Source of the DNA: Haloferax sp. Atlit-12N
GTDB lineage: Archaea > Halobacteriota > Halobacteria > Halobacteriales > Haloferacaceae
NCBI RefSeq assembly: GCF_003383095.1
Contig: NZ_PSYW01000002.1
Span: forward strand, 930,001 to 994,000
DNA length: 64,000 nucleotides
Direction: 5' to 3'
Made by a program: the position numbers and the translations under genes. The notes under the pieces were generated by a model, which worked only from the letters and a program-made list of their open reading frames with translations, had not been told where the DNA came from and did no database searches. Positions within the stretch are counted from its first letter, which is position 1. Every line of letters starts with the position of its first letter. Positions 1 to 64,000 of this stretch are shown here, one piece after another.

Positions 1-1578
1 CGTCGCGGACTCCCGGGCGACGAGCGGGATTTCGCCGTCCACCCCGGCCGTGGTGAGGGTACCGCCGTCGTCGTCGCCGTCGGATGACGATTCGGTCTCC
101 GTCGTGGACGACGAACCGGACTCTGCGTCGCCCACCTGAACCGTCTCGCTGTGTGGTGCCGAGCCCGCGCCGTTGACCGTGAGTCGATGCTCGCCCGCGG
201 GCACGTTCTGCAGGACGCCGAGGCCGCCGAACGTCGGCGCGGCCTCGGGGTCACTCTCCAAGAGGAGGACGGACTCGACGCCCGACTCACGGGTCGTCAC
301 GCCCTCGCCGTCCGGCGCGTCCGCGTCGGTGACGGCCTCCGTCACCCGGACGAAAAGCGTGTTGAGCGCCGAGGGCTCGTCGACGACGTCGTACCGCTCG
401 GCGAGGGCGCTCCGATGGGTCGGGTCGGTGATATCGGCCGCGGGGTCGACGTAGCGCGACTGACTCCACGGCGTGCTCGTCGTCGTGAGGTGGCTCGCAA
501 TCGCGTCCTCGACGAAGCCGGGGACCGCGAACTCGAAGCTCAGTTGCGGCCCGGTGAACTCAGTAATGTGTTCGACCTCGCCCGCGGGGACGAGCGCGTA
601 CTCGATGTCGGCGTCCGCGTCGGCGTCGCCGTCGTCGTCCGCCGTCTCGGGTCCGAACACCAGTCCCGTCGACCGTTCTGGGAGGTCCGTCGGCGGCGAC
701 GATAGCGCGTCGAACGACCGAATCGTGAGCGCCTCGCTGACGAGGGATTCGCGCGTGACCGACGGGAGTCGCTCGTCTTCGTACACCGGCGCGCCGTCGA
801 GTTCCGGGACGACGTAGGGCAGCCGCGCGCCCTCGTCTCTCGGGAGGCCGTAGGCGATGGGTATCTCCGCGGCGTCCTCGATGCGGTCGAACGCTCGGTT
901 CGTGATGTCCGCGAACGTCCCGCCCGTCGGGAGCCGCTGGAACCGGTCGGCGCGGTCGTTGAGCGAGAGCGCGCTGGAGTGCGACCCGAGTTCCGACAGC
1001 ACCCGCGGCGGGCGGTCGGGGTCGGGGTCGAGAAACTCGTTGTTCGGCACCGACCGCGAGTGCGAACTCGCGACGTACAGTTGGGGGACCGGCTCGTCGT
1101 CCGCCGTGTCGACGAAGACGTGCAGGACCTCCCAGTCGTGCCAATGGAAGTTCGTCGTGAACTGGTCGAACACCGAGTAGAACCAGTACTGCACCGCCGT
1201 CAGCGACGAGTCCTCGTATCGGACCACGTTGTAGAACACCGTCGGCTCCGGCGCTCGCTCGCCGGTCTCCCGCTGTGTCGCGTGGTAGCCGTCGAAGGCG
1301 TCGAAGCCGTCGACGACCGTCTCGCCGTCCCGGTCGCTCGCATACGACCGCGGGTCCGTCGGGAACCACGTCTCGTCGGCGTCGAAGTAGAGCGTCGGCG
1401 CGAACCGGGCGGCGAGGTCGCGGGCGACGTCGGCGTCGACGCTGGCTGTCGGGGCGGCGGTGCTCGTGGTCTCGCTCGAGTCGCCGCCGAGGGCCGAACA
1501 CCCGGCGAGCGACCCGAGACCGGCGCTCCCGAGCGCGGCGAGGAACGCCCGTCGGTCGAACGCGGGTCGGTCCGTCAT
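1..1578 (-). CDS. Secreted lipoprotein, Vps62-like (partial)
   Basis: The reading frame is open from an ATG at 1578 to the window edge, so the C-terminus is missing; 526 codons are visible. The N-terminus has a twin-arginine signal (DRRAFLAALGSAG) and a lipobox LAGC, so it is probably exported folded by Tat and lipid-anchored outside the membrane. The next stretch (about residues 50-150) has APTLYFDADETWFPTD and a WHDWEVLHVFVD segment, which resembles the Vps62/DUF946 type; this family guess is weak. The C-terminal part seen here turns Ser/Thr/Asp-rich (SSSTTETESSSDGDDDGG), a typical haloarchaeal surface linker. No function can be assigned. Confidence 0.75.
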   Translation of the reverse strand, partial: MTDRPAFDRRAFLAALGSAGLGSLAGCSALGGDSSETTSTAAPTASVDADVARDLAARFAPTLYFDADETWFPTDPRSYASDRDGETVVDGFDAFDGYHATQRETGERAPEPTVFYNVVRYEDSSLTAVQYWFYSVFDQFTTNFHWHDWEVLHVFVDTADDEPVPQLYVASSHSRSVPNNEFLDPDPDRPPRVLSELGSHSSALSLNDRADRFQRLPTGGTFADITNRAFDRIEDAAEIPIAYGLPRDEGARLPYVVPELDGAPVYEDERLPSVTRESLVSEALTIRSFDALSSPPTDLPERSTGLVFGPETADDDGDADADADIEYALVPAGEVEHITEFTGPQLSFEFAVPGFVEDAIASHLTTTSTPWSQSRYVDPAADITDPTHRSALAERYDVVDEPSALNTLFVRVTEAVTDADAPDGEGVTTRESGVESVLLLESDPEAAPTFGGLGVLQNVPAGEHRLTVNGAGSAPHSETVQVGDAESGSSSTTETESSSDGDDDGGTLTTAGVDGEIPLVARESAT

Positions 1579-1683
1579 CTGTCTATGTGGTGGAGTCGAG
1601 GACGGAACAAATCTCTTGTGTCGTTCGGCGACGGAGAATGCGGGGCCAGTTGGCGGGACCGTCGGTGCGGCGTGGGCGACCGC

Positions 1684-2922
1684 TCAGAACTCGCCGTTGA
1701 TGATGTCGGCGACGTGCTGCCGGTCGAACAGCTGTTCTTCCTCCGGGATTTCGGGGTACGGACCGCCGTCCGAGGTCGGCCACGCGCCGAACTCCTCGGG
1801 ATGGAACTGCTTGGCGCTCATCTCCAGTTGGAACAGGTTGAGAATCGGACCCTGATAGCGCGCGCCCTGCGGGTAGACGCGGCCGTTCTGGACCGCCGAA
1901 ATCTCCGCGGCGACGGGGTCGTCTTCGAGCGTCGCTCGGAGGTCGTTCATGCTGACGTTCGGCTGCATCCCGCTCAGGAAGAGAATAACGTCGGGGTCGG
2001 CCTCCAACAGCGCCTCGAAGTCGACGTTCGAGCCGGACTCGATAGAGCCTTCGAACGCGTCGCGGGGTGCGAGCGGCCGGATGTGGGAGGTCATAAAGCC
2101 GGGGTTACCGACCGTGTACGCCCAGATCTGCTTTTCGATGTCGGCCGCCGTGAGAAGCACCACGCTCGGGCGCTCGTCTTCCGGCGGCAGACCCGCCTCG
2201 ATGGTGGCGAGCAGGTCGTCGTGAACGGCCGCGAGCGCTTCGTAGCGCTCCTCTTCTTTGAGTACCTGCGCAACCTTCTCGAACTGCTCCCACAGCGTGT
2301 AATACTCGTAGTCGCCGGTCCACTCGTCGGTCGGCGACGCGTGACGGCCGCTCAGCGAGTTCCCGAACCACGGCGAGATGTTGTCGTCGACCTCCTCGAT
2401 GTCGTCCATGTCCCACTGTTCGAGCTGGACGACCCACGCGGGGTCGGCCAGATGCACGTCGCTGTCGAGTTCGTAGAGCTTCTCCTTGCTGGTCTCCCAC
2501 GAGGGATACAGGTCCGCCCAGTCGACCTCGACACCCGGGAGTCGCGCCGTGAACTGCTTCCACGTCGTGTCGTAGTACGCCGGGCCGTTGACCGCATTCA
2601 CGTCGTCACCGCGGCCGAGCGCGAACGCCATCCCCGCGTGGTGAGTCAACCGCGTGAAGATGCTCTGCGGCGGCTCGTCGAACTCGACGGTGCCGACCGG
2701 CGACATCGTCACCGAGTACGAACTGTCCGCTGGCGTCTCGGTCTCCGTGTCCGTGGCTGTCTCGGTCGCGGTCTGCGTCGTCGATTCGGTCTCGGCGTCC
2801 GTAGACTCCGAATCGCCCCCTCCGGTACAACCGGCGAGCAGGCCGCCGCCGACGGCCGCGCCGCCGTACTTCACGTAGTCGCGCCGCGTCAGTCCCTTCC
2901 GTGGCGTCTCGTCGTGTTCCAT
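1684..2922 (-). CDS. ABC transporter substrate-binding lipoprotein, iron-siderophore/cobalamin type
   Basis: A 412-residue binding protein for an import ABC transporter, working on the outer face of the membrane. The N-terminus shows a Tat motif (LTRRDYVKYGG), a lipobox (LLAGC) and a Thr/Glu-rich linker to about residue 65. The rest resembles the helical-backbone FepB/BtuF class, for instance FEALLEADPDVILFLSG and the ALGRGDDVNAV region. No permease or ATPase gene is adjacent, so it stands alone here. A perfect DtxR-like palindrome lies directly upstream of the start codon, which points to iron-dependent repression and hence to an iron chelate as ligand. The ligand itself is inferred. Confidence 0.85.
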   Translation of the reverse strand: MEHDETPRKGLTRRDYVKYGGAAVGGGLLAGCTGGGDSESTDAETESTTQTATETATDTETETPADSSYSVTMSPVGTVEFDEPPQSIFTRLTHHAGMAFALGRGDDVNAVNGPAYYDTTWKQFTARLPGVEVDWADLYPSWETSKEKLYELDSDVHLADPAWVVQLEQWDMDDIEEVDDNISPWFGNSLSGRHASPTDEWTGDYEYYTLWEQFEKVAQVLKEEERYEALAAVHDDLLATIEAGLPPEDERPSVVLLTAADIEKQIWAYTVGNPGFMTSHIRPLAPRDAFEGSIESGSNVDFEALLEADPDVILFLSGMQPNVSMNDLRATLEDDPVAAEISAVQNGRVYPQGARYQGPILNLFQLEMSAKQFHPEEFGAWPTSDGGPYPEIPEEEQLFDRQHVADIINGEF

Positions 2923-2927
2923 AGTTT

Positions 2928-2943
2928 TTTAGGCCCGCCTAAA
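2928..2943. promoter_or_regulatory. DtxR/IdeR-like iron box upstream of the binding protein
   Basis: TTTAGGCCCGCCTAAA is a perfect 7+7 palindrome with a 2-bp centre, starting 6 bp upstream of the ATG at 2922. It overlaps the AT-rich promoter core of what is probably a leaderless gene. The sequence matches the TTAGGNNNNNNCCTAA style of metal-dependent DtxR-family repressors, which haloarchaea use for iron control. Binding would block transcription in iron-rich conditions; that is inference. Confidence 0.75.
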
Positions 2944-3173
2944 ATAGATAATTGCTTCGGTTCTCGGACGACAGCGGGGCCGTCACGAGCGCGAACAGCG
3001 CCTCGTCGGTTCGGCCGAGTGTCGGCTCCGACAGGAAACGTCGGGGGCCGGCCTCGCGTCGCCGCTTGGTGCGATTGGACTGCCTACGGCCGTGTGGCCG
3101 ATTCCGCGCTCACCTTGGGTCTGTCGGCGACGAGGCGGCGGCCGAGCCGTCGATACCGCTCGCCCTCGTTTGT

Positions 3174-3189
3174 TTTAGGCTGGCCTAAA
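3174..3189. promoter_or_regulatory. Second DtxR-like iron box, no gene to its right
   Basis: TTTAGGCTGGCCTAAA has the same 7-bp arms as the box at 2928, with a different 2-bp centre. It lies 250 bp upstream of the binding-protein start. No open gene starts to the right before the tRNA, so it either serves an upstream promoter of the binding protein or is left over from a lost divergent iron-uptake gene. Confidence 0.65.
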
Positions 3190-3323
3190 CTATTGAAACC
3201 TTTCGGTTTGTCGGCACGGGGTGTGACGCGTTCGACGTATTGGTGGGTGAATTGCGAGCGAGAATGTGATTCACCTAACAGAACCGCCTGTGTCACCGAA
3301 TAAGAGAGGACGGGCGAAGTAGT

Positions 3324-3519
3324 GGCTCAGATTCGAACTTCCCTCGCTGTCGCTCGGGCGTTCGAATCTTCAGTCGCCCAAACAACCGTTTCGGGGAGAC
3401 TCGCACACGCTACGCGGTGCTCGTTGGCGTTGAAAGGGGTAGAAATGGCCCACTGTGACTCGCTTCGCTCGTCACAAGCACCCGCTCACTTCGTTCGCGA
3501 GTACGGCTCAGATTCGAAT
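3324..3519. repeat. Two partial copies of the tRNA-Pro 3' end
   Basis: GGCTCAGATTCGAAC at 3324-3338 and GGCTCAGATTCGAA at 3505-3518 copy the 3' end and T-arm of the intact tRNA-Pro at 3683-3755 (minus strand). Tandem tRNA-3'-end fragments next to a tRNA are the usual scar of past site-specific integration. No integrase gene remains nearby. The stretch from 3190 to 3682 contains no credible gene. Confidence 0.6.
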
Positions 3520-3687
3520 CTATCGAGACCTCGTCTCGCCTCTTCACGCTCGCTGTGCTCACGCGAACCACGGTCACTCACTTCGTTCGTTCCCTGATTC
3601 GAATCTTCGGTCGCCCAGACAACCGTTTCGGGGGGACTCGCACACGCTACGCGGTGCTCGTTGGCGTTGAAAGGGGTAGAAATGGGC
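3361..3687. repeat. Pair of 90-bp direct repeats beside tRNA-Pro
   Basis: The 90 bp at 3361-3450 and 3598-3687 are almost identical, with only a few substitutions. Both begin TTCGAATCTTC, contain CACACGCTACGCGGTG and end GGGGTAGAAATGG. Copy 2 runs into the tRNA 3' end. Together with the tRNA fragments this makes a tandem array of tRNA-end-plus-90-bp units, as if the downstream flank of the tRNA had been duplicated by repeated integration and excision. Confidence 0.75.
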
Positions 3688-3755
3688 CGGCTCAGATTCG
3701 AACTGAGGTTACGGCCACCCGAAGGCCGAAGGATACCAAGCTACCCCACCGGCCC
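3683..3755 (-). tRNA. tRNA-Pro (anticodon CGG)
   Basis: Read on the minus strand, the 73 nt fold as a full cloverleaf. There is a 7-bp acceptor stem GGGCCGG/CCGGCCC with discriminator A, a D-arm with GGTA, and a 5-bp anticodon stem CGGCC/GGCCG. The anticodon loop is TTCGGGT (U33, anticodon CGG, reading CCG). The T-arm is CTCAG-TTCGAAT-CTGAG. No CCA is encoded and no intron is present. Confidence 0.95.
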
Positions 3756-3839
3756 GCATTTTGAGGCAAGCCACCGTCGCGTTTAACAGTTGTGATTGTG
3801 GGCCACCGTCAGACCGCGTGACACACCGCCGACCCCGAC

Positions 3840-4436
3840 TCAGTACCGCGAATAGCCCGCGGTGTCGAGGTAGTTGTGCGCGACCGTAATCGAGTGGTCG
3901 GCGTGGAGAATCTCGGGACCGAGGCGGACCCGCTCGTCGGCGGCGGCCGCCAGCAACTCGGCCTCTTCGTCGGTGAAGTCGTGGTGGTCCGAGAGGACGA
4001 AAAGCGGGTTTTCGGGCGGTTCGACCTGAACCACGGGGTCGCCGTCCTCGTGGAGTTCGACCACGGTCGCGTCGCGGGCGGCCTCCTCCAGCGTCGTCTC
4101 GAAGCCCATCCGGCGGATAGAAACTCCCGGCGACGACTCGGCGGGCATGTGGCCGATTGCCTCCTCGCGCTTCTCCAGCGCCTTGCGAATCAGCGCGGCG
4201 GTGGAGCGTTCGTCGGGATTGAGTCGGCGGAGTTCCGACCCCTCGAAGCGGACGGTGTACTCGTCACCGAGGACGAGGTGAACCCGAACGTCCTCGCGGA
4301 TGTCGTGCGAGAGAAAGAACGCGGAGTTGACACAGCGACAGAGCACGTCGAGGCGGCCGGCCCCGCCCGCGATGTCGTCGAGCGAGAAGTCGGGCGTCGT
4401 CGGCGCGTCGTGGCCGATGACGATGAATTGGCGCAT
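3840..4436 (-). CDS. trmY: tRNA (pseudouridine54-N1)-methyltransferase TrmY
   Basis: A 198-residue SPOUT-class enzyme that converts pseudouridine 54 of archaeal tRNA into N1-methylpseudouridine with S-adenosylmethionine. The start was placed at the ATG giving [22 protein letters not shown], the typical TrmY N-terminus; an upstream in-frame extension is low-complexity and unlikely. Other family signs are [22 protein letters not shown] and the C-terminal [15 protein letters not shown] knot region. It works on the same T-loop position that Pus10 (16272-17555) pseudouridylates, so the two genes act in sequence although they are far apart. Confidence 0.93.
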
Positions 4437-4580
4437 ACGTCCGACTCGGCGCGTGAGGGTCTTATCGGTGTCCACTCGCGGGCGACAGGGGGCGACGGCG
4501 ACACCGCGGGCCACCCGTAGCGACGACGCGAATCTCCCCGACCGCGCACGTCATATCCGCCGGACGCTTACCTCGGGTAA

Positions 4581-6509
4581 GTGAGCCTCGAAGCCGGGCG
4601 CGACCCGATAGTCCGCCTGTTCGCCGAATACGGTCGCGAGAATCTCGCGTGGTTCGTCGTCGGGCTACTGGCGAGCGTCCTCGGGCGACTCATCGCGGTC
4701 GTGCCGGCGCTCGTCCTCGGAGTCGCCATCGACGCGGTGTTCTTCCGGAACACGGCGTACGCCCTCCCGTTGGTCCCGTCGTCGTGGTTGCCGACGACCG
4801 TCTCCGGGCAGTTCTGGTTGAGCTTCTGGCTCGTCATCGGGGCGTTCGTCGGCGGCGTCGCGCTCTCGTGGGTGCAGGGCCTCGGCCTCGCGGTCTACTC
4901 GAATCGCGTCCAACACGCCGTCCGCGTGGACACCTACGACGCGCTTCAGCGCCTCGATATGGCCTTCTTCGACGACAAACAGACCGGACAGGTGCTGTCG
5001 ATTCTCGACGGCGACGTGCGCAACCTCCGGACGTTCCTCGACAGCACGCTCTCGGGCGGCCTCCAGTTGGTCGTCGCCGTCGTCGGCATCGCGGGCGTGC
5101 TGTTCTACCTGAACGCCCAACTCGCGGTCGTCACGCTCGTGGCCGTCCCGCTTCTGGCCGTCTTCACCATTTGGTTCATGCGGACGATTCGGCCGCTGTA
5201 CCGCGCCCTCCGCGAGAGCGTCGGCGCGCTCAACACCCGCATCGAGAACAACGTCTCGGGGATGGAGGTCATCAAGGCCTCCGCGACCGAGGACTACGAG
5301 ACGGACCGCGTCGCCGACGCCTCCATGGACTACTACCGGCGCGCCCTCGCGGTCGTCAGACTCGACTACCTCTACCAGCCGTCGATGGAACTCCTCGCGG
5401 GCGTCGCGTTCGCGGCCACGTTCGCTATCGGCGGCGTCTGGCTCATCTTCGGCCCGCCAGCGCCCTTCACGGGCGACCTGCTCGTCGGCGAGTTCGTCAC
5501 GTTCCTGTTCATGACCCAGCGGTTCATCGACCCGCTGTCGGGTGCGGGCCGCATCGTCAACTCCTACGAGAACGCCCGCGCCTCGGGCGAGCGCATCTTC
5601 GGGCTGGCCGACCGCGAGGCCGTCGTCCGCGACGCGCCCGACGCCGAGTCCCTCGACGCAATCGACGGCCGCATCGAATTCGACAGAGTCTCGTTCGCCT
5701 ATGCGACCGGCCGCGAGGTGCTCCGCGACGTCTCGTTCACGGCCGAACCGGGCGAAACCGTCGCGCTCGTCGGCCCAACGGGCGCGGGAAAATCCACCGC
5801 CGCGAAGCTCCTCCTCAGGCTCTACGAACCCACGGACGGGGCGGTCCGCGTGGACGGCCACGACGTGCGCGGGGTCGAAATCAGGAGTCTCCGCGAGGCC
5901 ATCGGCTACGTGAGTCAGGACGTGTACCTCTTCGACGGGACGGTCAGGGAGAACCTCCTGTACGGGGCGTTCGACGCGACCGAGGCGGAGATGGTCGCGG
6001 CCGCGAGCGCCGCCGAGGCCCACGAGTTCGTCTCGCGGCTCCCCGACGGCTACGACACCCGCATCGGCGAGCGCGGCGTGAAGCTCTCGGGCGGCCAGCG
6101 CCAGCGGCTCTCCATCGCCCGCGCGATGCTCCAAGACCCGCGGATTCTCGTCCTCGACGAGGCGACGAGTGCCGTCGACACCGAGACGGAACTGCTCATC
6201 CAGCGCGCGCTCGACCGCCTCTCAGAAGGGCGAACCACGCTCGTCATCGCCCACCGGCTCTCGACAGTCCGCCGCGCCGACGCCATCGTCGTCCTCGACG
6301 AGGGCGAAGTCGTCGAATCGGGCACCCACGACGAACTCGTCGAACTCGGCGGTCTCTACGCGACGCTCTGGGGCGTCCAAGCCGGTGACGTATCGGGTGT
6401 CTCCGCGGACATCCTCGCGCGACTGGTCGAGCGAAGCCGCGCGGCCGACGAGGCCGACGCGGACCGCATCGCCGACGGGGTCACCGCCGACGGCGGCGAA
6501 GACGCCTGA
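4581..6509 (+). CDS. ABC exporter, fused membrane and ATPase domains
   Basis: A 642-residue half-transporter of the MsbA/Sav1866 type that should work as a homodimer. Residues 1 to about 330 hold six membrane helices. The nucleotide-binding domain follows, with Walker A GPTGAGKST, Q-loop YVSQDVYLFDG, signature LSGGQRQR, Walker B ILVLDEATS and an H-loop IAHRLST. The start is GTG at 4581, a few bases after a TAAG-rich stretch; no better ATG precedes the first helix. The substrate cannot be told. It is transcribed away from trmY, and the next gene is on the opposite strand. Confidence 0.93.
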   Translation: MSLEAGRDPIVRLFAEYGRENLAWFVVGLLASVLGRLIAVVPALVLGVAIDAVFFRNTAYALPLVPSSWLPTTVSGQFWLSFWLVIGAFVGGVALSWVQGLGLAVYSNRVQHAVRVDTYDALQRLDMAFFDDKQTGQVLSILDGDVRNLRTFLDSTLSGGLQLVVAVVGIAGVLFYLNAQLAVVTLVAVPLLAVFTIWFMRTIRPLYRALRESVGALNTRIENNVSGMEVIKASATEDYETDRVADASMDYYRRALAVVRLDYLYQPSMELLAGVAFAATFAIGGVWLIFGPPAPFTGDLLVGEFVTFLFMTQRFIDPLSGAGRIVNSYENARASGERIFGLADREAVVRDAPDAESLDAIDGRIEFDRVSFAYATGREVLRDVSFTAEPGETVALVGPTGAGKSTAAKLLLRLYEPTDGAVRVDGHDVRGVEIRSLREAIGYVSQDVYLFDGTVRENLLYGAFDATEAEMVAAASAAEAHEFVSRLPDGYDTRIGERGVKLSGGQRQRLSIARAMLQDPRILVLDEATSAVDTETELLIQRALDRLSEGRTTLVIAHRLSTVRRADAIVVLDEGEVVESGTHDELVELGGLYATLWGVQAGDVSGVSADILARLVERSRAADEADADRIADGVTADGGEDA

Positions 6510-6693
6510 GGAAGTCGCCAGCCGCATCCGACGCTAGACGAAGAACGACGAAAGAAACGAGTTGGGGCAGCGAAGCCGGGAGTCCGGCTTCGGTCGCGTG
6601 AGTGATGGCTGGGTGTCGGCGTCGAGCGACCGGCCGCCCGTGATGGCTGAGACGGAGAGCCCGGTCGCGTCGATACGTGCCCGTTCGGGTTGG

Positions 6694-7713
6694 TTACGCC
6701 GGAGTCGGGGCGGTTCCCTGTCCGGGTGCTGACCCGGGCTCGCCACCGGATTCGGGCGTGGCCGGGGCGGGCGCGCCGGACTCCTTGTCGCCGGAGACGA
6801 GGAAGTCGGCGAGGTTGCCGACGAGCACCTCGTTGTCGGCCTCGTAGGCCGATTCGGGCGCGAGGAAGTCGGCGTCACCGATGGCGACGACCGTCTCGCT
6901 CTGCGCGGCGACCGTGTACGGACCGGTCTTTCGAATCGACTCGACGCGGGTCTCGCCGCCGGAGACGAGCGCCGGCGAGACGCTATCGGCCGAGACCGAA
7001 AGCGGCGCGGCGTCGCGGAACACGACCTCGTCGACGCCCTCGGTCAGGGCGGTTTCGCCCTCGGGCGTGGCGTAGACGTTCTCGTAGTTGAGGTAGTAAT
7101 CGTGCATGTTGTACAGCGACGAGGAACCGAACGAAACCCCGTAGTCAGAGGTCAACCCGGCGTCGCCGCCGACAGCGCCAGTCGACACCGAGACGGTGAT
7201 GAGACCGAGGACGCTCGTCGTGCCCGCGGACTGCGGGTCCCCGAGGAGGGCGACGCGGCCGCCGGCGTCCTCGAACGAGCGCAGGCCGGCGAGCTGGTCG
7301 CCGGTGTACGGCTGTTCGGGGTTGACGACGACGAAGGCGTCGGCCTGCCGGAGCGAGCCGTTGAAGTCCCGCTGGGCGTCCTCGCGGGTGAGGTACTTCA
7401 CCTGATGGCCGTTGGCGACGAGCGCGTCGACGAGCGGTTGCATGTCGGATTCGCTCACGTCGTTCTCGTGGCCCACGTCGATGAGGACGGTCTTCGGCTC
7501 CGCGTTCGAATCCATCGTCACGTCGCCCGATTCGGGACCGGGCGTAGCGACGAGTTCGTCCGCGTCGAACGCCTGTTTCGCGGCGTTCTCCGTGTCTGCC
7601 GGGGCGCTACCGCCGAGTTGGAAGGCGTAGGGTGCCACCGCGGCTCCGACCAAGATGAGGCCGAGCGCGACCGCGAAGACGACCGTCCCGCCGAGTAAGT
7701 TACGCTGAGACAT
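6694..7713 (-). CDS. Membrane-anchored protein with DUF4350/GldG-like domain
   Basis: 339 residues with one N-terminal membrane helix (about 8-30) and a large outer domain. KTVLIDVGHEN, VKYLTRED, ADAFVVVNPEQPYTGDQLAGLRSFEDAGG and RVALLGDPQS form the Rossmann-like fold seen in DUF4350/ABC-type GldG-like proteins, which have no known catalytic residues. The C-terminus is a Pro/Ala/Gly-rich tail. It overlaps the 3' end of the SppA-like gene by 14 bp, so the two are one operon. A role in handling membrane or exported proteins together with the peptidase is inference. Confidence 0.7.
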   Translation of the reverse strand: MSQRNLLGGTVVFAVALGLILVGAAVAPYAFQLGGSAPADTENAAKQAFDADELVATPGPESGDVTMDSNAEPKTVLIDVGHENDVSESDMQPLVDALVANGHQVKYLTREDAQRDFNGSLRQADAFVVVNPEQPYTGDQLAGLRSFEDAGGRVALLGDPQSAGTTSVLGLITVSVSTGAVGGDAGLTSDYGVSFGSSSLYNMHDYYLNYENVYATPEGETALTEGVDEVVFRDAAPLSVSADSVSPALVSGGETRVESIRKTGPYTVAAQSETVVAIGDADFLAPESAYEADNEVLVGNLADFLVSGDKESGAPAPATPESGGEPGSAPGQGTAPTPA

Positions 7714-8599
7714 TACCGATCACCTCATCTTCGTACTGCACTTGCCCGTACACCATCAGGAACTGCGGCGCGCGAACGCCGTCGTATCCGACGGGACTCT
7801 CTTCGATGACGACCGTCGAGTCGCCGCTGTCCGAGCTGAGGAGGATGATGCCCGACTGGGCCTGTGGCTCCTTCTCGACGACCTCGTAGTTTTCGAGGCC
7901 GGCCTCGGCGGCGGCACGGTCGATGGCCGTCTGCAGCGTGCCGATGTCGTCGGCGTAGCCGTTCTGCGTGGCGCGAGCGCCGGTGTAGACCTTCGCGTAG
8001 GCGACCTCCTCGCGCGACAGCGAGAGGTCGTCGCCGCGGTGGTCCATGACGCTGCCGACGAAGGCGTGCTTCAGCGTCTCAATCTGCGCTTCGCGCTGGT
8101 CAACGGTCATCGACGCCTTGTCGGGGCCGGTGCGAATCTCGTTGGACGAGCCGCCGATGGGTGCCGAGCCGCGGACGCCAACGCTCCCGATGACGGACGA
8201 GGGCGTCACGTAGATGCTCTCGGAGGGGAGCATCGTGTAGTACGCACCCGATGCGCCCGTTCCTTGGACGCTCGAAACGACGGGCATCTCTTGGGCGGTC
8301 CGATTGACCGCCAAGTACATCCGCTCGGAGGCGGCGGCAGAGCCGCCGGGGCTGTCGACCTGCAGGACGACGGCCTTTATCGATTCGTTCTCTCGCGCTT
8401 CGTGGAGGTCCTCTTCCAGCTGGTCAGCTGTGTAGGAGGAGATGTACCCGTCGACCGAGATGACCGCGACCCTGTCTGGGGTAGGCGCGGCCGCGTCGTA
8501 GACGACGGGGGCGAGGAATGCTCCAACCAGGACGGCCGCGACGAGGGCGAGGACCGAGACGGTCCGCGCCGACGCCGCGGAGGAGGGTTTTGATACCAT
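7700..8599 (-). CDS. sppA: Signal peptide peptidase SppA-like protease (S49 family)
   Basis: A 299-residue membrane-anchored serine protease that degrades cleaved signal peptides or membrane fragments. One N-terminal helix (about 10-35) precedes the S49 domain. Landmarks are VISVDGYISSY, AVVLQVDSPGGSAAASERMY, the nucleophile region GTGASGAYYTML and the helix VTPSSVIGSVGVRG. The length fits the short archaeal/Bacillus form that assembles with a Ser-Lys dyad. It is the upstream gene of an overlapping pair with the DUF4350-like protein. Confidence 0.88.
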   Translation of the reverse strand: MVSKPSSAASARTVSVLALVAAVLVGAFLAPVVYDAAAPTPDRVAVISVDGYISSYTADQLEEDLHEARENESIKAVVLQVDSPGGSAAASERMYLAVNRTAQEMPVVSSVQGTGASGAYYTMLPSESIYVTPSSVIGSVGVRGSAPIGGSSNEIRTGPDKASMTVDQREAQIETLKHAFVGSVMDHRGDDLSLSREEVAYAKVYTGARATQNGYADDIGTLQTAIDRAAAEAGLENYEVVEKEPQAQSGIILLSSDSGDSTVVIEESPVGYDGVRAPQFLMVYGQVQYEDEVIGNVSA

Positions 8600-8745
8600 A
8601 CTGCGGACGTGACTTCTAGAGCGGCTGTGAAAATACTTGTCATCGTAAAAGACAGTTGTTCAGACAAGAACGCGAGGCGACGGGGGCGAAATGCGCCGAC
8701 TACGGCGGGTCGTCACCAGAGACGGTCGATGACGGCCGACTGGTC

Positions 8746-9522
8746 TCAGTCGGTCAGTCCGTAGCCCCGCCGGAAGAGAACGACGTTGAGACCGACGACC
8801 CCGAGTGTGAGCGCCGTCAGCACGCCGAGAGAGAGGTTCGGGTCCACCTCGGTGACGCCGAGGAAGCCGTAGCGGACGCCGTTGACCATGTATATCATCG
8901 GGTTGAGGAGCGACGCCTGCTGGAAGGTCGCCGGAATCTCGTTGAGCGAGTAGAAGACGCCGCCGAAGAACACCAGCGGGCGCAGGATGAACTGGTTCAT
9001 CATCGTCAGGTCGTCGAAGTCGTCGGCCCAGAGGCCGCCGACCACGCCGAGGCCCGCGAACAGCAGGGTGATGATGAGCATGAACGCGACGAGGTAGAAC
9101 GGTTGGGCGACGCCGACGGTGGTAAACACCATCCCGATGAGGGCGACGAGCGCGCCGACGAGCACCCCGCGGGTCGCGCTGGAGAGGACGTACGCGCCGA
9201 CCATCGAGGTGTACGACAGCGGCGAGGTGAGCGCCTCCTCGATGTAGCGGTTCCAGCGGCCGTGGAAGATAGAGAAGGACGCGTTCTCGAAGGCGTTGGA
9301 GACAGCCCCGAGGACGATGAGACCGGGGAGGATAAACAGGATGTACGGGACGCCCGCGATTTCGTTGATGCGCTCGCCGAGGATGACGCCGAACACGGAG
9401 AAGTACAGCACGTTCGTGATAAACGGCGGGACGAACGTGTTGCGCGGGCGGCGGACGAACCGGAGGACTTCGCGGCGAAGCAGGGCGTAAAAGCCGGTCA
9501 CGTCGAGACTCGTGAGACTCAT
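8746..9522 (-). CDS. ABC-2 type transporter permease
   Basis: 258 residues with six predicted membrane helices and no ATPase motifs; it belongs to the NodJ/DrrB class of exporter permeases. The conserved loop FILPGLIVLGAVSNAFENASFSIF and RWNRYIEEALTSPLSYTSMV match the ABC-2 signature region. It starts 4 bp inside the end of the ATPase gene, so the pair is translated together. Substrates of this class include drugs, polysaccharides and lipids; none can be picked here. Confidence 0.9.
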   Translation of the reverse strand: MSLTSLDVTGFYALLRREVLRFVRRPRNTFVPPFITNVLYFSVFGVILGERINEIAGVPYILFILPGLIVLGAVSNAFENASFSIFHGRWNRYIEEALTSPLSYTSMVGAYVLSSATRGVLVGALVALIGMVFTTVGVAQPFYLVAFMLIITLLFAGLGVVGGLWADDFDDLTMMNQFILRPLVFFGGVFYSLNEIPATFQQASLLNPMIYMVNGVRYGFLGVTEVDPNLSLGVLTALTLGVVGLNVVLFRRGYGLTD

Positions 9523-10472
9523 TGTTCGACCTCCGCGGTGGCGCGGCCCTCGCCCTGTCTCGTCATCTCGACGAACACCTCTTCGAGTGACGTGCGAGAG
9601 ATTTCGAGGTCGACGATTTCGTGGCCCTGTCGGTCGAGCGCCTGCACCACGTCGGGGGCGACGAGACCGCCCTGCTGGGCCGTCACGACGAGGCGAGTAC
9701 CGTCGAGTTCGACGGCCTCGACGCGGTCGTCGTCGGCCGCGAAGTCGGGCACCGCCGTCGGCGGGTCGCGGAGTTGGACGACGATGTCGTCGGTGCCGCG
9801 GTCCATCAGTTCCTCGGGGCTGGCGACCTCGATGACGGACCCGGAGTCGAGGATGGCGACCTCGTCGCAGAGGCGTTCTGCCTCCTCGATGTAGTGAGTC
9901 GTGAGCAGGATGGTCGTCCCGCTGTCGTTGAGGTCGACGATGGTCTCCCAGAGTTCGTGGCGCAGTTGCACGTCGACCCCGGCGGTCGGCTCGTCGAGGA
10001 TGAGCAGGTCGGGGTCGGTGATGAGCGCCCGCGCGAGCATGAACCGGCGCTTCATCCCGCCGGAGAGCCAGTCGAAGCGGGTGTCACGCTTGTCGTAGAT
10101 ACCGACGCGCTTGAGCACCTCGTCGGCGCGCTCGCGGGCCTCGTCGTGCGGAATCCCGTGGTAGCCCGCCTTGTGTTCGAGCACTTCCCGAATCGGGAAA
10201 AAGCGGTCCACGTTGAACTCCTGGGGCGCGAGGCCGATTCGGTCGCGGGCCTCGCGGTAGTCGTCTTCCACGTCGTAGCCGAAGACGCTCGCCTCGCCGC
10301 CGGTCTTGCGGACGAGGCCGACGAGGATGTTGATGAACGTCGTCTTCCCCGCCCCGTTCGGCCCCAACAGCCCGAAGAACGACCCCTCGGGAACGTCGAG
10401 GTCGACGCCGTCGAGGGCGCGGACGTCGCCGTAGGACTTCGTCAAGTCGCGTATCTCAATCGCAGATGCCAT
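9519..10472 (-). CDS. ABC transporter ATP-binding protein (NodI/DrrA type)
   Basis: 317-residue ATPase partner of the ABC-2 permease. Motifs are Walker A GPNGAGKTT, signature LSGGMKRR, Walker B LLILDEPTAG and an H-loop LLTTHYIEEAERLCD. The last 90 residues form the DrrA-type C-terminal domain. The promoter should lie in the AT-rich part of the intergenic region upstream (10473-10821), which also serves the aceA operon on the other strand. Confidence 0.93.
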   Translation of the reverse strand: MASAIEIRDLTKSYGDVRALDGVDLDVPEGSFFGLLGPNGAGKTTFINILVGLVRKTGGEASVFGYDVEDDYREARDRIGLAPQEFNVDRFFPIREVLEHKAGYHGIPHDEARERADEVLKRVGIYDKRDTRFDWLSGGMKRRFMLARALITDPDLLILDEPTAGVDVQLRHELWETIVDLNDSGTTILLTTHYIEEAERLCDEVAILDSGSVIEVASPEELMDRGTDDIVVQLRDPPTAVPDFAADDDRVEAVELDGTRLVVTAQQGGLVAPDVVQALDRQGHEIVDLEISRTSLEEVFVEMTRQGEGRATAEVEQ

Positions 10473-10821
10473 TCGCTGGTGCGTCGTCGGGCGTGGACGC
10501 GATTAAGCGTAGTGTCCGCGGAACGCCCCGTCACGGCGTGGCACGCCCGGTCGCCGGGCGGAGTCGAGCGGGTCGCATCCGACCCGGGAGATGTTGTGGT
10601 ATGCTATGACATATCAAATTAGGGCCTAATATCCATCTGTACAGAACTAAGTCATTAACTAATATTATCATTATCAATCATTAACTATTTGTACGACTCG
10701 GCAGTCGAACCGGGTGAGGAGACATCCGATGGTAGTATCCGCAGCACACCACGCATCCGACCGCTCGACGACCGCGACTCGAACCGACCGCTACCGACCG
10801 CCGACCCCACCGACGTAACCG
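10473..10821. promoter_or_regulatory. Divergent promoter region of the ace operon and the ABC exporter
   Basis: 349 bp without a gene. The part from about 10600 to 10690 is very AT-rich for this chromosome and holds two copies of TCATTAACTA (10652-10661 and 10678-10687), spaced one per 26 bp. TGTACAGAAC and TGTACGAC lie close by. The AT-rich segment can supply promoter cores, and the repeats may be operator sites for control of the glyoxylate bypass. The control role is inference. Confidence 0.5.
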
Positions 10822-11076
10822 ATGACAAACCGCGACAACACGACCCGAACCGACACGACGACCCGCACGCCGACTACCACTCGCTCGACGACGACTCGTC
10901 CTCGCGTCGCGCGGCGATACCCCAACAACGAGGAGAACATGGACGCGCCGCTCGTCCCCTTCATCCAACAGCCGGGTGAGGACGACGAGATGACGACGAT
11001 TCGGCGCGAACTCGCCGCGCTCCGCGCCCAACTGAATCGTATCGAGCGAACGATGCAGCCCACCGACACCCAATGA
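10822..11076 (+). CDS. Small protein at the head of the ace operon
   Basis: 84 residues of unknown function. The N-terminal 35 residues are a Thr/Arg/Asn-rich low-complexity stretch, and the C-terminal 30 residues ([20 protein letters not shown]) form a clear heptad coiled coil. Its stop overlaps the aceA start (ATGA), so it is translationally coupled to isocitrate lyase. A different frame is open across 10689-10979, but it lacks the coupling and the heptad pattern. The coiled-coil tail suggests oligomerisation or a partner protein. Confidence 0.55.
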
Positions 11077-12110
11077 ACCCGACCGAACTCGACAGCGACG
11101 TCTTCGCACAGGATGTTGACAACCAGAAGGCCCGCGAACTGCGGGAGATGCTGAACACGCAGGACTTCGTGTTCGCCCCCGGCATGTACCACGCGCTCGA
11201 CGCCCGCCTCGCCGAGATGACGGGCCACGACGCCGCCTACATGTCCGGCTACTCGACGGTCCTCGGGCAGTTCGGCTTCCCCGACCTGGAGATGGTCACG
11301 ATGACCGAGATGGTCGAGAACGCAAAGCGCATGGTCGAGGCGACGAACCTGCCGGTCATCGCCGACTGCGACACGGGCTACGGCGGCATCCACAACGTCC
11401 GCCGCGCCGTCCGCGAGTACGAGAAGGCCGGCGTCGCCGCCGTCCACATCGAAGACCAGACGACCCCGAAGCGCTGCGGCCACATCGCGGGCAAGCAAAT
11501 CGTCTCCCGTGAGAAGGCCAAGGCTCGCTTCGAGGCCGCCGTCGACGCCAAGCAGTCGGAGGACACGGTCGTCATCGCCCGCACCGACGCCTACGGCTCC
11601 TCGAACGGCGACTGGGACGAACACGTCGAGCGCGGCCGCATCTACGCCGACGCCGGCGTCGACATCGTCTGGCCCGAAATGCCGAACCCCTCGCGCGAGG
11701 ACGCCGTCGCCTACGCCGAGGAGATTCACGAGACGCACCCGGACCTGAAGCTCGCGTTCAACTACTCGTCGTCGTTCGCGTGGTCCGAAGAGGAGGACCC
11801 GCTGACGTTCCAGGAGCTGGGCGACCTCGGCTACAAGTACATCTTCATCACGCTGTTCGGCCTCCACTCGGGCGCGCACGCCGTCTACGAGGACTTCAAG
11901 AAGCTCGCCGAACAGGACGAAGAAGGGCAGTTTGACCTCGAACAGCGCTACCTCGACCACCCGACCGAGAGCCACCACGAACTGTCGTTCGTCTCGCGGT
12001 ATCAGGACATCGAGACGCAGTTCGACCCCGAGGCGCGCCGCCGCATCGAGGAGTCCGAAGGGTTCAGCGAGGAGCAGGCCGACCCCATCACGAGCAACGA
12101 CGATGACTGA
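11073..12110 (+). CDS. aceA: Isocitrate lyase
   Basis: 345 residues. It splits isocitrate into glyoxylate and succinate, the first step of the glyoxylate bypass used for growth on acetate. It belongs to the short isocitrate lyase/PEP-mutase fold. [46 protein letters not shown] (metal site), [18 protein letters not shown] (catalytic KRCGH) and ARTDAYG are all present. It overlaps aceB by 8 bp, so both enzymes come from one transcript. Confidence 0.95.
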
Positions 12111-13404
12111 GCGCAGACACGACCGGCAGTTCGTGCGGACGTTCTTCACCTCGCCGACGGCCGTCGAGGGCGAAGACGACTCCGCGAAGATGCTCCGACG
12201 GGCGGCCGGCCTCCGCGGGATGCAGGCCCCCGACGTGTGGGTCCCCGACAACGAGGACGCCACCGCGCCGTCGATGCGCGACGAGGGGGCCGAGAACATC
12301 ATCGAAGTCATCTCCGAACACGGCTCGGAGTTCCCCGGCGAGATTCACCCCCGGATGGTCTGGCACCGCGACAGCCCCGAAACTCGGTATCAGGGCTTCC
12401 AGCACATACTCGAAATCACCGACCCGGAAAACGGCGCGGTCGAGCACATCGACGGCTTCGTCATCCCCGAAGTCGGCGGCATCGACGACTGGAAGAAGGC
12501 CGACGAGTGGTTCACCATCGTCGAGAACGAGCACGGACTCGACGAGGGGAGCCTCGCCATGTCGGTCATCATCGAGAGCGGCGAGGCCGAACTCGCCATG
12601 GGCGACCTCCGCGACGAGATGGGCAAGCCGACGAACAACCTCGAACGGCTGTTCCTCCTCGTCGACGGCGAGGTCGACTACACGAAGGACATGCGCGCCA
12701 TGACGCCGACGGGCGAACTCCCGGCGTGGCCCGAGCTTCGACACAACACCTCCCGCGGAGCCAGCGCTGCCGGCTGTATCGCCGTGGACGGCCCCTACGA
12801 CGACATCCGCGACGTGGAGGGCTACCGCGAGCGCATGACCGAGAATCAGGCGAAGGGGATGCTCGGCATCTGGTCGCTCACCCCCGGGCAGGTCGTCGAG
12901 GCCAACACCTCGCCGCTCCCGCCGAAGACCGGCAGTTGGCTCCTCGACGCGGGCGGCGAGGAAATCGAACTCGCGTCCGAGGACGGGGCTGAGGTGTACG
13001 ATGGCGACCGCCTCTCGCTCGAAGCCACCGACGGCGGCTACGAACTCCGTGTCGGCGGCGACACGCGGGAACTCACCGCGGACGAACTCCGCGAGGAACT
13101 GCTCGGCCTGACCTCGTACGTCCCGAGCATGGACGACATCGTCGACTCCATGGAGGAGTTCGAGGCGGCCAAGGAGGCCGGCCGCGGCGCGATCGCCATG
13201 ACGCAGTCGGCGACGCTCCGTATCGGCGGCACCGAAATCGACATCGCCAAGGACCGGATGTGGGACGAAGCGACCTATCAGGCCGCGATGACGCCCATCA
13301 GCCTGTTCCAAGACGTGTACGAACACCGCCCGGACCAACACGAGGAGTTAGAAGAGCGCTACGGCGCGGGCGTCGTCGAGCGCGCGATGGAGGTGGGCCT
13401 CTAA
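12103..13404 (+). CDS. aceB: Malate synthase, haloarchaeal short form
   Basis: 433 residues. It condenses glyoxylate with acetyl-CoA to malate, finishing the bypass started by AceA. The start is the ATG at 12103 ([15 protein letters not shown]), overlapping the aceA stop. The length matches the unusual short malate synthase known from Haloferax volcanii, which is far smaller than the bacterial A and G forms. Conserved stretches are [30 protein letters not shown] and [11 protein letters not shown]-like [17 protein letters not shown]. Confidence 0.95.
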
Positions 13405-13581
13405 GCCCGGGAAGCGACGCCACCTCGGGGTTCCGCCGTCGACCCCGGCTTCGGCTTGGTCACACGACGGCGTCCGGCTTCGTAGCTCTGAGACGCGCTC
13501 GCCCGAACCGTGGGGGCGGCGCGTCGCGTTCTTTTTCCACTCGACGCTATCCTCAAGTTCCGCCCGCGCGATTCGACGCGT

Positions 13582-14154
13582 GTGAACGATTCCTCGAACA
13601 CTCCGACGACGCCCGCGGCGGCGAGCGCCGGCGACGGCGATGGCGACGAACCGCTGGAACCCGACGCAGTCGTCGACTTCGAGTCGGCGGGCGTCGCCGA
13701 CGAGGAGACCCTCGCGCGACTCCGCGCGGTGAGCTTCTACCTCGACGAGGCGTTCGAGATTCCGGGGACGAACTACCGCATCGGCCTCGACCCGATACTG
13801 GGACTGGTACCGGGTATCGGCGACGCGACGGCCTCGGCCCTCTCGGCGTACATTCTCGTCGAAGCCGCGATGCTCGGCGTGCCGCGGGCGACGCTCGCGC
13901 GGATGCTCGGCAACGTCGTCCTCGATGCGACCGTCGGGTCGCTCCCGCTCGTCGGCGACGTGTTCGACGCGGCGTGGAAGGCCAACGCCCGGAACGTCCG
14001 GCTGTTGGAAGCCCGATACGACGACGTCTCTCCCGAGGCCGCGGCGGCCGACCGGCGGTTCCTCTTGGCCGCGGTGGCCGCTATCACCCTCCTGCTCGTC
14101 GCGCTCGGCGCGGCGACTGCGGTCGTCGCCCTGTGGGCGCTCGGACAGGTTTGA
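13582..14154 (+). CDS. DUF4112 membrane protein
   Basis: About 190 residues. The central part matches DUF4112: LDEAFEIPGTNYRIGLDPILGLVPGIGDATASALSAY, then GNVVLDATVGSLPLVGDVFDAAWKANARN. The C-terminal helix LLAAVAAITLLLVALGAATAVVALWALG is membrane-spanning. The function of the family is unknown. I chose the GTG at 13582; an in-frame GTG at 13510 would add 24 residues, but that segment contains a T-run that looks more like the end of the preceding operon. Confidence 0.8.
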   Translation: MNDSSNTPTTPAAASAGDGDGDEPLEPDAVVDFESAGVADEETLARLRAVSFYLDEAFEIPGTNYRIGLDPILGLVPGIGDATASALSAYILVEAAMLGVPRATLARMLGNVVLDATVGSLPLVGDVFDAAWKANARNVRLLEARYDDVSPEAAAADRRFLLAAVAAITLLLVALGAATAVVALWALGQV

Positions 14155-14264
14155 CTGCTGTAAGTATCTGATATTCGAGACACTGAAAACTGGGTGTGAG
14201 ACAGGTTATCCACCCCCAAACTGTAAACTACAAGACATATATACGAGCTTGCAAACCACCGTGT

Positions 14265-14870
14265 ATGGAACGACGAACTTTCCTGAAGAGCGTCGCCGCG
14301 ACGGGAGCCCTCCTCACCACCGCCGGTTGTATGGGCGGTGGCTCCGGGTCGCAGCCGACTGCGGGTAACGAGACGGGCAACGAGACCGGCAACGGTACGA
14401 CGGGCGAGACGACGGCCGACGTCGAACCGGCCGAGGTTCCGGACCCCGAGCTCACCTTCCGTACCAACAGCGGCGTCCTCCGCGTCGTTCACATGGGCGG
14501 CGAGAAGATCACCGACGAGGGAACGGACGAGGTCTACGTCACCGTCGACGACGAGCGCACCGCGACGTGGGTCGCCGACGGCGAGAAGGGACAGGAGTAC
14601 CCACTCTCGGTCGGTAACTTCCTCGAAATCGAATCCGCCGAGAGCGACTCGACGGTCGAGGTCGTCTGGGTCGGCCGCGCGGGTGCCGAAGAAGTCCTCG
14701 CGACCCACGAGGCCGCCGCCGAGGAGACCACGACCACGACCACGACGAACGAGACGACCACGAACGAAACCGCGACGAACGAGACGGTCACCGAGACGAC
14801 GGCCGCCAACGAGACGGTCACGACGACGAACGAGACGACCACGTCGTCAGACAACGAGACCAACAACTGA
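14265..14870 (+). CDS. Small secreted lipoprotein with Thr/Glu-rich tail
   Basis: 201 residues. It begins with a Tat signal (MERRTFLKSVAATGALL) and a lipobox (TAGC), followed by a Gly/Asn/Thr linker with several N-glycosylation sequons. A folded core of about 90 residues starts at PELTFRTNSGVLRVVHMGGEKI. The last 45 residues are almost pure Thr/Glu/Asn repeats (TTTTTTNETTTNETATNE). The core is probably a haloarchaeal-specific beta-rich domain of unknown role. The AT-rich stretch around 14236-14247 (CATATATAC) is a good TATA candidate for a nearly leaderless transcript. Confidence 0.8.
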   Translation: MERRTFLKSVAATGALLTTAGCMGGGSGSQPTAGNETGNETGNGTTGETTADVEPAEVPDPELTFRTNSGVLRVVHMGGEKITDEGTDEVYVTVDDERTATWVADGEKGQEYPLSVGNFLEIESAESDSTVEVVWVGRAGAEEVLATHEAAAEETTTTTTTNETTTNETATNETVTETTAANETVTTTNETTTSSDNETNN

Positions 14871-15033
14871 GGACGACTGACGCCGACGTGGACGCCGGCG
14901 TCGGACGTAGCGAACTTTTTTCTACTCGAAGGCGGGTCGGGATTCGCGCCGTGACGCCGGACGCGACAAGTCTGCGAGAGCTCCGCGACAGCCTTGTGAG
15001 AGTAGCCCTGCAGCGTCGGCGACGGGACGCCAC

Positions 15034-16011
15034 TCAGTCGTCGGCCGGTAGACTGTCCGGGTCGGCCGCCGGTTCGGGCGCGACGATGCCGACGCGGACG
15101 CCGAGACGGCGCCCCAGCGGGCCGAGCGCGTCGCGTTTCATGAACGCGAAGCCGAGGAGGATGAGCGCGAAGCCGACGACGGTGACGGGGCCGATGCGCT
15201 CGCCGAGGAACGCCCAGCCGGTGACGGCGGCGACGACCGGCGTGACGTAGTTGACGAGGCTGATTTCGACCGCGCCGATGCGGTCGAGCAGGACGAAGTA
15301 GGCGATGAAGCCGACGGCGCTGCAGAGCACGGCCAAGAACAGCAGCGCGGCGACGACGACCGGTGACCACGCCACGCTCGCGAGGCCGGGTTCGCCGAGG
15401 ACGGGGCTCGTGACGTGGAGCATGCCCGCGCCGAGGAGCATCATCCACGCCTGCATCGGAACGACGGGCGGGTTCCCGGGGAGGCGCTTGACGAGCACCG
15501 AGCCGAACGCCCACGCCGCGGCCGCGAGAAGGAGCAGGACGACGCCGAGAAGTTGGCCGCCGACCGAGCCGGACGCGAGGGCGATGACTACCGTGCCGGC
15601 CAGCCCCAGAAACACACCGAAGAAGCCGAACGCGTCGAGGCGCTCTTCGGGCAGCATCGGCCACGCGAAAAGCGGCGTGAGGACGGGCGCGAGGCTGATG
15701 ACGATGGCCGAGACGCCGCTCGTCACGTACCGCTGGCCGGAGAACAGGAGCGAGAAGTGCGCACCGATAAGGAGCGCCCCGCCGACGAGGACGACGAGCC
15801 ACTCGTCGCGGCCGCGGGGCCGCCAGTCCTCGGCTGCGAGCAGACCGTAGGCGAACAGCACCACCCCGGCCACGTCGTACCGGAGGGCGGCGAACAGCAC
15901 GGGCGGGAGGACATCGAGGCCGACCTCGATGGCGATAAACGACGTTCCCCAGAGGACCGCGATGGTCGCGAACAGTGCGAGCGTCCGATTCGTTTGCGTA
16001 TTGATAGACAC
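15034..16011 (-). CDS. DMT-superfamily (EamA) transporter
   Basis: 325 residues with ten predicted membrane helices in two EamA repeats. The first repeat begins ALFATIAVLWGTSFIAIEVGL and the second has VMPMQAWMM-like PVVPMQAWMMLLGAGMLH. The family exports or imports small metabolites such as amino acids; the substrate is not visible. I placed the start at the GTG at 16011 (SINTQTNRTLALF). An in-frame extension up to 16149 would put about 46 charged residues before the first helix and looks non-coding. Confidence 0.85.
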   Translation of the reverse strand: MSINTQTNRTLALFATIAVLWGTSFIAIEVGLDVLPPVLFAALRYDVAGVVLFAYGLLAAEDWRPRGRDEWLVVLVGGALLIGAHFSLLFSGQRYVTSGVSAIVISLAPVLTPLFAWPMLPEERLDAFGFFGVFLGLAGTVVIALASGSVGGQLLGVVLLLLAAAAWAFGSVLVKRLPGNPPVVPMQAWMMLLGAGMLHVTSPVLGEPGLASVAWSPVVVAALLFLAVLCSAVGFIAYFVLLDRIGAVEISLVNYVTPVVAAVTGWAFLGERIGPVTVVGFALILLGFAFMKRDALGPLGRRLGVRVGIVAPEPAADPDSLPADD

Positions 16012-16271
16012 GAGATATCGACCGTAGACCCAGGTGTTGAAGCGGCTACCACGCCGCCGTACATCAAATTTCTCGGAGCCGAGATAGCACTCCACTCGGG
16101 GCGTGTTGACAAACGTCTCAGCTGAAGTGGAGGTCGGTGCGGGAGTCAACGAGACCGGTAGAGAGGCTGTTTCGGCGACGTTCTCCGGGCGCGACGCGAC
16201 GACTGCGACGACCGAGCGGCGACGCGCCGAACAAAGTAAGCTAGTTACGCGCGCCCCGATAGAGACCGAAC

Positions 16272-17555
16272 ATGAGCATCCTTGAGGACGCGCGAGCGCT
16301 CGCCGAGAGCGGGCCGGTCTGCGACGCCTGTCTGGGTCGGGCCTTCGCCGAGCGCAGTTTCGGGCTGACGAACGCCGAGCGGGGCAAGTCGCTCCGGGTC
16401 GCCGCCGCCCTCGACGACGACGAGCCCTACGAGGCCGTCGAGACCGAGGACTGCTGGGTCTGTGAGGGGGCCTGTGCCGAGTTCGACGAGTGGGCCGAAC
16501 GCTGCGCCGAAGCCATCGAAGACGTGGAAGTCGAGACGTATCAGGTCGGTACCCGTGCGCCCCCGCTCGTCGAGGAGAACGAACTGCTCCTCCGCGAGGG
16601 CGCGGGGCTCCCCGAGGACGCCGGCGAACTGTTCAAATCCGAGTTCAACCGCGAGGTCGGAAAGCGCGTGGGTCGGCTCACCGGCACCGAGGTGGACTTC
16701 ACCCGCCCGGACGTGCAGTTCCTCCTCGACATCGAAGCCGACACCGTCGAGGCGCAACTCAACTCCGCGTTCGTCTACGGCCGCTACCGGAAACTCGCGC
16801 GCGACATCCCGCAGACCGAGTGGCCCTGCCGCGAGTGCGACGGCTCGGGCTACAAGGGCAAAGAGCCCTGTGACTACTGCGGCGGGTCGGGCTATCTCTA
16901 CGAGGACAGCGTCGAGGGCTTCGTCTCCCCCGTCGTGATGGATGTGATGGACGGCGTCGACGCGAAGTTCCACGGCGCGGGCCGCGAGGACGTGGACGCC
17001 CTCATGCTCGGGACGGGTCGACCGTTCGTGGTCGAAATCATGGAACCCCGCCGCCGCACCATCGACGTCGAACAGCTCGAAGGCGACATCAACGCGATGG
17101 CCGAGGGCGAAATCGAGGTCGAGGGGCTTCGGCTCGCCACCTACGACATGGTCGAGCGCGTGAAGAAACTCGACGCGAGCAAGGAGTACCGCGCCGCCGT
17201 CGAGTTCGACGACGACGTGACCGACGAGGACCTGCAGGCCGCGCTGGACGAACTCACCGGCGCGACCATCGAGCAGTACACGCCCCATCGCGTGGACCAC
17301 CGCCGCGCGAGCATCACCCGCACCCGCCACGTCTACGACGCCACCGGCGACCTCGAAGACGCGCGCCACGCGACCGTCGAAGTCCACGGCGAGGGCGGCC
17401 TCTACATCAAGGAACTCGTCTCCGGCGACGAAGGGCGAACGAACCCGAGTCTCGCCGGCATCCTCGACACGGGCGCGGTCGTCACCGCGCTCGACGTCAT
17501 CGCGGTCGAAGGCGAGGACGAACCGTTCGAGGACGACGAGTTCTTCAAGGACTGA
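16272..17555 (+). CDS. pus10: tRNA pseudouridine synthase Pus10
   Basis: 427 residues. It makes pseudouridine 54 and 55 in the T-loop of archaeal tRNA. The N-terminal zinc/THUMP part has CDACLG, CWVCEGAC and a CRECDGSGYKG/CDYCGGSGY pair of CxxC sites. The catalytic domain carries FHGAGREDVDALMLGTGRPF with the catalytic Asp and FVVEIMEPRRR. Its U54 product is the substrate of TrmY at 3840-4436. The start ATG follows a short leader after an AT-rich element near 16235. Confidence 0.95.
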   Translation: MSILEDARALAESGPVCDACLGRAFAERSFGLTNAERGKSLRVAAALDDDEPYEAVETEDCWVCEGACAEFDEWAERCAEAIEDVEVETYQVGTRAPPLVEENELLLREGAGLPEDAGELFKSEFNREVGKRVGRLTGTEVDFTRPDVQFLLDIEADTVEAQLNSAFVYGRYRKLARDIPQTEWPCRECDGSGYKGKEPCDYCGGSGYLYEDSVEGFVSPVVMDVMDGVDAKFHGAGREDVDALMLGTGRPFVVEIMEPRRRTIDVEQLEGDINAMAEGEIEVEGLRLATYDMVERVKKLDASKEYRAAVEFDDDVTDEDLQAALDELTGATIEQYTPHRVDHRRASITRTRHVYDATGDLEDARHATVEVHGEGGLYIKELVSGDEGRTNPSLAGILDTGAVVTALDVIAVEGEDEPFEDDEFFKD

Positions 17556-17594
17556 GGAGAAAGCACTTGTCTGCTGAATGACTTTTCTGAGGAG

Positions 17595-18224
17595 ATGCCC
17601 TCCGCCCTCAACGTGACTCGCATCGTGCTCGCGGTCATCCTCGTCGCTGTCGGGTTCGTCGTCGTCCCCGCGCCCGGAAGCCCGGAGTACGACCACCGCG
17701 TGACTGTCGAAGACTCGATTCCCGAGGAGGCCGAGAGCGTTGACGGTGCGGTTTTTCGCGGTAGTGAGTCGCTCTCCTCGCCCGCCAAGAAGGTGGTAAC
17801 GACCGCACACGAACGACTCGGAGAGTCCGCCGACTCCACGACCGTTGTCCTTCGTGGAACGGGCGCACCCGAGTTCTTCTACAGCGACACCATCACACTC
17901 GGACGGGGCGAGTACTACGTCGAATACGAGGAGACAACGTATCGGGTCTGGTCCCTTGGTGGCGGCTCGCAAATTCTCGACTACGTCGTTCTCGGCGGAC
18001 TGTTTTCGCTTGCGGCCGCGTTAGCCACGCCGGTTCTCACCCGAGCGGTTGGCGAACCGAAGGTGGCACACGCCCTTACGGCCGCATTCCTCGCTGGGGT
18101 CGTCGTGTTCGGCGTCCACGTGAAAACCAGCATCCTCGCGTCCGTGCTGAGCGTCGCAGTTCTCACGGTGGGAGTGCCGACACTCGCTGGCTGGGTCGGC
18201 GTCGCCGCGGACCGCAATCTCTAA
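17595..18224 (+). CDS. Membrane protein of unknown function
   Basis: 209 residues. It has one N-terminal helix (about 5-27), an outer domain of about 100 residues rich in Glu/Asp (EYDHRVTVEDSIPEEAES, LGRGEYYVEYEETTYRVW), then three or four C-terminal helices from residue 127 on. I do not recognise a family. It lies 39 bp after pus10 and 26 bp before rnhB on the same strand, so it may be in one transcript with them, but nothing links it to RNA work. Confidence 0.7.
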   Translation: MPSALNVTRIVLAVILVAVGFVVVPAPGSPEYDHRVTVEDSIPEEAESVDGAVFRGSESLSSPAKKVVTTAHERLGESADSTTVVLRGTGAPEFFYSDTITLGRGEYYVEYEETTYRVWSLGGGSQILDYVVLGGLFSLAAALATPVLTRAVGEPKVAHALTAAFLAGVVVFGVHVKTSILASVLSVAVLTVGVPTLAGWVGVAADRNL

Positions 18225-18250
18225 TTCTCGTCCGCGACACCCGACGAGGT

Positions 18251-18898
18251 ATGCACATCGGCGTCGACGAAGCCGGAAAGGGACCCGTGTTGGGTCCGAT
18301 GGTCGCCGCGGCGGTCCGGGCGGACCCCGACGCCCTCCCGGACGGAATCGCCGACTCGAAGCGACTGACTCCCGAACGGCGCGAGGAACTCGCCGCGAAA
18401 CTCCGGGAGCGCGACGACATCGAAGTCGGCGTCGCGTTCGTCGAACCCGAGACAATCGACGACCCCGAGACGGACATGAACCTGCTGACCGTCCGGGCAC
18501 AGGTCGAAGCGGCCGCCGAAGTCGCCGCCGACGCCGACGAACTCATCTGCGACGCGGGCGACGTGAGCGAGTCCAGATTCGGCCGTCGCGTCCGCGAGGG
18601 ACTGGCCGAGACGGGCGTCTCGGTCGAGGTCCACGCCCAACACCGCGCGGACGACGAACACGCCATCGTCGGCGCGGCGAGTATCGTCGCGAAGGTCGAA
18701 CGCGACCGCCGGGTCGAGGCCATCGCTGACGAGTACGGCGAGGTGGGGAGCGGCTACCCGAGCGACGGGACGACCCGCGAGTTCCTGCGGGAGTACGTCC
18801 GCGAACACGGTATTCTGCCGGACTGCGCGCGGAAGTCGTGGTCGACGTGTGCCGACCTCATGGCCGCGCACGAGCAGTCGTCGCTGGGCGATTTCTGA
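18251..18898 (+). CDS. rnhB: Ribonuclease HII
   Basis: 215 residues. It cuts the RNA strand of RNA-DNA hybrids, including single ribonucleotides left in DNA. The catalytic acidic set is visible: HIGVDEAGKGPVLGPMV (Asp, Glu), ELICDAGDVSE (Asp) and AIVGAASIVAKVERDR near the fourth acid; SGYPSDGTTREFL is a usual archaeal motif. Length is normal for archaeal type 2 RNase H. Confidence 0.95.
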   Translation: MHIGVDEAGKGPVLGPMVAAAVRADPDALPDGIADSKRLTPERREELAAKLRERDDIEVGVAFVEPETIDDPETDMNLLTVRAQVEAAAEVAADADELICDAGDVSESRFGRRVREGLAETGVSVEVHAQHRADDEHAIVGAASIVAKVERDRRVEAIADEYGEVGSGYPSDGTTREFLREYVREHGILPDCARKSWSTCADLMAAHEQSSLGDF

Positions 18899-18967
18899 GG
18901 CGTCGCGGGACCGACGTTCGAAAAAGTGGAGGGTCGGGGCGGTTCGAAGGCGAGTCGCGGAGACGAC

Positions 18968-19201
18968 TTACCGCATCTCGGCGAGCGAGACGTACGCGCC
19001 TTCCTGCGCGGAGAGCCACGTCGTCAGCAACTCGTCTTCGGAGAGTCCTGCGGGGAAGATGGTGCACTCGTCAGGTGCGTCGTCGTACGGGGCGACGATT
19101 GCGACAAGCTCCTCGTCGTCCGCGGAGGCGGACCGCCGCGTGGCGGTCGGTCGAGTCGTCGTCGCGTCCATGTCGTCGCGTCGAAGTGGCGTGTCTTCCA
19201 T
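18968..19201 (-). CDS. Small protein, DUF7511-like
   Basis: 77 residues, acidic after a Thr/Arg-rich start. The core ELVAIVAPYDDAPDECTIFPAGLSEDELLTTWLSA plus AYVSLAEMR is the pattern of the small haloarchaeal DUF7511 proteins, function unknown. It is a single gene convergent with rnhB. Its upstream region (19202-19486) has a short palindrome that may control it. Confidence 0.7.
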   Translation of the reverse strand: MEDTPLRRDDMDATTTRPTATRRSASADDEELVAIVAPYDDAPDECTIFPAGLSEDELLTTWLSAQEGAYVSLAEMR

Positions 19202-19270
19202 GAGTGGAGTGCGTGCACCGTGAGTACCGACGGGCGGCGGTTGATCGGTTGCCGGTTCGGTCAGTATTTT

Positions 19271-19283
19271 ATAGACAGTCTAT
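19271..19283. promoter_or_regulatory. Short palindrome in the promoter region of the DUF7511-like gene
   Basis: ATAGACAGTCTAT is a perfect 6+1+6 palindrome inside an AT-rich segment (ATTTTATAGACAGTCTATATG) about 70 bp upstream of the small gene ending at 18968. It overlaps a TATA-like TTTATAG. A dimeric repressor could bind here; nothing else in the window repeats it. The rest of 19202-19486 shows no gene. Confidence 0.35.
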
Positions 19284-19486
19284 ATGATTCTGTCGGCAAG
19301 TATATCCCAATGGGGACGACCGAAACCGTCGCAGTCGCCCGATTCTGACATGGGGAACGGACGAGCGGTCGGAGAGGTATCAACTGCGAGAATCGCGACG
19401 GTGGCCTGCGGGCGGAGTCGTCGGCTCGCGGCGCTGGACGCGTGACGAACGAGTGAAAGAACGCGTCGGTCGAAAGCGGGTCGACC

Positions 19487-21064
19487 TCAGCGGTCCTCGG
19501 TCAGGAGGAGTCGGAGGATGTCACCGTACGCGGGGCGGGTGACGAGGACGCCGATGATGACGCCGAGGATGGTGAAGATAGCGAAGCCCTGCAGGTCGCC
19601 GAGCGAGAGCACGGCGAGCGGGCTCATGGCGATGATGGTCGTCGCGGCGGCCGCGCCGATGACCCAGAAGGCCCGGCGGAACCGCGACTGGAAGACCTTC
19701 CGCGACTTCACCGTGCCCTCTGCCATCACCTCGTCGGCGATGATGATGAGGTCGTCCACACCCGTCCCGATGACGGCGATGAAGCCGGCGATGACAGAGA
19801 GGTCGAGCGGGTAGCCGATGGCCGCGGCGAACCCGAGGAGGATGTACACCTCGGAGAGACCGGTGACGATCATCGGCAGGGCGACCTGCGGCTTGCCGTA
19901 GCGGACGAAGACGACGCCGGCGACCGCGAGGACAGCGATGATACCCGTGATGAGCGAGTTGAACTTGAAGCTCTCACCCTGGCTCGGGGAGATGTACGAC
20001 GAGGTGCCGCTGTCCTCGCCCGAGAGGTCGAGCTTGGCCGGCAGCGCACCGGCGCGGAGGTTGATGGCGATTTCCTGCGCCTCGGACGTGTTGAGCGTCT
20101 GGAGCTGGAAGCTCGGCGCGCCGGCCCACTCGCCGGCCCGCATGGTGTCGGCGAGTCCGTCGCTCATGCCGAAGGCGTTGACGACCTCACCGTTGACGAC
20201 GAGGAGGAGACAGCCCTCGGTCGTGTTCTGTCCGCCGTCTTCCATGTAGGTACACCGGGTCCCGCCGTTCTGGGCGAGGCCGGTCTCGACGACCGCCGAC
20301 TGGAACTCCTGTGCGGGTTCGTCCCGGACGGAGACGGGGACGAAGGCCCCGCTTCCGACTTGGGACTCCTGTGCGGTCCCGATGGACGTGAAGTCGGCCT
20401 GCGTCAGGACGGCCTCGCGCGTCTCGTAGGTCCGCGTGCCGTTCTGCGAGACCGGGTGATAGATGTCGATCTGGACCGTCCCGCGCTCGCCGACGAGGTC
20501 GACGACGTCGGACTGGTCGCGGTTGGGGACCTCGACGAGGATGAAGTGTTCGCCCGTCGCCGTGGTCACCTGTTGGACCGTCCCGCCGGAGAGGCCGGCC
20601 TCGTTGATCTTCGACTGGAGAACGCGGACCGTCTCGGCGCGGGTCGTCTCCGTGACACCGTCTCTGACCTCGCCGTGGGCGTAGCCCGCGGCGTCGAGCG
20701 CGGCGGCCAAGTCGTCGGTCGTGGCGTTCTCGATGGTCACTTCGACCGTGTTGGACTCCGCGCCCAGACGGGCGATGACGTCCGCGGCGTCGGCACCGTC
20801 CAACTGGGCGGCGACCTGTCGCTCGACGACGCGGTCGGAATCGCCCTCGAACTCGACGTCCTCGGCCGTGACGCCGACGAGCGGCGCGCGGATTCGCGTT
20901 CCGCCGTCGAGTTGGAGGCCGTACTTGAGGTTCGTCGCGCCGCTGTCATCGGCGATGGGGCCCTGTGTCTGCCCCCCGATGGTCGGCGAGAAGAGGGCGA
21001 ACGTCGAGAGCAGGACGGCGACGACGAGGAAGATGACCCGCCAGTTGTCGCGGAGCGTGCTCAT
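19487..21064 (-). CDS. secD: Protein translocase subunit SecD
   Basis: 525 residues. With SecF it helps the Sec pore move proteins across the membrane. There is an N-terminal helix, a large outer P1 domain with the DGGTRIRAPL motif (residues about 53-62), then five C-terminal helices starting LITGIIAVLAVAGVVFVRYG. The conserved GFIAVIGTGVDDLIIIADE replaces the bacterial GMAVDANVL-type motif, as usual in archaea. It overlaps the secF end by 4 bp. Confidence 0.95.
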   Translation of the reverse strand: MSTLRDNWRVIFLVVAVLLSTFALFSPTIGGQTQGPIADDSGATNLKYGLQLDGGTRIRAPLVGVTAEDVEFEGDSDRVVERQVAAQLDGADAADVIARLGAESNTVEVTIENATTDDLAAALDAAGYAHGEVRDGVTETTRAETVRVLQSKINEAGLSGGTVQQVTTATGEHFILVEVPNRDQSDVVDLVGERGTVQIDIYHPVSQNGTRTYETREAVLTQADFTSIGTAQESQVGSGAFVPVSVRDEPAQEFQSAVVETGLAQNGGTRCTYMEDGGQNTTEGCLLLVVNGEVVNAFGMSDGLADTMRAGEWAGAPSFQLQTLNTSEAQEIAINLRAGALPAKLDLSGEDSGTSSYISPSQGESFKFNSLITGIIAVLAVAGVVFVRYGKPQVALPMIVTGLSEVYILLGFAAAIGYPLDLSVIAGFIAVIGTGVDDLIIIADEVMAEGTVKSRKVFQSRFRRAFWVIGAAAATTIIAMSPLAVLSLGDLQGFAIFTILGVIIGVLVTRPAYGDILRLLLTEDR

Positions 21065-21924
21065 CGGGCCACCCCCTTGAACTTGTACCAGCGAAGGAGG
21101 GTCACGTTCAGCATGTAGGTGTTCATCAGGTCGGCGGTGAGGCCGAACACGAGGACCGTACCGATGGCGGCGAGCAACTGAATGCCGAACAGCGTCGCCG
21201 TGATGGTCATGACGATCATCGCCGCGATGGACGTGAGCGTCATGGTCACACCGGTTCGCATGGCGCGCGCGGTGGACTCGTAGAAGTCACCGGACCGTCG
21301 GAGGACGTGGTTGTTCAGGAGGATGTCCGAGTCCACCGAGTACCCGATGAGCATCAGGAGGGCGGCGACGGTCCCCAGCGATAGCTCGATGCCGAGGAGG
21401 TTCATCAGCGCCACCGGGATGACGATGTCGGAGAACGCCGAGACGACGACCGCGATGGAGGGAACGAACGAGCGGAACATGGCGAACACGAGGATGCTCA
21501 TGCCCGCGAAGGCGACCGCGAGGCCACCGAGGGCGAGCAGTTGCGTCTCGGAGCCGAAGTTAGCCGACACCGCGTCGATAGACCGGACTTCGAAGCCGGC
21601 GTCTTCGGCCTGTGTCTGGAGTTCGGTCGACGTCGCGCTCCCGGACTGGAAGGTCACGACGTACGTTCCGTCGGCCGCGACGGAGCGAATCGATTCGGGC
21701 TGACTGTCGAAGGCCGCGGCGACCTCGCTTTGCGGGGCATCCGTTGCGATACGGAGTTCGGTTCCGCCGGTGAAATCGACGCCCGGGTTCACCGGCGCGC
21801 CAGTCGCGACGTACCACCCTCCGATGACCAAGAGGGCCACCGCGAGGACCGCGAGGGGGACGGCCACGAGTTGGCGATTCGTGTACCGGGTGTAGTCTAC
21901 CTCCGGTACCGTAAACTCAACCAT
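21061..21924 (-). CDS. secF: Protein translocase subunit SecF
   Basis: 287 residues, six helices. The start at 21924 (MVEFTVPEVDYTRYTNRQL) was chosen because the upstream in-frame 34 residues are Arg-rich and overlap the promoter of the divergent gene. NPGVDFTGGTELRIATD and LMLIGYSVDSDILLNNHVLR are the SecF signatures. It is the first gene of the secFD pair. Confidence 0.95.
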   Translation of the reverse strand: MVEFTVPEVDYTRYTNRQLVAVPLAVLAVALLVIGGWYVATGAPVNPGVDFTGGTELRIATDAPQSEVAAAFDSQPESIRSVAADGTYVVTFQSGSATSTELQTQAEDAGFEVRSIDAVSANFGSETQLLALGGLAVAFAGMSILVFAMFRSFVPSIAVVVSAFSDIVIPVALMNLLGIELSLGTVAALLMLIGYSVDSDILLNNHVLRRSGDFYESTARAMRTGVTMTLTSIAAMIVMTITATLFGIQLLAAIGTVLVFGLTADLMNTYMLNVTLLRWYKFKGVAR

Positions 21925-22051
21925 GGGTTGCGGTCCTGAGCGGTGCCGAATAAGGTTTCTTATCCGCGGACGGCCTCGGCCGCGAAGCGGTCTGACGAGC
22001 GCGCGGCGAACCCGCGACAGGCCCATAGTCGTTGGCCGACAATCGTGAACT

Positions 22052-22393
22052 ATGACGACCGAACCGACGGCGACCCGCGTGGTCGTCTCCTTCCCCGACG
22101 AACTCAGCGCGTGGGGCTACGACCAGTTGACCGCCGACCGCTTCGTGAACTACCTGCGGCGGGTCCACGAGGCCGCCGCACCGGGCGACGAGTGGGAGGA
22201 GTTCCTCGACGTGGGCTGTTGCGGCGACTCGTTGACGCTGACGCTCCGCGTGGAGGAACTCGACCCCGAAGGGGCGACCCGCATCGGCGACGAGACGACG
22301 GTCGAGTTCGTCGAGCGCGAGGGAAGCGTTCACGGCGGGTGGTGCGTCCAGAGCGCGGACGGTCCCGTCTCCTCGACGGCGGAACAGCGATAG
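22052..22393 (+). CDS. Small conserved haloarchaeal protein
   Basis: 113 residues, cytoplasmic. It starts MTTEPTATRVVVSFPDELS and has a VGCCGDSLTLTLRVEEL centre and an HGGWCV near the end, so three cysteines may bind metal or form a cluster. The family is not one I can name with certainty. It is divergent from secF and shares its promoter region (21925-22051). Confidence 0.6.
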   Translation: MTTEPTATRVVVSFPDELSAWGYDQLTADRFVNYLRRVHEAAAPGDEWEEFLDVGCCGDSLTLTLRVEELDPEGATRIGDETTVEFVEREGSVHGGWCVQSADGPVSSTAEQR

Positions 22394-22438
22394 GAGAACG
22401 CGAGTCGCCGAGCGGGCGAAGAGCAGAAAAGGCCCGAC

Positions 22439-22942
22439 TCAGGGCATGTAGCGGACCGCGACGACGCCCGGTTGCGAGCGGACTTCGACGCGGTTCACGT
22501 CGAGTCTGGCGGCCCGCGAGAGCAGGCCCTCGCGGTCCGAGAGGATGTCGTCGACGGCCTGTTCGGTCATGTCGTCGGGGACCGACAGGACGTGAATCTC
22601 GCCGGTCCCGGCGCGTTCCTCCCGGACGAGTTCGCCGTCTGGGTTGTCGGCGGCGATGTCGCGGGAGTTCGTCGTCGGCGACTCGGTGGAGCGCTCGACG
22701 GAGACAGTCCAGCGCGACTCGACCTCCACGAGCTGCCACGAGACGTTCATCGGCGGGTCGGGCGCGACGGTCCCGCGGACGGCTTCGTCCTCGGAGACGC
22801 CGGGGTTCGACGAGAGCGCGTGAACCTGCCCGGAGTGAACGTCCTTCAGGACGGCCGACTCCTCGTCGGCGGCGGTGACGAGAAACGTTCCCGTTCGCTC
22901 GGACTCGGACTCGGATTCGGATTCGGACTCGGGCTCGGTCAT
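22439..22942 (-). CDS. DUF5812-like haloarchaeal protein
   Basis: 167 residues. After a Glu/Ser repeat start (ESESESESESER) come TGTFLVTAADEESAVLKDVHSGQVHALSSNPG and a C-terminal half ending VEVRSQPGVVAVRYMP. The pattern fits the DUF5812 family of haloarchaea, whose role is unknown. The Glu-Ser dipeptide run comes from a short GACTCG-type DNA repeat at about 22895-22930 and may vary in length between strains. Confidence 0.6.
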   Translation of the reverse strand: MTEPESESESESESERTGTFLVTAADEESAVLKDVHSGQVHALSSNPGVSEDEAVRGTVAPDPPMNVSWQLVEVESRWTVSVERSTESPTTNSRDIAADNPDGELVREERAGTGEIHVLSVPDDMTEQAVDDILSDREGLLSRAARLDVNRVEVRSQPGVVAVRYMP

Positions 22943-23056
22943 CACCCGGTGTATGCAACCGGGCCTTTTCCCCGTTTCGGGCGCTTTCGACCGCGTGTGG
23001 CACCTGTACCCACGGCGACGGTGGGCTTTTCTCGCGGCGCGCCGACGCGACTGACG

Positions 23057-23722
23057 ATGCCCGCGCTCTGGCGGTTGACCCGGACCGAGACGGCCCGCCG
23101 CGTCTACGACGCGCTCAAGGCCCGCGGACTCACGGCGACGCAGATGGACGAGTACGTCGCGGACGCCGACGCGGTGGACGCCGACGCGGCGGACGCCGAC
23201 GCGGCGGACGCCGACCGCGACCCCCCGGCGGGAGTCGAGATTCGCGCGCTCGACCCCGCGGAGGCGACGCGGTTCGAAGCACGTTACGACGCGTTCTCCG
23301 AACTCCGAGCCGACGAGACGGCGGTGTGCGCGTTCGACGCTGGGAGAGGCGAGAGGGACGGCGAGGATGGTGAGAACGGTGACGTCGCGGACGACGACAT
23401 CGTCGGCTACCTCTTTCTCGGCGACCCCGGCCTGACGTACCACGTCCACCCGCTGGAGGCCGACGTGACCTTCCCCGGGGGCTACGTCCGCCGGGTGTTC
23501 GTCGCGCCCGAGGCGCGGAACCGCGGTATCGCCACCGCGCTCGTCTCGCAGGCCGTCGCAGTCGCCGCCGAACAGGGGGCCGAAACGGTCCACGCGCTCG
23601 TCGCCCGCGACAACCGACCCTCGCAGTGGACCTTCGAGAGCGTCGGCTTCCGGGTCGCCCGCGCCCGAGCGTACTACCGGGTCGGACCGTGGCGACGCCG
23701 GCGCGTCGAACCGGGTTCATAG
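23057..23722 (+). CDS. GNAT family N-acetyltransferase
   Basis: 221 residues. The C-terminal half has the acetyl-CoA loop VRRVFVAPEARNRGIATALVSQAV followed by AVAAEQGAETVHALVARDNRPSQWTFESVGF, the classic GNAT pattern. The N-terminal 60 residues contain a run of ADADAVDADAADADAADAD coded by an imperfect DNA repeat at about 23160-23215. The substrate is unknown. The start at 23057 (MPALWRLTRTETARRVYDAL) was chosen over longer in-frame possibilities because the upstream segment is non-coding in character. Confidence 0.8.
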   Translation: MPALWRLTRTETARRVYDALKARGLTATQMDEYVADADAVDADAADADAADADRDPPAGVEIRALDPAEATRFEARYDAFSELRADETAVCAFDAGRGERDGEDGENGDVADDDIVGYLFLGDPGLTYHVHPLEADVTFPGGYVRRVFVAPEARNRGIATALVSQAVAVAAEQGAETVHALVARDNRPSQWTFESVGFRVARARAYYRVGPWRRRRVEPGS

Positions 23723-23849
23723 CGGTACAGAGCACTCAGTTCCGTCCCGAGCGCTCCGTTCGGGAACGTTAGTATATAGATATTTGATTTATATATACTA
23801 TAGCGGTTAAATTTATACTCAATCGGCCGAGTGTGTCGGACAGACAGGC

Positions 23850-24548
23850 ATGACGGACGAACTCAGGTCAGCACTTCGCGGGAGGCTGGACGCGGTCGAC
23901 GCGCGGGCGAGCGAGGTCGTGCGCTCATCGACGGGGGAGAACATGATTTCGCGGCTCGGGGCCGCGGACTGGTTGAGTCTGGGCGCGCTCTTCTGGGCGT
24001 GGGTCGGCGCGATACTGTTCGTGTCGGGCGAGCCGAACTGGGCCATCGTAGCCGTTCTCGCCGGCTTCGCCTTCGACAAGGCCGACGGCTACTACGCCCG
24101 CAAGACCGGGACCGCCTCGGCGTTCGGCCGACAGATAGACTCTTTCATCGACATCTTCGCGTACCTCGTGTCGGCGGCGCTCCTGTACCACGTCGCGCTC
24201 GCGCCCAACCCGGTCGTGAGCGCCGTCGTCGGCTTCGTCGTCCTCACCTTCGGCGGCCTGCGACTCATCCGCCACAACAGCGAGGGCTTCGGCGACGAGG
24301 GCGGCACCTCGTACTACCACGGGACGACGGTCGTCCACACGCACCTCGTCGTGCTGGCGAACTACTTCCTCCTCCAGTTCGTCCCGCTGTGGAACGGCTG
24401 GGTCGCGGGCGCGACCATCGTGGCGGTCTGCCCGCTCATGACCTCCGACTACAAGGCGTACAAGACCGACGCGGGCCACGTCCTCGTGGGCGTCGCCGGC
24501 GTTCTGACGGTCGCCGGCTGTCTCGCGCTCGAATTCGGCGTGATATGA
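23850..24548 (+). CDS. CDP-alcohol phosphatidyltransferase family protein
   Basis: 232 residues, about six membrane helices. It joins a CDP-activated lipid to an alcohol in phospholipid synthesis. The family signature D-x2-DG-x2-AR-x8-G-x3-D-x3-D is complete (FAFDKADGYYARK then FGRQIDSFID). The alcohol acceptor is not visible. An AT-rich promoter region lies upstream (about 23765-23818). Its stop overlaps the start of the PHP gene. Confidence 0.88.
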   Translation: MTDELRSALRGRLDAVDARASEVVRSSTGENMISRLGAADWLSLGALFWAWVGAILFVSGEPNWAIVAVLAGFAFDKADGYYARKTGTASAFGRQIDSFIDIFAYLVSAALLYHVALAPNPVVSAVVGFVVLTFGGLRLIRHNSEGFGDEGGTSYYHGTTVVHTHLVVLANYFLLQFVPLWNGWVAGATIVAVCPLMTSDYKAYKTDAGHVLVGVAGVLTVAGCLALEFGVI

Positions 24549-25249
24549 GCGATCGGGCGCAAGGCTCACGAGGGCCGCAGACGCTTGCGGTGGACCTCCA
24601 CTTCCACACCGACGCCTCCTACGACTGCGAGATGTCGGTCGAAGCGGTGCTGGCCCGCGCGGCGGCGGTCGGCCTCGACGCGGTCGCCATCACCGACCAC
24701 GACTCGGTCGGGGCGCTCTCGCGGGCGTTCGACATCGCTCACGAGTACGGCGTCCGGGTCGTTCCCGGCGTCGAGGTCTCGACGGCCGACGGCCACCTCC
24801 TCGCGCTCGGCGTCGACGACCCGCCGGCGACGGGGCGACCGCTCTCCGAGACGGCGCGGACGGTCCGCGAGTCGGGTGGGCTCGCAGTCGTGCCGCACCC
24901 GTTTCAGACGTTTCGACACGGCGCGTCCCGTCGGGCGATTCGGGACGTTGACGCCGTCGAGGTGTACAACGCGCACACGCTCACCGGGTTCAGAAACGGG
25001 CAGGCGCGGCGCTACGCCCGCCAGCAGGGACTCCCGGGCACGGGCGGGAGCGACGCGCACCGGCCCGCGCTGGTCGGACAGGCGTACACGGCCGTCTCGG
25101 TCGAGGCGGACGGCGGCGTCACGACCGACGCTATTTTGGACGGGATTCGCGCCGGGCGAACCGTCGCGCGGGGGACGCGAACGACCGCCCGCCAGTACCT
25201 GCGGAAGTACGCGCTGAACGCCCGGCTCAAGACCGCCTCGTTCCTGTGA
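24545..25249 (+). CDS. PHP domain phosphoesterase
   Basis: 234 residues. A metal-dependent phosphoesterase fold with DLHFHTDASYDCEMS (two His), AITDHDSVG, VVPGVEVST, GLAVVPHPF and GTGGSDAHRPALVG, which are the four PHP metal-binding motifs. The substrate could be a nucleotide or sugar phosphate. It is the middle gene of three overlapping genes (23850-25929), which points to a shared membrane or phospholipid role, but this is inference. Confidence 0.88.
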   Translation: MSDRAQGSRGPQTLAVDLHFHTDASYDCEMSVEAVLARAAAVGLDAVAITDHDSVGALSRAFDIAHEYGVRVVPGVEVSTADGHLLALGVDDPPATGRPLSETARTVRESGGLAVVPHPFQTFRHGASRRAIRDVDAVEVYNAHTLTGFRNGQARRYARQQGLPGTGGSDAHRPALVGQAYTAVSVEADGGVTTDAILDGIRAGRTVARGTRTTARQYLRKYALNARLKTASFL

Positions 25250-25929
25250 CCGGTCGCCTGTTCGACTCGGTAGCGGCGCGGAACGCGGCGCTCGTCAGAG
25301 TCGGGGCCGTCGCCGCCGCCTTCGCGGCCGTCGCGGTCGGCGTCGCCGTGTTCGCCCCGCGCCTCGCCGACCCGGCGTGGGTCCGCTCGGCCGTCGAATC
25401 GACCGGTCCGTTCGCTCCGTTGGTGTTCGTCGGTATCCAGACGCTTCAGGTGGTGTTCGCGCCGATTCCCGGTCAGGCGCTCGCCGCCGTCGGCGGCTAC
25501 CTCTTCGGGACGGTCGCCGGCACGGCCTACAGCATGGTCGGCGTCGTGGCGGGGAGTGCCATCGTCTTCCTGCTCGCCCGGCGCTTCGGCAGGCCCGTGG
25601 TCGAGCGCCTCGTCGCCGACGACGTGCTCGCCCGGTTCGACGGCTTCGCCGACCGCCGGGGCGTCGCCGGCCTGTTCGTCCTGTTTCTCCTGCCGGCGTT
25701 CCCGGACGACGCGCTCTGTGCGCTCGCCGGGCTCTCGCCGCTTCGACTGCGGACGCTCGTCGTCCTCGTTGCCGTCGGTCGCCTGCCGACGTTCGCTCTC
25801 GCGGCGGCCGCCGGGCAGAGCGCGGGCGCGGCGAACTACGAGGCGGTTGCGCTCCTCGTCGGAATCAGTGTCGTCGCCTCGGCGGTCGTCTACCGCTACC
25901 GCGACGAGTTAGCGACGCGAGTCGGATGA
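25246..25929 (+). CDS. TVP38/TMEM64 (VTT domain) membrane protein
   Basis: 227 residues, six helices. The VTT core is clear: FAPIPGQALAAVGGYLFGTVAGTAYSMVGVVAGS then LARRFGRPVVERLV and LLPAFPDDALCALAGLSPL. Relatives move lipids between membrane leaflets, which fits its place behind a phospholipid synthase. The start is a GTG at 25246 overlapping the PHP stop. Confidence 0.88.
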   Translation: MTGRLFDSVAARNAALVRVGAVAAAFAAVAVGVAVFAPRLADPAWVRSAVESTGPFAPLVFVGIQTLQVVFAPIPGQALAAVGGYLFGTVAGTAYSMVGVVAGSAIVFLLARRFGRPVVERLVADDVLARFDGFADRRGVAGLFVLFLLPAFPDDALCALAGLSPLRLRTLVVLVAVGRLPTFALAAAAGQSAGAANYEAVALLVGISVVASAVVYRYRDELATRVG

Positions 25930-25960
25930 GGCTGAGTCGGAAAACACGAGTCCGCAGCAG

Positions 25961-26494
25961 TTACCGAAGCAGTCGGTGAATCCCGTAGATTCCCACCGCG
26001 CACGCGACCGGCGGGACGAGCCCGTAGATTGCGGGGAGGTCGTAGAGGAGTTGGACGACGGGAACGAGCGCTGAGACGGTCACGGGACCCACCGCGAACG
26101 GCTCGGCGGGCGTCTGAAGCTCCGCCGGCACCGACGCGACGAGTCCGACGTACACCGACAGCATGAACACGAAGCCCGCGAGCGCGAGGCTCAGGTCGTA
26201 CCGCGGTTCCGAGCCGGTGCGGCGGTGTCGGCGGGCGACGAACAGTACGGGAGCGACCAGCGGCGCGACGACGAACAGCCCCACGAGGACGTAGAACGAC
26301 CGCGAGAGGGTAAGCGAGCCACCGGGGACGCCGGCGGTCGCGCCGATGAGGACCACGAGTCCGAAGGCGACGAACAGCGAGACGACACCCGTCGCGAGGG
26401 CACCGACGAGGACGTAGCACTTGAACAGCCACGACTCGCTGTGCCGGAAGGCGTACGGGAACGCGCCGATGACGCCGCCGTAGTCGTCTGCCAT
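25961..26494 (-). CDS. Four-helix membrane protein, unknown
   Basis: 177 residues with four predicted helices. The N-terminus is MADDYGGVIGAFPYAFRHSESWLFKCYVLVG and the last helix ends GIYGIHRLL. It has no known motif. It is transcribed against the VTT gene and shares its 72-bp promoter region with pgi, which runs the other way. Confidence 0.7.
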   Translation of the reverse strand: MADDYGGVIGAFPYAFRHSESWLFKCYVLVGALATGVVSLFVAFGLVVLIGATAGVPGGSLTLSRSFYVLVGLFVVAPLVAPVLFVARRHRRTGSEPRYDLSLALAGFVFMLSVYVGLVASVPAELQTPAEPFAVGPVTVSALVPVVQLLYDLPAIYGLVPPVACAVGIYGIHRLLR

Positions 26495-26566
26495 CGGTCG
26501 CCCTTGGGAGCGGCCGCGATTAAAGCGACCGGTGTCGTTTTGACGCCGGGCGACGCGGCATCCTGT

Positions 26567-27859
26567 ATGCAGGTAGACCTCGGGAACGTCCTCGGCACGG
26601 CGTCGGCCCACGGCGTCTCGCGCGAGGCGCTCGAACGACTCGACGGCCGCGTCGCGGCCGCCCACGACCGCATCGAACGGGGCCGAGAGGCCGGCGAACA
26701 CGGCTACGAATCGCTGAACCTCCCGAACAGTACCGACCCCGCGGCGATTCGGGACGCCGTGAGCCGGTTCGACGACCCCTCGGCGGTCGTCACCGTCGGC
26801 ATCGGCGGGAGCGCCCTCGGCGCGGCCACTCTCACCGACGCGCTCGAAAGCGACGTGGACGCCTACTACCTCGACAACGTCGACCCGGAGGCCGTCGAGC
26901 GCCTCCTCGACTCGCTTGACCTCGCGTCGACCGTCGTCAACGTCGTCTCGCGGTCCGGTACGACCGCCGAGACGCTGGCGAACTTCCTCGTCGTGCAGGA
27001 GGCCATGGCCGACGCGGGCGTCGACTGGGCCGACCGGACGTTCGTCACGACCGGCGAGGAGGGCAACCTCCGCGACCTCGCCGACAAGCACGACCTCCCG
27101 TCGCTCCCCGTCCCGGACGGCGTCCCCGGTCGCTTTTCGGTGCTCTCGACGGTCGGCCTCGCCGCCGCCGCCCTCTGCGGCCACGACATCGAGGCGGTGC
27201 TGGAGGGCGCGGCCGCACAGGAGGCGCGCCTGTCGGACTCGCTTTTCGACTCGCCGGCGTACGCCTACGGCGCGGTCTCCTACGCCCTCGCCGAGCGCGG
27301 CCTGCGGCAGAACGCGATGATGCCCTACGCGGAATCGCTCGAAACGTTCTCCGAGTGGTTCGCCCAGCTCTGGGCCGAGTCGCTCGGAAAAGACGGTCTC
27401 GGCCAGACGCCCCTGCGGGCGCTCGGCGCGACCGACCAGCACTCCCAGCTTCAACTGTACCGCGCCGGCCCGCGCGACAAACTCGTGACGCTCGTCCGCG
27501 CCACGGAGCGCGAGGACGTGGCCATCCCCGAGACCGACCTCGACGGTCTCGCGTACCTCGGCGGCTCGTCGCTCGGCGAACTGCTCGACGCCGAGTTCGA
27601 GGCGACCGAAGCGAGCCTCGCCGCGGCCGGCTGTCCGAACGTCCGCATCGAACTCGACCGCGTGGACGAGTACGGCCTCGGTGAACTGCTCTACGCGATG
27701 GAGGCCGCCTGCGTCCTCTACGGCGAACTCGCCAGCGTGGACACGTTCATCCAGCCGGCGGTCGAGTGGGGCAAGCGCGCCGCCCGCGGCCTGCTCGGCG
27801 GCGGCGACTTCGAGGAAGCGGACGCGGTCGAAGAGAAGTCGCGGCTGGTCGTCGAGTAG
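26567..27859 (+). CDS. pgi: Glucose-6-phosphate isomerase
   Basis: 430 residues. It interconverts glucose-6-phosphate and fructose-6-phosphate. The two family signatures are seen: TVGIGGSALGAATLTDAL with VVNVVSRSGTTAETLANF for the phosphate site, and GLGQTPLRALGATDQHSQLQLY with the catalytic region. The C-terminal Lys helix is VEWGKRAARGLL. It is the standard superfamily, not the cupin-type archaeal enzyme. The start at 26567 (MQVDLGNVLGTASAHG) is the first ATG after the divergent promoter. Confidence 0.95.
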   Translation: MQVDLGNVLGTASAHGVSREALERLDGRVAAAHDRIERGREAGEHGYESLNLPNSTDPAAIRDAVSRFDDPSAVVTVGIGGSALGAATLTDALESDVDAYYLDNVDPEAVERLLDSLDLASTVVNVVSRSGTTAETLANFLVVQEAMADAGVDWADRTFVTTGEEGNLRDLADKHDLPSLPVPDGVPGRFSVLSTVGLAAAALCGHDIEAVLEGAAAQEARLSDSLFDSPAYAYGAVSYALAERGLRQNAMMPYAESLETFSEWFAQLWAESLGKDGLGQTPLRALGATDQHSQLQLYRAGPRDKLVTLVRATEREDVAIPETDLDGLAYLGGSSLGELLDAEFEATEASLAAAGCPNVRIELDRVDEYGLGELLYAMEAACVLYGELASVDTFIQPAVEWGKRAARGLLGGGDFEEADAVEEKSRLVVE

Positions 27860-28188
27860 TCGGAGCGAGAGGCTCACGGCGACTACGGCCGAGAACCAGC
27901 TTTTGCGACGACCACAGAACAACCAACCAGCGACGACTACCGAACAGTCCACAGGGCGGGACTGAAAGGGGCCGCCGCGAGGGCGAACCCCGGGGCGGTG
28001 AGGACCGCAGGCCGGAGGCTGAGGACCGCGGCGGCCCGCGGGAGCCGTCGCGGCGGGGGCTTTCGAGAGGTTCCCGCAGTCCGGTTCTCCTCTCGAGACG
28101 GCGCAAACGACGCAGACTTACGTGACTTCACAGCATCACGAGGATCGACCCGAATCGGTTATCCGACCCCGTTCCGAAGGAGAGGGCA
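27860..28188. other. Very GC-rich structured intergenic region, possible RNA
   Basis: 329 bp without a convincing gene. Between about 27950 and 28105 lies a block that starts GCGGGACTGAAAGGGGCC and ends CCCGCAGTCCGG, so its ends can pair (GGACTG with CAGTCC). Inside it are two copies of a GAGGACCGC-GGCC unit and other self-complementary GC stretches. It looks like a structured RNA or a degenerate repeat element rather than a protein gene. Its strand and function are unknown. Confidence 0.35.
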
Positions 28189-28926
28189 ATGGCACACGAC
28201 ACCGCCCGCGCGTCTGCGAGCCCCGCAGACCACCTCCAAGCGTACGGTGGCATCATCATCGTCGTCGCCCTCTCGCTTCTCGTCGGTGCGACGTTCGGCT
28301 CGGTCGCCGGCGGCCTCGCTCGCGGCGTTGTTCCGGGTGACACCGCACTCATCGGCGCGATACAGAGCGCCGGACAGTTCGTCGGCTTCGGCGTCGTCGG
28401 CGCGGGCTACCTCGCCGCCCGCGACGACTGGGACCTGATTCGATTCGAGCGACCGACCGCCCGCGACGCCCTGTGGATCGTCGGCGGGTTCGTCGCCGTG
28501 ATGGGCGTCTACCTCGGCGCGTCGGCGCTGATGTCCGCGCTGGGAATCCAGAGCGGCGACAGCGTCATCGCCCAGCAGGGCCGCGAGAACCCGGTGTACT
28601 TCCTGTATCTCACTGTCGTCACCATCGTCCTCGTCGGCCCGGCGGAGGAGCTTATCTTCCGCGGCGTCGCCTTCGGTGAACTCCGCCGACTCTGGGGCCC
28701 CGCGCCCGCGGTCGTCCTGTCGAGTCTGGTGTTCGCGTCGATTCACGTCTGGTCCTTCTCCGGCGAGGGAGCCTTCGTCTCGCTGGGGATGGTGTTCCTC
28801 CTCGGGAGCGTCCTCGCGCTCGTCTACGAGAAGAGCGGAAACCTGCTCGTCGCCGCGCTGGTCCACGGACTGTACAACGCAGTCCAGTTCCTCGTGAGCT
28901 ACGCGCAGGCGACCGGCATGGTGTAA
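28189..28926 (+). CDS. CPBP family intramembrane metalloprotease
   Basis: 245 residues, about seven helices. The Abi/CAAX-protease motifs are present: PAEELIFRGVAFGELRR (catalytic Glu-Glu and Arg), FASIHVWSF (His) and LVAALVHGLYNAVQF (second His). Members cut membrane-bound peptides or process signals. The stop codon is followed within a few bases by the right end of the IS1341-type element, which sits just downstream without breaking the gene. Confidence 0.9.
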   Translation: MAHDTARASASPADHLQAYGGIIIVVALSLLVGATFGSVAGGLARGVVPGDTALIGAIQSAGQFVGFGVVGAGYLAARDDWDLIRFERPTARDALWIVGGFVAVMGVYLGASALMSALGIQSGDSVIAQQGRENPVYFLYLTVVTIVLVGPAEELIFRGVAFGELRRLWGPAPAVVLSSLVFASIHVWSFSGEGAFVSLGMVFLLGSVLALVYEKSGNLLVAALVHGLYNAVQFLVSYAQATGMV

Positions 28927-28929
28927 ACT

Positions 28930-29001
28930 ACCCTACCCTACTCCCTCGGCGCTGTGCGCCTCGGTCCTTGAGGGTAGGGCTTTGATGTGGACTCCCGGCA
29001 A
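28930..29001 (-). ncRNA. Putative guide-RNA (omega RNA) end of the IS element
   Basis: In TnpB elements the RNA that guides the nuclease overlaps the tnpB 3' end and stops at the element right end. Here 72 bp follow the tnpB stop and contain a hairpin with AGCCCTACCCTCAAGGACC and the complementary AGTAGGGTAGGG, plus an inner CGAGGCGCACAGCGCCGAG stem-loop. This fits the usual layout, but the exact ends are not known. Confidence 0.4.
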
Positions 29002-30246
29002 TCAGTCCCCAGTAATAGGCTGGTGACTCTCACCGTTCAACATCCCACCATTCACACGCACGTCTACTGGTGCGTCTCCGCTCCCCGACTTGGGCGAGGA
29101 ACGGAGGCTATGTGTCTGTTTCCGGGCGTATCGCACCCCGATATTCTTCGCCGCATTGTAGTCCGCGTTGACCTCATACTCGCATTTCTGGCACTCGAAG
29201 TGTTCTCCCTTGCGGTTGCCGTCGTGCGTAAAGCCACAGTCCGTCCGAGAACACCGTTGGGACGTGTGGTTCGGCTCAACCTCCTCCACGGAGACACCCT
29301 GCTCTGGTGCCTTGTAGGAGACGTACTCGGCGAGGCGGCGGAACGCCCACACGTGGTGCCACTTCGCGTCCGGAAGCCGCTCGCGGATGTCTGTTAGGTC
29401 CTCGAACACGATCACGTCGCAGGCGTGTTCGACGGCTTCCGAAACGATCTCGTTGGCAACCGTGTAGATGTACTGTTTCCGCCACGCTTCTTCACGCTTG
29501 CCGAGCCGAAGCAGCGCGTTGTGTGCGGCCTGCGTGCCGCGCTGTTGCATCTCACCACGCCGCCTCTCGAACTCGCGGCACCAATGGTCGTACTCGTCTC
29601 CCTGCCAGAACGTGCCGGTCGAAGCTACTGCGAGGCTGTTGACGCCGAGGTCGATACCGAGGACTGTTTGGTGCCCGGTATCTGCCGAAACCTCGGGCTC
29701 GTCGTCATCGTACTTCCGGGTCGTAATGTGGAAGTAGAACTCGTCGGTCGCCTTGTCGTATTGGAGTGTACTCGCCCGGAACTCGTACTCTTCGGAAAGA
29801 ACGTACTGTTCGTAGGGTGTCGGGCTGTCCGCCGGGAGTTCAAAGTCGCACTCAACACGCCCGTTGACGGTTGAAAGCGAAACTTTGTTTCGGTAGAATG
29901 TGGCGCTTCGCTTATCGTACAGCATACTCCACGAGGTGAACTCCGGTCGGCTCACGCGCTTGCCCTGTTTCCACCGTTCGACACACCCTGTCGTTGCTTG
30001 GACGGCACGTCAGATGGCTTCTTGGACGAGGTTCGCGGTGAGTTCTGTTTCCTCTCGCAGTTCCTCATAGAGCGCATCCCGTGCGGTCGCGTTCGCCGTA
30101 ACGCAATTCGTGTAGGAGCGATCGTCCCAACAGAACTCGGCGGCACGGTTTGCACAGTGAAGGAACTGGCGAGCTGACTCGTGGAGGTCGTCGCGTCGCT
30201 CATCGGGAACGATGAGTTTGACCGGCGCGGTTCGACGCAACTCCAT
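29002..30246 (-). pseudogene. tnpB: tnpB with an in-frame stop (RNA-guided nuclease)
   Basis: The full frame is 414 codons, the usual size, but codon 79 is TGA (30012-30010, just after TANLVQEAI). Reading continues in the same frame with RAVQATTGCVERWKQ, so one base change, most simply CGA to TGA, explains it. The C-terminal part keeps the RuvC residues (LGIDLGVNSLAVAS with Asp, VFEDLTDIRERL with Glu, NADYNAAKNIG with Asp) and a four-cysteine zinc ribbon (CSRTDC, CQKCEYE). Translation could restart at an internal ATG/GTG near 29955, but that product would lack the N-terminal domain. Confidence 0.85.
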
Positions 30247-30442
30247 ACTTCAGATGAAGAACTATCGGTTCTTAATTATTTAGGAGTCAGGTGGCCAGAG
30301 TATGCCGGTTGTGCCGTACCATGTCGGTTTCCTCTCCGACCTACTCGCTTGCTTCGCTCACTCCTTGAGGTCGGAGACTCCACCTTGTATAATGCTGAAA
30401 AAGAACGCGGACAGCCGAGTCGAGTCGGCCAGGTCGACCGGC

Positions 30443-30901
30443 TTACGCCGGATTCTTCCGCGTCAGCTCCATCCCGCAGATGGGACAGCGCTCTTTGTTC
30501 TCGTCGAACTCGCGGCCGCAGCCCTGACATTGGAACTTCCAGTTCCGCTGTTCAGCGATGCCGTCTTGGGCGATGACTTCGACGCCGACGTTGAGTCGTT
30601 CGGCGACGTTCTGCATCGCGTAGTCGTCGGTGACGAGCGTCGCGTCGAGTTCGAACGCGGCGGCGATGAGGCGCGTGTCGGTCTCCGAGAGCACGTCACG
30701 GTCGCCGGTCTCGCCCGCGGCGCGAAGCACCTTGTCTACGGTCCCCTGTCCGGGGATGTGGACGTACATGCCCGCGCCTTCGAGCGCGTCGAAGCGGAAG
30801 GCGTGCTCGCCGGTGAGTTCTTCCTTGACGAGGGGAATCGAGGCCGTCTCGTCGTCGGTGTGGTACTCGTGGATGAACGCAGAAGCGTCGAGAATCCGCA
30901 T
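30443..30901 (-). CDS. nob1: rRNA-processing endonuclease Nob1 (PIN domain plus zinc ribbon)
   Basis: 152 residues. It trims the 3' end of pre-16S rRNA. The PIN nuclease domain (MRILDASAFIHEYH, PLVKEELTG, SETDTRLIAAAFELDATLVTDDYAMQNVA) supplies the acidic metal site, and the C-terminal ribbon has CQGCGREF and CPICG. A Nob1 with this two-part layout is standard in archaea. It is followed on the same strand, toward lower coordinates, by the left end of the IS element. Confidence 0.93.
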   Translation of the reverse strand: MRILDASAFIHEYHTDDETASIPLVKEELTGEHAFRFDALEGAGMYVHIPGQGTVDKVLRAAGETGDRDVLSETDTRLIAAAFELDATLVTDDYAMQNVAERLNVGVEVIAQDGIAEQRNWKFQCQGCGREFDENKERCPICGMELTRKNPA

Positions 30902-30919
30902 TGAGAATCTATCCTGAAA

Positions 30920-31165
30920 CTACCGTTGGACGACGATGTAATCCTTGACCGCCTGCACGCGATTCACCGGGATTCGGAACCGACCGCGGTCGTCCTGGTC
31001 GAACGCCACACGGCTCGGGGCGACCTGTTCGTTCGGCTGGACGAGGAGGTCGTGAAGCTCGCCCGATTTCAGATCCATCGTGATGTTGTACAGCATCCCG
31101 AGTTCCGTCCCGTCGGACCCCATGACGGCCTTTCCGGAGAGGTTCTCGGCGAGTATGTCGGCCAT
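30920..31165 (-). CDS. PRC-barrel domain protein
   Basis: 81 residues, a single PRC-barrel: ILAENLSGKAVMGSDGTELGMLYNITMDLKSGELHDLLV then FRIPVNRVQAVKDYIVVQ. In archaea such small PRC-barrel proteins are often near RNA-processing genes, and this one is 18 bp upstream of nob1. I chose the ATG at 31165 (MADILAEN) over an in-frame GTG two codons earlier. Confidence 0.85.
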   Translation of the reverse strand: MADILAENLSGKAVMGSDGTELGMLYNITMDLKSGELHDLLVQPNEQVAPSRVAFDQDDRGRFRIPVNRVQAVKDYIVVQR

Positions 31166-31364
31166 ACACACCCCTTCCTCGCCGGTTCACATAAACGACA
31201 CGGGCACGTCTGACGGGCGGCCGACGACCGACCCGAATCCGCCTACGGGCCGCGAGAACAGTCGACACGGGGAATCATGGGACTCATGCGCACGGCCGTG
31301 ACGATGGACTTAACTTGAGTCACCGACTCGATTTCGGTAAGAGCTTTCTCCGGGGCGATTCTTC

Positions 31365-33167
31365 ATGTCCGACACTGATTCGACGTCACAATCCGATACG
31401 CTTCGCACACCCATCGTGGCCGTCCTCGGCCACGTGGACCACGGGAAGACGAGTCTTCTCGACAAGATTCGCGGCTCCGCCGTCAGCGAGGGTGAGGCCG
31501 GTGCCATCACCCAGCACATCGGCGCGACCGCGGTCCCCTTAGACACCGTCTCGCAGATGGCCGGCAGTCTGGTCAAACCCGAGGACTTCGACCTCCCGGG
31601 GCTGTTGTTCATCGACACCCCGGGTCACCACTCCTTTAGCACCCTCCGCTCCCGCGGCGGGGCGCTCGCCGACATCGCCATCCTCGTGGTCGACGTGAAC
31701 GACAGCTTCCAGCCGCAGACCGAGGAAGCCATCGACATCCTCAAACGAACGGGGACGCCGTTCATCGTGGCTGCGAACAAGATAGACACGACGCCGGGAT
31801 GGAACCCCCAAGAGGGGGAACCCATCCAGAAAACGTACGAGGAACAGTCCCAGCGCGCCCGCTCGAAACTCGACGAGAAACTGTACGAGATTATCGGCGA
31901 ACTCTCCGACCGCGGCTTTTCCTCCGACTTCTACTGGCGCGTCCAGAACTTCCAGTCCAACATCGGCGTCGTCCCCGTCTCGGCGCTCACCGGCGAGGGC
32001 ATCCCGGACCTACTGGGCGTCCTGATGGGCCTCTCCCAGCGCTACATGAAAGATGAGATGGCCATCGACGTGGCCGGTCCCGGCTCCGGGACGGTCCTCG
32101 AAGTCAAGGAGGAACGCGGCTTCGGCGCGACCCTCGACGTGGTCCTCTACGACGGGACGATTCGCGCGGGCGACACCGTCGTCGTCGGCGGCGCGAACGA
32201 CCCCATCGTCACCGAGGTCCGCGCGCTCCTCCAGCCCCGCCCGAACGCCGAGATTCGCACCGAAAAGCGGTTCGACAAGGTCGACGAGGTCCGCGCCGCG
32301 GCCGGTGTGAAAATCGCCGCCCCCGACCTCGAAGACGCGATGGCCGGCGCGCCGGTCCGCGTCGTCGGCGACCGCGACCTCGACGAGGTCATCCGCGAGG
32401 TCGAAGCCGAACTCGCCGACATCGAAGTGACGACCGAGGAGGAGGGCGTCGTCGTCAAGGCCGACACGCTCGGCAGTCTCGAAGCGATGGCGAACGCCTT
32501 ACAGGAGGCTGAGGTTCCCATCCTCCGCGCCGAGGTCGGCGACGTGGCCCCGCGCGACGTGGCCGTCGCCTCGACCGCCCGCGAACCCGAACACAAGGTC
32601 ATCCTCGGGTTCAACGTGGACGTGCTCTCGAACGCCGAGGCCGAACTCGAAAAGAACGACGTGAAGCTGTTCGAAGACGACGTTATCTATCAGCTCGTCG
32701 AGGAGTACGAAGACCACGTCAACGAGATGAAGCGCGCCCAACAGGAGACGATTCTCGACAAAATCGTCCGCCCGTGTCGCTTCCGCATCCTTCAGGACCA
32801 CGTCTTCCGGCAGAACAACCCCGCCGTCGTCGGCGTCGAAGTCATGTCCGGGACCATCAAGAACAACATGAACGTCGTGAAGTGGGAAGACGGCGAGGCC
32901 AACCGCGTTGGCCAGCTCTCGGGCATCCAAGAGAACGGCGAGGACGTGTCGAGCGCCCGCGCGGGGTCGCGCGTCAGCGTCGCCATCGACGGCCCGACGG
33001 TCGGCCGGCAGATAGACGAGGGTGACGAGCTCTGGATAGAGCTTCCCGAGAAGCACGCGAAGATTCTCGAACAGGAGCTCCGCGACGACATCCCCACCGA
33101 CGAACTGGAGGCGCTGTCTGGCTACCTCGAAAAGCACCGCCGCCGCGACCCCTTCTGGGGGAAGTAG
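31365..33167 (+). CDS. infB: Translation initiation factor aIF5B (IF2-like)
   Basis: 600 residues. It is the GTPase that helps join ribosomal subunits at initiation. It has G1 LGHVDHGKTSLL, G3 DTPGHHSF, G4 ANKID, and the domain II to IV layout of archaeal aIF5B, ending in LEALSGYLEKHRRRDPFWGK. It is the last recognisable chromosomal gene; within 25 bp of its stop the base composition changes to that of the mobile element. The gene is intact, so the element lies behind it, not in it. Confidence 0.96.
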   Translation: MSDTDSTSQSDTLRTPIVAVLGHVDHGKTSLLDKIRGSAVSEGEAGAITQHIGATAVPLDTVSQMAGSLVKPEDFDLPGLLFIDTPGHHSFSTLRSRGGALADIAILVVDVNDSFQPQTEEAIDILKRTGTPFIVAANKIDTTPGWNPQEGEPIQKTYEEQSQRARSKLDEKLYEIIGELSDRGFSSDFYWRVQNFQSNIGVVPVSALTGEGIPDLLGVLMGLSQRYMKDEMAIDVAGPGSGTVLEVKEERGFGATLDVVLYDGTIRAGDTVVVGGANDPIVTEVRALLQPRPNAEIRTEKRFDKVDEVRAAAGVKIAAPDLEDAMAGAPVRVVGDRDLDEVIREVEAELADIEVTTEEEGVVVKADTLGSLEAMANALQEAEVPILRAEVGDVAPRDVAVASTAREPEHKVILGFNVDVLSNAEAELEKNDVKLFEDDVIYQLVEEYEDHVNEMKRAQQETILDKIVRPCRFRILQDHVFRQNNPAVVGVEVMSGTIKNNMNVVKWEDGEANRVGQLSGIQENGEDVSSARAGSRVSVAIDGPTVGRQIDEGDELWIELPEKHAKILEQELRDDIPTDELEALSGYLEKHRRRDPFWGK

Positions 33168-33217
33168 ATTCGCAATTATACCATATTTCTATAAACCCCT
33201 GCTGAGTAGCTACAGGT

Positions 33218-33655
33218 GTGCCTCGGAGCCAAATCAACATCAAGGTCAATTCGGAGACAAAGGAAGAGTGGGACGAGTTTGTAGAGGAAGAACAGGAAGT
33301 CGGCTCACTAACCGAACTCATCCGACGAAGTGTTGAAGATTTCATCTCCGCTCACTACGCCGAGTCGAGCGAAGAAGGATTAGAAGAAGAAGTCTTTCTC
33401 CAAGAAATCGAATCGCTCCGTGGGGATATCGACACAGTACTCGACGCTGTGAAATCTTCACACCTTGACCAGCTGAGTCAAGGAAAAGTTAGAGAGGCGT
33501 CCGTCGAAGCGAACGAAGAACTCTGGGAGTGGTACTACCCACAAATCGTGGCTCGTATCGAAGGTGAAGAAGCACACGAGATAGAGGGTGGTGACGGGTT
33601 TGCGTTCAACAACCCGAAAGAGCGTCCTGACGACGAAGAAGACGGTGATAACTGA
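33218..33655 (+). CDS. Ribbon-helix-helix DNA-binding protein
   Basis: 145 residues. The first 50 (PRSQINIKVNSETKEEWDEF then GSLTELIRRSVEDFI) are a ribbon-helix-helix domain; the rest is acidic and partly helical. It is likely an excisionase-like or repressor partner of the integrase, because its stop overlaps the integrase start (TGATG). A GTG start at 33218 is used, about 30 bp after a TATA-like TCTATAAACC. The bases around the start resemble the dispersed 23-bp repeat of the element. Confidence 0.75.
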   Translation: MPRSQINIKVNSETKEEWDEFVEEEQEVGSLTELIRRSVEDFISAHYAESSEEGLEEEVFLQEIESLRGDIDTVLDAVKSSHLDQLSQGKVREASVEANEELWEWYYPQIVARIEGEEAHEIEGGDGFAFNNPKERPDDEEDGDN

Positions 33656-34599
33656 TGGAGAAATCCTACGAAATCACGGACGACGATATAGTGCAGTATG
33701 TGAAGCGACGGAAACTGCGTGCTGGCGATAAATCCACTTGGTCACGCACCCAAGAAGGTCTCCGCAAATTCCAACGCTTCCTTGACGAGTTTGGCTTCAA
33801 CTCATATGAAGAAGTGGACGAGGAAGATATGGAGATGTTCCTCGACTTCCTGTTAGAGGACGGTGGCTCCGACCTGACCGTCAAAGGACTGTTCTCCACA
33901 ACTCGTGTCTTCCTGCAGAAGAACGATATCGAAGCCGCCGACGATGTAGACCTCACCGAACTCGGAGACCAAACTCTCGCTCAACAAAACCTCAAAGACG
34001 GCATCCACTATGTGACGAAGGAAGAACACCAGCTGATGCGAGACCACTACGAATCGCTTCGTGAAGAACTAATATGCGAACTCCTCTGGTCAACTGGAAT
34101 TCGGCGCTCCGAAGCCGCATCTATCCAACTCAATCACATCGATAGAGATGAAGAAAGCATCTGGATAGACAACGCCAAAAACGACGATAATCGCATCGTC
34201 TACTACTCATCTAACTTTTCCCGCATCCTCCGAAAGTGGCTCGACCGAGGCGGGCGAGCGCAATACGACAAAGCACCCGATTCAAACTACCTCATCTGCA
34301 CTTCGTACTCGACACAGGTGCAGAACAAATACCCAAACGAAGTGGTGAAGCGAGTAGCCGACCGTGCAGGCATCCTCGACACTTACGCAGAGGACGCTGC
34401 GGGCCGTCCACTACACCACCCAACTGCCCACTCTTACAGACACTCATATGCGGTCTATCGGGTAAAGAACGGGATGAACCTCAAGTTCCTCTCGTTGCTG
34501 ATGGGTCATCAGAGCGTTGAGGTTACTGCTGATAATTATCTCCACTTTAAGCAAGAAGAAATCAAAGAAGCGAACGAGAACCACCGACCGAAGTTTTAG
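33655..34599 (+). CDS. Tyrosine recombinase/integrase
   Basis: 314 residues with an N-terminal SAM-like core-binding domain (about 25-95) and a C-terminal catalytic domain. Catalytic residues are seen: Arg in STGIRRSEA, Lys in DNAKNDDNR, HSYRH (H-x-x-R), a GHQSVEVTADNYLHF segment with the last His and the Tyr nucleophile. It is complete and not split by an att site. It probably integrates the element, and may also act on the repeated sites described here (inference). Confidence 0.92.
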   Translation: MEKSYEITDDDIVQYVKRRKLRAGDKSTWSRTQEGLRKFQRFLDEFGFNSYEEVDEEDMEMFLDFLLEDGGSDLTVKGLFSTTRVFLQKNDIEAADDVDLTELGDQTLAQQNLKDGIHYVTKEEHQLMRDHYESLREELICELLWSTGIRRSEAASIQLNHIDRDEESIWIDNAKNDDNRIVYYSSNFSRILRKWLDRGGRAQYDKAPDSNYLICTSYSTQVQNKYPNEVVKRVADRAGILDTYAEDAAGRPLHHPTAHSYRHSYAVYRVKNGMNLKFLSLLMGHQSVEVTADNYLHFKQEEIKEANENHRPKF

Positions 34600-34838
34600 A
34601 GCAGGCTCAATAGGAAAGCCAGCACTTTGTCAGCCGCCCACCCGAGGAACAGGAGAGTACCTCCAATCACAATCAAAGCGTCAATATTCGAGCCATCATC
34701 CGACGACTTCTTCGACTTACTCGAACTAGACTTCCCACTTGACCCCGACTTTCGCTCCTTCTTCCGCTTTGCTCGCTTGAGAGATTTCTCTGCTTCTTCT
34801 TCACTCAAATCATACTCGTTCGGGTCAATCTTAGACAT
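34596..34838 (-). CDS. Small membrane protein with Lys/Ser-rich arm
   Basis: 80 residues. MSKIDPNEYDLSEEEAEKSL leads to a very basic, Ser-rich stretch (RKKERKSGSSGKSSSSKSKK), then one C-terminal helix ALIVIGGTLLFLGWAADKVLAFLLSLL. It ends 2 bp inside the integrase stop, so the two genes converge. A tail-anchored protein with a cytosolic basic arm could touch DNA or RNA; no family is known to me. Confidence 0.6.
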   Translation of the reverse strand: MSKIDPNEYDLSEEEAEKSLKRAKRKKERKSGSSGKSSSSKSKKSSDDGSNIDALIVIGGTLLFLGWAADKVLAFLLSLL

Positions 34839-34887
34839 GTGAGAGTATAGAGGCTGAAAACCCTGTAGTGCTCGGGAAGTAAGGAAA

Positions 34888-34957
34888 AGCAGTCGGTGGG
34901 AGTTGAACCCACGACCTCGGGAGCGACCCGTTTGAACCAGACTCAGATTTTGACTGC
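34888..34957 (-). other. tRNA-like sequence, possible attachment site or decayed tRNA
   Basis: Read on the minus strand, 69 nt start GCAGTCA and end CGACTGC, giving a 6- or 7-bp acceptor stem. The 3' half is a perfect tRNA pattern: variable AGGTC, T-arm GTGGG-TTCAACT-CCCAC. A D-arm-like AGTCTGGTTCA is present. The anticodon arm is too short (CGGG-TCGCT-CCCG), so a working tRNA is doubtful. The 3' half could be an att remnant. Confidence 0.5.
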
Positions 34958-34961
34958 AATT

Positions 34962-35009
34962 GTAGTCGGACAAACTCACGAGTGCGGTTAGACTCAAGAA
35001 TCCGACTAC
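34962..35009. repeat. Inverted repeat beside the tRNA-like sequence
   Basis: GTAGTCGGA (34962-34970) and TCCGACTAC (35001-35009) are perfect 9-bp arms 30 bp apart, and the arms resemble the acceptor strand GCAGTCGG of the adjacent tRNA-like sequence. This may be a recombinase arm site or a second, more decayed tRNA end. The remaining sequence up to 35099 has no gene and is AT-rich toward 35040. Confidence 0.5.
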
Positions 35010-35099
35010 ACTCTAACAACCTATATCAAATCCTATATACTTTATCCCGAATCGAGGAGAGGAGCGCCTAACAAGCTGTAGATAGTACAATAATACAGT

Positions 35100-35333
35100 A
35101 TGAGCGACGAGGTGACTGACGAGATTCCTGAGGAAGCCAGAGAAGAATACGATGAAGCGAACCTAGACGACCTCGAAGACGATGAACTCTTAGACGAGTA
35201 TTACAGTTGCGTCCATCATCTAGGAGTCTGTGCCGCAGAAGGACAAATCGATAACCAACAACAGAAAGAAGCGAAGATACTCCGAGAGAAGATTCTTGGG
35301 AGGATGAGTGAAGAATACACTCCCACTTACTGA
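35100..35333 (+). CDS. Small acidic protein
   Basis: 77 residues, strongly acidic (DEVTDEIPEEAREEYDEANLDDLEDDELLDEYY), then a helical part with HHLGVCAAEGQ and KEAKILREKILGRM. The TATA-like AATCCTATATAC at about 35029-35040 lies 60 bp upstream. The function is unknown. Its position between the tRNA-like site and the palindrome cluster suggests an early or regulatory gene. Confidence 0.6.
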   Translation: MSDEVTDEIPEEAREEYDEANLDDLEDDELLDEYYSCVHHLGVCAAEGQIDNQQQKEAKILREKILGRMSEEYTPTY

Positions 35334-35365
35334 CTTACCTTCTAACCATATTAGCACTTAGCAAC

Positions 35366-35489
35366 AAAGCTGCTAATTAGCAGGAATCTTAGCAGCTGCT
35401 AACATAGTAGTATAGTAGTAACAGTAATTAGAACAATAATTAGTAAAGCTGCTAATTAGCAACAATCTTAGCAATTAGCAACTTAGCAA
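35366..35489. repeat. Palindromic AT-rich repeat cluster 1
   Basis: Two units begin AAAGCTGCTAATTAGCA (35366 and 35445). The first continues into TTAGCAGCTGCTAAC; the second into a run of TTAGCAA units. Each unit is made of two short palindromes, GCTGCTAATTAGCAG and TTAGCAGCTGCTAA. The first unit is identical over 38 bp with the one at 54020. It lies in a 176-bp gene-free stretch between the small acidic gene and the 3' end of the large glycoprotein gene. Confidence 0.85.
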
Positions 35490-35509
35490 AAAGTAGTACT
35501 TGCACTTCT

Positions 35510-38500
35510 TCACGGTCTCAACATCTTCAGGAGTTTCCAGAACATCTTGAACGGGAACGAGAGAATCTTTAACGGCATCTTAGCAACTTTCCATATGAGG
35601 AGGAGTATCCCGACGAACGCCACGAACAGGATTCCGAGTCCTGCGAGGATGTATTCAGTCGGGAGATACTCGTCGAGGATATCTCCAAGTGAGTATGCTG
35701 GTTCGGACCCACCAACAATTGCCGAAATCTTATCCGTATCGTGAACGACGGCCACCGACCGATGATAATTCGAATCGTGGGCTATCTTAGTCTCATACAC
35801 GAGGTCGCCCGTGCTTGGGTCGTGCATACGGTAGACGAGCGTGGGCGTGTCCGATGTGAGGTTCTCCGTGTTACCTTGTCGAGTCTGAAACTGGTGAAGG
35901 TGTCCTGAATCGTATTCAAGCGTCGAGAGGCGGTGAGAGGTCTTGTCGGACGGGTTGGCTGTGTAAAGTACTGTTTCGTCCGAGTTTGCCGTGGTTCCGT
36001 ATTGCCGAAGTTCATCACCAACTGTGGCGTACACACTCGTTCCATCGGAAGCAGCTGCTCGGAGGAGAGATTCTGACTCGACATACGACCAAGTGGTTTG
36101 ACCGTCGGTTCTGAATTCGAGATAGGATTCGCCCGAGGTCTGGTAGACATATCCTTGAGTAGTATGGTCGATGCGGGAGAGTGAGCCGCCGAAATCATCA
36201 GTACGGTTCGTCCCCTCATATACGAAGGTAGCCTCCAAGTCAGGGGCGTAAGCGGCTTGCTCAAGTTGCCCATCTTGGATACCCATCGAGTACGCCTGCA
36301 CGGGCACAGATTCGTATGTGTACATCTCGGTCAGCGAGTCCGAACTGAAGTCGAAGGAGTAGGTCTTGTCTGGTGTATTGAAGTAGAGGCTCGAATCGCC
36401 AGCGACTGCGAACCGACCGAGCTGGTAACTGGTGAGATTGAGTTTATGAGATTCAACGATATCGCCTGATGATGACTCAAGTGAGTAGGCTCGGACAGAA
36501 TCGTTGTCGCCGATAGTCAAAGCGTAGATGCGGTGGGCGGTCTCGTCAGAGGCGACTGCGATTGCTGACTCGTTTCCTGTTCCCGATGCGTTGAGTTCCG
36601 TCACCCAAGCGGTCTCGTTAGTACTTGGGTCTACAGCGTACACGGTGTCCTTGATTGGCTGTCCGTTCCTATCCTCGAAGGCAGTGAAGACGAGGAGGTC
36701 AGCGACTTCTTCAGGTGGACCACTCTCGGTTGTTTGGGCTGTTACATCGCCGACCATCATCGGTGGGGCGACCATCATCGACAGAACGAGTATCACGAGG
36801 ATGAGGGCGAACTGTTGCTGACCGCTTCTGAAGGCAAGCACGGCCACCAAGAGGAAGATGAGGAAACCGATGCCACCGACGCCGAACACGACAGCAAGCA
36901 CATCAGTTGTGCCATCATCTCCACCGCCGCCTGGGACGATTACTCCTACATCATCTCCGTCGTCCGTGGTTGTTTCATCGCCACCGTCATCCGTTGTTGT
37001 TTCAGTCGTTTCGTCTACGAGTGTCAAATCTACCTGCGTCGTATTGTTCTCAGAGATGGATACAGACTGTTGAGTGGTGTTGAATCCAGACTTGCTGACT
37101 TCGACCGTATAGGACTCTCCTGCAGTCAGTTCGTACTCAACTGGGGCAGTCGTGTTTTGTGCTGACCGAATCGTTTCTCCTGATGAGTCTGAGACTTGGA
37201 CAGACCAGTTTTCGAGCTCCGTTCCGCTGTCGTTGGTGACGCTGGTGATATTGAGCGTTCCAGTTCCAGCATATTCGATTGAGAAACTCTGAGTGTTTGT
37301 CTGGGCGTGGTAGACGGTCGTGTTGTTGATTCGCTGTGGTTGAAGTCCGAGACCATCTACCTCGATATCGTATGTCCCACCGTAGGCGTCGATATAATTA
37401 GGACCAAACTCAGCAGAGTCGTTCTGGTAGATTTTCGCTCCAGACTCGTTGTAGATGGAAATCTGGTATGAGTGGTCATACGAGTAGAGACTCGCTTTAT
37501 TGATGGAGACCTCATACTCTCCGACTGCGTAATATTCGAGACTACTCACCCACGAGTTCCGAAAAAAATCGTGCTCTAATTCTGCGGCGTTCCCTGTCTT
37601 TTCCGTGACGACTGTTCCAGTCGCCGTATCGAACTCGACATAGGTTTCGTTGATTTCGCCCTGTGCGGACGCATCTGGCTTGATGTAAGCGTTGACGATG
37701 AGCGTCCCGTTTGGCTTGACAGCTGCAGTTTGAAGCGAGCCTTGGTCGGTATATTCGATTTCGTAGACCGATTCGCCCGTGGAGCGGTTGACGATGTGCG
37801 TGTCCCACTCGTCCTCCGAACGCCCCTCGATGCGGACGCTGATGACGACATACTCATCCGTGGACGCATGGACGGTGTTATGAGTTTGATGAGCCACCTC
37901 AGAGATATTCTCGGTCTCGTAAGAGCTAGAAGCGTATTCTGCAGTCGTTGTGGTCGAGTAGTTACCTGTTCCATCATACGAGGCGTCGGAGACTGTGAGC
38001 GTCCCGTTTGCGTCGAGACTGTAGACTGTATCTTTAGAGATGGATTGCCGCTGGTGGTCGAGCGTAGTTAGGAGATTCCCAGATGGGTCAAGGGCAACAC
38101 GCTGACCTCCGCTGCCTGTTGTGTTGATGAGTTCGCCAGTAGTTGCGTTGAGCTTGTATAACTCGTAATTCGAGGCGACATAGACATATTCGCCGTTTCC
38201 GACCACAGCAGAGCGGGCTGACCCTTCTGTATTGCCGATATCTTCGTTTCTGACTGAGGTCTGCCAGAGGACTGTGCCTGTTTCGTTGTATGCCGTGATT
38301 TCGGTGGAGTTAGAGCCGCCCCAGTTGGTTGCGTTGAGCCACGCAATATTGGCCGTCGTCTTTGCGTCTGTTTCGTTGCCAACTGGCTCAGTGTCGTTGA
38401 CGGAATCCATCGCTGCCGCACCGACGATAGCCGCACCCCCGACCATCGCAACGAAGAACAGTCCGATGACTACGAGTGTTAGTTGTTCGCCGATACTCAA

Positions 38501-38521
38501 ATTTCTAAGAAAACTTGTCAT
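35510..38521 (-). CDS. Large membrane glycoprotein with two propeller-like halves
   Basis: 1003 residues, many N-glycosylation sequons. An N-terminal helix (about 12-37) precedes an outer part with PQQ-like strands (VYVASNYELYKLNATTGEL) and a PEGA-like beta domain (SYTVEVSKSGFNTTQQSVSIS). In the middle is a helix FLIFLLVAVLAF followed by a signal-peptide-like FALILVILVLSMMVAPP. A second outer part again has propeller strands (KDTVYAVDPSTNETAW), and a last helix sits at the C-terminus with a basic tail. It looks like two surface proteins fused. A host-contact or spike role is inference. Confidence 0.75.
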   Translation of the reverse strand: MTSFLRNLSIGEQLTLVVIGLFFVAMVGGAAIVGAAAMDSVNDTEPVGNETDAKTTANIAWLNATNWGGSNSTEITAYNETGTVLWQTSVRNEDIGNTEGSARSAVVGNGEYVYVASNYELYKLNATTGELINTTGSGGQRVALDPSGNLLTTLDHQRQSISKDTVYSLDANGTLTVSDASYDGTGNYSTTTTAEYASSSYETENISEVAHQTHNTVHASTDEYVVISVRIEGRSEDEWDTHIVNRSTGESVYEIEYTDQGSLQTAAVKPNGTLIVNAYIKPDASAQGEINETYVEFDTATGTVVTEKTGNAAELEHDFFRNSWVSSLEYYAVGEYEVSINKASLYSYDHSYQISIYNESGAKIYQNDSAEFGPNYIDAYGGTYDIEVDGLGLQPQRINNTTVYHAQTNTQSFSIEYAGTGTLNITSVTNDSGTELENWSVQVSDSSGETIRSAQNTTAPVEYELTAGESYTVEVSKSGFNTTQQSVSISENNTTQVDLTLVDETTETTTDDGGDETTTDDGDDVGVIVPGGGGDDGTTDVLAVVFGVGGIGFLIFLLVAVLAFRSGQQQFALILVILVLSMMVAPPMMVGDVTAQTTESGPPEEVADLLVFTAFEDRNGQPIKDTVYAVDPSTNETAWVTELNASGTGNESAIAVASDETAHRIYALTIGDNDSVRAYSLESSSGDIVESHKLNLTSYQLGRFAVAGDSSLYFNTPDKTYSFDFSSDSLTEMYTYESVPVQAYSMGIQDGQLEQAAYAPDLEATFVYEGTNRTDDFGGSLSRIDHTTQGYVYQTSGESYLEFRTDGQTTWSYVESESLLRAAASDGTSVYATVGDELRQYGTTANSDETVLYTANPSDKTSHRLSTLEYDSGHLHQFQTRQGNTENLTSDTPTLVYRMHDPSTGDLVYETKIAHDSNYHRSVAVVHDTDKISAIVGGSEPAYSLGDILDEYLPTEYILAGLGILFVAFVGILLLIWKVAKMPLKILSFPFKMFWKLLKMLRP

Positions 38522-38580
38522 ACTTATATTAACTTATTTACAACACTAAATATTTAGTCCCTGACAGTAACTATTTAAGT

Positions 38581-38799
38581 ATGACTGAGACTGATTCAAG
38601 AAAATCAAAATCGACGCCACGGGACAAAATCTATGCTGTCATCCACAAGACGGACAAAATTCAGCTAACTGTTGAAATCGTCCAAGACGAGGTTGATGAA
38701 GACCTTTCTGCGTTTACTGTATCACACGCTCTGCACGGGTTGTGGGAAGAGGATGTGCTAGCTCACAAAGAGAACAGCCCATACTGGTATGTGAAATAG
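38581..38799 (+). CDS. Small winged-helix-like regulator
   Basis: 72 residues. DKIYAVIHKTDKIQLTVEIVQDEVDEDLSAFTVSHALHGLWEEDVLAH has a winged-helix pattern with a recognition helix around residues 45-58. It is divergent from the large glycoprotein gene with 59 bp between the starts, so it probably controls that shared promoter and perhaps the structural block to its right. The start follows directly after an AT-rich CTATTTAAGT, so it is probably leaderless. Confidence 0.6.
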   Translation: MTETDSRKSKSTPRDKIYAVIHKTDKIQLTVEIVQDEVDEDLSAFTVSHALHGLWEEDVLAHKENSPYWYVK

Positions 38800-38870
38800 T
38801 TCGCTCATGCGTGCGTCCAATATATCAAATTACGGTAACACTTTTAGTGGTAGAAAGTATATAGTTTCCT

Positions 38871-40145
38871 ATGGGTAATTACCTAAATAAACTTAATCCA
38901 AATTCGTCTACTGCCTCTGGTAGTGGCGATGACGGCCCAAGTCGTATCGCACAAACAGGTGTCCTCGCTCTTATCGGGATGTTGGTTGTCAGCCTCTTCG
39001 CTGGACCAGCCGCCGCTGCTTCCGTGACAGGGATTCAGGTTGCAGAACCAATATATGATGAGACAAGTGGAGAATACACCGCATATCCTAGCTTAACTGT
39101 GGATAACGCCACAACAGGAGAGACTGAAACGATTACAGTTGATTCAGGGACTGGCGACCTCACTCTGAACGAGTCGGGCGTACTGGTAACTGGCGGTGCT
39201 CCTCTCTCAATTAACAATATCACAGATAACGGGGACGGTACATATGATATCGTAGTTGAGTTCACATCCGATGTGAGCAGCTCAACGAGTTTCAATATCG
39301 CTACGCCGTTCACCGTCTCTGAAGGTGGTGAAGCAACGGTTAGTGTTGCTAACACATCCTACTCGGATACTTTCCAGTACTCCGAGGCAACAGGTACTTT
39401 CGAAATCGGTAGTCTCTCGACTTCCGACGGTACTACCTTCGAGAACCTTAGTGGCGAGCAACTCGTCATCGAAGACTCGAACGGAACTGAGGTAGTCAAC
39501 ACGACTAACTTCAGCGAGAATTACAGTACCGAACTCGCTTCTGGTGAGGATTACACAGTACGGCACTCTGCCGACCACTACGACGAATCCTCGACGGTAT
39601 ACAGCATCTCGTACAACAACACGACGACTGCTGACCTTACCTTCCAGCGCACGCAGGTAGACTATGAGTTTACAGTCGAGAACAACGGTTCGGCTCTCGA
39701 ATCCTTCGATATCAACCTCTACGATGGTTCAAGTATCGGCGATAACGAGTCCGCTGTTGCGTCTGCAACTGTCACAAGTAACGACAGCAACACAGTGACT
39801 TTCACTGGTCTCGATGATGGTTCCACATACACTCGTGAAATCGTCTACACGGACGCTGACGGTAACGAGACGACCTACACGGAGACCTTCACCGTAGATA
39901 GCTCTCAGGCTACAAACGGCACGGTCTCCCAGACAATCGATGTAGCGACTGATTCCTCTTCGGATGACAGCGGCTTCATCGGTAGTGTTGGTGACTTCAA
40001 CAACCCGCTCAGCGGACTCGGCGACCAGATTCCAGATGACCCTGTAGTCCTTGTACTCACGGTCATCGCTGGATTCGTTGCGACTGTTGGAACGCTCTTC
40101 ACTCTCCTCTGGGTGAAGAACGGTCTCAAGTTCAACAACCTCTAG
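38871..40145 (+). CDS. Secreted, C-terminally anchored surface protein (spike-like)
   Basis: 424 residues. A cytosolic start (MGNYLNKLNPNSST) is followed by a signal helix LALIGMLVVSLFAGPAAAA, about 330 residues of beta-rich, Thr/Ser/Asn-rich outer chain, and a C-terminal helix VLVLTVIAGFVATVGTLFTLLW. This is the build of pleomorphic-virus spike proteins, but no sequence family was recognised. It is the first gene of a same-strand block to 44009. Its TATA-like GTATATAG lies a few bases before the ATG. Confidence 0.7.
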   Translation: MGNYLNKLNPNSSTASGSGDDGPSRIAQTGVLALIGMLVVSLFAGPAAAASVTGIQVAEPIYDETSGEYTAYPSLTVDNATTGETETITVDSGTGDLTLNESGVLVTGGAPLSINNITDNGDGTYDIVVEFTSDVSSSTSFNIATPFTVSEGGEATVSVANTSYSDTFQYSEATGTFEIGSLSTSDGTTFENLSGEQLVIEDSNGTEVVNTTNFSENYSTELASGEDYTVRHSADHYDESSTVYSISYNNTTTADLTFQRTQVDYEFTVENNGSALESFDINLYDGSSIGDNESAVASATVTSNDSNTVTFTGLDDGSTYTREIVYTDADGNETTYTETFTVDSSQATNGTVSQTIDVATDSSSDDSGFIGSVGDFNNPLSGLGDQIPDDPVVLVLTVIAGFVATVGTLFTLLWVKNGLKFNNL

Positions 40146-40178
40146 AATAGTTGCTTAACCACCCGTAACAGGGTTTTC

Positions 40179-40223
40179 GGCGTGCTGGTGCTTCCACCTG
40201 AGTTCGATTCTTAGGGCGTCTCT
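40179..40223 (+). other. T-arm-like intergenic hairpin E1
   Basis: GGCGTGCTGGTGCTTCCAC is followed by the hairpin CTGAG-TTCGATT-CTTAG and GGCGTCTC. The loop TTCGATT is the standard tRNA T-loop. Two other copies (45491 and 46371) keep the GCGTGCTGG start and the loop, while the stem bases differ but still pair. It sits in the 110-bp gap between the spike-like gene and the small membrane gene. Confidence 0.6.
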
Positions 40224-40255
40224 CAACAACCAAAACATAAAATAAGTGATATAAT

Positions 40256-40513
40256 ATGATTCAAGAATTTCTCAACTCAACGGAAGCACCTGGAAAAGCA
40301 TCGTGGACGAGCGACAAGATGCTCGCTTTCATCGCAGTCTTAGTTACATCAGCGATGATGTTCTTCGTCGGGCTTGCTGTCCTTGCTCCTGAGGCGGTCA
40401 AGACTATCGGATTTGCTGTACTCGGGATTGGCGGGTCTATCCTCAGCGTGATTGCTGTAATCGTACTGCTCTACAACTTCAATAAAATCCTCAAAGAAAC
40501 TGGGTTCCGCTAA
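40256..40513 (+). CDS. Small two-helix membrane protein
   Basis: 85 residues with helices at about 24-46 and 51-75, and polar ends (MIQEFLNSTEAPGKASWTSDK, NFNKILKETGFR). It resembles the small matrix-type membrane proteins of vesicle-like archaeal viruses in size and place (after the spike, before the ATPase), but no family match is claimed. The T-arm-like hairpin lies in its leader. Confidence 0.65.
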   Translation: MIQEFLNSTEAPGKASWTSDKMLAFIAVLVTSAMMFFVGLAVLAPEAVKTIGFAVLGIGGSILSVIAVIVLLYNFNKILKETGFR

Positions 40514-40523
40514 GTGATTCAAC

Positions 40524-42251
40524 ATGACTTCTCACAATCTACTCTCGCTTCTGGCTGTTCTCCTCATCTTGATGACGACCGTGACGGGTGCGGTCGGGAC
40601 TGTAGCCGCTTCTCCGTCACCGTCTGGTGATGTAGTCGCTGATGATGTACAGTTCCAACAGGAGACGCCGACGCCTGACAACGACACGGCGGACAATTCA
40701 ACGAACAACACGACCTCGACGGCCACTCCAACTGAGACAGGAGACTTCGCAGGCACGAACGATTCTGGTGATTCAGGCGACTCGGGAGATACCGTTGTGG
40801 TGCAAGTCGGCGATGGTGACGATTCTGATTCATCCTCGAACGAGTCTAACTCGACAGCGGCAGGAGATGACGAGCCGCCGTTCAACACAAGCAAAGCAGA
40901 ACACGAGTTCAATAACGGCATCTTCCTGAACGAACTCTCCCACAATCAGACGCACGCTCAGTTCCAGATTTACAATCCGACGAACGACACGGAGTGGGTA
41001 GTCACGAACAACAACGCAGGGCAGGAGCCACGCATCAAGTCCTACGAGTTGGAACCAGGCGAGTCGAAGACTCTAACGACACCAACAACAGGCAATTTGC
41101 TCGGATGGGCTGTTTCAGTTACCTCGACGGAATCCATCCAATCTATAGAGACAGGCGCACAGTACAACATCCAATACACAGCTCTCGTCATCAACTGGAA
41201 CCCTGCGGGAGATATGGGTCCGCTCATCGGCATCATCGGTGGGATTGTGATTATCTTGATGTTCGTTGCTGTCCTCAAATTCAACCTTCGAGTGGGCAAG
41301 GTTGCGATTCCGCTCGCTGGTCAATCTCTCCGTGGTATCTACCAAGATGAAGACTTACCAAGCCGTGACGACCCGTACTCGAAACAAGCCAAAGACCTCG
41401 TTCATGGATTCGGTCTCTTAGGGATTCTCGGGTTCAATTGGTTCATCGGCGTCTTGGCGTTCTGGGATATGTATCCAATCGCCTTCTTCTGGAAACTCCT
41501 CGCCAACCCGCCGTTTGTTGGGCAGTGGTTTGACCCGAGTACGCTTGTCTTGCTGAGTGAAATCTATTCGAACCTGATGGTCTACTGGGCGTACAATACA
41601 GTTCTGTTCATCGCCTTTGTATGGGTCATCGGCAAGTGGTATCTCCGACGGAACGGAACATATCTCCACGATATCGACCCTGCTATTGGCGACCTCGATT
41701 ATGCTCCGTGGCTTCTCAGTCCGAGTCGAGAAGCTGACCTGCAGGTGTACAAGCGGCTTAGTGAGAGTGACTCTGCTCCAACACAGTTCGTGGAAATCAG
41801 TAAGAAACGATTGATGGAGGTGAATCTGAATACTGACCGAAAGGCGTATGTAGTATCTCACTACGACCCGAAAGAAAATATCGCATATATAGTGATGGAA
41901 GATGTGGACCCTGCAAAACTCGCACGCTCGGGCAAGCAAGCTGAGGTTGCTGAATACTTCCGCTCGATGTACACGGTCCTATCTGACGAAGTATGGCACT
42001 GGGCGAAGAAGTGGGGTCGTCAGCTGAAAGCCATCGATAGTGCCCGCATCGAGGGCGAGCTGATGGAGGGTGCTCAACAGAAAGATGAGTGGATGCGAGA
42101 AGACCTCTCTGAGACGAATCACGAGGAGATAGTAACGAAAGAGAAGACGGTCGAACAAGACCTCAAAGAACAACTTGGGGAAGTCGAAGGTCTCACCGAC
42201 TCACCATCTGACAATTCCCAAAATAGCCAAACGGCTGGTGGTAGCAGATGA
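40524..42251 (+). CDS. Large membrane protein of the structural block
   Basis: 575 residues. A signal peptide (LLSLLAVLLILMTTVTGAVGTVAA), a long Thr/Asp/Asn linker with sequons to about residue 120, an outer domain, then helices near 230-255, 295-320 and 360-385. A cytosolic C-terminal 190 residues follow, from LQVYKRLSESD on, with an amphipathic, charged tail. It overlaps the ATPase gene by 4 bp. The layout suggests a trans-envelope protein whose inner part works with the ATPase. No known family. Confidence 0.65.
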   Translation: MTSHNLLSLLAVLLILMTTVTGAVGTVAASPSPSGDVVADDVQFQQETPTPDNDTADNSTNNTTSTATPTETGDFAGTNDSGDSGDSGDTVVVQVGDGDDSDSSSNESNSTAAGDDEPPFNTSKAEHEFNNGIFLNELSHNQTHAQFQIYNPTNDTEWVVTNNNAGQEPRIKSYELEPGESKTLTTPTTGNLLGWAVSVTSTESIQSIETGAQYNIQYTALVINWNPAGDMGPLIGIIGGIVIILMFVAVLKFNLRVGKVAIPLAGQSLRGIYQDEDLPSRDDPYSKQAKDLVHGFGLLGILGFNWFIGVLAFWDMYPIAFFWKLLANPPFVGQWFDPSTLVLLSEIYSNLMVYWAYNTVLFIAFVWVIGKWYLRRNGTYLHDIDPAIGDLDYAPWLLSPSREADLQVYKRLSESDSAPTQFVEISKKRLMEVNLNTDRKAYVVSHYDPKENIAYIVMEDVDPAKLARSGKQAEVAEYFRSMYTVLSDEVWHWAKKWGRQLKAIDSARIEGELMEGAQQKDEWMREDLSETNHEEIVTKEKTVEQDLKEQLGEVEGLTDSPSDNSQNSQTAGGSR

Positions 42252-43642
42252 CCACTTCAAATTCAGGTGGAGGGTATAATCAAGGTCGAACAGCGTCAGA
42301 TATGCGAGATGAGGTTGAAGGGAAAGACGATGCCAACCACCTCTACGAGTGGGCCGTCAAAGTCCTCGATGAAGAACTCTCTCGGATTCTTGCGGATAAG
42401 AAAGAAGCGTGGAGAGAGTGGAAGGATACCGTCGCCACGACAGATATCCCGTATGAGGAGACGAAAGAATACCGCCGAATAGTGTCGAAGGCGACGACGC
42501 TGAACGCAACACAAGCCGCTAAATCTGAGCGGATGATGCTCCTCAAGTACTTCACTTCTCGTGCAGAATCACCTGAACTCAAACACACCCGCCTCTGGAA
42601 GTGGCTGATTGAGTATGTCTCTCCGTCTGAAGACGACTATGTAACCCAGTATCTCTCGGGTGATATGGGTGCAGGGAAGACTGACTTCGCTATTTTTGAA
42701 GCGGAACTCTGGAAACTCTCACACCCTGACGGCGTAATTCTCTCTAACATCACGAGTCTGCGACAGGCGACGACGGTCGAGAATATGGACGAACTCGATG
42801 AGTGGATAGAGAACAATCCAGATACAGAGTTCTTCTTTGTCTTTGACGAGGCAAACAAGCACGCTTCAGGGACTGGTGATTCGTCAGCGGTTGAAGACCA
42901 GCTCTTCCCGATGGTGACTTTCATCAGAAAGAACGATGGAAACATGGTCATCATCGGCCACGGCACCAAGGATATCCACAAGTGGGTGAGAGAGTTGTGC
43001 GATTTCGTCTACAAAGATTCGAAGAAGGTTGCCAAATTCTACAAGACGATTGGTTCCGATGGCGAGCCTGAAGGACAGTTCAAAACACTCCGAAACATCC
43101 CGCCGACGAAATACGACTTCGATACGAACGAGGTTACAGACTGGTCGTGGAGTGAGGACTCTGCGATAAAGTGTATCGGAGAAAACAAAGAAGGCGACCG
43201 TTGTGGGACGATGATTCATATCCCATACGGGGAAGAGCCTGAGTACTTCTGCGACCGTCACAAGGGACAGAATTCACCACACCCAGATGTGCCCGCAGCA
43301 GAGTTAGAAGATACGCCGTTTGAATCGACCGAATCTGAACGCTCTGAATCTTCTGACGACGCCCCAAGCGAACCTGTGCTCTCTGACAGTTCCGAGTCAG
43401 ATGTTGAAGATGACGCCGATGAGACCGCTGAGGAAGTTCGTGATTCGGCTGATGTAGAAGAAAACCCTACCTCGAACGATTCAGCAGGCGACGAATACAC
43501 GGTTGGGAACATCCCGCCAGATGGATGGGCGAAGATATTCGATAAGAGCGGTCTCCACAAAGACCACATCGACTCGTGGGAGATGGTCGAGGAAATCCTC
43601 AACGACAGAGAACTGAGTGATTTGAAGCGGATGATGGAGTGA
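42248..43642 (+). CDS. P-loop ATPase of the structural block
   Basis: 464 residues. Walker A is SGDMGAGKT (residues 137-145) and Walker B FFFVFDEANK (196-203, Asp200-Glu201), in an additional-strand (HerA/FtsK- or Zot-like) setting. Residues 308-338 hold a likely zinc site (KCIGENKEGDRCG, CDRH). The C-terminal 100 residues are a long acidic linker plus a small helical end (KSGLHKDHIDSWEMVEEIL). In membrane-enveloped haloviruses a single ATPase of this type follows the spike genes. It is paralogous to 48889-49770. Confidence 0.8.
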   Translation: MTTSNSGGGYNQGRTASDMRDEVEGKDDANHLYEWAVKVLDEELSRILADKKEAWREWKDTVATTDIPYEETKEYRRIVSKATTLNATQAAKSERMMLLKYFTSRAESPELKHTRLWKWLIEYVSPSEDDYVTQYLSGDMGAGKTDFAIFEAELWKLSHPDGVILSNITSLRQATTVENMDELDEWIENNPDTEFFFVFDEANKHASGTGDSSAVEDQLFPMVTFIRKNDGNMVIIGHGTKDIHKWVRELCDFVYKDSKKVAKFYKTIGSDGEPEGQFKTLRNIPPTKYDFDTNEVTDWSWSEDSAIKCIGENKEGDRCGTMIHIPYGEEPEYFCDRHKGQNSPHPDVPAAELEDTPFESTESERSESSDDAPSEPVLSDSSESDVEDDADETAEEVRDSADVEENPTSNDSAGDEYTVGNIPPDGWAKIFDKSGLHKDHIDSWEMVEEILNDRELSDLKRMME

Positions 43643-43691
43643 CCGTCTCGTGGGATGATATTTTAAATCAGTTCAGAAAATAGACGAGTCT

Positions 43692-44009
43692 ATGCAACTT
43701 CCGAGCTGGACTCTCTCAGGAATCATCGCTCTTCTGCTTGGCCTGTATGTTGCTAATCAAATTCGAGGGCAAGACCACGGTGCAGACCAACCACAACATC
43801 CTAACTCTGGAGAATTCATCACCGAGGACAACGACTTCTGGCGGTGGCTCCTGAGCGGTCTAGGAGTGGCGGCGATTACGGCGTATCTTGTTCCGAGAGC
43901 CACACCTGCGGTCAACAGCACGCTTCAGAACATCTCACCGATGATGATGGTCGCTATCGGTATCTGGGGACTCGTCTTCTTGAGGGAAGCTTTCGACAGA
44001 CTCGACTGA
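43692..44009 (+). CDS. Small membrane protein
   Basis: 105 residues: an N-terminal helix LSGIIALLLGLYVANQI, a polar stretch (RGQDHGADQPQHPNSGEFITEDNDF), then two helices (LLSGLGVAAITAYLVP, MMMVAIGIWGLVFLREAF). It is 49 bp after the ATPase, last in the plus-strand block. Unknown family. Confidence 0.6.
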   Translation: MQLPSWTLSGIIALLLGLYVANQIRGQDHGADQPQHPNSGEFITEDNDFWRWLLSGLGVAAITAYLVPRATPAVNSTLQNISPMMMVAIGIWGLVFLREAFDRLD

Positions 44010-44021
44010 CGATAGTGCCTC

Positions 44022-44873
44022 TTAGCCGACTTCCATGAGTTCAAACGCTATCTCCCGAGTCTTCTCCATATCTTCTAACTCCCACTCTTGAGCGTAATTG
44101 AGTTCCTGGATGAGTTGGTCTTCCTCGATGGGGAACACACGGAACGAGAACTTCATCTGTCCCGTTGAGCGTCTACTGAATCCATCAATAGCGATGAATC
44201 GAGGGCCATCAGAATCCGAATCTCGCACACAGAATCGTGAGTCGAACGGGCTTGTCACTCGAATCGACTTCTCGCCTTTTTCAATCTGATTGATTTCCTC
44301 GACAGAGAAGAAGTCCTTGAGAACGGTGATGTTGTCATACGAGAACCGACAGACACGACCTCGCTCAAACCCGAGTTCTCGAAACCGCTTGATTCGGTCA
44401 ATTGGATGTGGGCGGTACTGAGATAATCGTTCCCGCAGAGATTTCGGTCGATTCTGCTCGGCGATGTATCCTACCTGTCGGCCCTTTCGTTGGACAGATG
44501 TTCCGAGATTCTCGTATAGGCTACTCTGATTTGCGGGGAGAGAGTCCTTCGCATCTATCCACTTTCGGTCGAGGAGTTCAATTGCTTCCGTGAGGTCTGA
44601 TGGTGAGAGTGTACTGTTCTTCCGTTCCGTCAGTCGGTCCACATAGTCATCGACGGTCTCGATGGTGTTCTGCTGTTTCTCGGTAGTCAGTTCTGAAGAT
44701 TTGTACCACGCTCTATCAATTCCGCTTGCAGCTGAGGCGATGTTGTCGAACCAGTCGTTACGGTCTCGGTTGTCTCGACGCCGTGCCTCAAACCAAGAAA
44801 CAAGGAGAGCAACAGCTGCAGGGAGAAGTAGAGAAGAGACGAGGATTTGAATCCACGATGGAGATTGAGCCAT
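44022..44873 (-). CDS. Membrane-anchored protein, paralogue of the zinc-ribbon pair
   Basis: 283 residues. One N-terminal helix (ILVSSLLLPAAVALLVSWF) leads to a soluble part starting RRRDNRDRNDWFDNIASAASGIDRAWYKS. That start resembles the matching part of the 469-residue protein at 52596-54005 (KKDWLNRVERTANGVQNAWEYS), followed in both by a charged coiled-coil-like stretch. Unlike that protein it has no zinc ribbon at the end. It is divergent from the 45185 operon across composite repeat A. Confidence 0.6.
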   Translation of the reverse strand: MAQSPSWIQILVSSLLLPAAVALLVSWFEARRRDNRDRNDWFDNIASAASGIDRAWYKSSELTTEKQQNTIETVDDYVDRLTERKNSTLSPSDLTEAIELLDRKWIDAKDSLPANQSSLYENLGTSVQRKGRQVGYIAEQNRPKSLRERLSQYRPHPIDRIKRFRELGFERGRVCRFSYDNITVLKDFFSVEEINQIEKGEKSIRVTSPFDSRFCVRDSDSDGPRFIAIDGFSRRSTGQMKFSFRVFPIEEDQLIQELNYAQEWELEDMEKTREIAFELMEVG

Positions 44874-44946
44874 CTTAGTTGACGCTCACGCTGGTAGTGT
44901 TTCAATTCTTCCCACCAATATTCTGAAGCCAAACTCGGATGAGCGT

Positions 44947-45120
44947 CTTAACCAACAGCATATCTCGTCTGGCGGAGTTGTTGGTTAAGAGAACACAGGC
45001 TCGCTCCCGTGTACTTCTCAGCGCCTCTATCTTCTGTTTTCGGAGAGTGCGGGGTCAGTATCGTATGAATTTGAGGAGTAGAACAGTTCTCTGGCGTCCC
45101 GAAGCCGACCTGTGCTCTCT
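44947..45120. repeat. Composite repeat A
   Basis: A 174-bp gene-free structure. It opens with an inverted pair CTTAACCAAC (44947-44956) and GTTGGTTAAG (44980-44989). Then the 23-bp sequence appears twice as an inverted pair: GAGAACACAGG at 44989-44999 and its partner CCTGTGCTCTC at 45109-45119. The two ends can pair, making a long stem. Copy B at 61351-61533 has the same order and spacing with changed bases. The right arm is a perfect 24-bp inverted match of 48142-48165. Confidence 0.8.
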
Positions 45121-45184
45121 AAGAGTTTATTTCATGGTTTTGTGGTTGGAAAGTTTTATAAGGGTGGGGCACATATGTAGGGAT

Positions 45185-45490
45185 ATGAGTAAGAAAGTTG
45201 GCACTTCCGATGCACGAATCGAACTCGAAACAGTAGACCTCGCCCGAGAAAAAGCCGACTCAGTTGACTACCTCAACGAGTACCTCCTCGTCGCCGAGTG
45301 GACCACACCACGAGGATACGAGCAAACAGCCACAATCACTTGGGATTGTAGGGAAGGTGCGTGGGCGGTCGCAACTATCGACGGTGACGAACGACTTGTC
45401 AAGCTCTACGACGACTTCGACGGCGCTCTCGACCGATTCGAGGATTGTCTGGAACAGGCGGAGAAGAACAAGTCCGTCGCCTACGCCTAA
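45185..45490 (+). CDS. Small acidic protein opening the regulator operon
   Basis: 101 residues. A beta-alpha-beta type chain (LLVAEWTTPRGYEQTATITWDCREGAWAVATIDGD) ends in a helix KLYDDFDGALDRFEDCLEQAEKNK. Start at 45185, 25 bp after a clean TATA (TTTTATAAG at 45151-45159), so the transcript is leaderless. It heads a same-strand operon to 48137. Unknown function. Confidence 0.65.
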   Translation: MSKKVGTSDARIELETVDLAREKADSVDYLNEYLLVAEWTTPRGYEQTATITWDCREGAWAVATIDGDERLVKLYDDFDGALDRFEDCLEQAEKNKSVAYA

Positions 45491-45530
45491 GCGTGCTGGC
45501 TACACGAGGGTTCGATTCCTTCGGCGCTCC
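45491..45530 (+). other. T-arm-like intergenic hairpin E2
   Basis: Starts right after the stop of the preceding gene: GCGTGCTGG, then the hairpin GAGGG-TTCGATT-CCTTC, then GGCGCTCC. The stem has five pairs including one G-T. AGCG (45490-45493) can pair with CGCT (45525-45528) around it. The next gene starts 50 bp later. Confidence 0.6.
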
Positions 45531-45580
45531 TATACACCACCGAGAAACTCGCTATGCTCTAAAGACGGGAGAATCAAACT

Positions 45581-45916
45581 ATGAGTACGAAACAATTCAA
45601 CACTCACGGAAGTAGCACAGACAACTCAGTAGCAATCTCAGATAATCTCGTCAACGCCAACTCACAGGACGGCGTGTTCATCTATCGAGACGGCGACGAC
45701 CTCGCTATCGAGTCACCTGTCCAGACTGCAGAGTTCCACTTGGACGAGTTGGTCTTCATCTACGAGGGACACCTCGATGTGTTTGAGGCCGTCTTCGAAT
45801 CTGCAGGAGAGATTCACGAATTCTTCTGGACGCCACAGGGTTTCGAGGTGCTTGTCTACTACGCAGGCGAGCGGCACACAGTCCGATTCCTCATCCAAGA
45901 GGGTGATGCGTTATGA
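45581..45916 (+). CDS. Small protein of unknown function
   Basis: 111 residues, soluble, strand-rich: MSTKQFNTHGSSTDNSVAIS, FIYRDGDDLAIESPVQTAEFHLDELVFIYEG, then FFWTPQGFEVLVYYAGERHTVRFL. Its stop overlaps the cold-shock gene by 4 bp, with an in-gene ribosome-binding site GAGGGTGATG. No family recognised. Confidence 0.6.
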   Translation: MSTKQFNTHGSSTDNSVAISDNLVNANSQDGVFIYRDGDDLAIESPVQTAEFHLDELVFIYEGHLDVFEAVFESAGEIHEFFWTPQGFEVLVYYAGERHTVRFLIQEGDAL

Positions 45917-46158
45917 GTCAATTTCAGTTCGAAGGCGTGGTTGACTTCTTCAACGACACAGGTGGCTACGGTTGGATTTCCAACGAAGTCCTCGATGAAG
46001 ATGTGTTCTTTCACATGCAGGATATTGGTGGCCCTGACCTCGCTGAAGGACAGCAGGTGTCGTTCGAGTATGAGGAATCAGAGAAAGGCCCTCGTGTGAC
46101 TAACATCGAGCGGCTCTCCAATCCCGACGACCTTGACGCCGAGGGTGATGAGCGATGA
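45913..46158 (+). CDS. Cold-shock domain protein
   Basis: 81 residues. FEGVVDFFNDTGGYGWISN and VFFHMQDIGGPDLAEGQQVSFEYEESEKGPRVTNI match the CspA fold with the RNP1 (GYGWI) and RNP2 (VFFHM) strands. It binds single-stranded nucleic acid and could act as an RNA chaperone or antiterminator. Chromosomal haloarchaeal Csps are common, but here it belongs to a mobile operon with a winged helix and a TBP homologue. Confidence 0.85.
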   Translation: MSQFQFEGVVDFFNDTGGYGWISNEVLDEDVFFHMQDIGGPDLAEGQQVSFEYEESEKGPRVTNIERLSNPDDLDAEGDER

Positions 46159-46370
46159 TTCGCAAGTACACGCAGCGGGACTATGTACACATGTCCGTGA
46201 TGCGGGTGCGTGATTGGGAGTTCAACGCCCGAGATATCCAGACCACCATCGCTGACGACTACGACACAGAAGTCTCGATGGAGACGATTCGAAGTGTCCT
46301 CAAAACGCTCAGAGAAGAAGGTCTCCTGGAACTGACGGACGACGGCAATCACTACAAGCGTAACTTATAG
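46155..46370 (+). CDS. Winged-helix DNA-binding protein
   Basis: 71 residues. NARDIQTTIADDYDTEVSMETIRSVLKTLREEGLLELTDDGNHYKRNL is a full winged helix with recognition helix at about residues 40-53 and the wing at the end. It overlaps the cold-shock gene by 4 bp. Probable local transcription regulator. Confidence 0.75.
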   Translation: MIRKYTQRDYVHMSVMRVRDWEFNARDIQTTIADDYDTEVSMETIRSVLKTLREEGLLELTDDGNHYKRNL

Positions 46371-46413
46371 GCGTGCTGGTGCTACTCAGGCGGTTCGATT
46401 CCGCTATCGCTCC
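46371..46413 (+). other. T-arm-like intergenic hairpin E3
   Basis: Fills the whole gap between the winged-helix stop and the zinc-finger start. GCGTGCTGGTGCTACTCA, then hairpin GGCGG-TTCGATT-CCGCT (five pairs, one G-T), then ATCGCTCC two bases before the next ATG. Its exact fit in the gap suggests it acts on the mRNA, for example in processing or translation of the next gene. Confidence 0.6.
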
Positions 46414-46415
46414 TT

Positions 46416-46715
46416 ATGTCAGCGAAAAAATTCCGACTGACGGTTGTAACGACTACCAGAGAAAACGGCTACGACTGGAACATCGTCGAGTGTCCAGAGT
46501 GTGGTGAAAAAATCCAACAGCGCCACATCGAGGATGAGGGACGGTGGTTCCACGAGGACTTCCAAGAGGATGTGTGTCCTGCTTGCGACCAGGCGATGAA
46601 GATTGGTGACGGCCAAGACGACGAAGATGGAGATGAGGATAACAGAATCACGATGCCGACCATCAACAATTACGGCTACCCTGACCACGGAGGTGATGCT
46701 CCTGATGCAGTATGA
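46416..46715 (+). CDS. Zinc-finger protein
   Basis: 99 residues. CPECGEKIQQRHIEDEGRWFHEDFQEDVCPACDQ gives a four-cysteine zinc site. The C-terminus ends GGDAPDAV, exactly like the next gene, because the last 27 bp are a direct repeat. Probable nucleic-acid or protein-binding factor of the regulator operon. Confidence 0.7.
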   Translation: MSAKKFRLTVVTTTRENGYDWNIVECPECGEKIQQRHIEDEGRWFHEDFQEDVCPACDQAMKIGDGQDDEDGDEDNRITMPTINNYGYPDHGGDAPDAV

Positions 46716-47176
46716 ATCTCAAAAGTTACATCGTGCCAGTCGGATTCATACTCCTCTTCATCTCGTTAAGCGTAGCTAGTGTCGCTACTGGAGACCCATC
46801 GGTAAGAATCTCTCACTTAGGAGAGGCTGACGAGTTGTGGAACGACCTCGATAATTATGACGGCACAGTTGTTCTCGTCACGCTCGAAGAACCGTTAATC
46901 AAGAACGGATATACTGTCTATCGAGTTGATGACGGAGAGCGATTAGAACCGAGAACAGGTGCTGTTGAAAATCAATATCTGTTCGAGGCTGATGATGACA
47001 TAATCATCACGAACGAGTATACTGGCAAGAAGTGGGCTTTCAGAGTCCACGAACATACTGATTATAGCCCGTTCCCATACTACGGCGACTACGACTATGA
47101 GAACAACTCTGCACCGTGGGAAGGACAAAACTCTTCAACCAATTCAATCGGAGGTGATGCTCCTGATGCGGTATGA
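46712..47176 (+). CDS. Exported or membrane-anchored protein
   Basis: 154 residues. An N-terminal helix YIVPVGFILLFISLSVASVATG is followed by an outer domain (LWNDLDNYDGTVVLVTLEEPLIKNGYTVYRV) and an Asn/Ser-rich end, also GGDAPDAV. It sits between a zinc-finger protein and the TBP homologue and overlaps both by 4 bp, odd company for an exported protein. Unknown family. Confidence 0.6.
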   Translation: MNLKSYIVPVGFILLFISLSVASVATGDPSVRISHLGEADELWNDLDNYDGTVVLVTLEEPLIKNGYTVYRVDDGERLEPRTGAVENQYLFEADDDIIITNEYTGKKWAFRVHEHTDYSPFPYYGDYDYENNSAPWEGQNSSTNSIGGDAPDAV

Positions 47177-47730
47177 GTGTCGAAGCAGAGTATGAGGTTG
47201 AAGAAACCTTAGCAGTTGGTGCAGGGGAGTTACCTGTTGAAGTTGACCTCGAAATTCTCGCAGACACTATCGGTGTTGAATATGACTTAGAGAAGCCTGG
47301 ACTCGAAATCCGACCCAAGAAATCGAGACTCCCGTTGATGACTTTGTTCACCAGCGGGCGACTCATCCTGAGAGCAGGCTCGGAAGACGAACTGTTTGAG
47401 GAATTTGAAGGGATTCTCGACGGCTTCGAGGCCATCGGACTGGTGGACGAAGACCAACGAGATGATGTTGAGTTCGAGGTCTCGAATAGTGTCCTGCTCG
47501 CCGATGTTCCAACCTCGTTCAACCTCTCAACGCTTGCAGTTGGTCTCGGGTTCCAGAACGCAGAATATGAACCAGAACAACACTCTGCGATTATCTACAC
47601 AACAGACGAGTACGACTGCACCTTCTCGATATTCCACAACGGTAAGATAACCGTGGCTGGTTCACCGTCAGCAAATAGGGCCGTTGAATCGTTTGAGAAC
47701 TTCCTCGGGGAACTCGAAATCTGGATGTGA
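47173..47730 (+). CDS. Divergent TATA-binding-protein (TBP) homologue
   Basis: 185 residues with the two-fold TBP repeat. Repeat 1 has VDLEILADTIGVEYDLEKPGLEI and MTLFTSGRLILRAGSEDEL; repeat 2 has FNLSTLAVGLGFQNAEYEPEQ, SIFHNGKITVAGSPSANRAV and a helix FENFLGELE. In cellular TBP each repeat has two Phe that kink DNA. Here the first one is gone in both repeats (deleted before PGL; His in EPEQH), and the second stays (LFTSG, IFHNG). It may recruit transcription to element promoters or block the host TBP. Assignment rests on motif reading alone. Confidence 0.75.
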   Translation: MSVEAEYEVEETLAVGAGELPVEVDLEILADTIGVEYDLEKPGLEIRPKKSRLPLMTLFTSGRLILRAGSEDELFEEFEGILDGFEAIGLVDEDQRDDVEFEVSNSVLLADVPTSFNLSTLAVGLGFQNAEYEPEQHSAIIYTTDEYDCTFSIFHNGKITVAGSPSANRAVESFENFLGELEIWM

Positions 47731-47822
47731 CGATGGGTGTGTTTGATACTATCTGGAGTGGGTTCGCCTGACAATCCTGACTCTGTATAGCGTTAAGTGG
47801 GGCGGGGACTCACCATCGGTCC

Positions 47823-48137
47823 ATGACTATCTCCCACGAGCCGAGTATGGACGCCCGTGAGCCTGCGGACGATGACTTCGAGACCTTCGAGCAGTTGGAG
47901 CCAGGAGATACAATCAAATTCTTAGAGTGGCCCGTCGAGGCTCTGAGCGTAATCGGATGGGAAGAGGATGACGAGTATGGAGAGGTCGTTCGAGTCGAGG
48001 TCAACGACAAGGAGTCCTTCATCTATGAGGTGGACGGCAATCTCTGGAACTACTCTCCTGAATACGAAGGCGAGAATAATCCCTTCCCAGTCCAGAATCT
48101 CGTCCATGTTGAGGAAGTCGAAGCAGAAACAGAATAG
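47823..48137 (+). CDS. Small acidic beta-rich protein
   Basis: 104 residues: FETFEQLEPGDTIKFLEWPVEALSVIGWEEDDEYGEVVRVEV then FIYEVDGNLWNYSPEYEGE. This reads as a small beta barrel, perhaps SH3-like. It is separated from the TBP homologue by 92 bp with its own AT-rich CTGTATAGCG, so it may have its own promoter. The 23-bp element sequence follows 5 bp after its stop. Confidence 0.6.
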   Translation: MTISHEPSMDAREPADDDFETFEQLEPGDTIKFLEWPVEALSVIGWEEDDEYGEVVRVEVNDKESFIYEVDGNLWNYSPEYEGENNPFPVQNLVHVEEVEAETE

Positions 48138-48141
48138 CGAC

Positions 48142-48165
48142 AGAGAGCACAGGTCGGCTTCGGGA
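48142..48165 (+). repeat. Solo copy C of the 23-bp sequence
   Basis: GAGAGCACAGGTC followed by GGCTTCGGGA lies between the end of the regulator operon and the end of the convergent gene at 48181. Over 24 bp it is the perfect reverse complement of 45097-45120, so the pair encloses the regulator operon (45185-48137). It could be a recombination site, a terminator-linked RNA signal or a protein site. Confidence 0.75.
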
Positions 48166-48180
48166 GAACAGAGAAAGCCT

Positions 48181-48693
48181 CTAGTCGCCGCTCTTTACCT
48201 TCTTTACATACTCGACTACATCCACGACTCCGTTCTCTTCAAGCGCCCACCGAATCCCGTTCAATCGTCGGTCGTGTTTCTGGATGACTTCAGCTGCCTT
48301 GTCAATCCGAGAGCGGAGTGAATCGAGAAGTTGCTTGTTCGCCTGCGTCTTGTTCTCTACCGCACCCAAGCGTTCTTCCAGCTCATCAATCCGTGCCTCA
48401 AGTGCAACTCGTTCAGGGTCACTTTCAGACGACTCGCCGAACACATCGCCAATCAAGCCCTGTTGAATCTCCGACTCGCCCTTAGCCGTGAGGTCGTGGA
48501 CTCGGACTTCTGTTCCGTTGTCTTCTCGATACTCATACTCAACGAGACCTTCTGGTTCGAGCTTCTGGCGTACTGAATAACCAATCGCATCTGTGTCGAT
48601 GCCCGTCGATGATTTCAGGTCGGTCGTGGACAACGGCTCGTCGTTCTTGTACAACGCTTCGAGGATGAGTTTCTCTTCAATTCTGATTTTCAT
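48181..48693 (-). CDS. Winged-helix protein with coiled-coil tail
   Basis: 170 residues from the ATG at 48693 (MKIRIEEKLILEALYKNDEP). The first 70 residues are a winged helix (PLSTTDLKSSTGIDTDAIGYSVRQKLEPEGLVEYEY). Residues 95-150 form a heptad coiled coil (ALEARIDELEERLGAVENKTQANKQ). Likely a dimeric transcription regulator. It is divergent from the ATPase-like gene at 48889, with AT-rich promoter sequence between. Confidence 0.75.
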   Translation of the reverse strand: MKIRIEEKLILEALYKNDEPLSTTDLKSSTGIDTDAIGYSVRQKLEPEGLVEYEYREDNGTEVRVHDLTAKGESEIQQGLIGDVFGESSESDPERVALEARIDELEERLGAVENKTQANKQLLDSLRSRIDKAAEVIQKHDRRLNGIRWALEENGVVDVVEYVKKVKSGD

Positions 48694-48888
48694 AGTGTCC
48701 CAAGCTTGTGTCTCTAACCCTACAGGAGTAACTGAACGCCCGCAAATATCGATAGGCAATTCAGACTGATTCAGAGACCGCAACGCTCAGTCCGACATAA
48801 TTAGACCGCCTAAGACCCGTGTAGAGGAGAGGGAGAAAGTGACAATACGACAATAGTTTAATAAGGTTATGTGACAATATATTTAGAT

Positions 48889-49770
48889 ATGAGTTCTGGT
48901 TTAAATTTCAACTATGAACGAGAAGTAGAACAGTTACGAATAGCGATTGAATTCCACGAACAACAGAAAGGACGATTAGAAAGTCGGATTAGAGAGCTGA
49001 AGAACGAGTTAAAATCTGGAAGAGGCAAACTCTCTCTAGTAACAGGGGAGATGGGAGCAGGTACAACAACCTATGGTGTCCACATCGCTGAAAAAGATGC
49101 CAATCCTATCATCTCGAATCTTGAATCTCTAGAAGATGCATACTACGCAGTATCTTGGAGAGGAGTAGAAGCAATTCTCGAAGAACATCCAGAACAACAG
49201 TTCACGATTCTAATCGATGACTGCGAGAGTTTGCGTCACGAGTCGGATGGGTTTGTCCAGCAGGTGATTAAGCAAGGTCATCACATCATACTAGTTCCAA
49301 GGCATCTCAAAGATGTACATCCGTGGCTCATCGACACAGCTGATGCAGAGTATCATCTCCCCGAGCGTGGGACAGTCCAGTATATTCCAGCAGGTAGTGA
49401 TGAAGTAGAATATACAGCATCTGTAGGAACTCCACGCCGCTCGTTCAATACTTTCGAGATTCCACGGTTCGATTTCAGAAAACCACCGCAAGCGTATCCG
49501 AGAGCTGAATTTGAAGATGAAGACGATAGCGATGATGGCCCGCTAGACGATATCTTCAGCGACGACAAGATTCCGCCGCAATTCCATCTCGATGAGTTAG
49601 AACGAGAACTCGATTACAATCTTGGTCAGGTGGATGGATTCCACGACCTCGACTGGAAGTCCAAGTGCGACCTTGCTCAACTTGCAGTAGACCACGACCT
49701 CAACCGTAGTGAGTTAGAGACTGTCCTCGACCTCAATCAGGGTGACGACGCCCGTGGTGTCTCGTGTTAG
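48889..49770 (+). CDS. ATPase-like protein with degenerate Walker A
   Basis: 293 residues. A short coiled coil (residues 12-45) precedes a P-loop-like TGEMGAGTTT (52-61), where the essential Lys is Thr; the Asp pair of Walker B (ILIDDCES) is kept. ANPIISNLESLEDAYYA matches VILSNITSL of the ATPase at 42248-43642, so it is a paralogue, probably unable to hydrolyse ATP. A C-terminal acidic linker and a helical end follow. The ATG at 48889 is about 30 bp after TTTAATAAGG; an in-frame GTG at 48871 is less likely. Confidence 0.7.
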   Translation: MSSGLNFNYEREVEQLRIAIEFHEQQKGRLESRIRELKNELKSGRGKLSLVTGEMGAGTTTYGVHIAEKDANPIISNLESLEDAYYAVSWRGVEAILEEHPEQQFTILIDDCESLRHESDGFVQQVIKQGHHIILVPRHLKDVHPWLIDTADAEYHLPERGTVQYIPAGSDEVEYTASVGTPRRSFNTFEIPRFDFRKPPQAYPRAEFEDEDDSDDGPLDDIFSDDKIPPQFHLDELERELDYNLGQVDGFHDLDWKSKCDLAQLAVDHDLNRSELETVLDLNQGDDARGVSC

Positions 49771-50252
49771 AGAAATTCCTCTTCTATTTCCAACGCACGG
49801 TGTGGACTTTGCTTGGTGTGGTGATGCTTCCTATCTCTGGGACTAAGCATCACGCTCGGGGTAAACTCATCAGCATCATCGACTCCTTGAACAGAGCAAC
49901 AGCTGGTGAAGAATTGTATATTCAAATCGTCGCTGCAACAGACGAGCAAGAACGACAGGCTCGTCTCTTAATTCGGGACTTTAACGAACTAGCGTATCGT
50001 GCTGATAAACTCAAAATCGTCTCTGACTCCCGAGCCGATGTGCAGATTCGTATCGAAGAGAATTGGAACACGACCATAAAGACACGCCTCGATGGACGAG
50101 AGAAAGAGTGGTGGATTGGAGCGTTCCCACTTCCAGCGATTCGAGCAGGTGAAGCACCAGACGAGTACCACGGGTTTGAATTGGATGAGATAGATGCAAC
50201 TCCGACTACTTTAGACGACCTCGATTTCAGCGAGGGTGATGACTCATGTTAG
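49764..50252 (+). CDS. Membrane-associated protein
   Basis: 162 residues. An N-terminal helix FLFYFQRTVWTLLGVVMLPISG is followed by a soluble alpha-beta part (LYIQIVAATDEQERQARLLIRDFNELAYRADKLK, WWIGAFPLPAIRAG). A GTG start at 49764 overlaps the stop of the ATPase-like gene, with a GGTGAC ribosome-binding site just ahead. Unknown family. Confidence 0.6.
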   Translation: MLEKFLFYFQRTVWTLLGVVMLPISGTKHHARGKLISIIDSLNRATAGEELYIQIVAATDEQERQARLLIRDFNELAYRADKLKIVSDSRADVQIRIEENWNTTIKTRLDGREKEWWIGAFPLPAIRAGEAPDEYHGFELDEIDATPTTLDDLDFSEGDDSC

Positions 50253-50551
50253 ACGCTGAAACAATCGGTCGAACCCTCGGGCGTGGTCTCGCCACAATAG
50301 TCCTTGAACTTCCATCGCTAGTGAGAGTGTATGTTGCCCTGACTGCTGTACTCGCTCACTTGGGACTGCTCGTCTATCTTGTCTACATCAATATGACCTG
50401 CACAGGATGGTGTCTTGGAGCAGCCATCCATACGGAGCTCGCCAAATATGCGATACTCGGGCTACTGCTGGTTTCTGCTGTAGGATTAGTTCTGAAACGA
50501 CTACTCGATGCTCACTACCAGAGCAAGCACGCTCGTGATTCTGATGTTTGA
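50246..50551 (+). CDS. Two-helix membrane protein
   Basis: 101 residues with helices at about 24-46 (VYVALTAVLAHLGLLVYLVYI) and 66-86 (YAILGLLLVSAVGLVLKRLL), and a basic C-terminus. It overlaps both neighbours by a few bases in a tightly packed operon (48889-51363). Unknown function. Confidence 0.6.
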   Translation: MLDAETIGRTLGRGLATIVLELPSLVRVYVALTAVLAHLGLLVYLVYINMTCTGWCLGAAIHTELAKYAILGLLLVSAVGLVLKRLLDAHYQSKHARDSDV

Positions 50552-50918
50552 CGACACTCGTTCTAACCTGAAACCTGCAGGGAGTACTGCTCTCATCGGC
50601 GGCATCGTCGGGACGGTCGTGATGGCCATCGGTGGCGCACTCGGGATGACTGTTGGTGGCGTGATTGGATTCGCTGTCTCAATTGTTGCCTCTCTCGTGG
50701 CGGTCGGCATCTACCTCTTCACGCTCGATATGACGCTTCAACAGTTGGGCGTGGATACTCGACGGCATCGGCGACGATTCAAACTCGCAGTCAGGCGAGG
50801 GAAGCGAGCAGTATCGGTTGTACTCCGTAAGGCTCGTCGAGGTCTCGGCATCATCCTAAGAAGCGGGAAGAAGACAGCGAGAACAGCGTTCAAACGACTC
50901 AAAGGTGGTATCCGATGA
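50544..50918 (+). CDS. Membrane protein with very basic C-terminus
   Basis: 124 residues from the ATG at 50544. Two Gly-rich helices (LIGGIVGTVVMAIGGALGM, IGFAVSIVASLVAVGIYLF) lead to about 50 residues with over 15 Arg/Lys (RRHRRRFKLAVRRGKRAVSVV). The basic tail could hold nucleic acid to the membrane, which would suit a virion or vesicle protein. It ends GGIR like the next gene. No family. Confidence 0.6.
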   Translation: MFDDTRSNLKPAGSTALIGGIVGTVVMAIGGALGMTVGGVIGFAVSIVASLVAVGIYLFTLDMTLQQLGVDTRRHRRRFKLAVRRGKRAVSVVLRKARRGLGIILRSGKKTARTAFKRLKGGIR

Positions 50919-51241
50919 TTGGGGTAATCGTTGCTCTCCTGTCCCTTGGCGGCGCTGCCATCCTCGCATACAGACGAGATGAGGAACCCGATAGTAGCGA
51001 TATTATTGTCGTGGTCGGTGTCGAATACGATGAGGTTGAACAGGTTTTCGACTTTGAGGAAGAAGATATGAAGATACGAGGTTGTGCGTCTGAGAGGTAT
51101 TTATTCGAAGCTCTGCAGGCAACTCGTCAGAACGAAGGTCGGTTAATCATCCGAGTTCAAACCGTATTTGAGGTTCCTGAGTTTGCGATGTGGAGAGGTG
51201 CAGATGTTGTCATCGTCGGTGGTGATGGTGGTATCCGATGA
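50915..51241 (+). CDS. Small membrane-anchored protein
   Basis: 108 residues: one N-terminal helix VIVALLSLGGAAILAYRRDEE and a soluble domain with DIIVVVGVEYDEVEQVFDFEEEDMKIRG and RLIIRVQTVFEVPEF. The last 15 bp repeat the end of the preceding gene (GGIR). Unknown function. Confidence 0.55.
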   Translation: MIGVIVALLSLGGAAILAYRRDEEPDSSDIIVVVGVEYDEVEQVFDFEEEDMKIRGCASERYLFEALQATRQNEGRLIIRVQTVFEVPEFAMWRGADVVIVGGDGGIR

Positions 51242-51363
51242 GTTACTCATCCTCTGCTACTTGGGACGCAGAAGCGTATGCAGGCGGACTTCTCGTCGGT
51301 GGAGTATTCTTCGTGGGCGTGTGCGTGGGTGCAGGCGTCTCGTATGTATCCACTCGCCTGTGA
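51238..51363 (+). CDS. Very small membrane protein
   Basis: 41 residues: MSYSSSATWDAEAYAGG then a single helix LLVGGVFFVGVCVGAGVSYV. The ATG overlaps the preceding stop (ATGA) and a GGTGATGG ribosome site is in place, which supports translation. It is the last gene of the operon; the 23-bp sequence D follows 9 bp after the stop. Confidence 0.55.
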   Translation: MSYSSSATWDAEAYAGGLLVGGVFFVGVCVGAGVSYVSTRL

Positions 51364-51372
51364 ATCCGCTTT

Positions 51373-51393
51373 GAGAGCACAGGTCTGCCTCGG
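51373..51393 (+). repeat. Solo copy D of the 23-bp sequence
   Basis: GAGAGCACAGGTC followed by TGCCTCGG. It is the reverse complement, with one change in 21 bp, of the right arm of composite repeat B (61512-61532). It lies at the end of the 48889-51363 operon and just ahead of the promoter of the next gene. Confidence 0.75.
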
Positions 51394-51458
51394 TGACAGT
51401 CATCACAGGCGAAACACTCTATTTCTCACACAAATTATATGCTGGCAAGATGCCAGGT

Positions 51459-51800
51459 ATGGACCACGGTCTCGAACGAGGAGTCGGGATGATTGTCGAG
51501 ACCGTCGTTGTTGCCCTCCTGATTAGTGAACTCGTTCCGCTGCTGGTCGAACAAGGATACTTGCCACCAGGCATCTTCTGGTGGGTGATTCCTGTATCAA
51601 TCGTCTCTGCGGTGATGACTGTGGATGCATCCCGCTACTGGTCGTTCGGCTACCTCGCAGGCGTTGTCATCGGCATCTATCTCGCCATCCCAATCTTCCT
51701 CGAAGCAGGATTGCTGAGTACACTTGATATCCTGATTTACGGAGGTCTCGCAGTTGCGGCAGTTGGACTCCGAGTCAAGATACACAGTTCGGGATTCTGA
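51459..51800 (+). CDS. Four-helix membrane protein
   Basis: 113 residues from the ATG at 51459, which lies about 22 bp after a TATA-like AAATTATATG, so leaderless. Four helices: IVETVVVALLISELVPLLV, IFWWVIPVSIVSAVMTV, FGYLAGVVIGIYLAIPIFL and ILIYGGLAVAAVGLRV. A longer in-frame GTG start at 51393 would run into repeat D. Unknown family. Confidence 0.6.
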   Translation: MDHGLERGVGMIVETVVVALLISELVPLLVEQGYLPPGIFWWVIPVSIVSAVMTVDASRYWSFGYLAGVVIGIYLAIPIFLEAGLLSTLDILIYGGLAVAAVGLRVKIHSSGF

Positions 51801-51849
51801 CCAGCTGCTTGTCCAGTAGTTACAAAACACCTGAACAACATCTCCGCAT

Positions 51850-52593
51850 ATGGTTGAACAGCGAACGAAAAACATCGCAACCATCATCTCCGCCGCAACG
51901 GGGCTGGTCCTCGTCTTCTTCAATCTCCCCGTGGCGGTCGCTCGCTGGTCTCCAATCTTCAACGCCCTCTCACCAACAATCCTCAACTGGATTCAAAATA
52001 TCTTCATCGCAGGGTTTGCGTTTCTCACAGGCTGGCTTCTCAAGTCCAAACTCTCTACGGACGAGTCTACTTTCGATATCGAACGAGATGAAGAAGGCGT
52101 CCCCGTCGAAGAAGTTCAAGACGAAACACCGACTATCGATACTATCGTCGGGTGCGTCGAAGTAGGCGAGATGGCGTGGCGAGGTATCGCCGAGTTCTCT
52201 GATGTGAAGGTCGAAAGCGTGGATGTTGAATTGACTCCTCGATGCCCTGACTGTCAGAAAGAGATGACTCGTGAGTCCTACGAGCTACCGACGGGCCGAG
52301 GAGGAAATCCATACAAGAGTCCGCTGAGAGGACAAAGCAGCATCACTCGCAAGAAGTGGGTTTGCCCCGACGACGACTGTGGCTATACCGCTGACAGAGA
52401 GTCAGGACAACACAGCGAAGCTCAACGGCTCTTCAAAGGGTTCGTACAGGATATCGTAGAGAGTCAAGGAGAAGAGTACTCGTTGGACAACCTCATCGAG
52501 CGTGTCGATGGTGAAGTGACGCCGCAGAGTGTTTGGGAAGTCTACGCCGAAATTAAACAGAGTTCACATGTATCGACGGACTGCTTCCGATAA
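51850..52593 (+). CDS. Membrane-anchored zinc-ribbon protein 1
   Basis: 247 residues. Two N-terminal helices, an acidic linker, then a domain starting IVGCVEVGEMAWRGIAEF, a zinc ribbon (CPDCQKEM, CPDDDCGYTAD) and a helical end EEYSLDNLIERVDGEVTPQSVWEVY. The last 110 residues are clearly paralogous to those of the next gene. A cytosolic sensor or adaptor held at the membrane is one reading; no family name. Confidence 0.65.
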   Translation: MVEQRTKNIATIISAATGLVLVFFNLPVAVARWSPIFNALSPTILNWIQNIFIAGFAFLTGWLLKSKLSTDESTFDIERDEEGVPVEEVQDETPTIDTIVGCVEVGEMAWRGIAEFSDVKVESVDVELTPRCPDCQKEMTRESYELPTGRGGNPYKSPLRGQSSITRKKWVCPDDDCGYTADRESGQHSEAQRLFKGFVQDIVESQGEEYSLDNLIERVDGEVTPQSVWEVYAEIKQSSHVSTDCFR

Positions 52594-52595
52594 CG

Positions 52596-54005
52596 ATGGC
52601 GGATAAGTGGACTAAACTCTCGGCTCTCGCAACTATCATCTTTATTGGTATTCCTACTGCCGCTGGTTTCTACCCGCCTCTCTTGGCAGGATTCGCTGAC
52701 CAGCTCTTAGTAAATTCAGTACTTGGTTGGATGCGAATTGGAGGTGTCGTCGTTCTCGTACTTCTTCTGTTGAGAGTTGGAGTGCGGGAAGAGTGGTTTC
52801 CATCCCAGGATAAGAAAGACTGGCTGAACAGAGTGGAACGGACTGCGAACGGCGTTCAAAACGCCTGGGAGTATTCTGGGAATCATCCCGACCCCGATGA
52901 CCGAAAGAGGACTGTCGAGAAGATGAACGAGCGTGTCGAGGAGTTGGAAAAGCACAGGAATCACCAGAAGGCCACCGAAGAGATGAAAGACGCTATGGGT
53001 GAGATAATCTCCGACTGGCGTGACTGTCGAGACCTCATCGCCTCAGCTCCGTTCACTCACTACTACTCGATGCGGGCGTTGTATATCGAAGAAGAAGCTG
53101 ACCGACTGAAAGAGCTACTTGAGGTAGAGCGACAATCGCTCCCACAACGACTTCTCAACACGACCGCCACGAGAGTCAAGAACGAGATTGAGCGGGTACG
53201 ACGGACGCTGTACGGCTTTCGCTCTAAGCCGCTCCCCTACGAGGTTTACAAACGCCTTCAAGACGAGCTCCCGAAACCCCGCCTACAGAAAATCACGAGT
53301 GGCGCTCACTATCTCTTCGTTCTCGATAATCCTTCAGACGGAGCTATCTCAGCCGAGCTGGTATCCTTCGAGGAAGAGGCTGATGAAGAGCAATTTAACA
53401 TCTATCAAGTTCGCCACGACTACAAACACAGTCCCATCTCCATCGACACGCTCCAAGGGTATACTGTGACGACTGGGATGTTACTCACACGCTTAGAAGA
53501 TGCTGATTTGGTCGATACGATTCCAGTTCAGTTCTTCACCCCAAGCGGACACGGCCTCAAAGTATTCGAGGACGATGAGTCAGCAATTCGCCATCCCGAC
53601 CCACGAGAAGAGCCTGAGAAGATTGTTGGATGCATCGAAACCGACGGTATCCTCTGGCGTGGGTTCGCAGACCTCACCAGCGACGACGGAGCTGCTGAAT
53701 TGGATGTAGACACCGACCCGAAGTGCCCAGATTGCCAAACTGATATGGAACAGATATCAGGCAAAGAGTGGGAGTGTCTTAATTCGAACTGCGGTTACTC
53801 AGCGTCAACAGAACTTCGACCGTACAAAGAAGCTGAGAGCCTGTTCAAGAAACACATCGAGCGAATCCTGAACAGCAACGACGAAGAGTACTCGCTGGAG
53901 AACCTCATCGAGAACATCGATGGTGAAGTAACAGGCGATAAGATTTGGCGAAGATATCACGAGGTCGTTGATGATGAAGAAGTTTCCATAGACTGTTTCC
54001 ACTAA
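52596..54005 (+). CDS. Membrane-anchored zinc-ribbon protein 2
   Basis: 469 residues. Two N-terminal helices, a coiled-coil-like part (residues about 70-190, KKDWLNRVERTANGVQNAWEYS), a beta-rich centre, then the same C-terminal module as its neighbour: IVGCIETDGILWRGFADL, CPDCQTDM, CLNSNCGYSAS, EEYSLENLIENIDGEVTGDKIW. The N-terminal half is related to 44022-44873. It starts 2 bp after the preceding stop. Unknown function. Confidence 0.65.
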   Translation: MADKWTKLSALATIIFIGIPTAAGFYPPLLAGFADQLLVNSVLGWMRIGGVVVLVLLLLRVGVREEWFPSQDKKDWLNRVERTANGVQNAWEYSGNHPDPDDRKRTVEKMNERVEELEKHRNHQKATEEMKDAMGEIISDWRDCRDLIASAPFTHYYSMRALYIEEEADRLKELLEVERQSLPQRLLNTTATRVKNEIERVRRTLYGFRSKPLPYEVYKRLQDELPKPRLQKITSGAHYLFVLDNPSDGAISAELVSFEEEADEEQFNIYQVRHDYKHSPISIDTLQGYTVTTGMLLTRLEDADLVDTIPVQFFTPSGHGLKVFEDDESAIRHPDPREEPEKIVGCIETDGILWRGFADLTSDDGAAELDVDTDPKCPDCQTDMEQISGKEWECLNSNCGYSASTELRPYKEAESLFKKHIERILNSNDEEYSLENLIENIDGEVTGDKIWRRYHEVVDDEEVSIDCFH

Positions 54006-54019
54006 TATCTCATACCAAT

Positions 54020-54127
54020 AAAGCTGCTAATTAGCAGGAATCTTAGCAGCTGCTAACTTAGTGTGATAGTTGTTTGGGTAGTAGATAGTAAAGCTGCTAA
54101 TTAGCAAGAAAGTTAGCAGCTGCTAAC
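54020..54127. repeat. Palindromic AT-rich repeat cluster 2
   Basis: Two units (54020-54057 and 54090-54127) of AAAGCTGCTAATTAGCA plus TTAGCAGCTGCTAA, 70 bp apart. The first is identical over 38 bp to the unit at 35366. They fill most of the 250-bp gene-free stretch ahead of the replication genes. Possible helicase-loading origin or operators for the AbrB- and RHH-type proteins just downstream. Confidence 0.85.
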
Positions 54128-54256
54128 ATAGTATATTTTAGCATAGATAGTTCTGTTCGGTTGTTCGGTTAATCGTCTTCGAATACTATATTGTCGTTAT
54201 ATTCGTGTCATCCTTCCGATGGTTTAATAGGGTGTCAACATATACATATATGTAGG

Positions 54257-54478
54257 ATGACTCAAGAATCCGATAACTCACGAGAAGTCGTAGAGACAGA
54301 AAAGAAGATGATGTCCGAATACGGGCAGATAACAATCCCGAAAAAGTGGCGTCCTGATGACGCTGAAGCGGTCGAACTCCGCCTATACGATGATGGTACA
54401 ATCGAAATCGAGATGCAGACTTTCGTCCCAACAGCAGATTCTGAGAGTGTAGTCGCTCGTGGAGGTGATGACGAATAA
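54257..54478 (+). CDS. AbrB/MazE-like DNA-binding protein
   Basis: 73 residues. MMSEYGQITIPKKWRPDDAEAVELRLYDDGTIEIEMQTF is the swapped-hairpin AbrB pattern. Such proteins are antitoxins or transition regulators; no toxin gene follows, so a repressor or replication-control role is more likely. A TATA-like ATACATATATG is at about 54242-54252; the start was set at 54257 because a longer frame would run through that promoter. Confidence 0.75.
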   Translation: MTQESDNSREVVETEKKMMSEYGQITIPKKWRPDDAEAVELRLYDDGTIEIEMQTFVPTADSESVVARGGDDE

Positions 54479-55019
54479 ACTCACAGCAAACCCGTCCGTC
54501 CCGATGGATGAAGAGTTCGTCAAAGAACTTGATGCAGTCAAAGAACGGCGTGGCTACTCTTCTCGTGCCGCTCTCATCCGAGATGTACTCTCGCAGGCAC
54601 TCTCTCCTGGCGACCTCGAAGACGAAATCGCTCGGTTAGAAGATGAAATTGATTCGCTTGAACAACAGAAAGAGAGCATCGAGCAGGATATCAAGTCTAA
54701 GCAGGCTCTCCTCGAACACAAGCGAGAGCAGCTCGAAGAACAGGAGCAGCGAGAGCAGTCGGCAGAAGAAGAACTCGAAGCGGCGCTGAACACAGTAGCG
54801 GCGTATCTCGCTGTTGGTGACGAAGAACTTGATGTGACGGTAGCCGCCCAATCTTCAGTCGAGACTGTTCTCCAACTCGAAGACGAGTGCGACTCCGTAG
54901 ATGATGTGCTTGACCTCGCTGATGAGCAGACTGATGAGATTGAGCCTGCAGACCACCTCCCAGACAAAATTGTAGAATCGACTTCCGAACAAGACCTTGC
55001 AGACAAATACAACCTCTAA
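54468..55019 (+). CDS. RHH protein with long coiled coil
   Basis: 183 residues. The N-terminal 40 (VPMDEEFVKELDAVKERRGYSSRAALIRDVL) are a ribbon-helix-helix/CopG-like domain. Residues 50-105 are a strong coiled coil (DEIARLEDEIDSLEQQKESI), and the rest is acidic. The start lies inside a perfect ribosome-binding site GGAGGTGATG, coupled to the AbrB-like gene. Possible initiator, partition or copy-control protein for the MCM gene behind it. Confidence 0.7.
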   Translation: MTNKLTANPSVPMDEEFVKELDAVKERRGYSSRAALIRDVLSQALSPGDLEDEIARLEDEIDSLEQQKESIEQDIKSKQALLEHKREQLEEQEQREQSAEEELEAALNTVAAYLAVGDEELDVTVAAQSSVETVLQLEDECDSVDDVLDLADEQTDEIEPADHLPDKIVESTSEQDLADKYNL

Positions 55020-55023
55020 AACT

Positions 55024-57024
55024 ATGATTGACTATCTAACTAAATTCGACTTCGAACGAAACGAAGGACTCGTACAGACTATCGACCAACTCTTTGATGA
55101 AGACCTCGCCACGGTTGAAGTGGACGATGTGACGGTAACAGTCACACTCGACTTTGACACTCTCAGCGAGTTGAACGAAAACCTCCCACGGCTATTCAGG
55201 AACGACCCAGATGGTGCTCTTTACAACCTCGAACTCATCGGGTGTGAGCGTGCTGAAGAACAGGGATTGATTCAGTCGGATGATATCAAGTACACGAACA
55301 TCGTCGTGGAAACCGAACAAGACGGAAAACGAGTTGATGAACTCACTACCGCTGACCACAACCGCCTCGTGCAGATTGATGCGACCGTGGAACAGGTGTA
55401 CGCCAAGAAGCCAATCACTATCGACACGGTATGGCGGTGCGTTGTCTGTGGTACTCGAAACAGCGTCAGCCAGTACACGGTAGACGGACAAATCGATAAG
55501 CCGCACTCGTGCGTTGCGAAAGACTGTAACAACACGGCGCAGTCTAAGTTCAAAATTATTGATGAGGAGGAGGTGGAGCAATCTCGCCAGCTCATCAAAC
55601 TCTCTGATGACGCAACTGCTGACCGACAAGGTGAGGATATCCTCGCTCACCTCTACCCACCGCTTCTCGATAGCGTCGAGGTCGGCGAGACCGTCACAGT
55701 CACGGCCATCCCTCGCACTTACAGAGAACAGAAGAACGACGCTGTGAAAGAGCGAGAACTTGTCATCCTTGGAATCGACAATGAACGAGAAACGCTCGAA
55801 ATCACAGCCGAAGAACGAGAACGATTCGAAGAAATCGTTGAATCAGGTGATGCTGAAGAACTCTTGCTTGAGTCTCTCGCTCCACATATTGTTGGTGATG
55901 AGATTGAGGACTTCAAGCAAGGAGTCCTCGCTGCTATCGTATCTGGTGATGTGGAGTGGATGGACCGTTCCGACCTCAACATCATCGGGATTGGTTCACC
56001 TGCAGTCGGGAAGACAAAGATTCTCGAATTTATCGAGGAGTCAGTTGCTCGCTCGAAGATTGCTGAAGGTAGTGGGTCAAGCAAAGCAGGACTGCTTGGG
56101 TTTGCAATGGAAGATAAAGAAAAAGGTGGCTGGTACGCTCGAACGGGACCGTACTTCCGATACCGAGATGTGATGATGGATGAGCTCGCCGACATGAATT
56201 CAGAAGAGATGCAGGGGATGAAGTCGGCACTTGAACATCAGTCGTATACAATCAACAGCGGTGATGTAGACCAGACTCTCACTACTACTGGTTCCTTCAT
56301 CGGCGCATCAAATCCTATCGATGGGAAATTCAACGAACATGAAGCGTTTGATGACCAGTTTGCCATCGACCCTGCACTTCTCAGCCGATTTGGATTGGTG
56401 TTCATCATCGAGGATAATCAGGATGAAGAAGCAGATAAGACGAAGGCGACGGCGATGATGAGTCGGTGGCAAGAAGCCGCCGCTGACGACCCGAACCACG
56501 ACCGACTCTCCAAGTCAGAGTTCGGGAAGTTCGTTGAATTCCTCAAAGAACACGAGCCTGCCCCGCCTGCTGAGGTAGAAGTCGAATTCATCGCTGAAGA
56601 GTTCGCTTCCCTACGGGCCGACGATAGCGACCACATCGACCTCCGAAAACTGCCAACGATTATGCGGCTTGCGACAGTCTTCGCCCGCCTCAACGGACAC
56701 GACCGAATCGAACGAGATGATATGACTCGTGGAGCAGAGATGCTCATCGATTCCGTCAACCGCCTCGATGAAGCGAACATCGACAAGTCGGTACTGTGGA
56801 CTGGTGAGAACTCCGAGCAGATGGAGGCAAAGGAGAAGGTAGTCGATGCTGTTGAGGCGCTCCACCACGCTGAGGATGACGACCCGACTCAAGAGGAAGT
56901 CGAGCGACGGATTGTGATGAACCACCAGCTCGACCAGGAGACGATTCGGTGGGCGGTTGAAAGTCGCCTCGATGATGGAACAGTCTACGAAGATGAGGAT
57001 GGCGTACTACACACGCAGAAGTAA
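55024..57024 (+). CDS. mcm: MCM replicative helicase
   Basis: 666 residues. The N-terminal domain has a zinc site (C139-x2-C142, C163, C168). The AAA+ core shows Walker A GIGSPAVGKT (Lys330), Walker B MMDELADM (Asp386-Glu387), sensor 1 GASN (430) and the arginine finger SRF (Arg455). A winged helix closes the protein (QEEVERRIVMNHQL). It unwinds DNA at forks. The N-terminal 110 residues differ from cellular MCM, as expected for an element-borne copy. The start at 55024 directly follows the preceding gene. Confidence 0.93.
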   Translation: MIDYLTKFDFERNEGLVQTIDQLFDEDLATVEVDDVTVTVTLDFDTLSELNENLPRLFRNDPDGALYNLELIGCERAEEQGLIQSDDIKYTNIVVETEQDGKRVDELTTADHNRLVQIDATVEQVYAKKPITIDTVWRCVVCGTRNSVSQYTVDGQIDKPHSCVAKDCNNTAQSKFKIIDEEEVEQSRQLIKLSDDATADRQGEDILAHLYPPLLDSVEVGETVTVTAIPRTYREQKNDAVKERELVILGIDNERETLEITAEERERFEEIVESGDAEELLLESLAPHIVGDEIEDFKQGVLAAIVSGDVEWMDRSDLNIIGIGSPAVGKTKILEFIEESVARSKIAEGSGSSKAGLLGFAMEDKEKGGWYARTGPYFRYRDVMMDELADMNSEEMQGMKSALEHQSYTINSGDVDQTLTTTGSFIGASNPIDGKFNEHEAFDDQFAIDPALLSRFGLVFIIEDNQDEEADKTKATAMMSRWQEAAADDPNHDRLSKSEFGKFVEFLKEHEPAPPAEVEVEFIAEEFASLRADDSDHIDLRKLPTIMRLATVFARLNGHDRIERDDMTRGAEMLIDSVNRLDEANIDKSVLWTGENSEQMEAKEKVVDAVEALHHAEDDDPTQEEVERRIVMNHQLDQETIRWAVESRLDDGTVYEDEDGVLHTQK

Positions 57025-57040
57025 CACTAAGTGATTCACT

Positions 57041-57157
57041 ATGACACGACACGATTCAACCCAAAACGACAACGACAACCGAGAAGAACAGTTCAACGAA
57101 TACGATTTCGAGGAGTTGAGTGAGCGAGGAAAGCGAGTTCATCTTGCCTTCCTTTGA
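57041..57157 (+). CDS. Very small hydrophilic protein
   Basis: 38 residues: MTRHDSTQNDNDNREEQFNE then YDFEELSERGKRVHLAFL. It starts 16 bp after the mcm stop, with GTGATTC but no strong ribosome site. Amino-acid use fits the element. It may be a real end gene of the replication operon or a chance frame. Confidence 0.4.
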   Translation: MTRHDSTQNDNDNREEQFNEYDFEELSERGKRVHLAFL

Positions 57158-57183
57158 AGAATTCTCTTTTTCTTATTTTGCCA

Positions 57184-57274
57184 AGTTGCTAATTGCTGAG
57201 ATTGTTGCTAATTAGCAGCTTTGTTAGAAACAGTTGATAGACCTGACCTGAATAGCTCAACGAGTTTAGCTAAA
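57184..57274. repeat. Palindromic AT-rich repeat cluster 3 and TTTAGCTAAA palindrome
   Basis: Part of a 247-bp gene-free stretch (57158-57404). GTTGCTAATTGC and GTTGCTAATTAGCAGC (57184-57220) are a looser form of the cluster 1 and 2 units. TTTAGCTAAA, a perfect palindrome, is at 57265-57274 and again at 63981-63990. Clusters 2 and 3 thus bracket the replication genes. The methyltransferase promoter should also lie here. Confidence 0.65.
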
Positions 57275-57404
57275 CTATCAAATAAACTATCTATATTGTC
57301 CTGGAGTGTCTGTGTCTTGATGTGCCAGGAACACGATTTCAGCAACAGCGAAAAGTGCTTAACGGATACCGCCAACCATCTTCACAAGTGACTACGCTCC
57401 ACGC

Positions 57405-58748
57405 ATGACTAATTCACATCAATCTACTATCGACGGTGTAGTAGCCGACGACGATAGTCTGGAGTCTTATAACTGGACTTTCGAAAAGTCGGATACGCAG
57501 TACCTCACGCACGGGCTTCACAACTATCCTGCTCGGATGATTCCGAAGATTCCCGATACGCTCCTAGGACACTACAAGCAAACTGGTGTCATCGAGGAGG
57601 GCGACCTCGTGTACGACCCGTTCAGCGGGAGCGGGACTACCGCCGTCGAGGGGAGACTCCACGGTCTCAACGCCGAAGGGAACGATATCAATCCGTTCGC
57701 CGTGATGCTGAGTGAGGCGAAGTCGATTCCGTTAGAGCGTGGCGGTCTGAGTGAAGCTCGGGATGCTCTGGTTGACGGCCTGTCGGAAGACCTCCGAGAA
57801 GTTCGTGAGGCATACGACGAGTCGGGTGAAGTCGAGTGGCTAGAGATGCCTGATGTTCGGGACGGATGGTTCCCCGAACCGCAGCTCCACGAGTTGACTG
57901 CGCTTCGTGACCGTATCGATTCGGTTGACGATGAGTTTGGAGAGGCGTATGCCCGCTTCTTCCGTATCGTTCTCTCCCATACGACCCGTAAGGTATCCTA
58001 CCAGCGGAACGGCGAGTACAAGCGTTACAGGCTCGCCGAGGAAGACCGAGAAGACCACAATCCCGATGTGGAGGCTATCTTCGAGAAGAAGCTAGAGCAG
58101 AACATGGAGAAGATGCGGGAGTACAGTAATCGTGTTGACCACGACCTCGACACGACCATCCACTACTCTGACTCCCGAACTGCAGTTGAGGATGTGGGTG
58201 AAGACCAGGCGGATATCGTCATCACCTCGCCGCCATACGGCGACCACCAGACCACGGTTGCCTACGGGCAGTTCAGTCAAGACCCTGCGCTGTTGACTGG
58301 AAAAGTGACTTATGACGAGATGAAGGATGTGGACAAGACGGGTCTCGGTGGGCGGTATGATGTTCTCGAACCACTCTCCGAACTCGAAGAGTACTCCGAG
58401 ACGCTCAAAGTCACCCTCGACACGCTGAGAGAGAAGGACGGGCGTGCAGAAGATGCGATGGACTTCTTCAGAGATTACTACGCCGTGATGGAACAGGTGG
58501 CCGAAGTCACCAAGTCAGGTCAGCCTGTGGCGTGGGTCGTCGCCAATCGGACGATGAGCCGAGTGAACATCCCGACGCACCTCATCACTCGGGAACTCTG
58601 TGAACACATCGGCTACGAGTTTGATGTTAATCTCCCGAGAGAAATCCCGAACAAGACGCTGCCGTGGGAGAACGCCCCTGAGAACATCGAGGGCACGAAA
58701 GGGAATCTGATGGCGAACGAGAATATCGTTATTCTCAGAGCGCCGTAA
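57405..58748 (+). CDS. DNA N4-cytosine methyltransferase (type II)
   Basis: 447 residues. Motif X region NWTFEKSDTQYLTHGLHNYPARMI, motif I VYDPFSGSGTTAVEG (70-84) and motif IV ITSPPYGDHQ (about 274) give a beta-class order with SPPY, typical of N4-cytosine methylation. It is convergent with a MvaI/BcnI-type endonuclease 9 bp away. By analogy with M.MvaI it should protect a CC-W/S-GG-like site; that site is inference. Confidence 0.88.
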   Translation: MTNSHQSTIDGVVADDDSLESYNWTFEKSDTQYLTHGLHNYPARMIPKIPDTLLGHYKQTGVIEEGDLVYDPFSGSGTTAVEGRLHGLNAEGNDINPFAVMLSEAKSIPLERGGLSEARDALVDGLSEDLREVREAYDESGEVEWLEMPDVRDGWFPEPQLHELTALRDRIDSVDDEFGEAYARFFRIVLSHTTRKVSYQRNGEYKRYRLAEEDREDHNPDVEAIFEKKLEQNMEKMREYSNRVDHDLDTTIHYSDSRTAVEDVGEDQADIVITSPPYGDHQTTVAYGQFSQDPALLTGKVTYDEMKDVDKTGLGGRYDVLEPLSELEEYSETLKVTLDTLREKDGRAEDAMDFFRDYYAVMEQVAEVTKSGQPVAWVVANRTMSRVNIPTHLITRELCEHIGYEFDVNLPREIPNKTLPWENAPENIEGTKGNLMANENIVILRAP

Positions 58749-58757
58749 CCGCCGAGT

Positions 58758-59531
58758 TCAGAAGTCGCTGAGTCCTTGCTGTGGGGATTCAGTAACTGTT
58801 GCGTCCCGACCGATACCGTCGAGGAGCTGCGTTCGGGTTTCGAACGCTCGGTCGAGTTTACTCGTGTCCTTGATGCGGAACGCTGTGCCGTGGTTGCGTG
58901 CGCCGCCCGAGTCCCGCAGGTGCATCCGCAGGTCGATGGTGATGATGGACTCTCGAATCAGGTTCAGGAACTCGTCGCCGTCGAACCCATCGAGGTAGTA
59001 CGCTTCGTTGTACCAGAAGTGTTCGTCGCCGTCGATGGATTGCGTTGCCGCTTCAACGAGAACCATCTCGGGGAACTTCTCCTCGTAGGTCTCTTGGAGT
59101 AGGTCGAGCGGGTAAGTGGCGATTATGCCATCGTCTTCGTGCTCGATGTGGACGCCTTCCTCGTTCGTGACGGTGCGGAAGCCCTGATTGTTGTACTCGT
59201 CGATGGAGAGTGTGATTTTGAGTGCGGGCCGTCCCTCATCGTCTTCATACCCGTACTTCTCCACGAGCGACGACGCCCACAGTTCACGACTACCTCTCGG
59301 CGGTTCTTTCGTGAACAGCGTCATCATACTCCCCGAGTCTCGGCGGGCGGCTTTCAGCTCGACACCTGCGGCGTCAGGACCAGGGATGTTGTTCTCCTTG
59401 ATACCCAGGAGGTCTTCGAGCGTCTTGCCGATGCCTGTGTCTCCGCTCCGATGGGTTTCGACATACCCCATCTCTTCGATATCCTGAAGGCGGTTAGTGA
59501 AATCCTCGAACGAATCGAAGGTGTTACTCAT
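58758..59531 (-). CDS. Restriction endonuclease, MvaI/BcnI-like
   Basis: 257 residues. GIGKTLEDLLGIKENNIPGPDAAGVELKAARR carries the family active site: Asp53, Glu58 and Lys60 (D-x4-ELK), with FTKEPPRG and LVEKYGYEDDEGRPALKITL behind it, then HFWYNEAYYLDGFDGDEFLNLI. MvaI/BcnI enzymes are monomers that cut CCWGG or CCSGG. The gene is intact. Together with the methyltransferase it makes a complete R-M unit that would defend or stabilise the element. Confidence 0.85.
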   Translation of the reverse strand: MSNTFDSFEDFTNRLQDIEEMGYVETHRSGDTGIGKTLEDLLGIKENNIPGPDAAGVELKAARRDSGSMMTLFTKEPPRGSRELWASSLVEKYGYEDDEGRPALKITLSIDEYNNQGFRTVTNEEGVHIEHEDDGIIATYPLDLLQETYEEKFPEMVLVEAATQSIDGDEHFWYNEAYYLDGFDGDEFLNLIRESIITIDLRMHLRDSGGARNHGTAFRIKDTSKLDRAFETRTQLLDGIGRDATVTESPQQGLSDF

Positions 59532-59646
59532 CCGCTCCAGACTTTAAGCTCAGTTGCTTTAGCTTTTGTCACCAAGTCATCGGCTTGGTGGAAGAGCCAC
59601 AATTCGTGCAGAGCACATAAATAGGGTAGAGCGCAGCTTAGCTCGC

Positions 59647-59781
59647 ATGGGTCCGAACTGCGAGTGTCCTGAGTGCCGTAAGCGCATCAAACCGAAGAAA
59701 ATCAAACAGCACGAGTCGAGCGGCTATTGCTACCATGAGTGCTACAAGTGTAACCAGATTTTCGCTGTGACGCCGACCTGA
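59647..59781 (+). CDS. Small zinc-ribbon protein
   Basis: 44 residues: CECPECRKRIKPKKIKQHESSGYCYHECYKCNQIFAV. Two CxxC pairs and two His give one or two zinc sites. The start follows a run TAAATAGGG at 59618-59626 that can serve as TATA, so leaderless. Divergent from the endonuclease gene; possible control protein of the R-M unit. Confidence 0.6.
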   Translation: MGPNCECPECRKRIKPKKIKQHESSGYCYHECYKCNQIFAVTPT

Positions 59782-59870
59782 TTCTGTTCTTGCGCTGTAT
59801 ACAGCGGACAATATATTGTCGTCTGTGTACACGGAATTGAGCCTATGTGCCGACAGGGTGGGGTCGGGGT

Positions 59871-60377
59871 CTACACGAGCAATCCCTGGAGACCGAGTGC
59901 AACCGCAACCAGATTAGCGGCAAATCCGATGATGTAGAAGAACCAGTTACCGAGGAAACTCCCACTCTTTGTGACGCCGAGTGCGTGCTTGTGCGAGCTA
60001 ATTGGTTTGTACGGGCGCACGCCTGATGGATTCAGTGCATCGCCGATGATGTGATACACGATACTCAGGAAGCCGACGATGAACAATCCAGTCACGGGTA
60101 CAGCGACAGCGACGATTCCAATCTGGTCAAGACCGAACTGAATCACCATCCCGACGCCCGCCAATACTGCACCGACGACTCCCGCAAACCAAATCGTGTG
60201 CGTTGGCCCTCGATGACGCAAGAGTGGGATGACCATATCCTTGTCTGGGACCATCGACAGCATCAGCACTAACACGAGTCCACCGACAGCAAAGATTGGC
60301 CGTCCTGTTTCGAGGAGGAAGTAGGTTATCGGCGAGTAGAGCAAGAGGGCGATTCCTTTGTGTCCTTGACTGTGCAT
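59871..60377 (-). CDS. DUF457/YdjM-like membrane metal-dependent hydrolase
   Basis: 168 residues from the ATG at 60377 (MHSQGHKGIALLL). About five helices, with MVPDKDMVIPLLRHRGPTHTIWF and YHIIGDALNPSGVRPYKP, the conserved His/Asp motifs of the DUF457 (YdjM) family. Family members are often on mobile elements and plasmids. A lipid phosphatase-like role is possible. It follows the small winged-helix gene with 4 bp between. Confidence 0.82.
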   Translation of the reverse strand: MHSQGHKGIALLLYSPITYFLLETGRPIFAVGGLVLVLMLSMVPDKDMVIPLLRHRGPTHTIWFAGVVGAVLAGVGMVIQFGLDQIGIVAVAVPVTGLFIVGFLSIVYHIIGDALNPSGVRPYKPISSHKHALGVTKSGSFLGNWFFYIIGFAANLVAVALGLQGLLV

Positions 60378-60381
60378 AGTT

Positions 60382-60609
60382 TCATAGTTCAACCCGTTTC
60401 AGAGCGTAGCGTTCTTTCGAGGATTCTTCAAGCGGTGCAACAATCTCCATCTCCCTGAGCGCCGAGAGGATGTTGTAGGTCTTCATCTTCGACCAGCAGA
60501 ATCTATCTGCGAGCTGGTCTACGGTTGCCGTCCCGACTCGACGGAGATACATCACGATTAGCTTGCCTGCGTCCGATTCAATCTGAGAAAGTAATTGTTC
60601 TAATTTCAT
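60382..60609 (-). CDS. Small winged-helix regulator
   Basis: 75 residues: IESDAGKLIVMYLRRVGTATVDQLADRFCWSKMKTYNILSALREMEIVAPLEES is a winged-helix (MarR/TrmB-like) domain. It heads a two-gene operon with the DUF457 protein. The 136-bp region upstream to 60745 is AT-rich and shared with the nuclease gene going right. Confidence 0.75.
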   Translation of the reverse strand: MKLEQLLSQIESDAGKLIVMYLRRVGTATVDQLADRFCWSKMKTYNILSALREMEIVAPLEESSKERYALKRVEL

Positions 60610-60745
60610 AAACGAACAGTTGTAATATATTTCTCAATCCCCAAATATGTTGTTGTAGTTATATTTCTCGTGCGCCCGTGTGTTCGTGGTATTCCGTTCA
60701 GGGGAGCACCTTTGGGAACTTATGACAGATTAGTTAAGTGTAGTT

Positions 60746-61327
60746 ATGATTTCTCTTGCGGTTACTGAAGAACTGCGTGAACAGGCACAGAAAGATGGCA
60801 TCGAGGCTGGTGAGGACTATAACAGAACAAAGAAAGAGCGAGACTTCGACCGATATGTCGGAGACCTCGGGGAACTGGCGTTCAAGCAAATCTTAGAACA
60901 AAATACGAATTTCGAGTATAAACACCTCGGCGGAAAGAAAGATGCGGATTTTGTCGTAGAAGGTTTTGAGGTAGATGTGAAGACTCGAACGGTGATTGGT
61001 GAGAATAAGAAAGACCTCATAGTCCCCGCAGACCTCCCAGATGGTTTCCACGATTTCTATGTTCTTCTGCGGTGCGTGTACGCTGAAGATGATGATTTGG
61101 AAGACCTCGACCGACACGAACGAACTATTGAAGCGTTAGAATTCATCGGTCTCTGGAATAAGCGAACTATCGAAGAGAAAGGTGAGTCGTTCAATCCACC
61201 GTGGGTGCAAGGACGGTCTTCAGATAATAATCGATATACAGTCATCTGTGATTACGGGACGCACGCTGACTTGATGGACTTCGCCCCGTTGATGCAGGCA
61301 CAACAGCAAGCACAGCCCGCTGACTGA
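60746..61327 (+). CDS. PD-(D/E)XK nuclease-like protein
   Basis: 193 residues. GDLGELAFKQIL (Glu43) and KKDADFVVEGFEVDVKTRT (Asp68, Glu75, Asp77-Val-Lys79) form the usual PD-(D/E)XK core order. Archaeal viruses and plasmids carry similar single-domain nucleases for recombination or DNA processing. The C-terminus has a Gln/Ala tail. It ends 24 bp ahead of composite repeat B, which could be its substrate; that link is speculative. Confidence 0.7.
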   Translation: MISLAVTEELREQAQKDGIEAGEDYNRTKKERDFDRYVGDLGELAFKQILEQNTNFEYKHLGGKKDADFVVEGFEVDVKTRTVIGENKKDLIVPADLPDGFHDFYVLLRCVYAEDDDLEDLDRHERTIEALEFIGLWNKRTIEEKGESFNPPWVQGRSSDNNRYTVICDYGTHADLMDFAPLMQAQQQAQPAD

Positions 61328-61350
61328 TTCAGTTCTTTTCTCGTGCAACT

Positions 61351-61533
61351 CTTAACCAACAACTCCCCTCCATAGCGTGCTGTGTTGGTTAAGAATCTCC
61401 AGAGAGTACAGGCTCGCCACGGAGTCTTTCTAAGTCGCCCTACCTACGGAATTCGTAGAGTACTAATCTTCTACTGGTTGAACATCGGGAGTAGCGGGCG
61501 TGTGCGTATCCCCGAGGCAGACCTGTGTTCTCT
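61351..61533. repeat. Composite repeat B
   Basis: A 183-bp counterpart of repeat A. It has CTTAACCAAC (61351-61360) with GTTGGTTAAG (61384-61393), then GAGAGTACAGG (61402-61412) and the partner CCTGTGTTCTC (61522-61532). The two 11-bp arms pair through two G-T wobbles where A has an A-C mismatch, so base changes are mostly tolerated by pairing. GGAGTAG and a GCGT-CCC block in the middle are shared with A. It fills the gap between the nuclease and the convergent Tat-protein operon. Confidence 0.8.
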
Positions 61534-62227
61534 ATCGATTGATTCGGTCTCGAACGATTGGGATGTGTTCGATGGTATCGCCGACGATGCCTTTCGCTCG
61601 GAGGCGCTTACTCCCGAGAATCTCGATGTAGTTCTTTTCGCACGGGCACACGAGGTCGTAGTTCATCTGAGCGTGGGCGTGAGCGGGATGACGCACCCAC
61701 TCTTGTTCATCCTCATCGTAGGTCTCCCAGAGAATTGCATCGAAGTCGGTATCGAGGTCGTAGTTCAGGTGGGAAGATGTATCGCTTACGCCTAGCCGTA
61801 GGAGGTCAACTTCACCAAGATATTCAGCGTCACCGAGGAAATCCTTGCTCGGATTGTACGGGACGACCCTATCTGTGAACTGGACTTGTTCGGTGTGGCC
61901 GTCTTCCGTGATGGTTAGCGTGTAGTCGGCGATTGGCTCTTGCTCGAAGAAGTGATACACATCATCTTCATCGTCCGACTCGTTCGGCTCGTCCAGGTGC
62001 GGAGCGTGGATGATGTGGTCGCCGTCATCTGTTCGACCGTGGATGGTGAGGTAGTCGCCTCGACCTGATGGAACGGATAGAGAGAGGACTGTGCCTGACT
62101 CGTACCGTTTGATGTACGCTCCTGCATCTATCGGGTCGTAGTTTACCGAATTCAGGTCGGCGTGGGGGATTGCACTCGGGACGAAGCCTGCCGCCCCAAC
62201 TGTCTTGAGGTAGTTGCGTCGTTTCAT
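61532..62227 (-). CDS. Tat-signal secreted protein 1
   Basis: 231 residues from the ATG at 62227. Signal: MKRRNYLKTVGAAGFVPSAI. The exported part is beta-rich and acidic (YDPIDAGAYIKRYESGTVLSLSVPSGRGDYLTIHG). It has a CPC motif near the C-terminus (YDLVCPCEKNY). Its stop lies in the right arm of repeat B. Last gene of a five-gene operon from 63930. Unknown function. Confidence 0.7.
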   Translation of the reverse strand: MKRRNYLKTVGAAGFVPSAIPHADLNSVNYDPIDAGAYIKRYESGTVLSLSVPSGRGDYLTIHGRTDDGDHIIHAPHLDEPNESDDEDDVYHFFEQEPIADYTLTITEDGHTEQVQFTDRVVPYNPSKDFLGDAEYLGEVDLLRLGVSDTSSHLNYDLDTDFDAILWETYDEDEQEWVRHPAHAHAQMNYDLVCPCEKNYIEILGSKRLRAKGIVGDTIEHIPIVRDRINR

Positions 62228-62775
62228 AGTTTTCTCTGAACCAGTTGCTTGACGACTTTGTTCCGCTCTTTTCGATTCTCGAACTCGACCCACTCGCCGT
62301 CAATAACTACAGTACTACCTCCGTCGTCCCTATCTAACTGTACAGTCAGCGTCCAATCATCGACCGTATACGATTCATACGCATATCCAGCATCTTCTCC
62401 ACGAACCCGCCTCTCATACTCAACCCGAGTCATAGCTTGTCGGAGAAATCGAACCGCACCTGAAACAGTCTCGAACCCATATCGTAAGCGACCAACATCG
62501 GCAATAACCTGCGACCTACCTTCTGTATCAGGTGGGTGTTCCGTGTATGTGATAGATGGGAACGGTGATTGATTTGAATATATTGAATAGATATGCTTCC
62601 CGACGGATTCTGTGTCGTGCTCTTTGAGTTCTACTTCAACTCCTTTGATTGATTCAGGAACTCGCCGCTTGTACTGCTCAGGCGTGATGTGCCTGCCTGT
62701 GTCCGTGCGTGCGAGTGGGAGCGTGGGCGTGAGTGCGATACCACCGACTGAGTAGATGTACTGTCGCCTGTTCAT
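62224..62775 (-). CDS. Tat-signal secreted protein 2
   Basis: 183 residues from the ATG at 62775: MNRRQYIYSVGGIALTPTL is a Tat-type signal. The following domain HITPEQYKRRVPESIKGVEVELKEHDTESVG resembles DHLTPDEFRQQIPDQIGNYEGGITHEGETNSSG of the next gene, so the two are paralogues. Both contain a Tyr/Arg-rich helical-beta part (VRFLRQAMTRVEYERRVRG). Overlaps both neighbours by 4 bp. Confidence 0.7.
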   Translation of the reverse strand: MNRRQYIYSVGGIALTPTLPLARTDTGRHITPEQYKRRVPESIKGVEVELKEHDTESVGKHIYSIYSNQSPFPSITYTEHPPDTEGRSQVIADVGRLRYGFETVSGAVRFLRQAMTRVEYERRVRGEDAGYAYESYTVDDWTLTVQLDRDDGGSTVVIDGEWVEFENRKERNKVVKQLVQRKL

Positions 62776-63329
62776 ATTCGAGATTGCACCTCTTCGTTCA
62801 CGAACTCGTTCCGTGCGATTTGGTCTTCGAAGCTGTGGAGGTCTCCGTTGACCCACGCTCGATGTTCTTTCCCGTTCTCTCGGAGGTCGTACTCGGTGCG
62901 AACCCGATACCCATCGCTAAACTCGTAGGTGATGTATTCGAGGTTGCCGTCCCTCAGCTGTTCATACTGCACATCCACTTTCGAGAAGAAGCGAGACAGA
63001 CGATTCACCGTTTCAGAGAGTGACTCAGGATAGTGGTGCGTGCAGTGCATCATCGCTATCAGCTGCGGGTCGTTCTGCTCGATGTACTGTATCCCGACGG
63101 GCCACGCCGAGTCTTGATACGAGGCGATGAGAAGTGTGCCTGAAGAATTCGTCTCGCCCTCGTGCGTGATTCCGCCTTCATAATTCCCTATCTGGTCGGG
63201 AATCTGCTGTCGGAACTCGTCGGGAGTGAGGTGGTCGGATTCCTCTATTTCGCTAAGGATGCCACCGCCGACACCAACTGGTACGGCCACCGATGCGCCA
63301 ACCGTCGATAGGTATTGTCTCCTGTTCAT
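62772..63329 (-). CDS. Tat-signal secreted protein 3
   Basis: 185 residues: MNRRQYLSTVGASVAVPVGVGGG signal, then the domain shared with protein 2 (SDHLTPDEFRQQIPDQIG), MMHCTHHYPESLSETVNRLSRFFSKVDVQ, and an end that again is charged. A small exported protein with no lipobox. Part of the 63930-61532 operon. Confidence 0.7.
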   Translation of the reverse strand: MNRRQYLSTVGASVAVPVGVGGGILSEIEESDHLTPDEFRQQIPDQIGNYEGGITHEGETNSSGTLLIASYQDSAWPVGIQYIEQNDPQLIAMMHCTHHYPESLSETVNRLSRFFSKVDVQYEQLRDGNLEYITYEFSDGYRVRTEYDLRENGKEHRAWVNGDLHSFEDQIARNEFVNEEVQSRI

Positions 63330-63664
63330 AGTCTAAATCCCGTGATTGCTGAGAGTACGATTGCGATGAAGTGGGCGGCGACGACCGAAGCGGTGAACAC
63401 TCCCATCGAGTAGACCGCCACATCGACTGAGAACTCGTGCGTGAACTGTGCGATTATCGGCGTCGTCACCCAACCCGACACGAGCAGTAACGCCATCAGG
63501 CGAGTCTGCAGGAGTAAGACATACACATAGACGCCGAGGGCGACGGTCGCCACGACAGGGTATATCTTGTGTAGGAGGACGGCGGCTGTGCTGGCGACGA
63601 GGTTGATGAAAAACAGCGGGAACAGAGAGAACACTCCGAGTCGGTCTCTGAGGATGAGCGGCAT
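63326..63664 (-). CDS. Four-helix membrane protein
   Basis: 112 residues with four hydrophobic stretches (VFSLFPLFFINLVAS, VATVALGVYVYVLLL, LMALLLVSGWVTTPII, VFTASVVAAHFIAIVLSAI). It sits between a small acidic protein and the three Tat proteins with 1- and 4-bp overlaps, so the five products are made together. Unknown family. Confidence 0.6.
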   Translation of the reverse strand: MPLILRDRLGVFSLFPLFFINLVASTAAVLLHKIYPVVATVALGVYVYVLLLQTRLMALLLVSGWVTTPIIAQFTHEFSVDVAVYSMGVFTASVVAAHFIAIVLSAITGFRL

Positions 63665-63930
63665 CAGTCATCACTCAGAAGGATGGAGTGCAAGTCCTGC
63701 TCCTCTAACATCTCCATCTCGCCCCGAATATGGTAGCGCATCAGGGACTCCATCTCGTCCGAGACGATATCGGCGAGTTCGCCTACAGACTCATCTACGG
63801 ATTTGGCTTCGACCGAGAGTTTTCCCGCCCGCATCTGCAGTTCGTTTGGTTTTCGGCGGTGCGTCGAATCGTTCTGACCTGACCCGTCATCATCACTTGG
63901 GTTCTGGTCGTTAGAATCTGATTCGCTCAC
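63664..63930 (-). CDS. Small acidic protein heading the secreted-protein operon
   Basis: 88 residues: an Asp/Ser/Asn-rich start (SESDSNDQNPSDDDGSGQND), then ELQMRAGKLSVEAKSVDESVGELADIVSDEMESLMRYHI, which is mainly helical. The upstream 70 bp to the window end hold GATATAGTAG and the TTTAGCTAAA palindrome (63981-63990), so promoter and operator are probably there. Confidence 0.55.
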   Translation of the reverse strand: MSESDSNDQNPSDDDGSGQNDSTHRRKPNELQMRAGKLSVEAKSVDESVGELADIVSDEMESLMRYHIRGEMEMLEEQDLHSILLSDD

Positions 63931-64000
63931 ACGACATACTATGTGGAGAGCCGATATAGTAGCTGCCAGCTCTCTGATGTTTTAGCTAAATCTACTGAGC

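Follow-up and report, generated by a model that had tools for sequence, protein, structure and literature searches.

Dyads at gene-module boundaries in haloarchaeal mobile DNA: a candidate family of recombination sites behind two composite repeats of a Haloferax element

The window analyzed here, a stretch of 64,000 nucleotides from Haloferax sp. Atlit-12N, contains two composite repeats, A and B, which raise the question of whether they are sites of recombination, structured RNAs or the borders of invertible cassettes, each of which had been entertained in a first-pass annotation. We re-found the composite repeat in the sequence, along with its coordinates and both of its components, and observed that A and B each place two unrelated things side by side, namely a palindrome unit and an inverted-arm-pair unit. 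The answer toward which we lean is that A and B are members of a family of recombination sites spread across the haloarchaea, with gene modules entering and leaving by the joining of their arms.

Two unrelated units in an integrated element

The region of the window harboring the repeats is an integrated element of ~30.9 kb. Its ATPase is kin to the ATPases of His2 and other pleolipoviruses, and it also encodes an MCM helicase, a methyltransferase and an MvaI/BcnI-type endonuclease. Another genome, G346, carries a related element (ATPases 66% identical), whose copies of the repeats are denoted here by primes; the viral contigs queried with the MCM yielded no relative. The features on which the following account depends are:

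33153-33167, plus strand: attL, a 15-bp direct repeat (TTCTGGGGGAAGTAG) at the end of an infB-like gene
33655-34599, plus strand: tyrosine integrase of the element (PF00589)
43361-43383, minus strand: solo arm E, within the ORF of the ATPase, 42248-43642; G346 counterpart at 15585, position kept
43692-44873: two-gene segment directly left of site A that the G346 relative lacks, a gain or loss of genes reaching as far as site A
44948-44988, unstranded: site A, a 41-bp dyad TTAACCAAC-N23-GTTGGTTAA, from the pattern scan and the edge of homology with G346
44989-45119, plus strand: 131-bp inverted-arm repeat, copy A, element-specific
48143-48166, plus strand: solo arm C, between convergent genes; G346 counterpart at 19069, position kept
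51373-51396, plus strand: solo arm D; in G346 a full 131-bp pair (21929-22059) stands in its place
54184-57230: block of the MCM helicase, which the G346 relative has in inverted orientation, with flanking inverted repeats at 54002-54132 and 57183-57240
61352-61392, unstranded: site B, a 41-bp dyad, from the pattern scan and the edge of homology with G346
61402-61532, plus strand: 131-bp inverted-arm repeat, copy B, element-specific
64037-64051: attR, the second TTCTGGGGGAAGTAG copy, just beyond the window

The palindrome, CTTAACCAAC/GTTGGTTAAG, occupies 43 nt in both repeats (44947-44989 in A and 61351-61393 in B); its occurrence is far beyond chance, with 0 matches for a control pattern. The arm pair likewise spans exactly 131 nt in A and in B. 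The spacing that had been described as common to A and B is hence preserved within each half but not at the junction, where no gap separates palindrome from arm in A whereas 8 nt do so in B. The solo arms do adjoin gene ends, as had been claimed, with C beginning 6 nt past the stop of the ORF 47823-48137 and D 10 nt past that of a 42-aa ORF (51238-51363), and the matches between the right arm of A and C and between the right arm of B and D hold as well. A third solo copy, E, on the minus strand, had been overlooked. The arm pattern GAGARYACAGGYY has seven copies in the entire 4.0-Mb genome, all within these 18 kb, and its reversed control has none.

The bounding of the segments A-C and D-B by inverted, near-identical arms had prompted the suggestion that they are invertible cassettes recombining at the 23-bp arm. 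This we regard as hardly tenable: both segments are collinear between the window element and that of G346, in which A', C', D' and B' retain their order and orientation; further, the arm pair is confined to these two elements and one copy of the arm lies within coding sequence. The inverted MCM block does lie inside D-B, and the inverted repeats flanking it are other repeats.

Among the 293 genomes searched, the 131-bp arm pair is found only in the window element and its G346 relative, and searches of viral contigs and of other species of the genus added no further element. The five copies in the two elements align over 131 columns with no internal gaps. In G346, D' is a full pair, inverted relative to A, while A' and B' are single arms with the partner gone (A' right, B' left). 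The retention of these single arms indicates that pairing of the 131-bp arms is not required, and the same sequence being kept without pairing is precisely the outcome that had earlier been named as contradicting selection on structure. Tentatively, the sequences suggest that this repeat might be a binding site peculiar to the element family or a small dispersed repeat, its sequence being kept and its paired structure not. A MITE dispersed within the element family is one possibility, if not one that we favor. The terminal inverted repeats, the five dispersed copies in two related elements and the inversion of D' relative to A are all of the kind that it predicts. Nevertheless, the 293 genomes yielded neither a complete transposon with such ends nor further copies, no clear target duplication is apparent by eye at A, B or D', and the gap-free alignment of 131 columns is suggestive of a functional spacing.

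A widespread dyad with fixed arms and a free interior

In contrast to the 131-bp pair, the palindrome proved to be widespread when haloarchaeal genomes were searched, as the first-pass annotation had advised for the 23-bp core and the full 180-bp layout. With the outer base relaxed (motif TTAACCAAC-N-GTTGGTTAA), the dyad is present in 182 of the 293 haloarchaeal genomes tested, at up to 33 copies each, against 1 for the control. The exact palindrome pattern is present in 77 of the 170 genomes of the family, in many named haloarchaea and on 35 viral-contig stretches. The dyads are found on viruses, plasmids and integrated elements, and cluster on plasmid-like contigs. Three loci that share a palindrome (L019, L023 and L040) were set aside: their AT-rich surroundings are apparently non-haloarchaeal and, the collection being very large, they are probably chance matches.

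The geometry of the dyad is narrowly constrained. Its arms of 9-10 bp are separated by 21-24 bp, and 92 of the 209 non-redundant sites measure 41 bp and another 81 measure 42 bp. Rare variants of 50-53 bp (in the genomes) and 29-33 bp (in the loci; 31-35 bp when the flanking C and G are counted) differ from this by about one helical turn. The wider spacings in viral contigs are scattered and probably due to chance. Across the 209 sites, pairing in the interior and outside the nine fixed arm bases is no greater than expected, and the base adjoining those nine mismatches freely; a small excess of pairing at this first outer base arises because the loci concerned were fetched with that base fixed. 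Arms and spacing that are fixed, an interior that is free and pairing that is not under selection together point to a protein-bound DNA dyad rather than an RNA hairpin.

The earlier proposals of selection on structure and of a structured RNA thus fare poorly for the palindrome too. That A and B are an RNA or a cruciform kept by base pairing could draw on the perfect 10-bp inverted arms and on B folding somewhat better than its shuffles (z -2.2). However, A folds no better than shuffles (z -0.9), Rfam returned no match, the arm sequence is fixed with neither covariation nor compensatory changes, and the 131-bp arms have lost their pairing in G346, leaving this a very improbable reading.

The gene neighborhoods of the sites are diverse. 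At 234 sites, clustering of the adjoining genes gave 170 clusters, and the flanking genes are convergent at 35, tandem at 78 and divergent at 24, with no preference for divergent promoters. Some sites are directly upstream of orc1/cdc6-like genes, most having no cdc6 neighbor, and some occur in tandem 1-4 kb apart. Four pairs of identical sites on the same contig were considered as attL/attR pairs and rejected, since the identity extends far past the site, as in contig-end or long duplications.

Dyads as boundaries of gene modules

The ends of synteny breakpoints concentrate at the dyads: of the unique ends, 123 lie no more than 20 bp from a site, where 25 would be expected and 200 shifts gave 45 at most, in a sample biased by the picking of loci for carrying a site. 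In the window element, homology with G346 restarts rightward at 44979, precisely where the right arm of A lies, and the 1.2 kb with two genes to the left of A are missing in G346; coming from the left, homology breaks off at 61361, precisely at B's left arm. With these breaks falling at their arms, A and B conform to the pattern of the remaining sites of the family. The earlier suggestion of recombination sites for cassette exchange comes close for the CTTAACCAAC palindrome, which it had treated as a side feature, and not for the 23-bp arm.

Comparison of filled and empty loci yielded three exact junctions, two of which have one empty locus in common:

L096 versus L128: 6.2 kb
L096 versus G185: 11.5 kb
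G222 versus G309: 1.6 kb, a nucleotidyltransferase and wHTH pair

All three fall inside the 10-bp arm, with overlaps of 10, 11 and 11 bp, an outcome seen in 0 of 300 randomizations. In L096 and L128, for instance, the empty and filled loci are alike as far as the first site's arm, and the match resumes at that of the second.

The modules bounded by sites are often toxin-antitoxin pairs. The interval separating an ArdC-like gene from one of SWIM type (so labeled from a reading of its cysteine-rich C-terminus, Pfam giving no match) varies in content, its right flank beginning at the edge of the site in every variant:

L261: empty
L265: nucleotidyltransferase/wHTH pair
L079, L147 and L151: AbiEi-AbiEii

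The SWIM-type gene has its own module of ~0.9 kb with sites at both ends, placed in at least four contexts among unrelated neighbors (L127, L135, L190 and L202/G309). Pairs of homologous modules displayed no site-bounded inversion, though every site is symmetric. The sites are also targeted by an IS1595-type insertion sequence of 1,046 bp, which in ten of ten cases lies 7 bp from a site in a single orientation, with an 8-bp duplication in the two readable cases.

Among 108 other indels, 22 also show an overlap of at least 8 bp, making passive deletion between short direct repeats possible. Passive microhomology exchange at the site of a regulator is accordingly a serious rival. More broadly, the dyad might be bound by a protein that acts in regulation, replication, partition or the nucleoid and is common on the mobile DNA of haloarchaea, with the breaks stemming only from the conserved 10-bp arms being the best microhomology on offer and from their intergenic position. 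We accord this explanation an appreciable probability, short of an even one: the helical phasing of the dyad, the sites upstream of orc1/cdc6-like genes and the short repeats at indels elsewhere would all fit it. The diversity of the neighboring gene clusters and the lack of preference for divergent promoters fit it less well, as do tandem sites within 1-4 kb, which are unusual for an origin or centromere. Moreover, microhomology deletion leaves unexplained how one module comes to reside in unrelated contexts with a site at each end.

Proposed mechanism and known systems

Returning to the recombination-site interpretation, we advance the following mechanism. The half-sites of the dyad, (C)TTAACCAAC(A), are identical and inverted, with centers three helical turns apart and a free interior. 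Both arms would be bound, on the same helical face, by a dimeric protein, and a putative recombinase, encoded by the host or the element, would join the arms of different sites. Modules would then enter and leave as units, like the dif modules of Acinetobacter plasmids. A census of integrases in site-rich and site-free genomes singles out no recombinase, genes with PF00589 being equally many in a congeneric genome that lacks the sites.

Quite possibly, with chances a little under even, this amounts to a haloarchaeal cassette-exchange system, in which an undescribed recombinase joins 41-bp TTAACCAAC dyads and thereby shuffles toxin-antitoxin modules as well as single genes between the viruses, plasmids and chromosomes of the class as a whole, with a geometry that is neither that of Xer/dif nor that of attC. 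The motif string was not found in the open-access haloarchaeal papers searched, and the dyad is apparently an undescribed haloarchaeal counterpart of the bacterial cassette-exchange sites. Haloarchaeal mobile DNA is strongly mosaic, and if the dyads are recombination sites this mosaicism would have one common mechanism. The dyad would then furnish a searchable tag of module boundaries in most haloarchaeal genomes, by which new modules, including toxin-antitoxin and anti-restriction genes, might be revealed.

Several known systems bear on this interpretation. The Orc1/Cdc6 origin boxes (ORBs) of haloarchaea are likewise dyad protein sites on haloarchaeal replicons, but the present dyad reaches 33 copies per genome, for the most part with no cdc6 neighbor. 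The Rep-Arvir rolling-circle origins of betapleolipoviruses comprise a conserved hairpin and a variable upstream repeat downstream of rep (PMC13107129). They resemble the arrangement described here in combining an inverted repeat and a hairpin in pleolipovirus-related haloarchaeal elements; however, the dyad keeps its arms from one unrelated replicon to another and is not linked to a rep gene.

A likeness in organization is offered by the attC sites of integrons, which also have short conserved arms, a cassette-specific interior and a junction in the arm, and travel with the neighboring gene; crossover within the conserved arm, with an overlap of 10-11 bp, was seen here in three events. The attC core is GTTRRRY, which the GTTGGTT of the dyad resembles. 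Yet it is in a folded, single-stranded form that attC recombines, which demands an interior able to pair with itself, and we rejected membership in this class because the interior of the dyad does not pair. Neither an integron integrase nor attI was found; integrases are present in all genomes examined, none of them tied to the arrays.

The pdif or dif modules of Acinetobacter, acted upon by XerC/XerD, are similar in that many short dyads per replicon bound exchangeable modules rich in toxin-antitoxin genes; several haloarchaeal dyads per replicon likewise delimit mobile modules. The dif/pdif sites have 11-bp arms and a 6-bp spacer (PMC8371274, PMC10132070), as against arms of 9-10 bp with 21-24 bp between them, and on account of this arm-spacer geometry we do not file the haloarchaeal dyad as a pdif member. 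The parallel extends to a dedicated insertion sequence at a fixed distance and orientation: an IS1202-family element inserts 5 bp from the XerC box of pdif in a fixed orientation (PMC10132070), and the haloarchaeal counterpart, of the IS1595 type with its 8-bp duplication, does so at +7 bp. The pdif modules are the nearest system in behavior, site-hunting insertion sequence included, and, if the reading is correct, archaea would have evolved their own equivalent of pdif or integron cassettes.

An insertion sequence beside the dyad sites

At nine loci (L058, L086, L104, L112, L122, L124, L157, L158 and L362), an IS1595-type insertion sequence of 1,046 bp, with ends CGCTCTTATGTAGA, has entered the flank of the TTAACCAAC dyad at a distance of exactly 7 bp, always in a single orientation and, in two cases that could be read, with an 8-bp duplication. 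It is an archaeal IS that hunts dyad sites.

Cargo, neighbours and contig ends

Among the genes between haloarchaeal dyad sites, AbiEi-AbiEii type IV toxin–antitoxin modules recur as cargo (loci L052, L065, L079, L147, L151 and L261). The most frequent neighbour of the sites, at 26 of the 348 flanking genes, is a small acidic protein without a Pfam match:

L261:13877-14203, small acidic protein, start MSYE.PTPP; 25 further relatives

Four contigs (G309:C6, G271:C4, G271:C5 and G325:C1) begin and end with the two members of an identical site pair; these pairs reflect long duplications, probably the ends of circular contigs left unclosed.

The integrated element of the window

33153 to attR, ~30.9-kb element integrated at the 3' end of an infB-like gene
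64037-64051 (window numbering; L303:37-51), attR
43361-43383, 23-bp arm copy at an acidic linker within the ATPase coding sequence
54184-57230, MCM helicase block

Its genes include those for an ATPase of the pleolipovirus type and for MCM, together with TBP-like, cold-shock and restriction-modification genes. The arm copy in the ATPase gene is kept at the equivalent position in the related element of genome G346. The MCM block lies in the opposite orientation to its counterpart there (G346:C1, L298). Inverted repeats rich in GCTAATTAGC/TTAGCAGCTGCTAA, found additionally at about 35.37-35.46 kb, occur on both sides of this block, and the region 54002-57240 may represent an invertible segment or an origin region. 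At ~30.9 kb, the element is unusually large for the pleolipovirus-type group, if it is a member.
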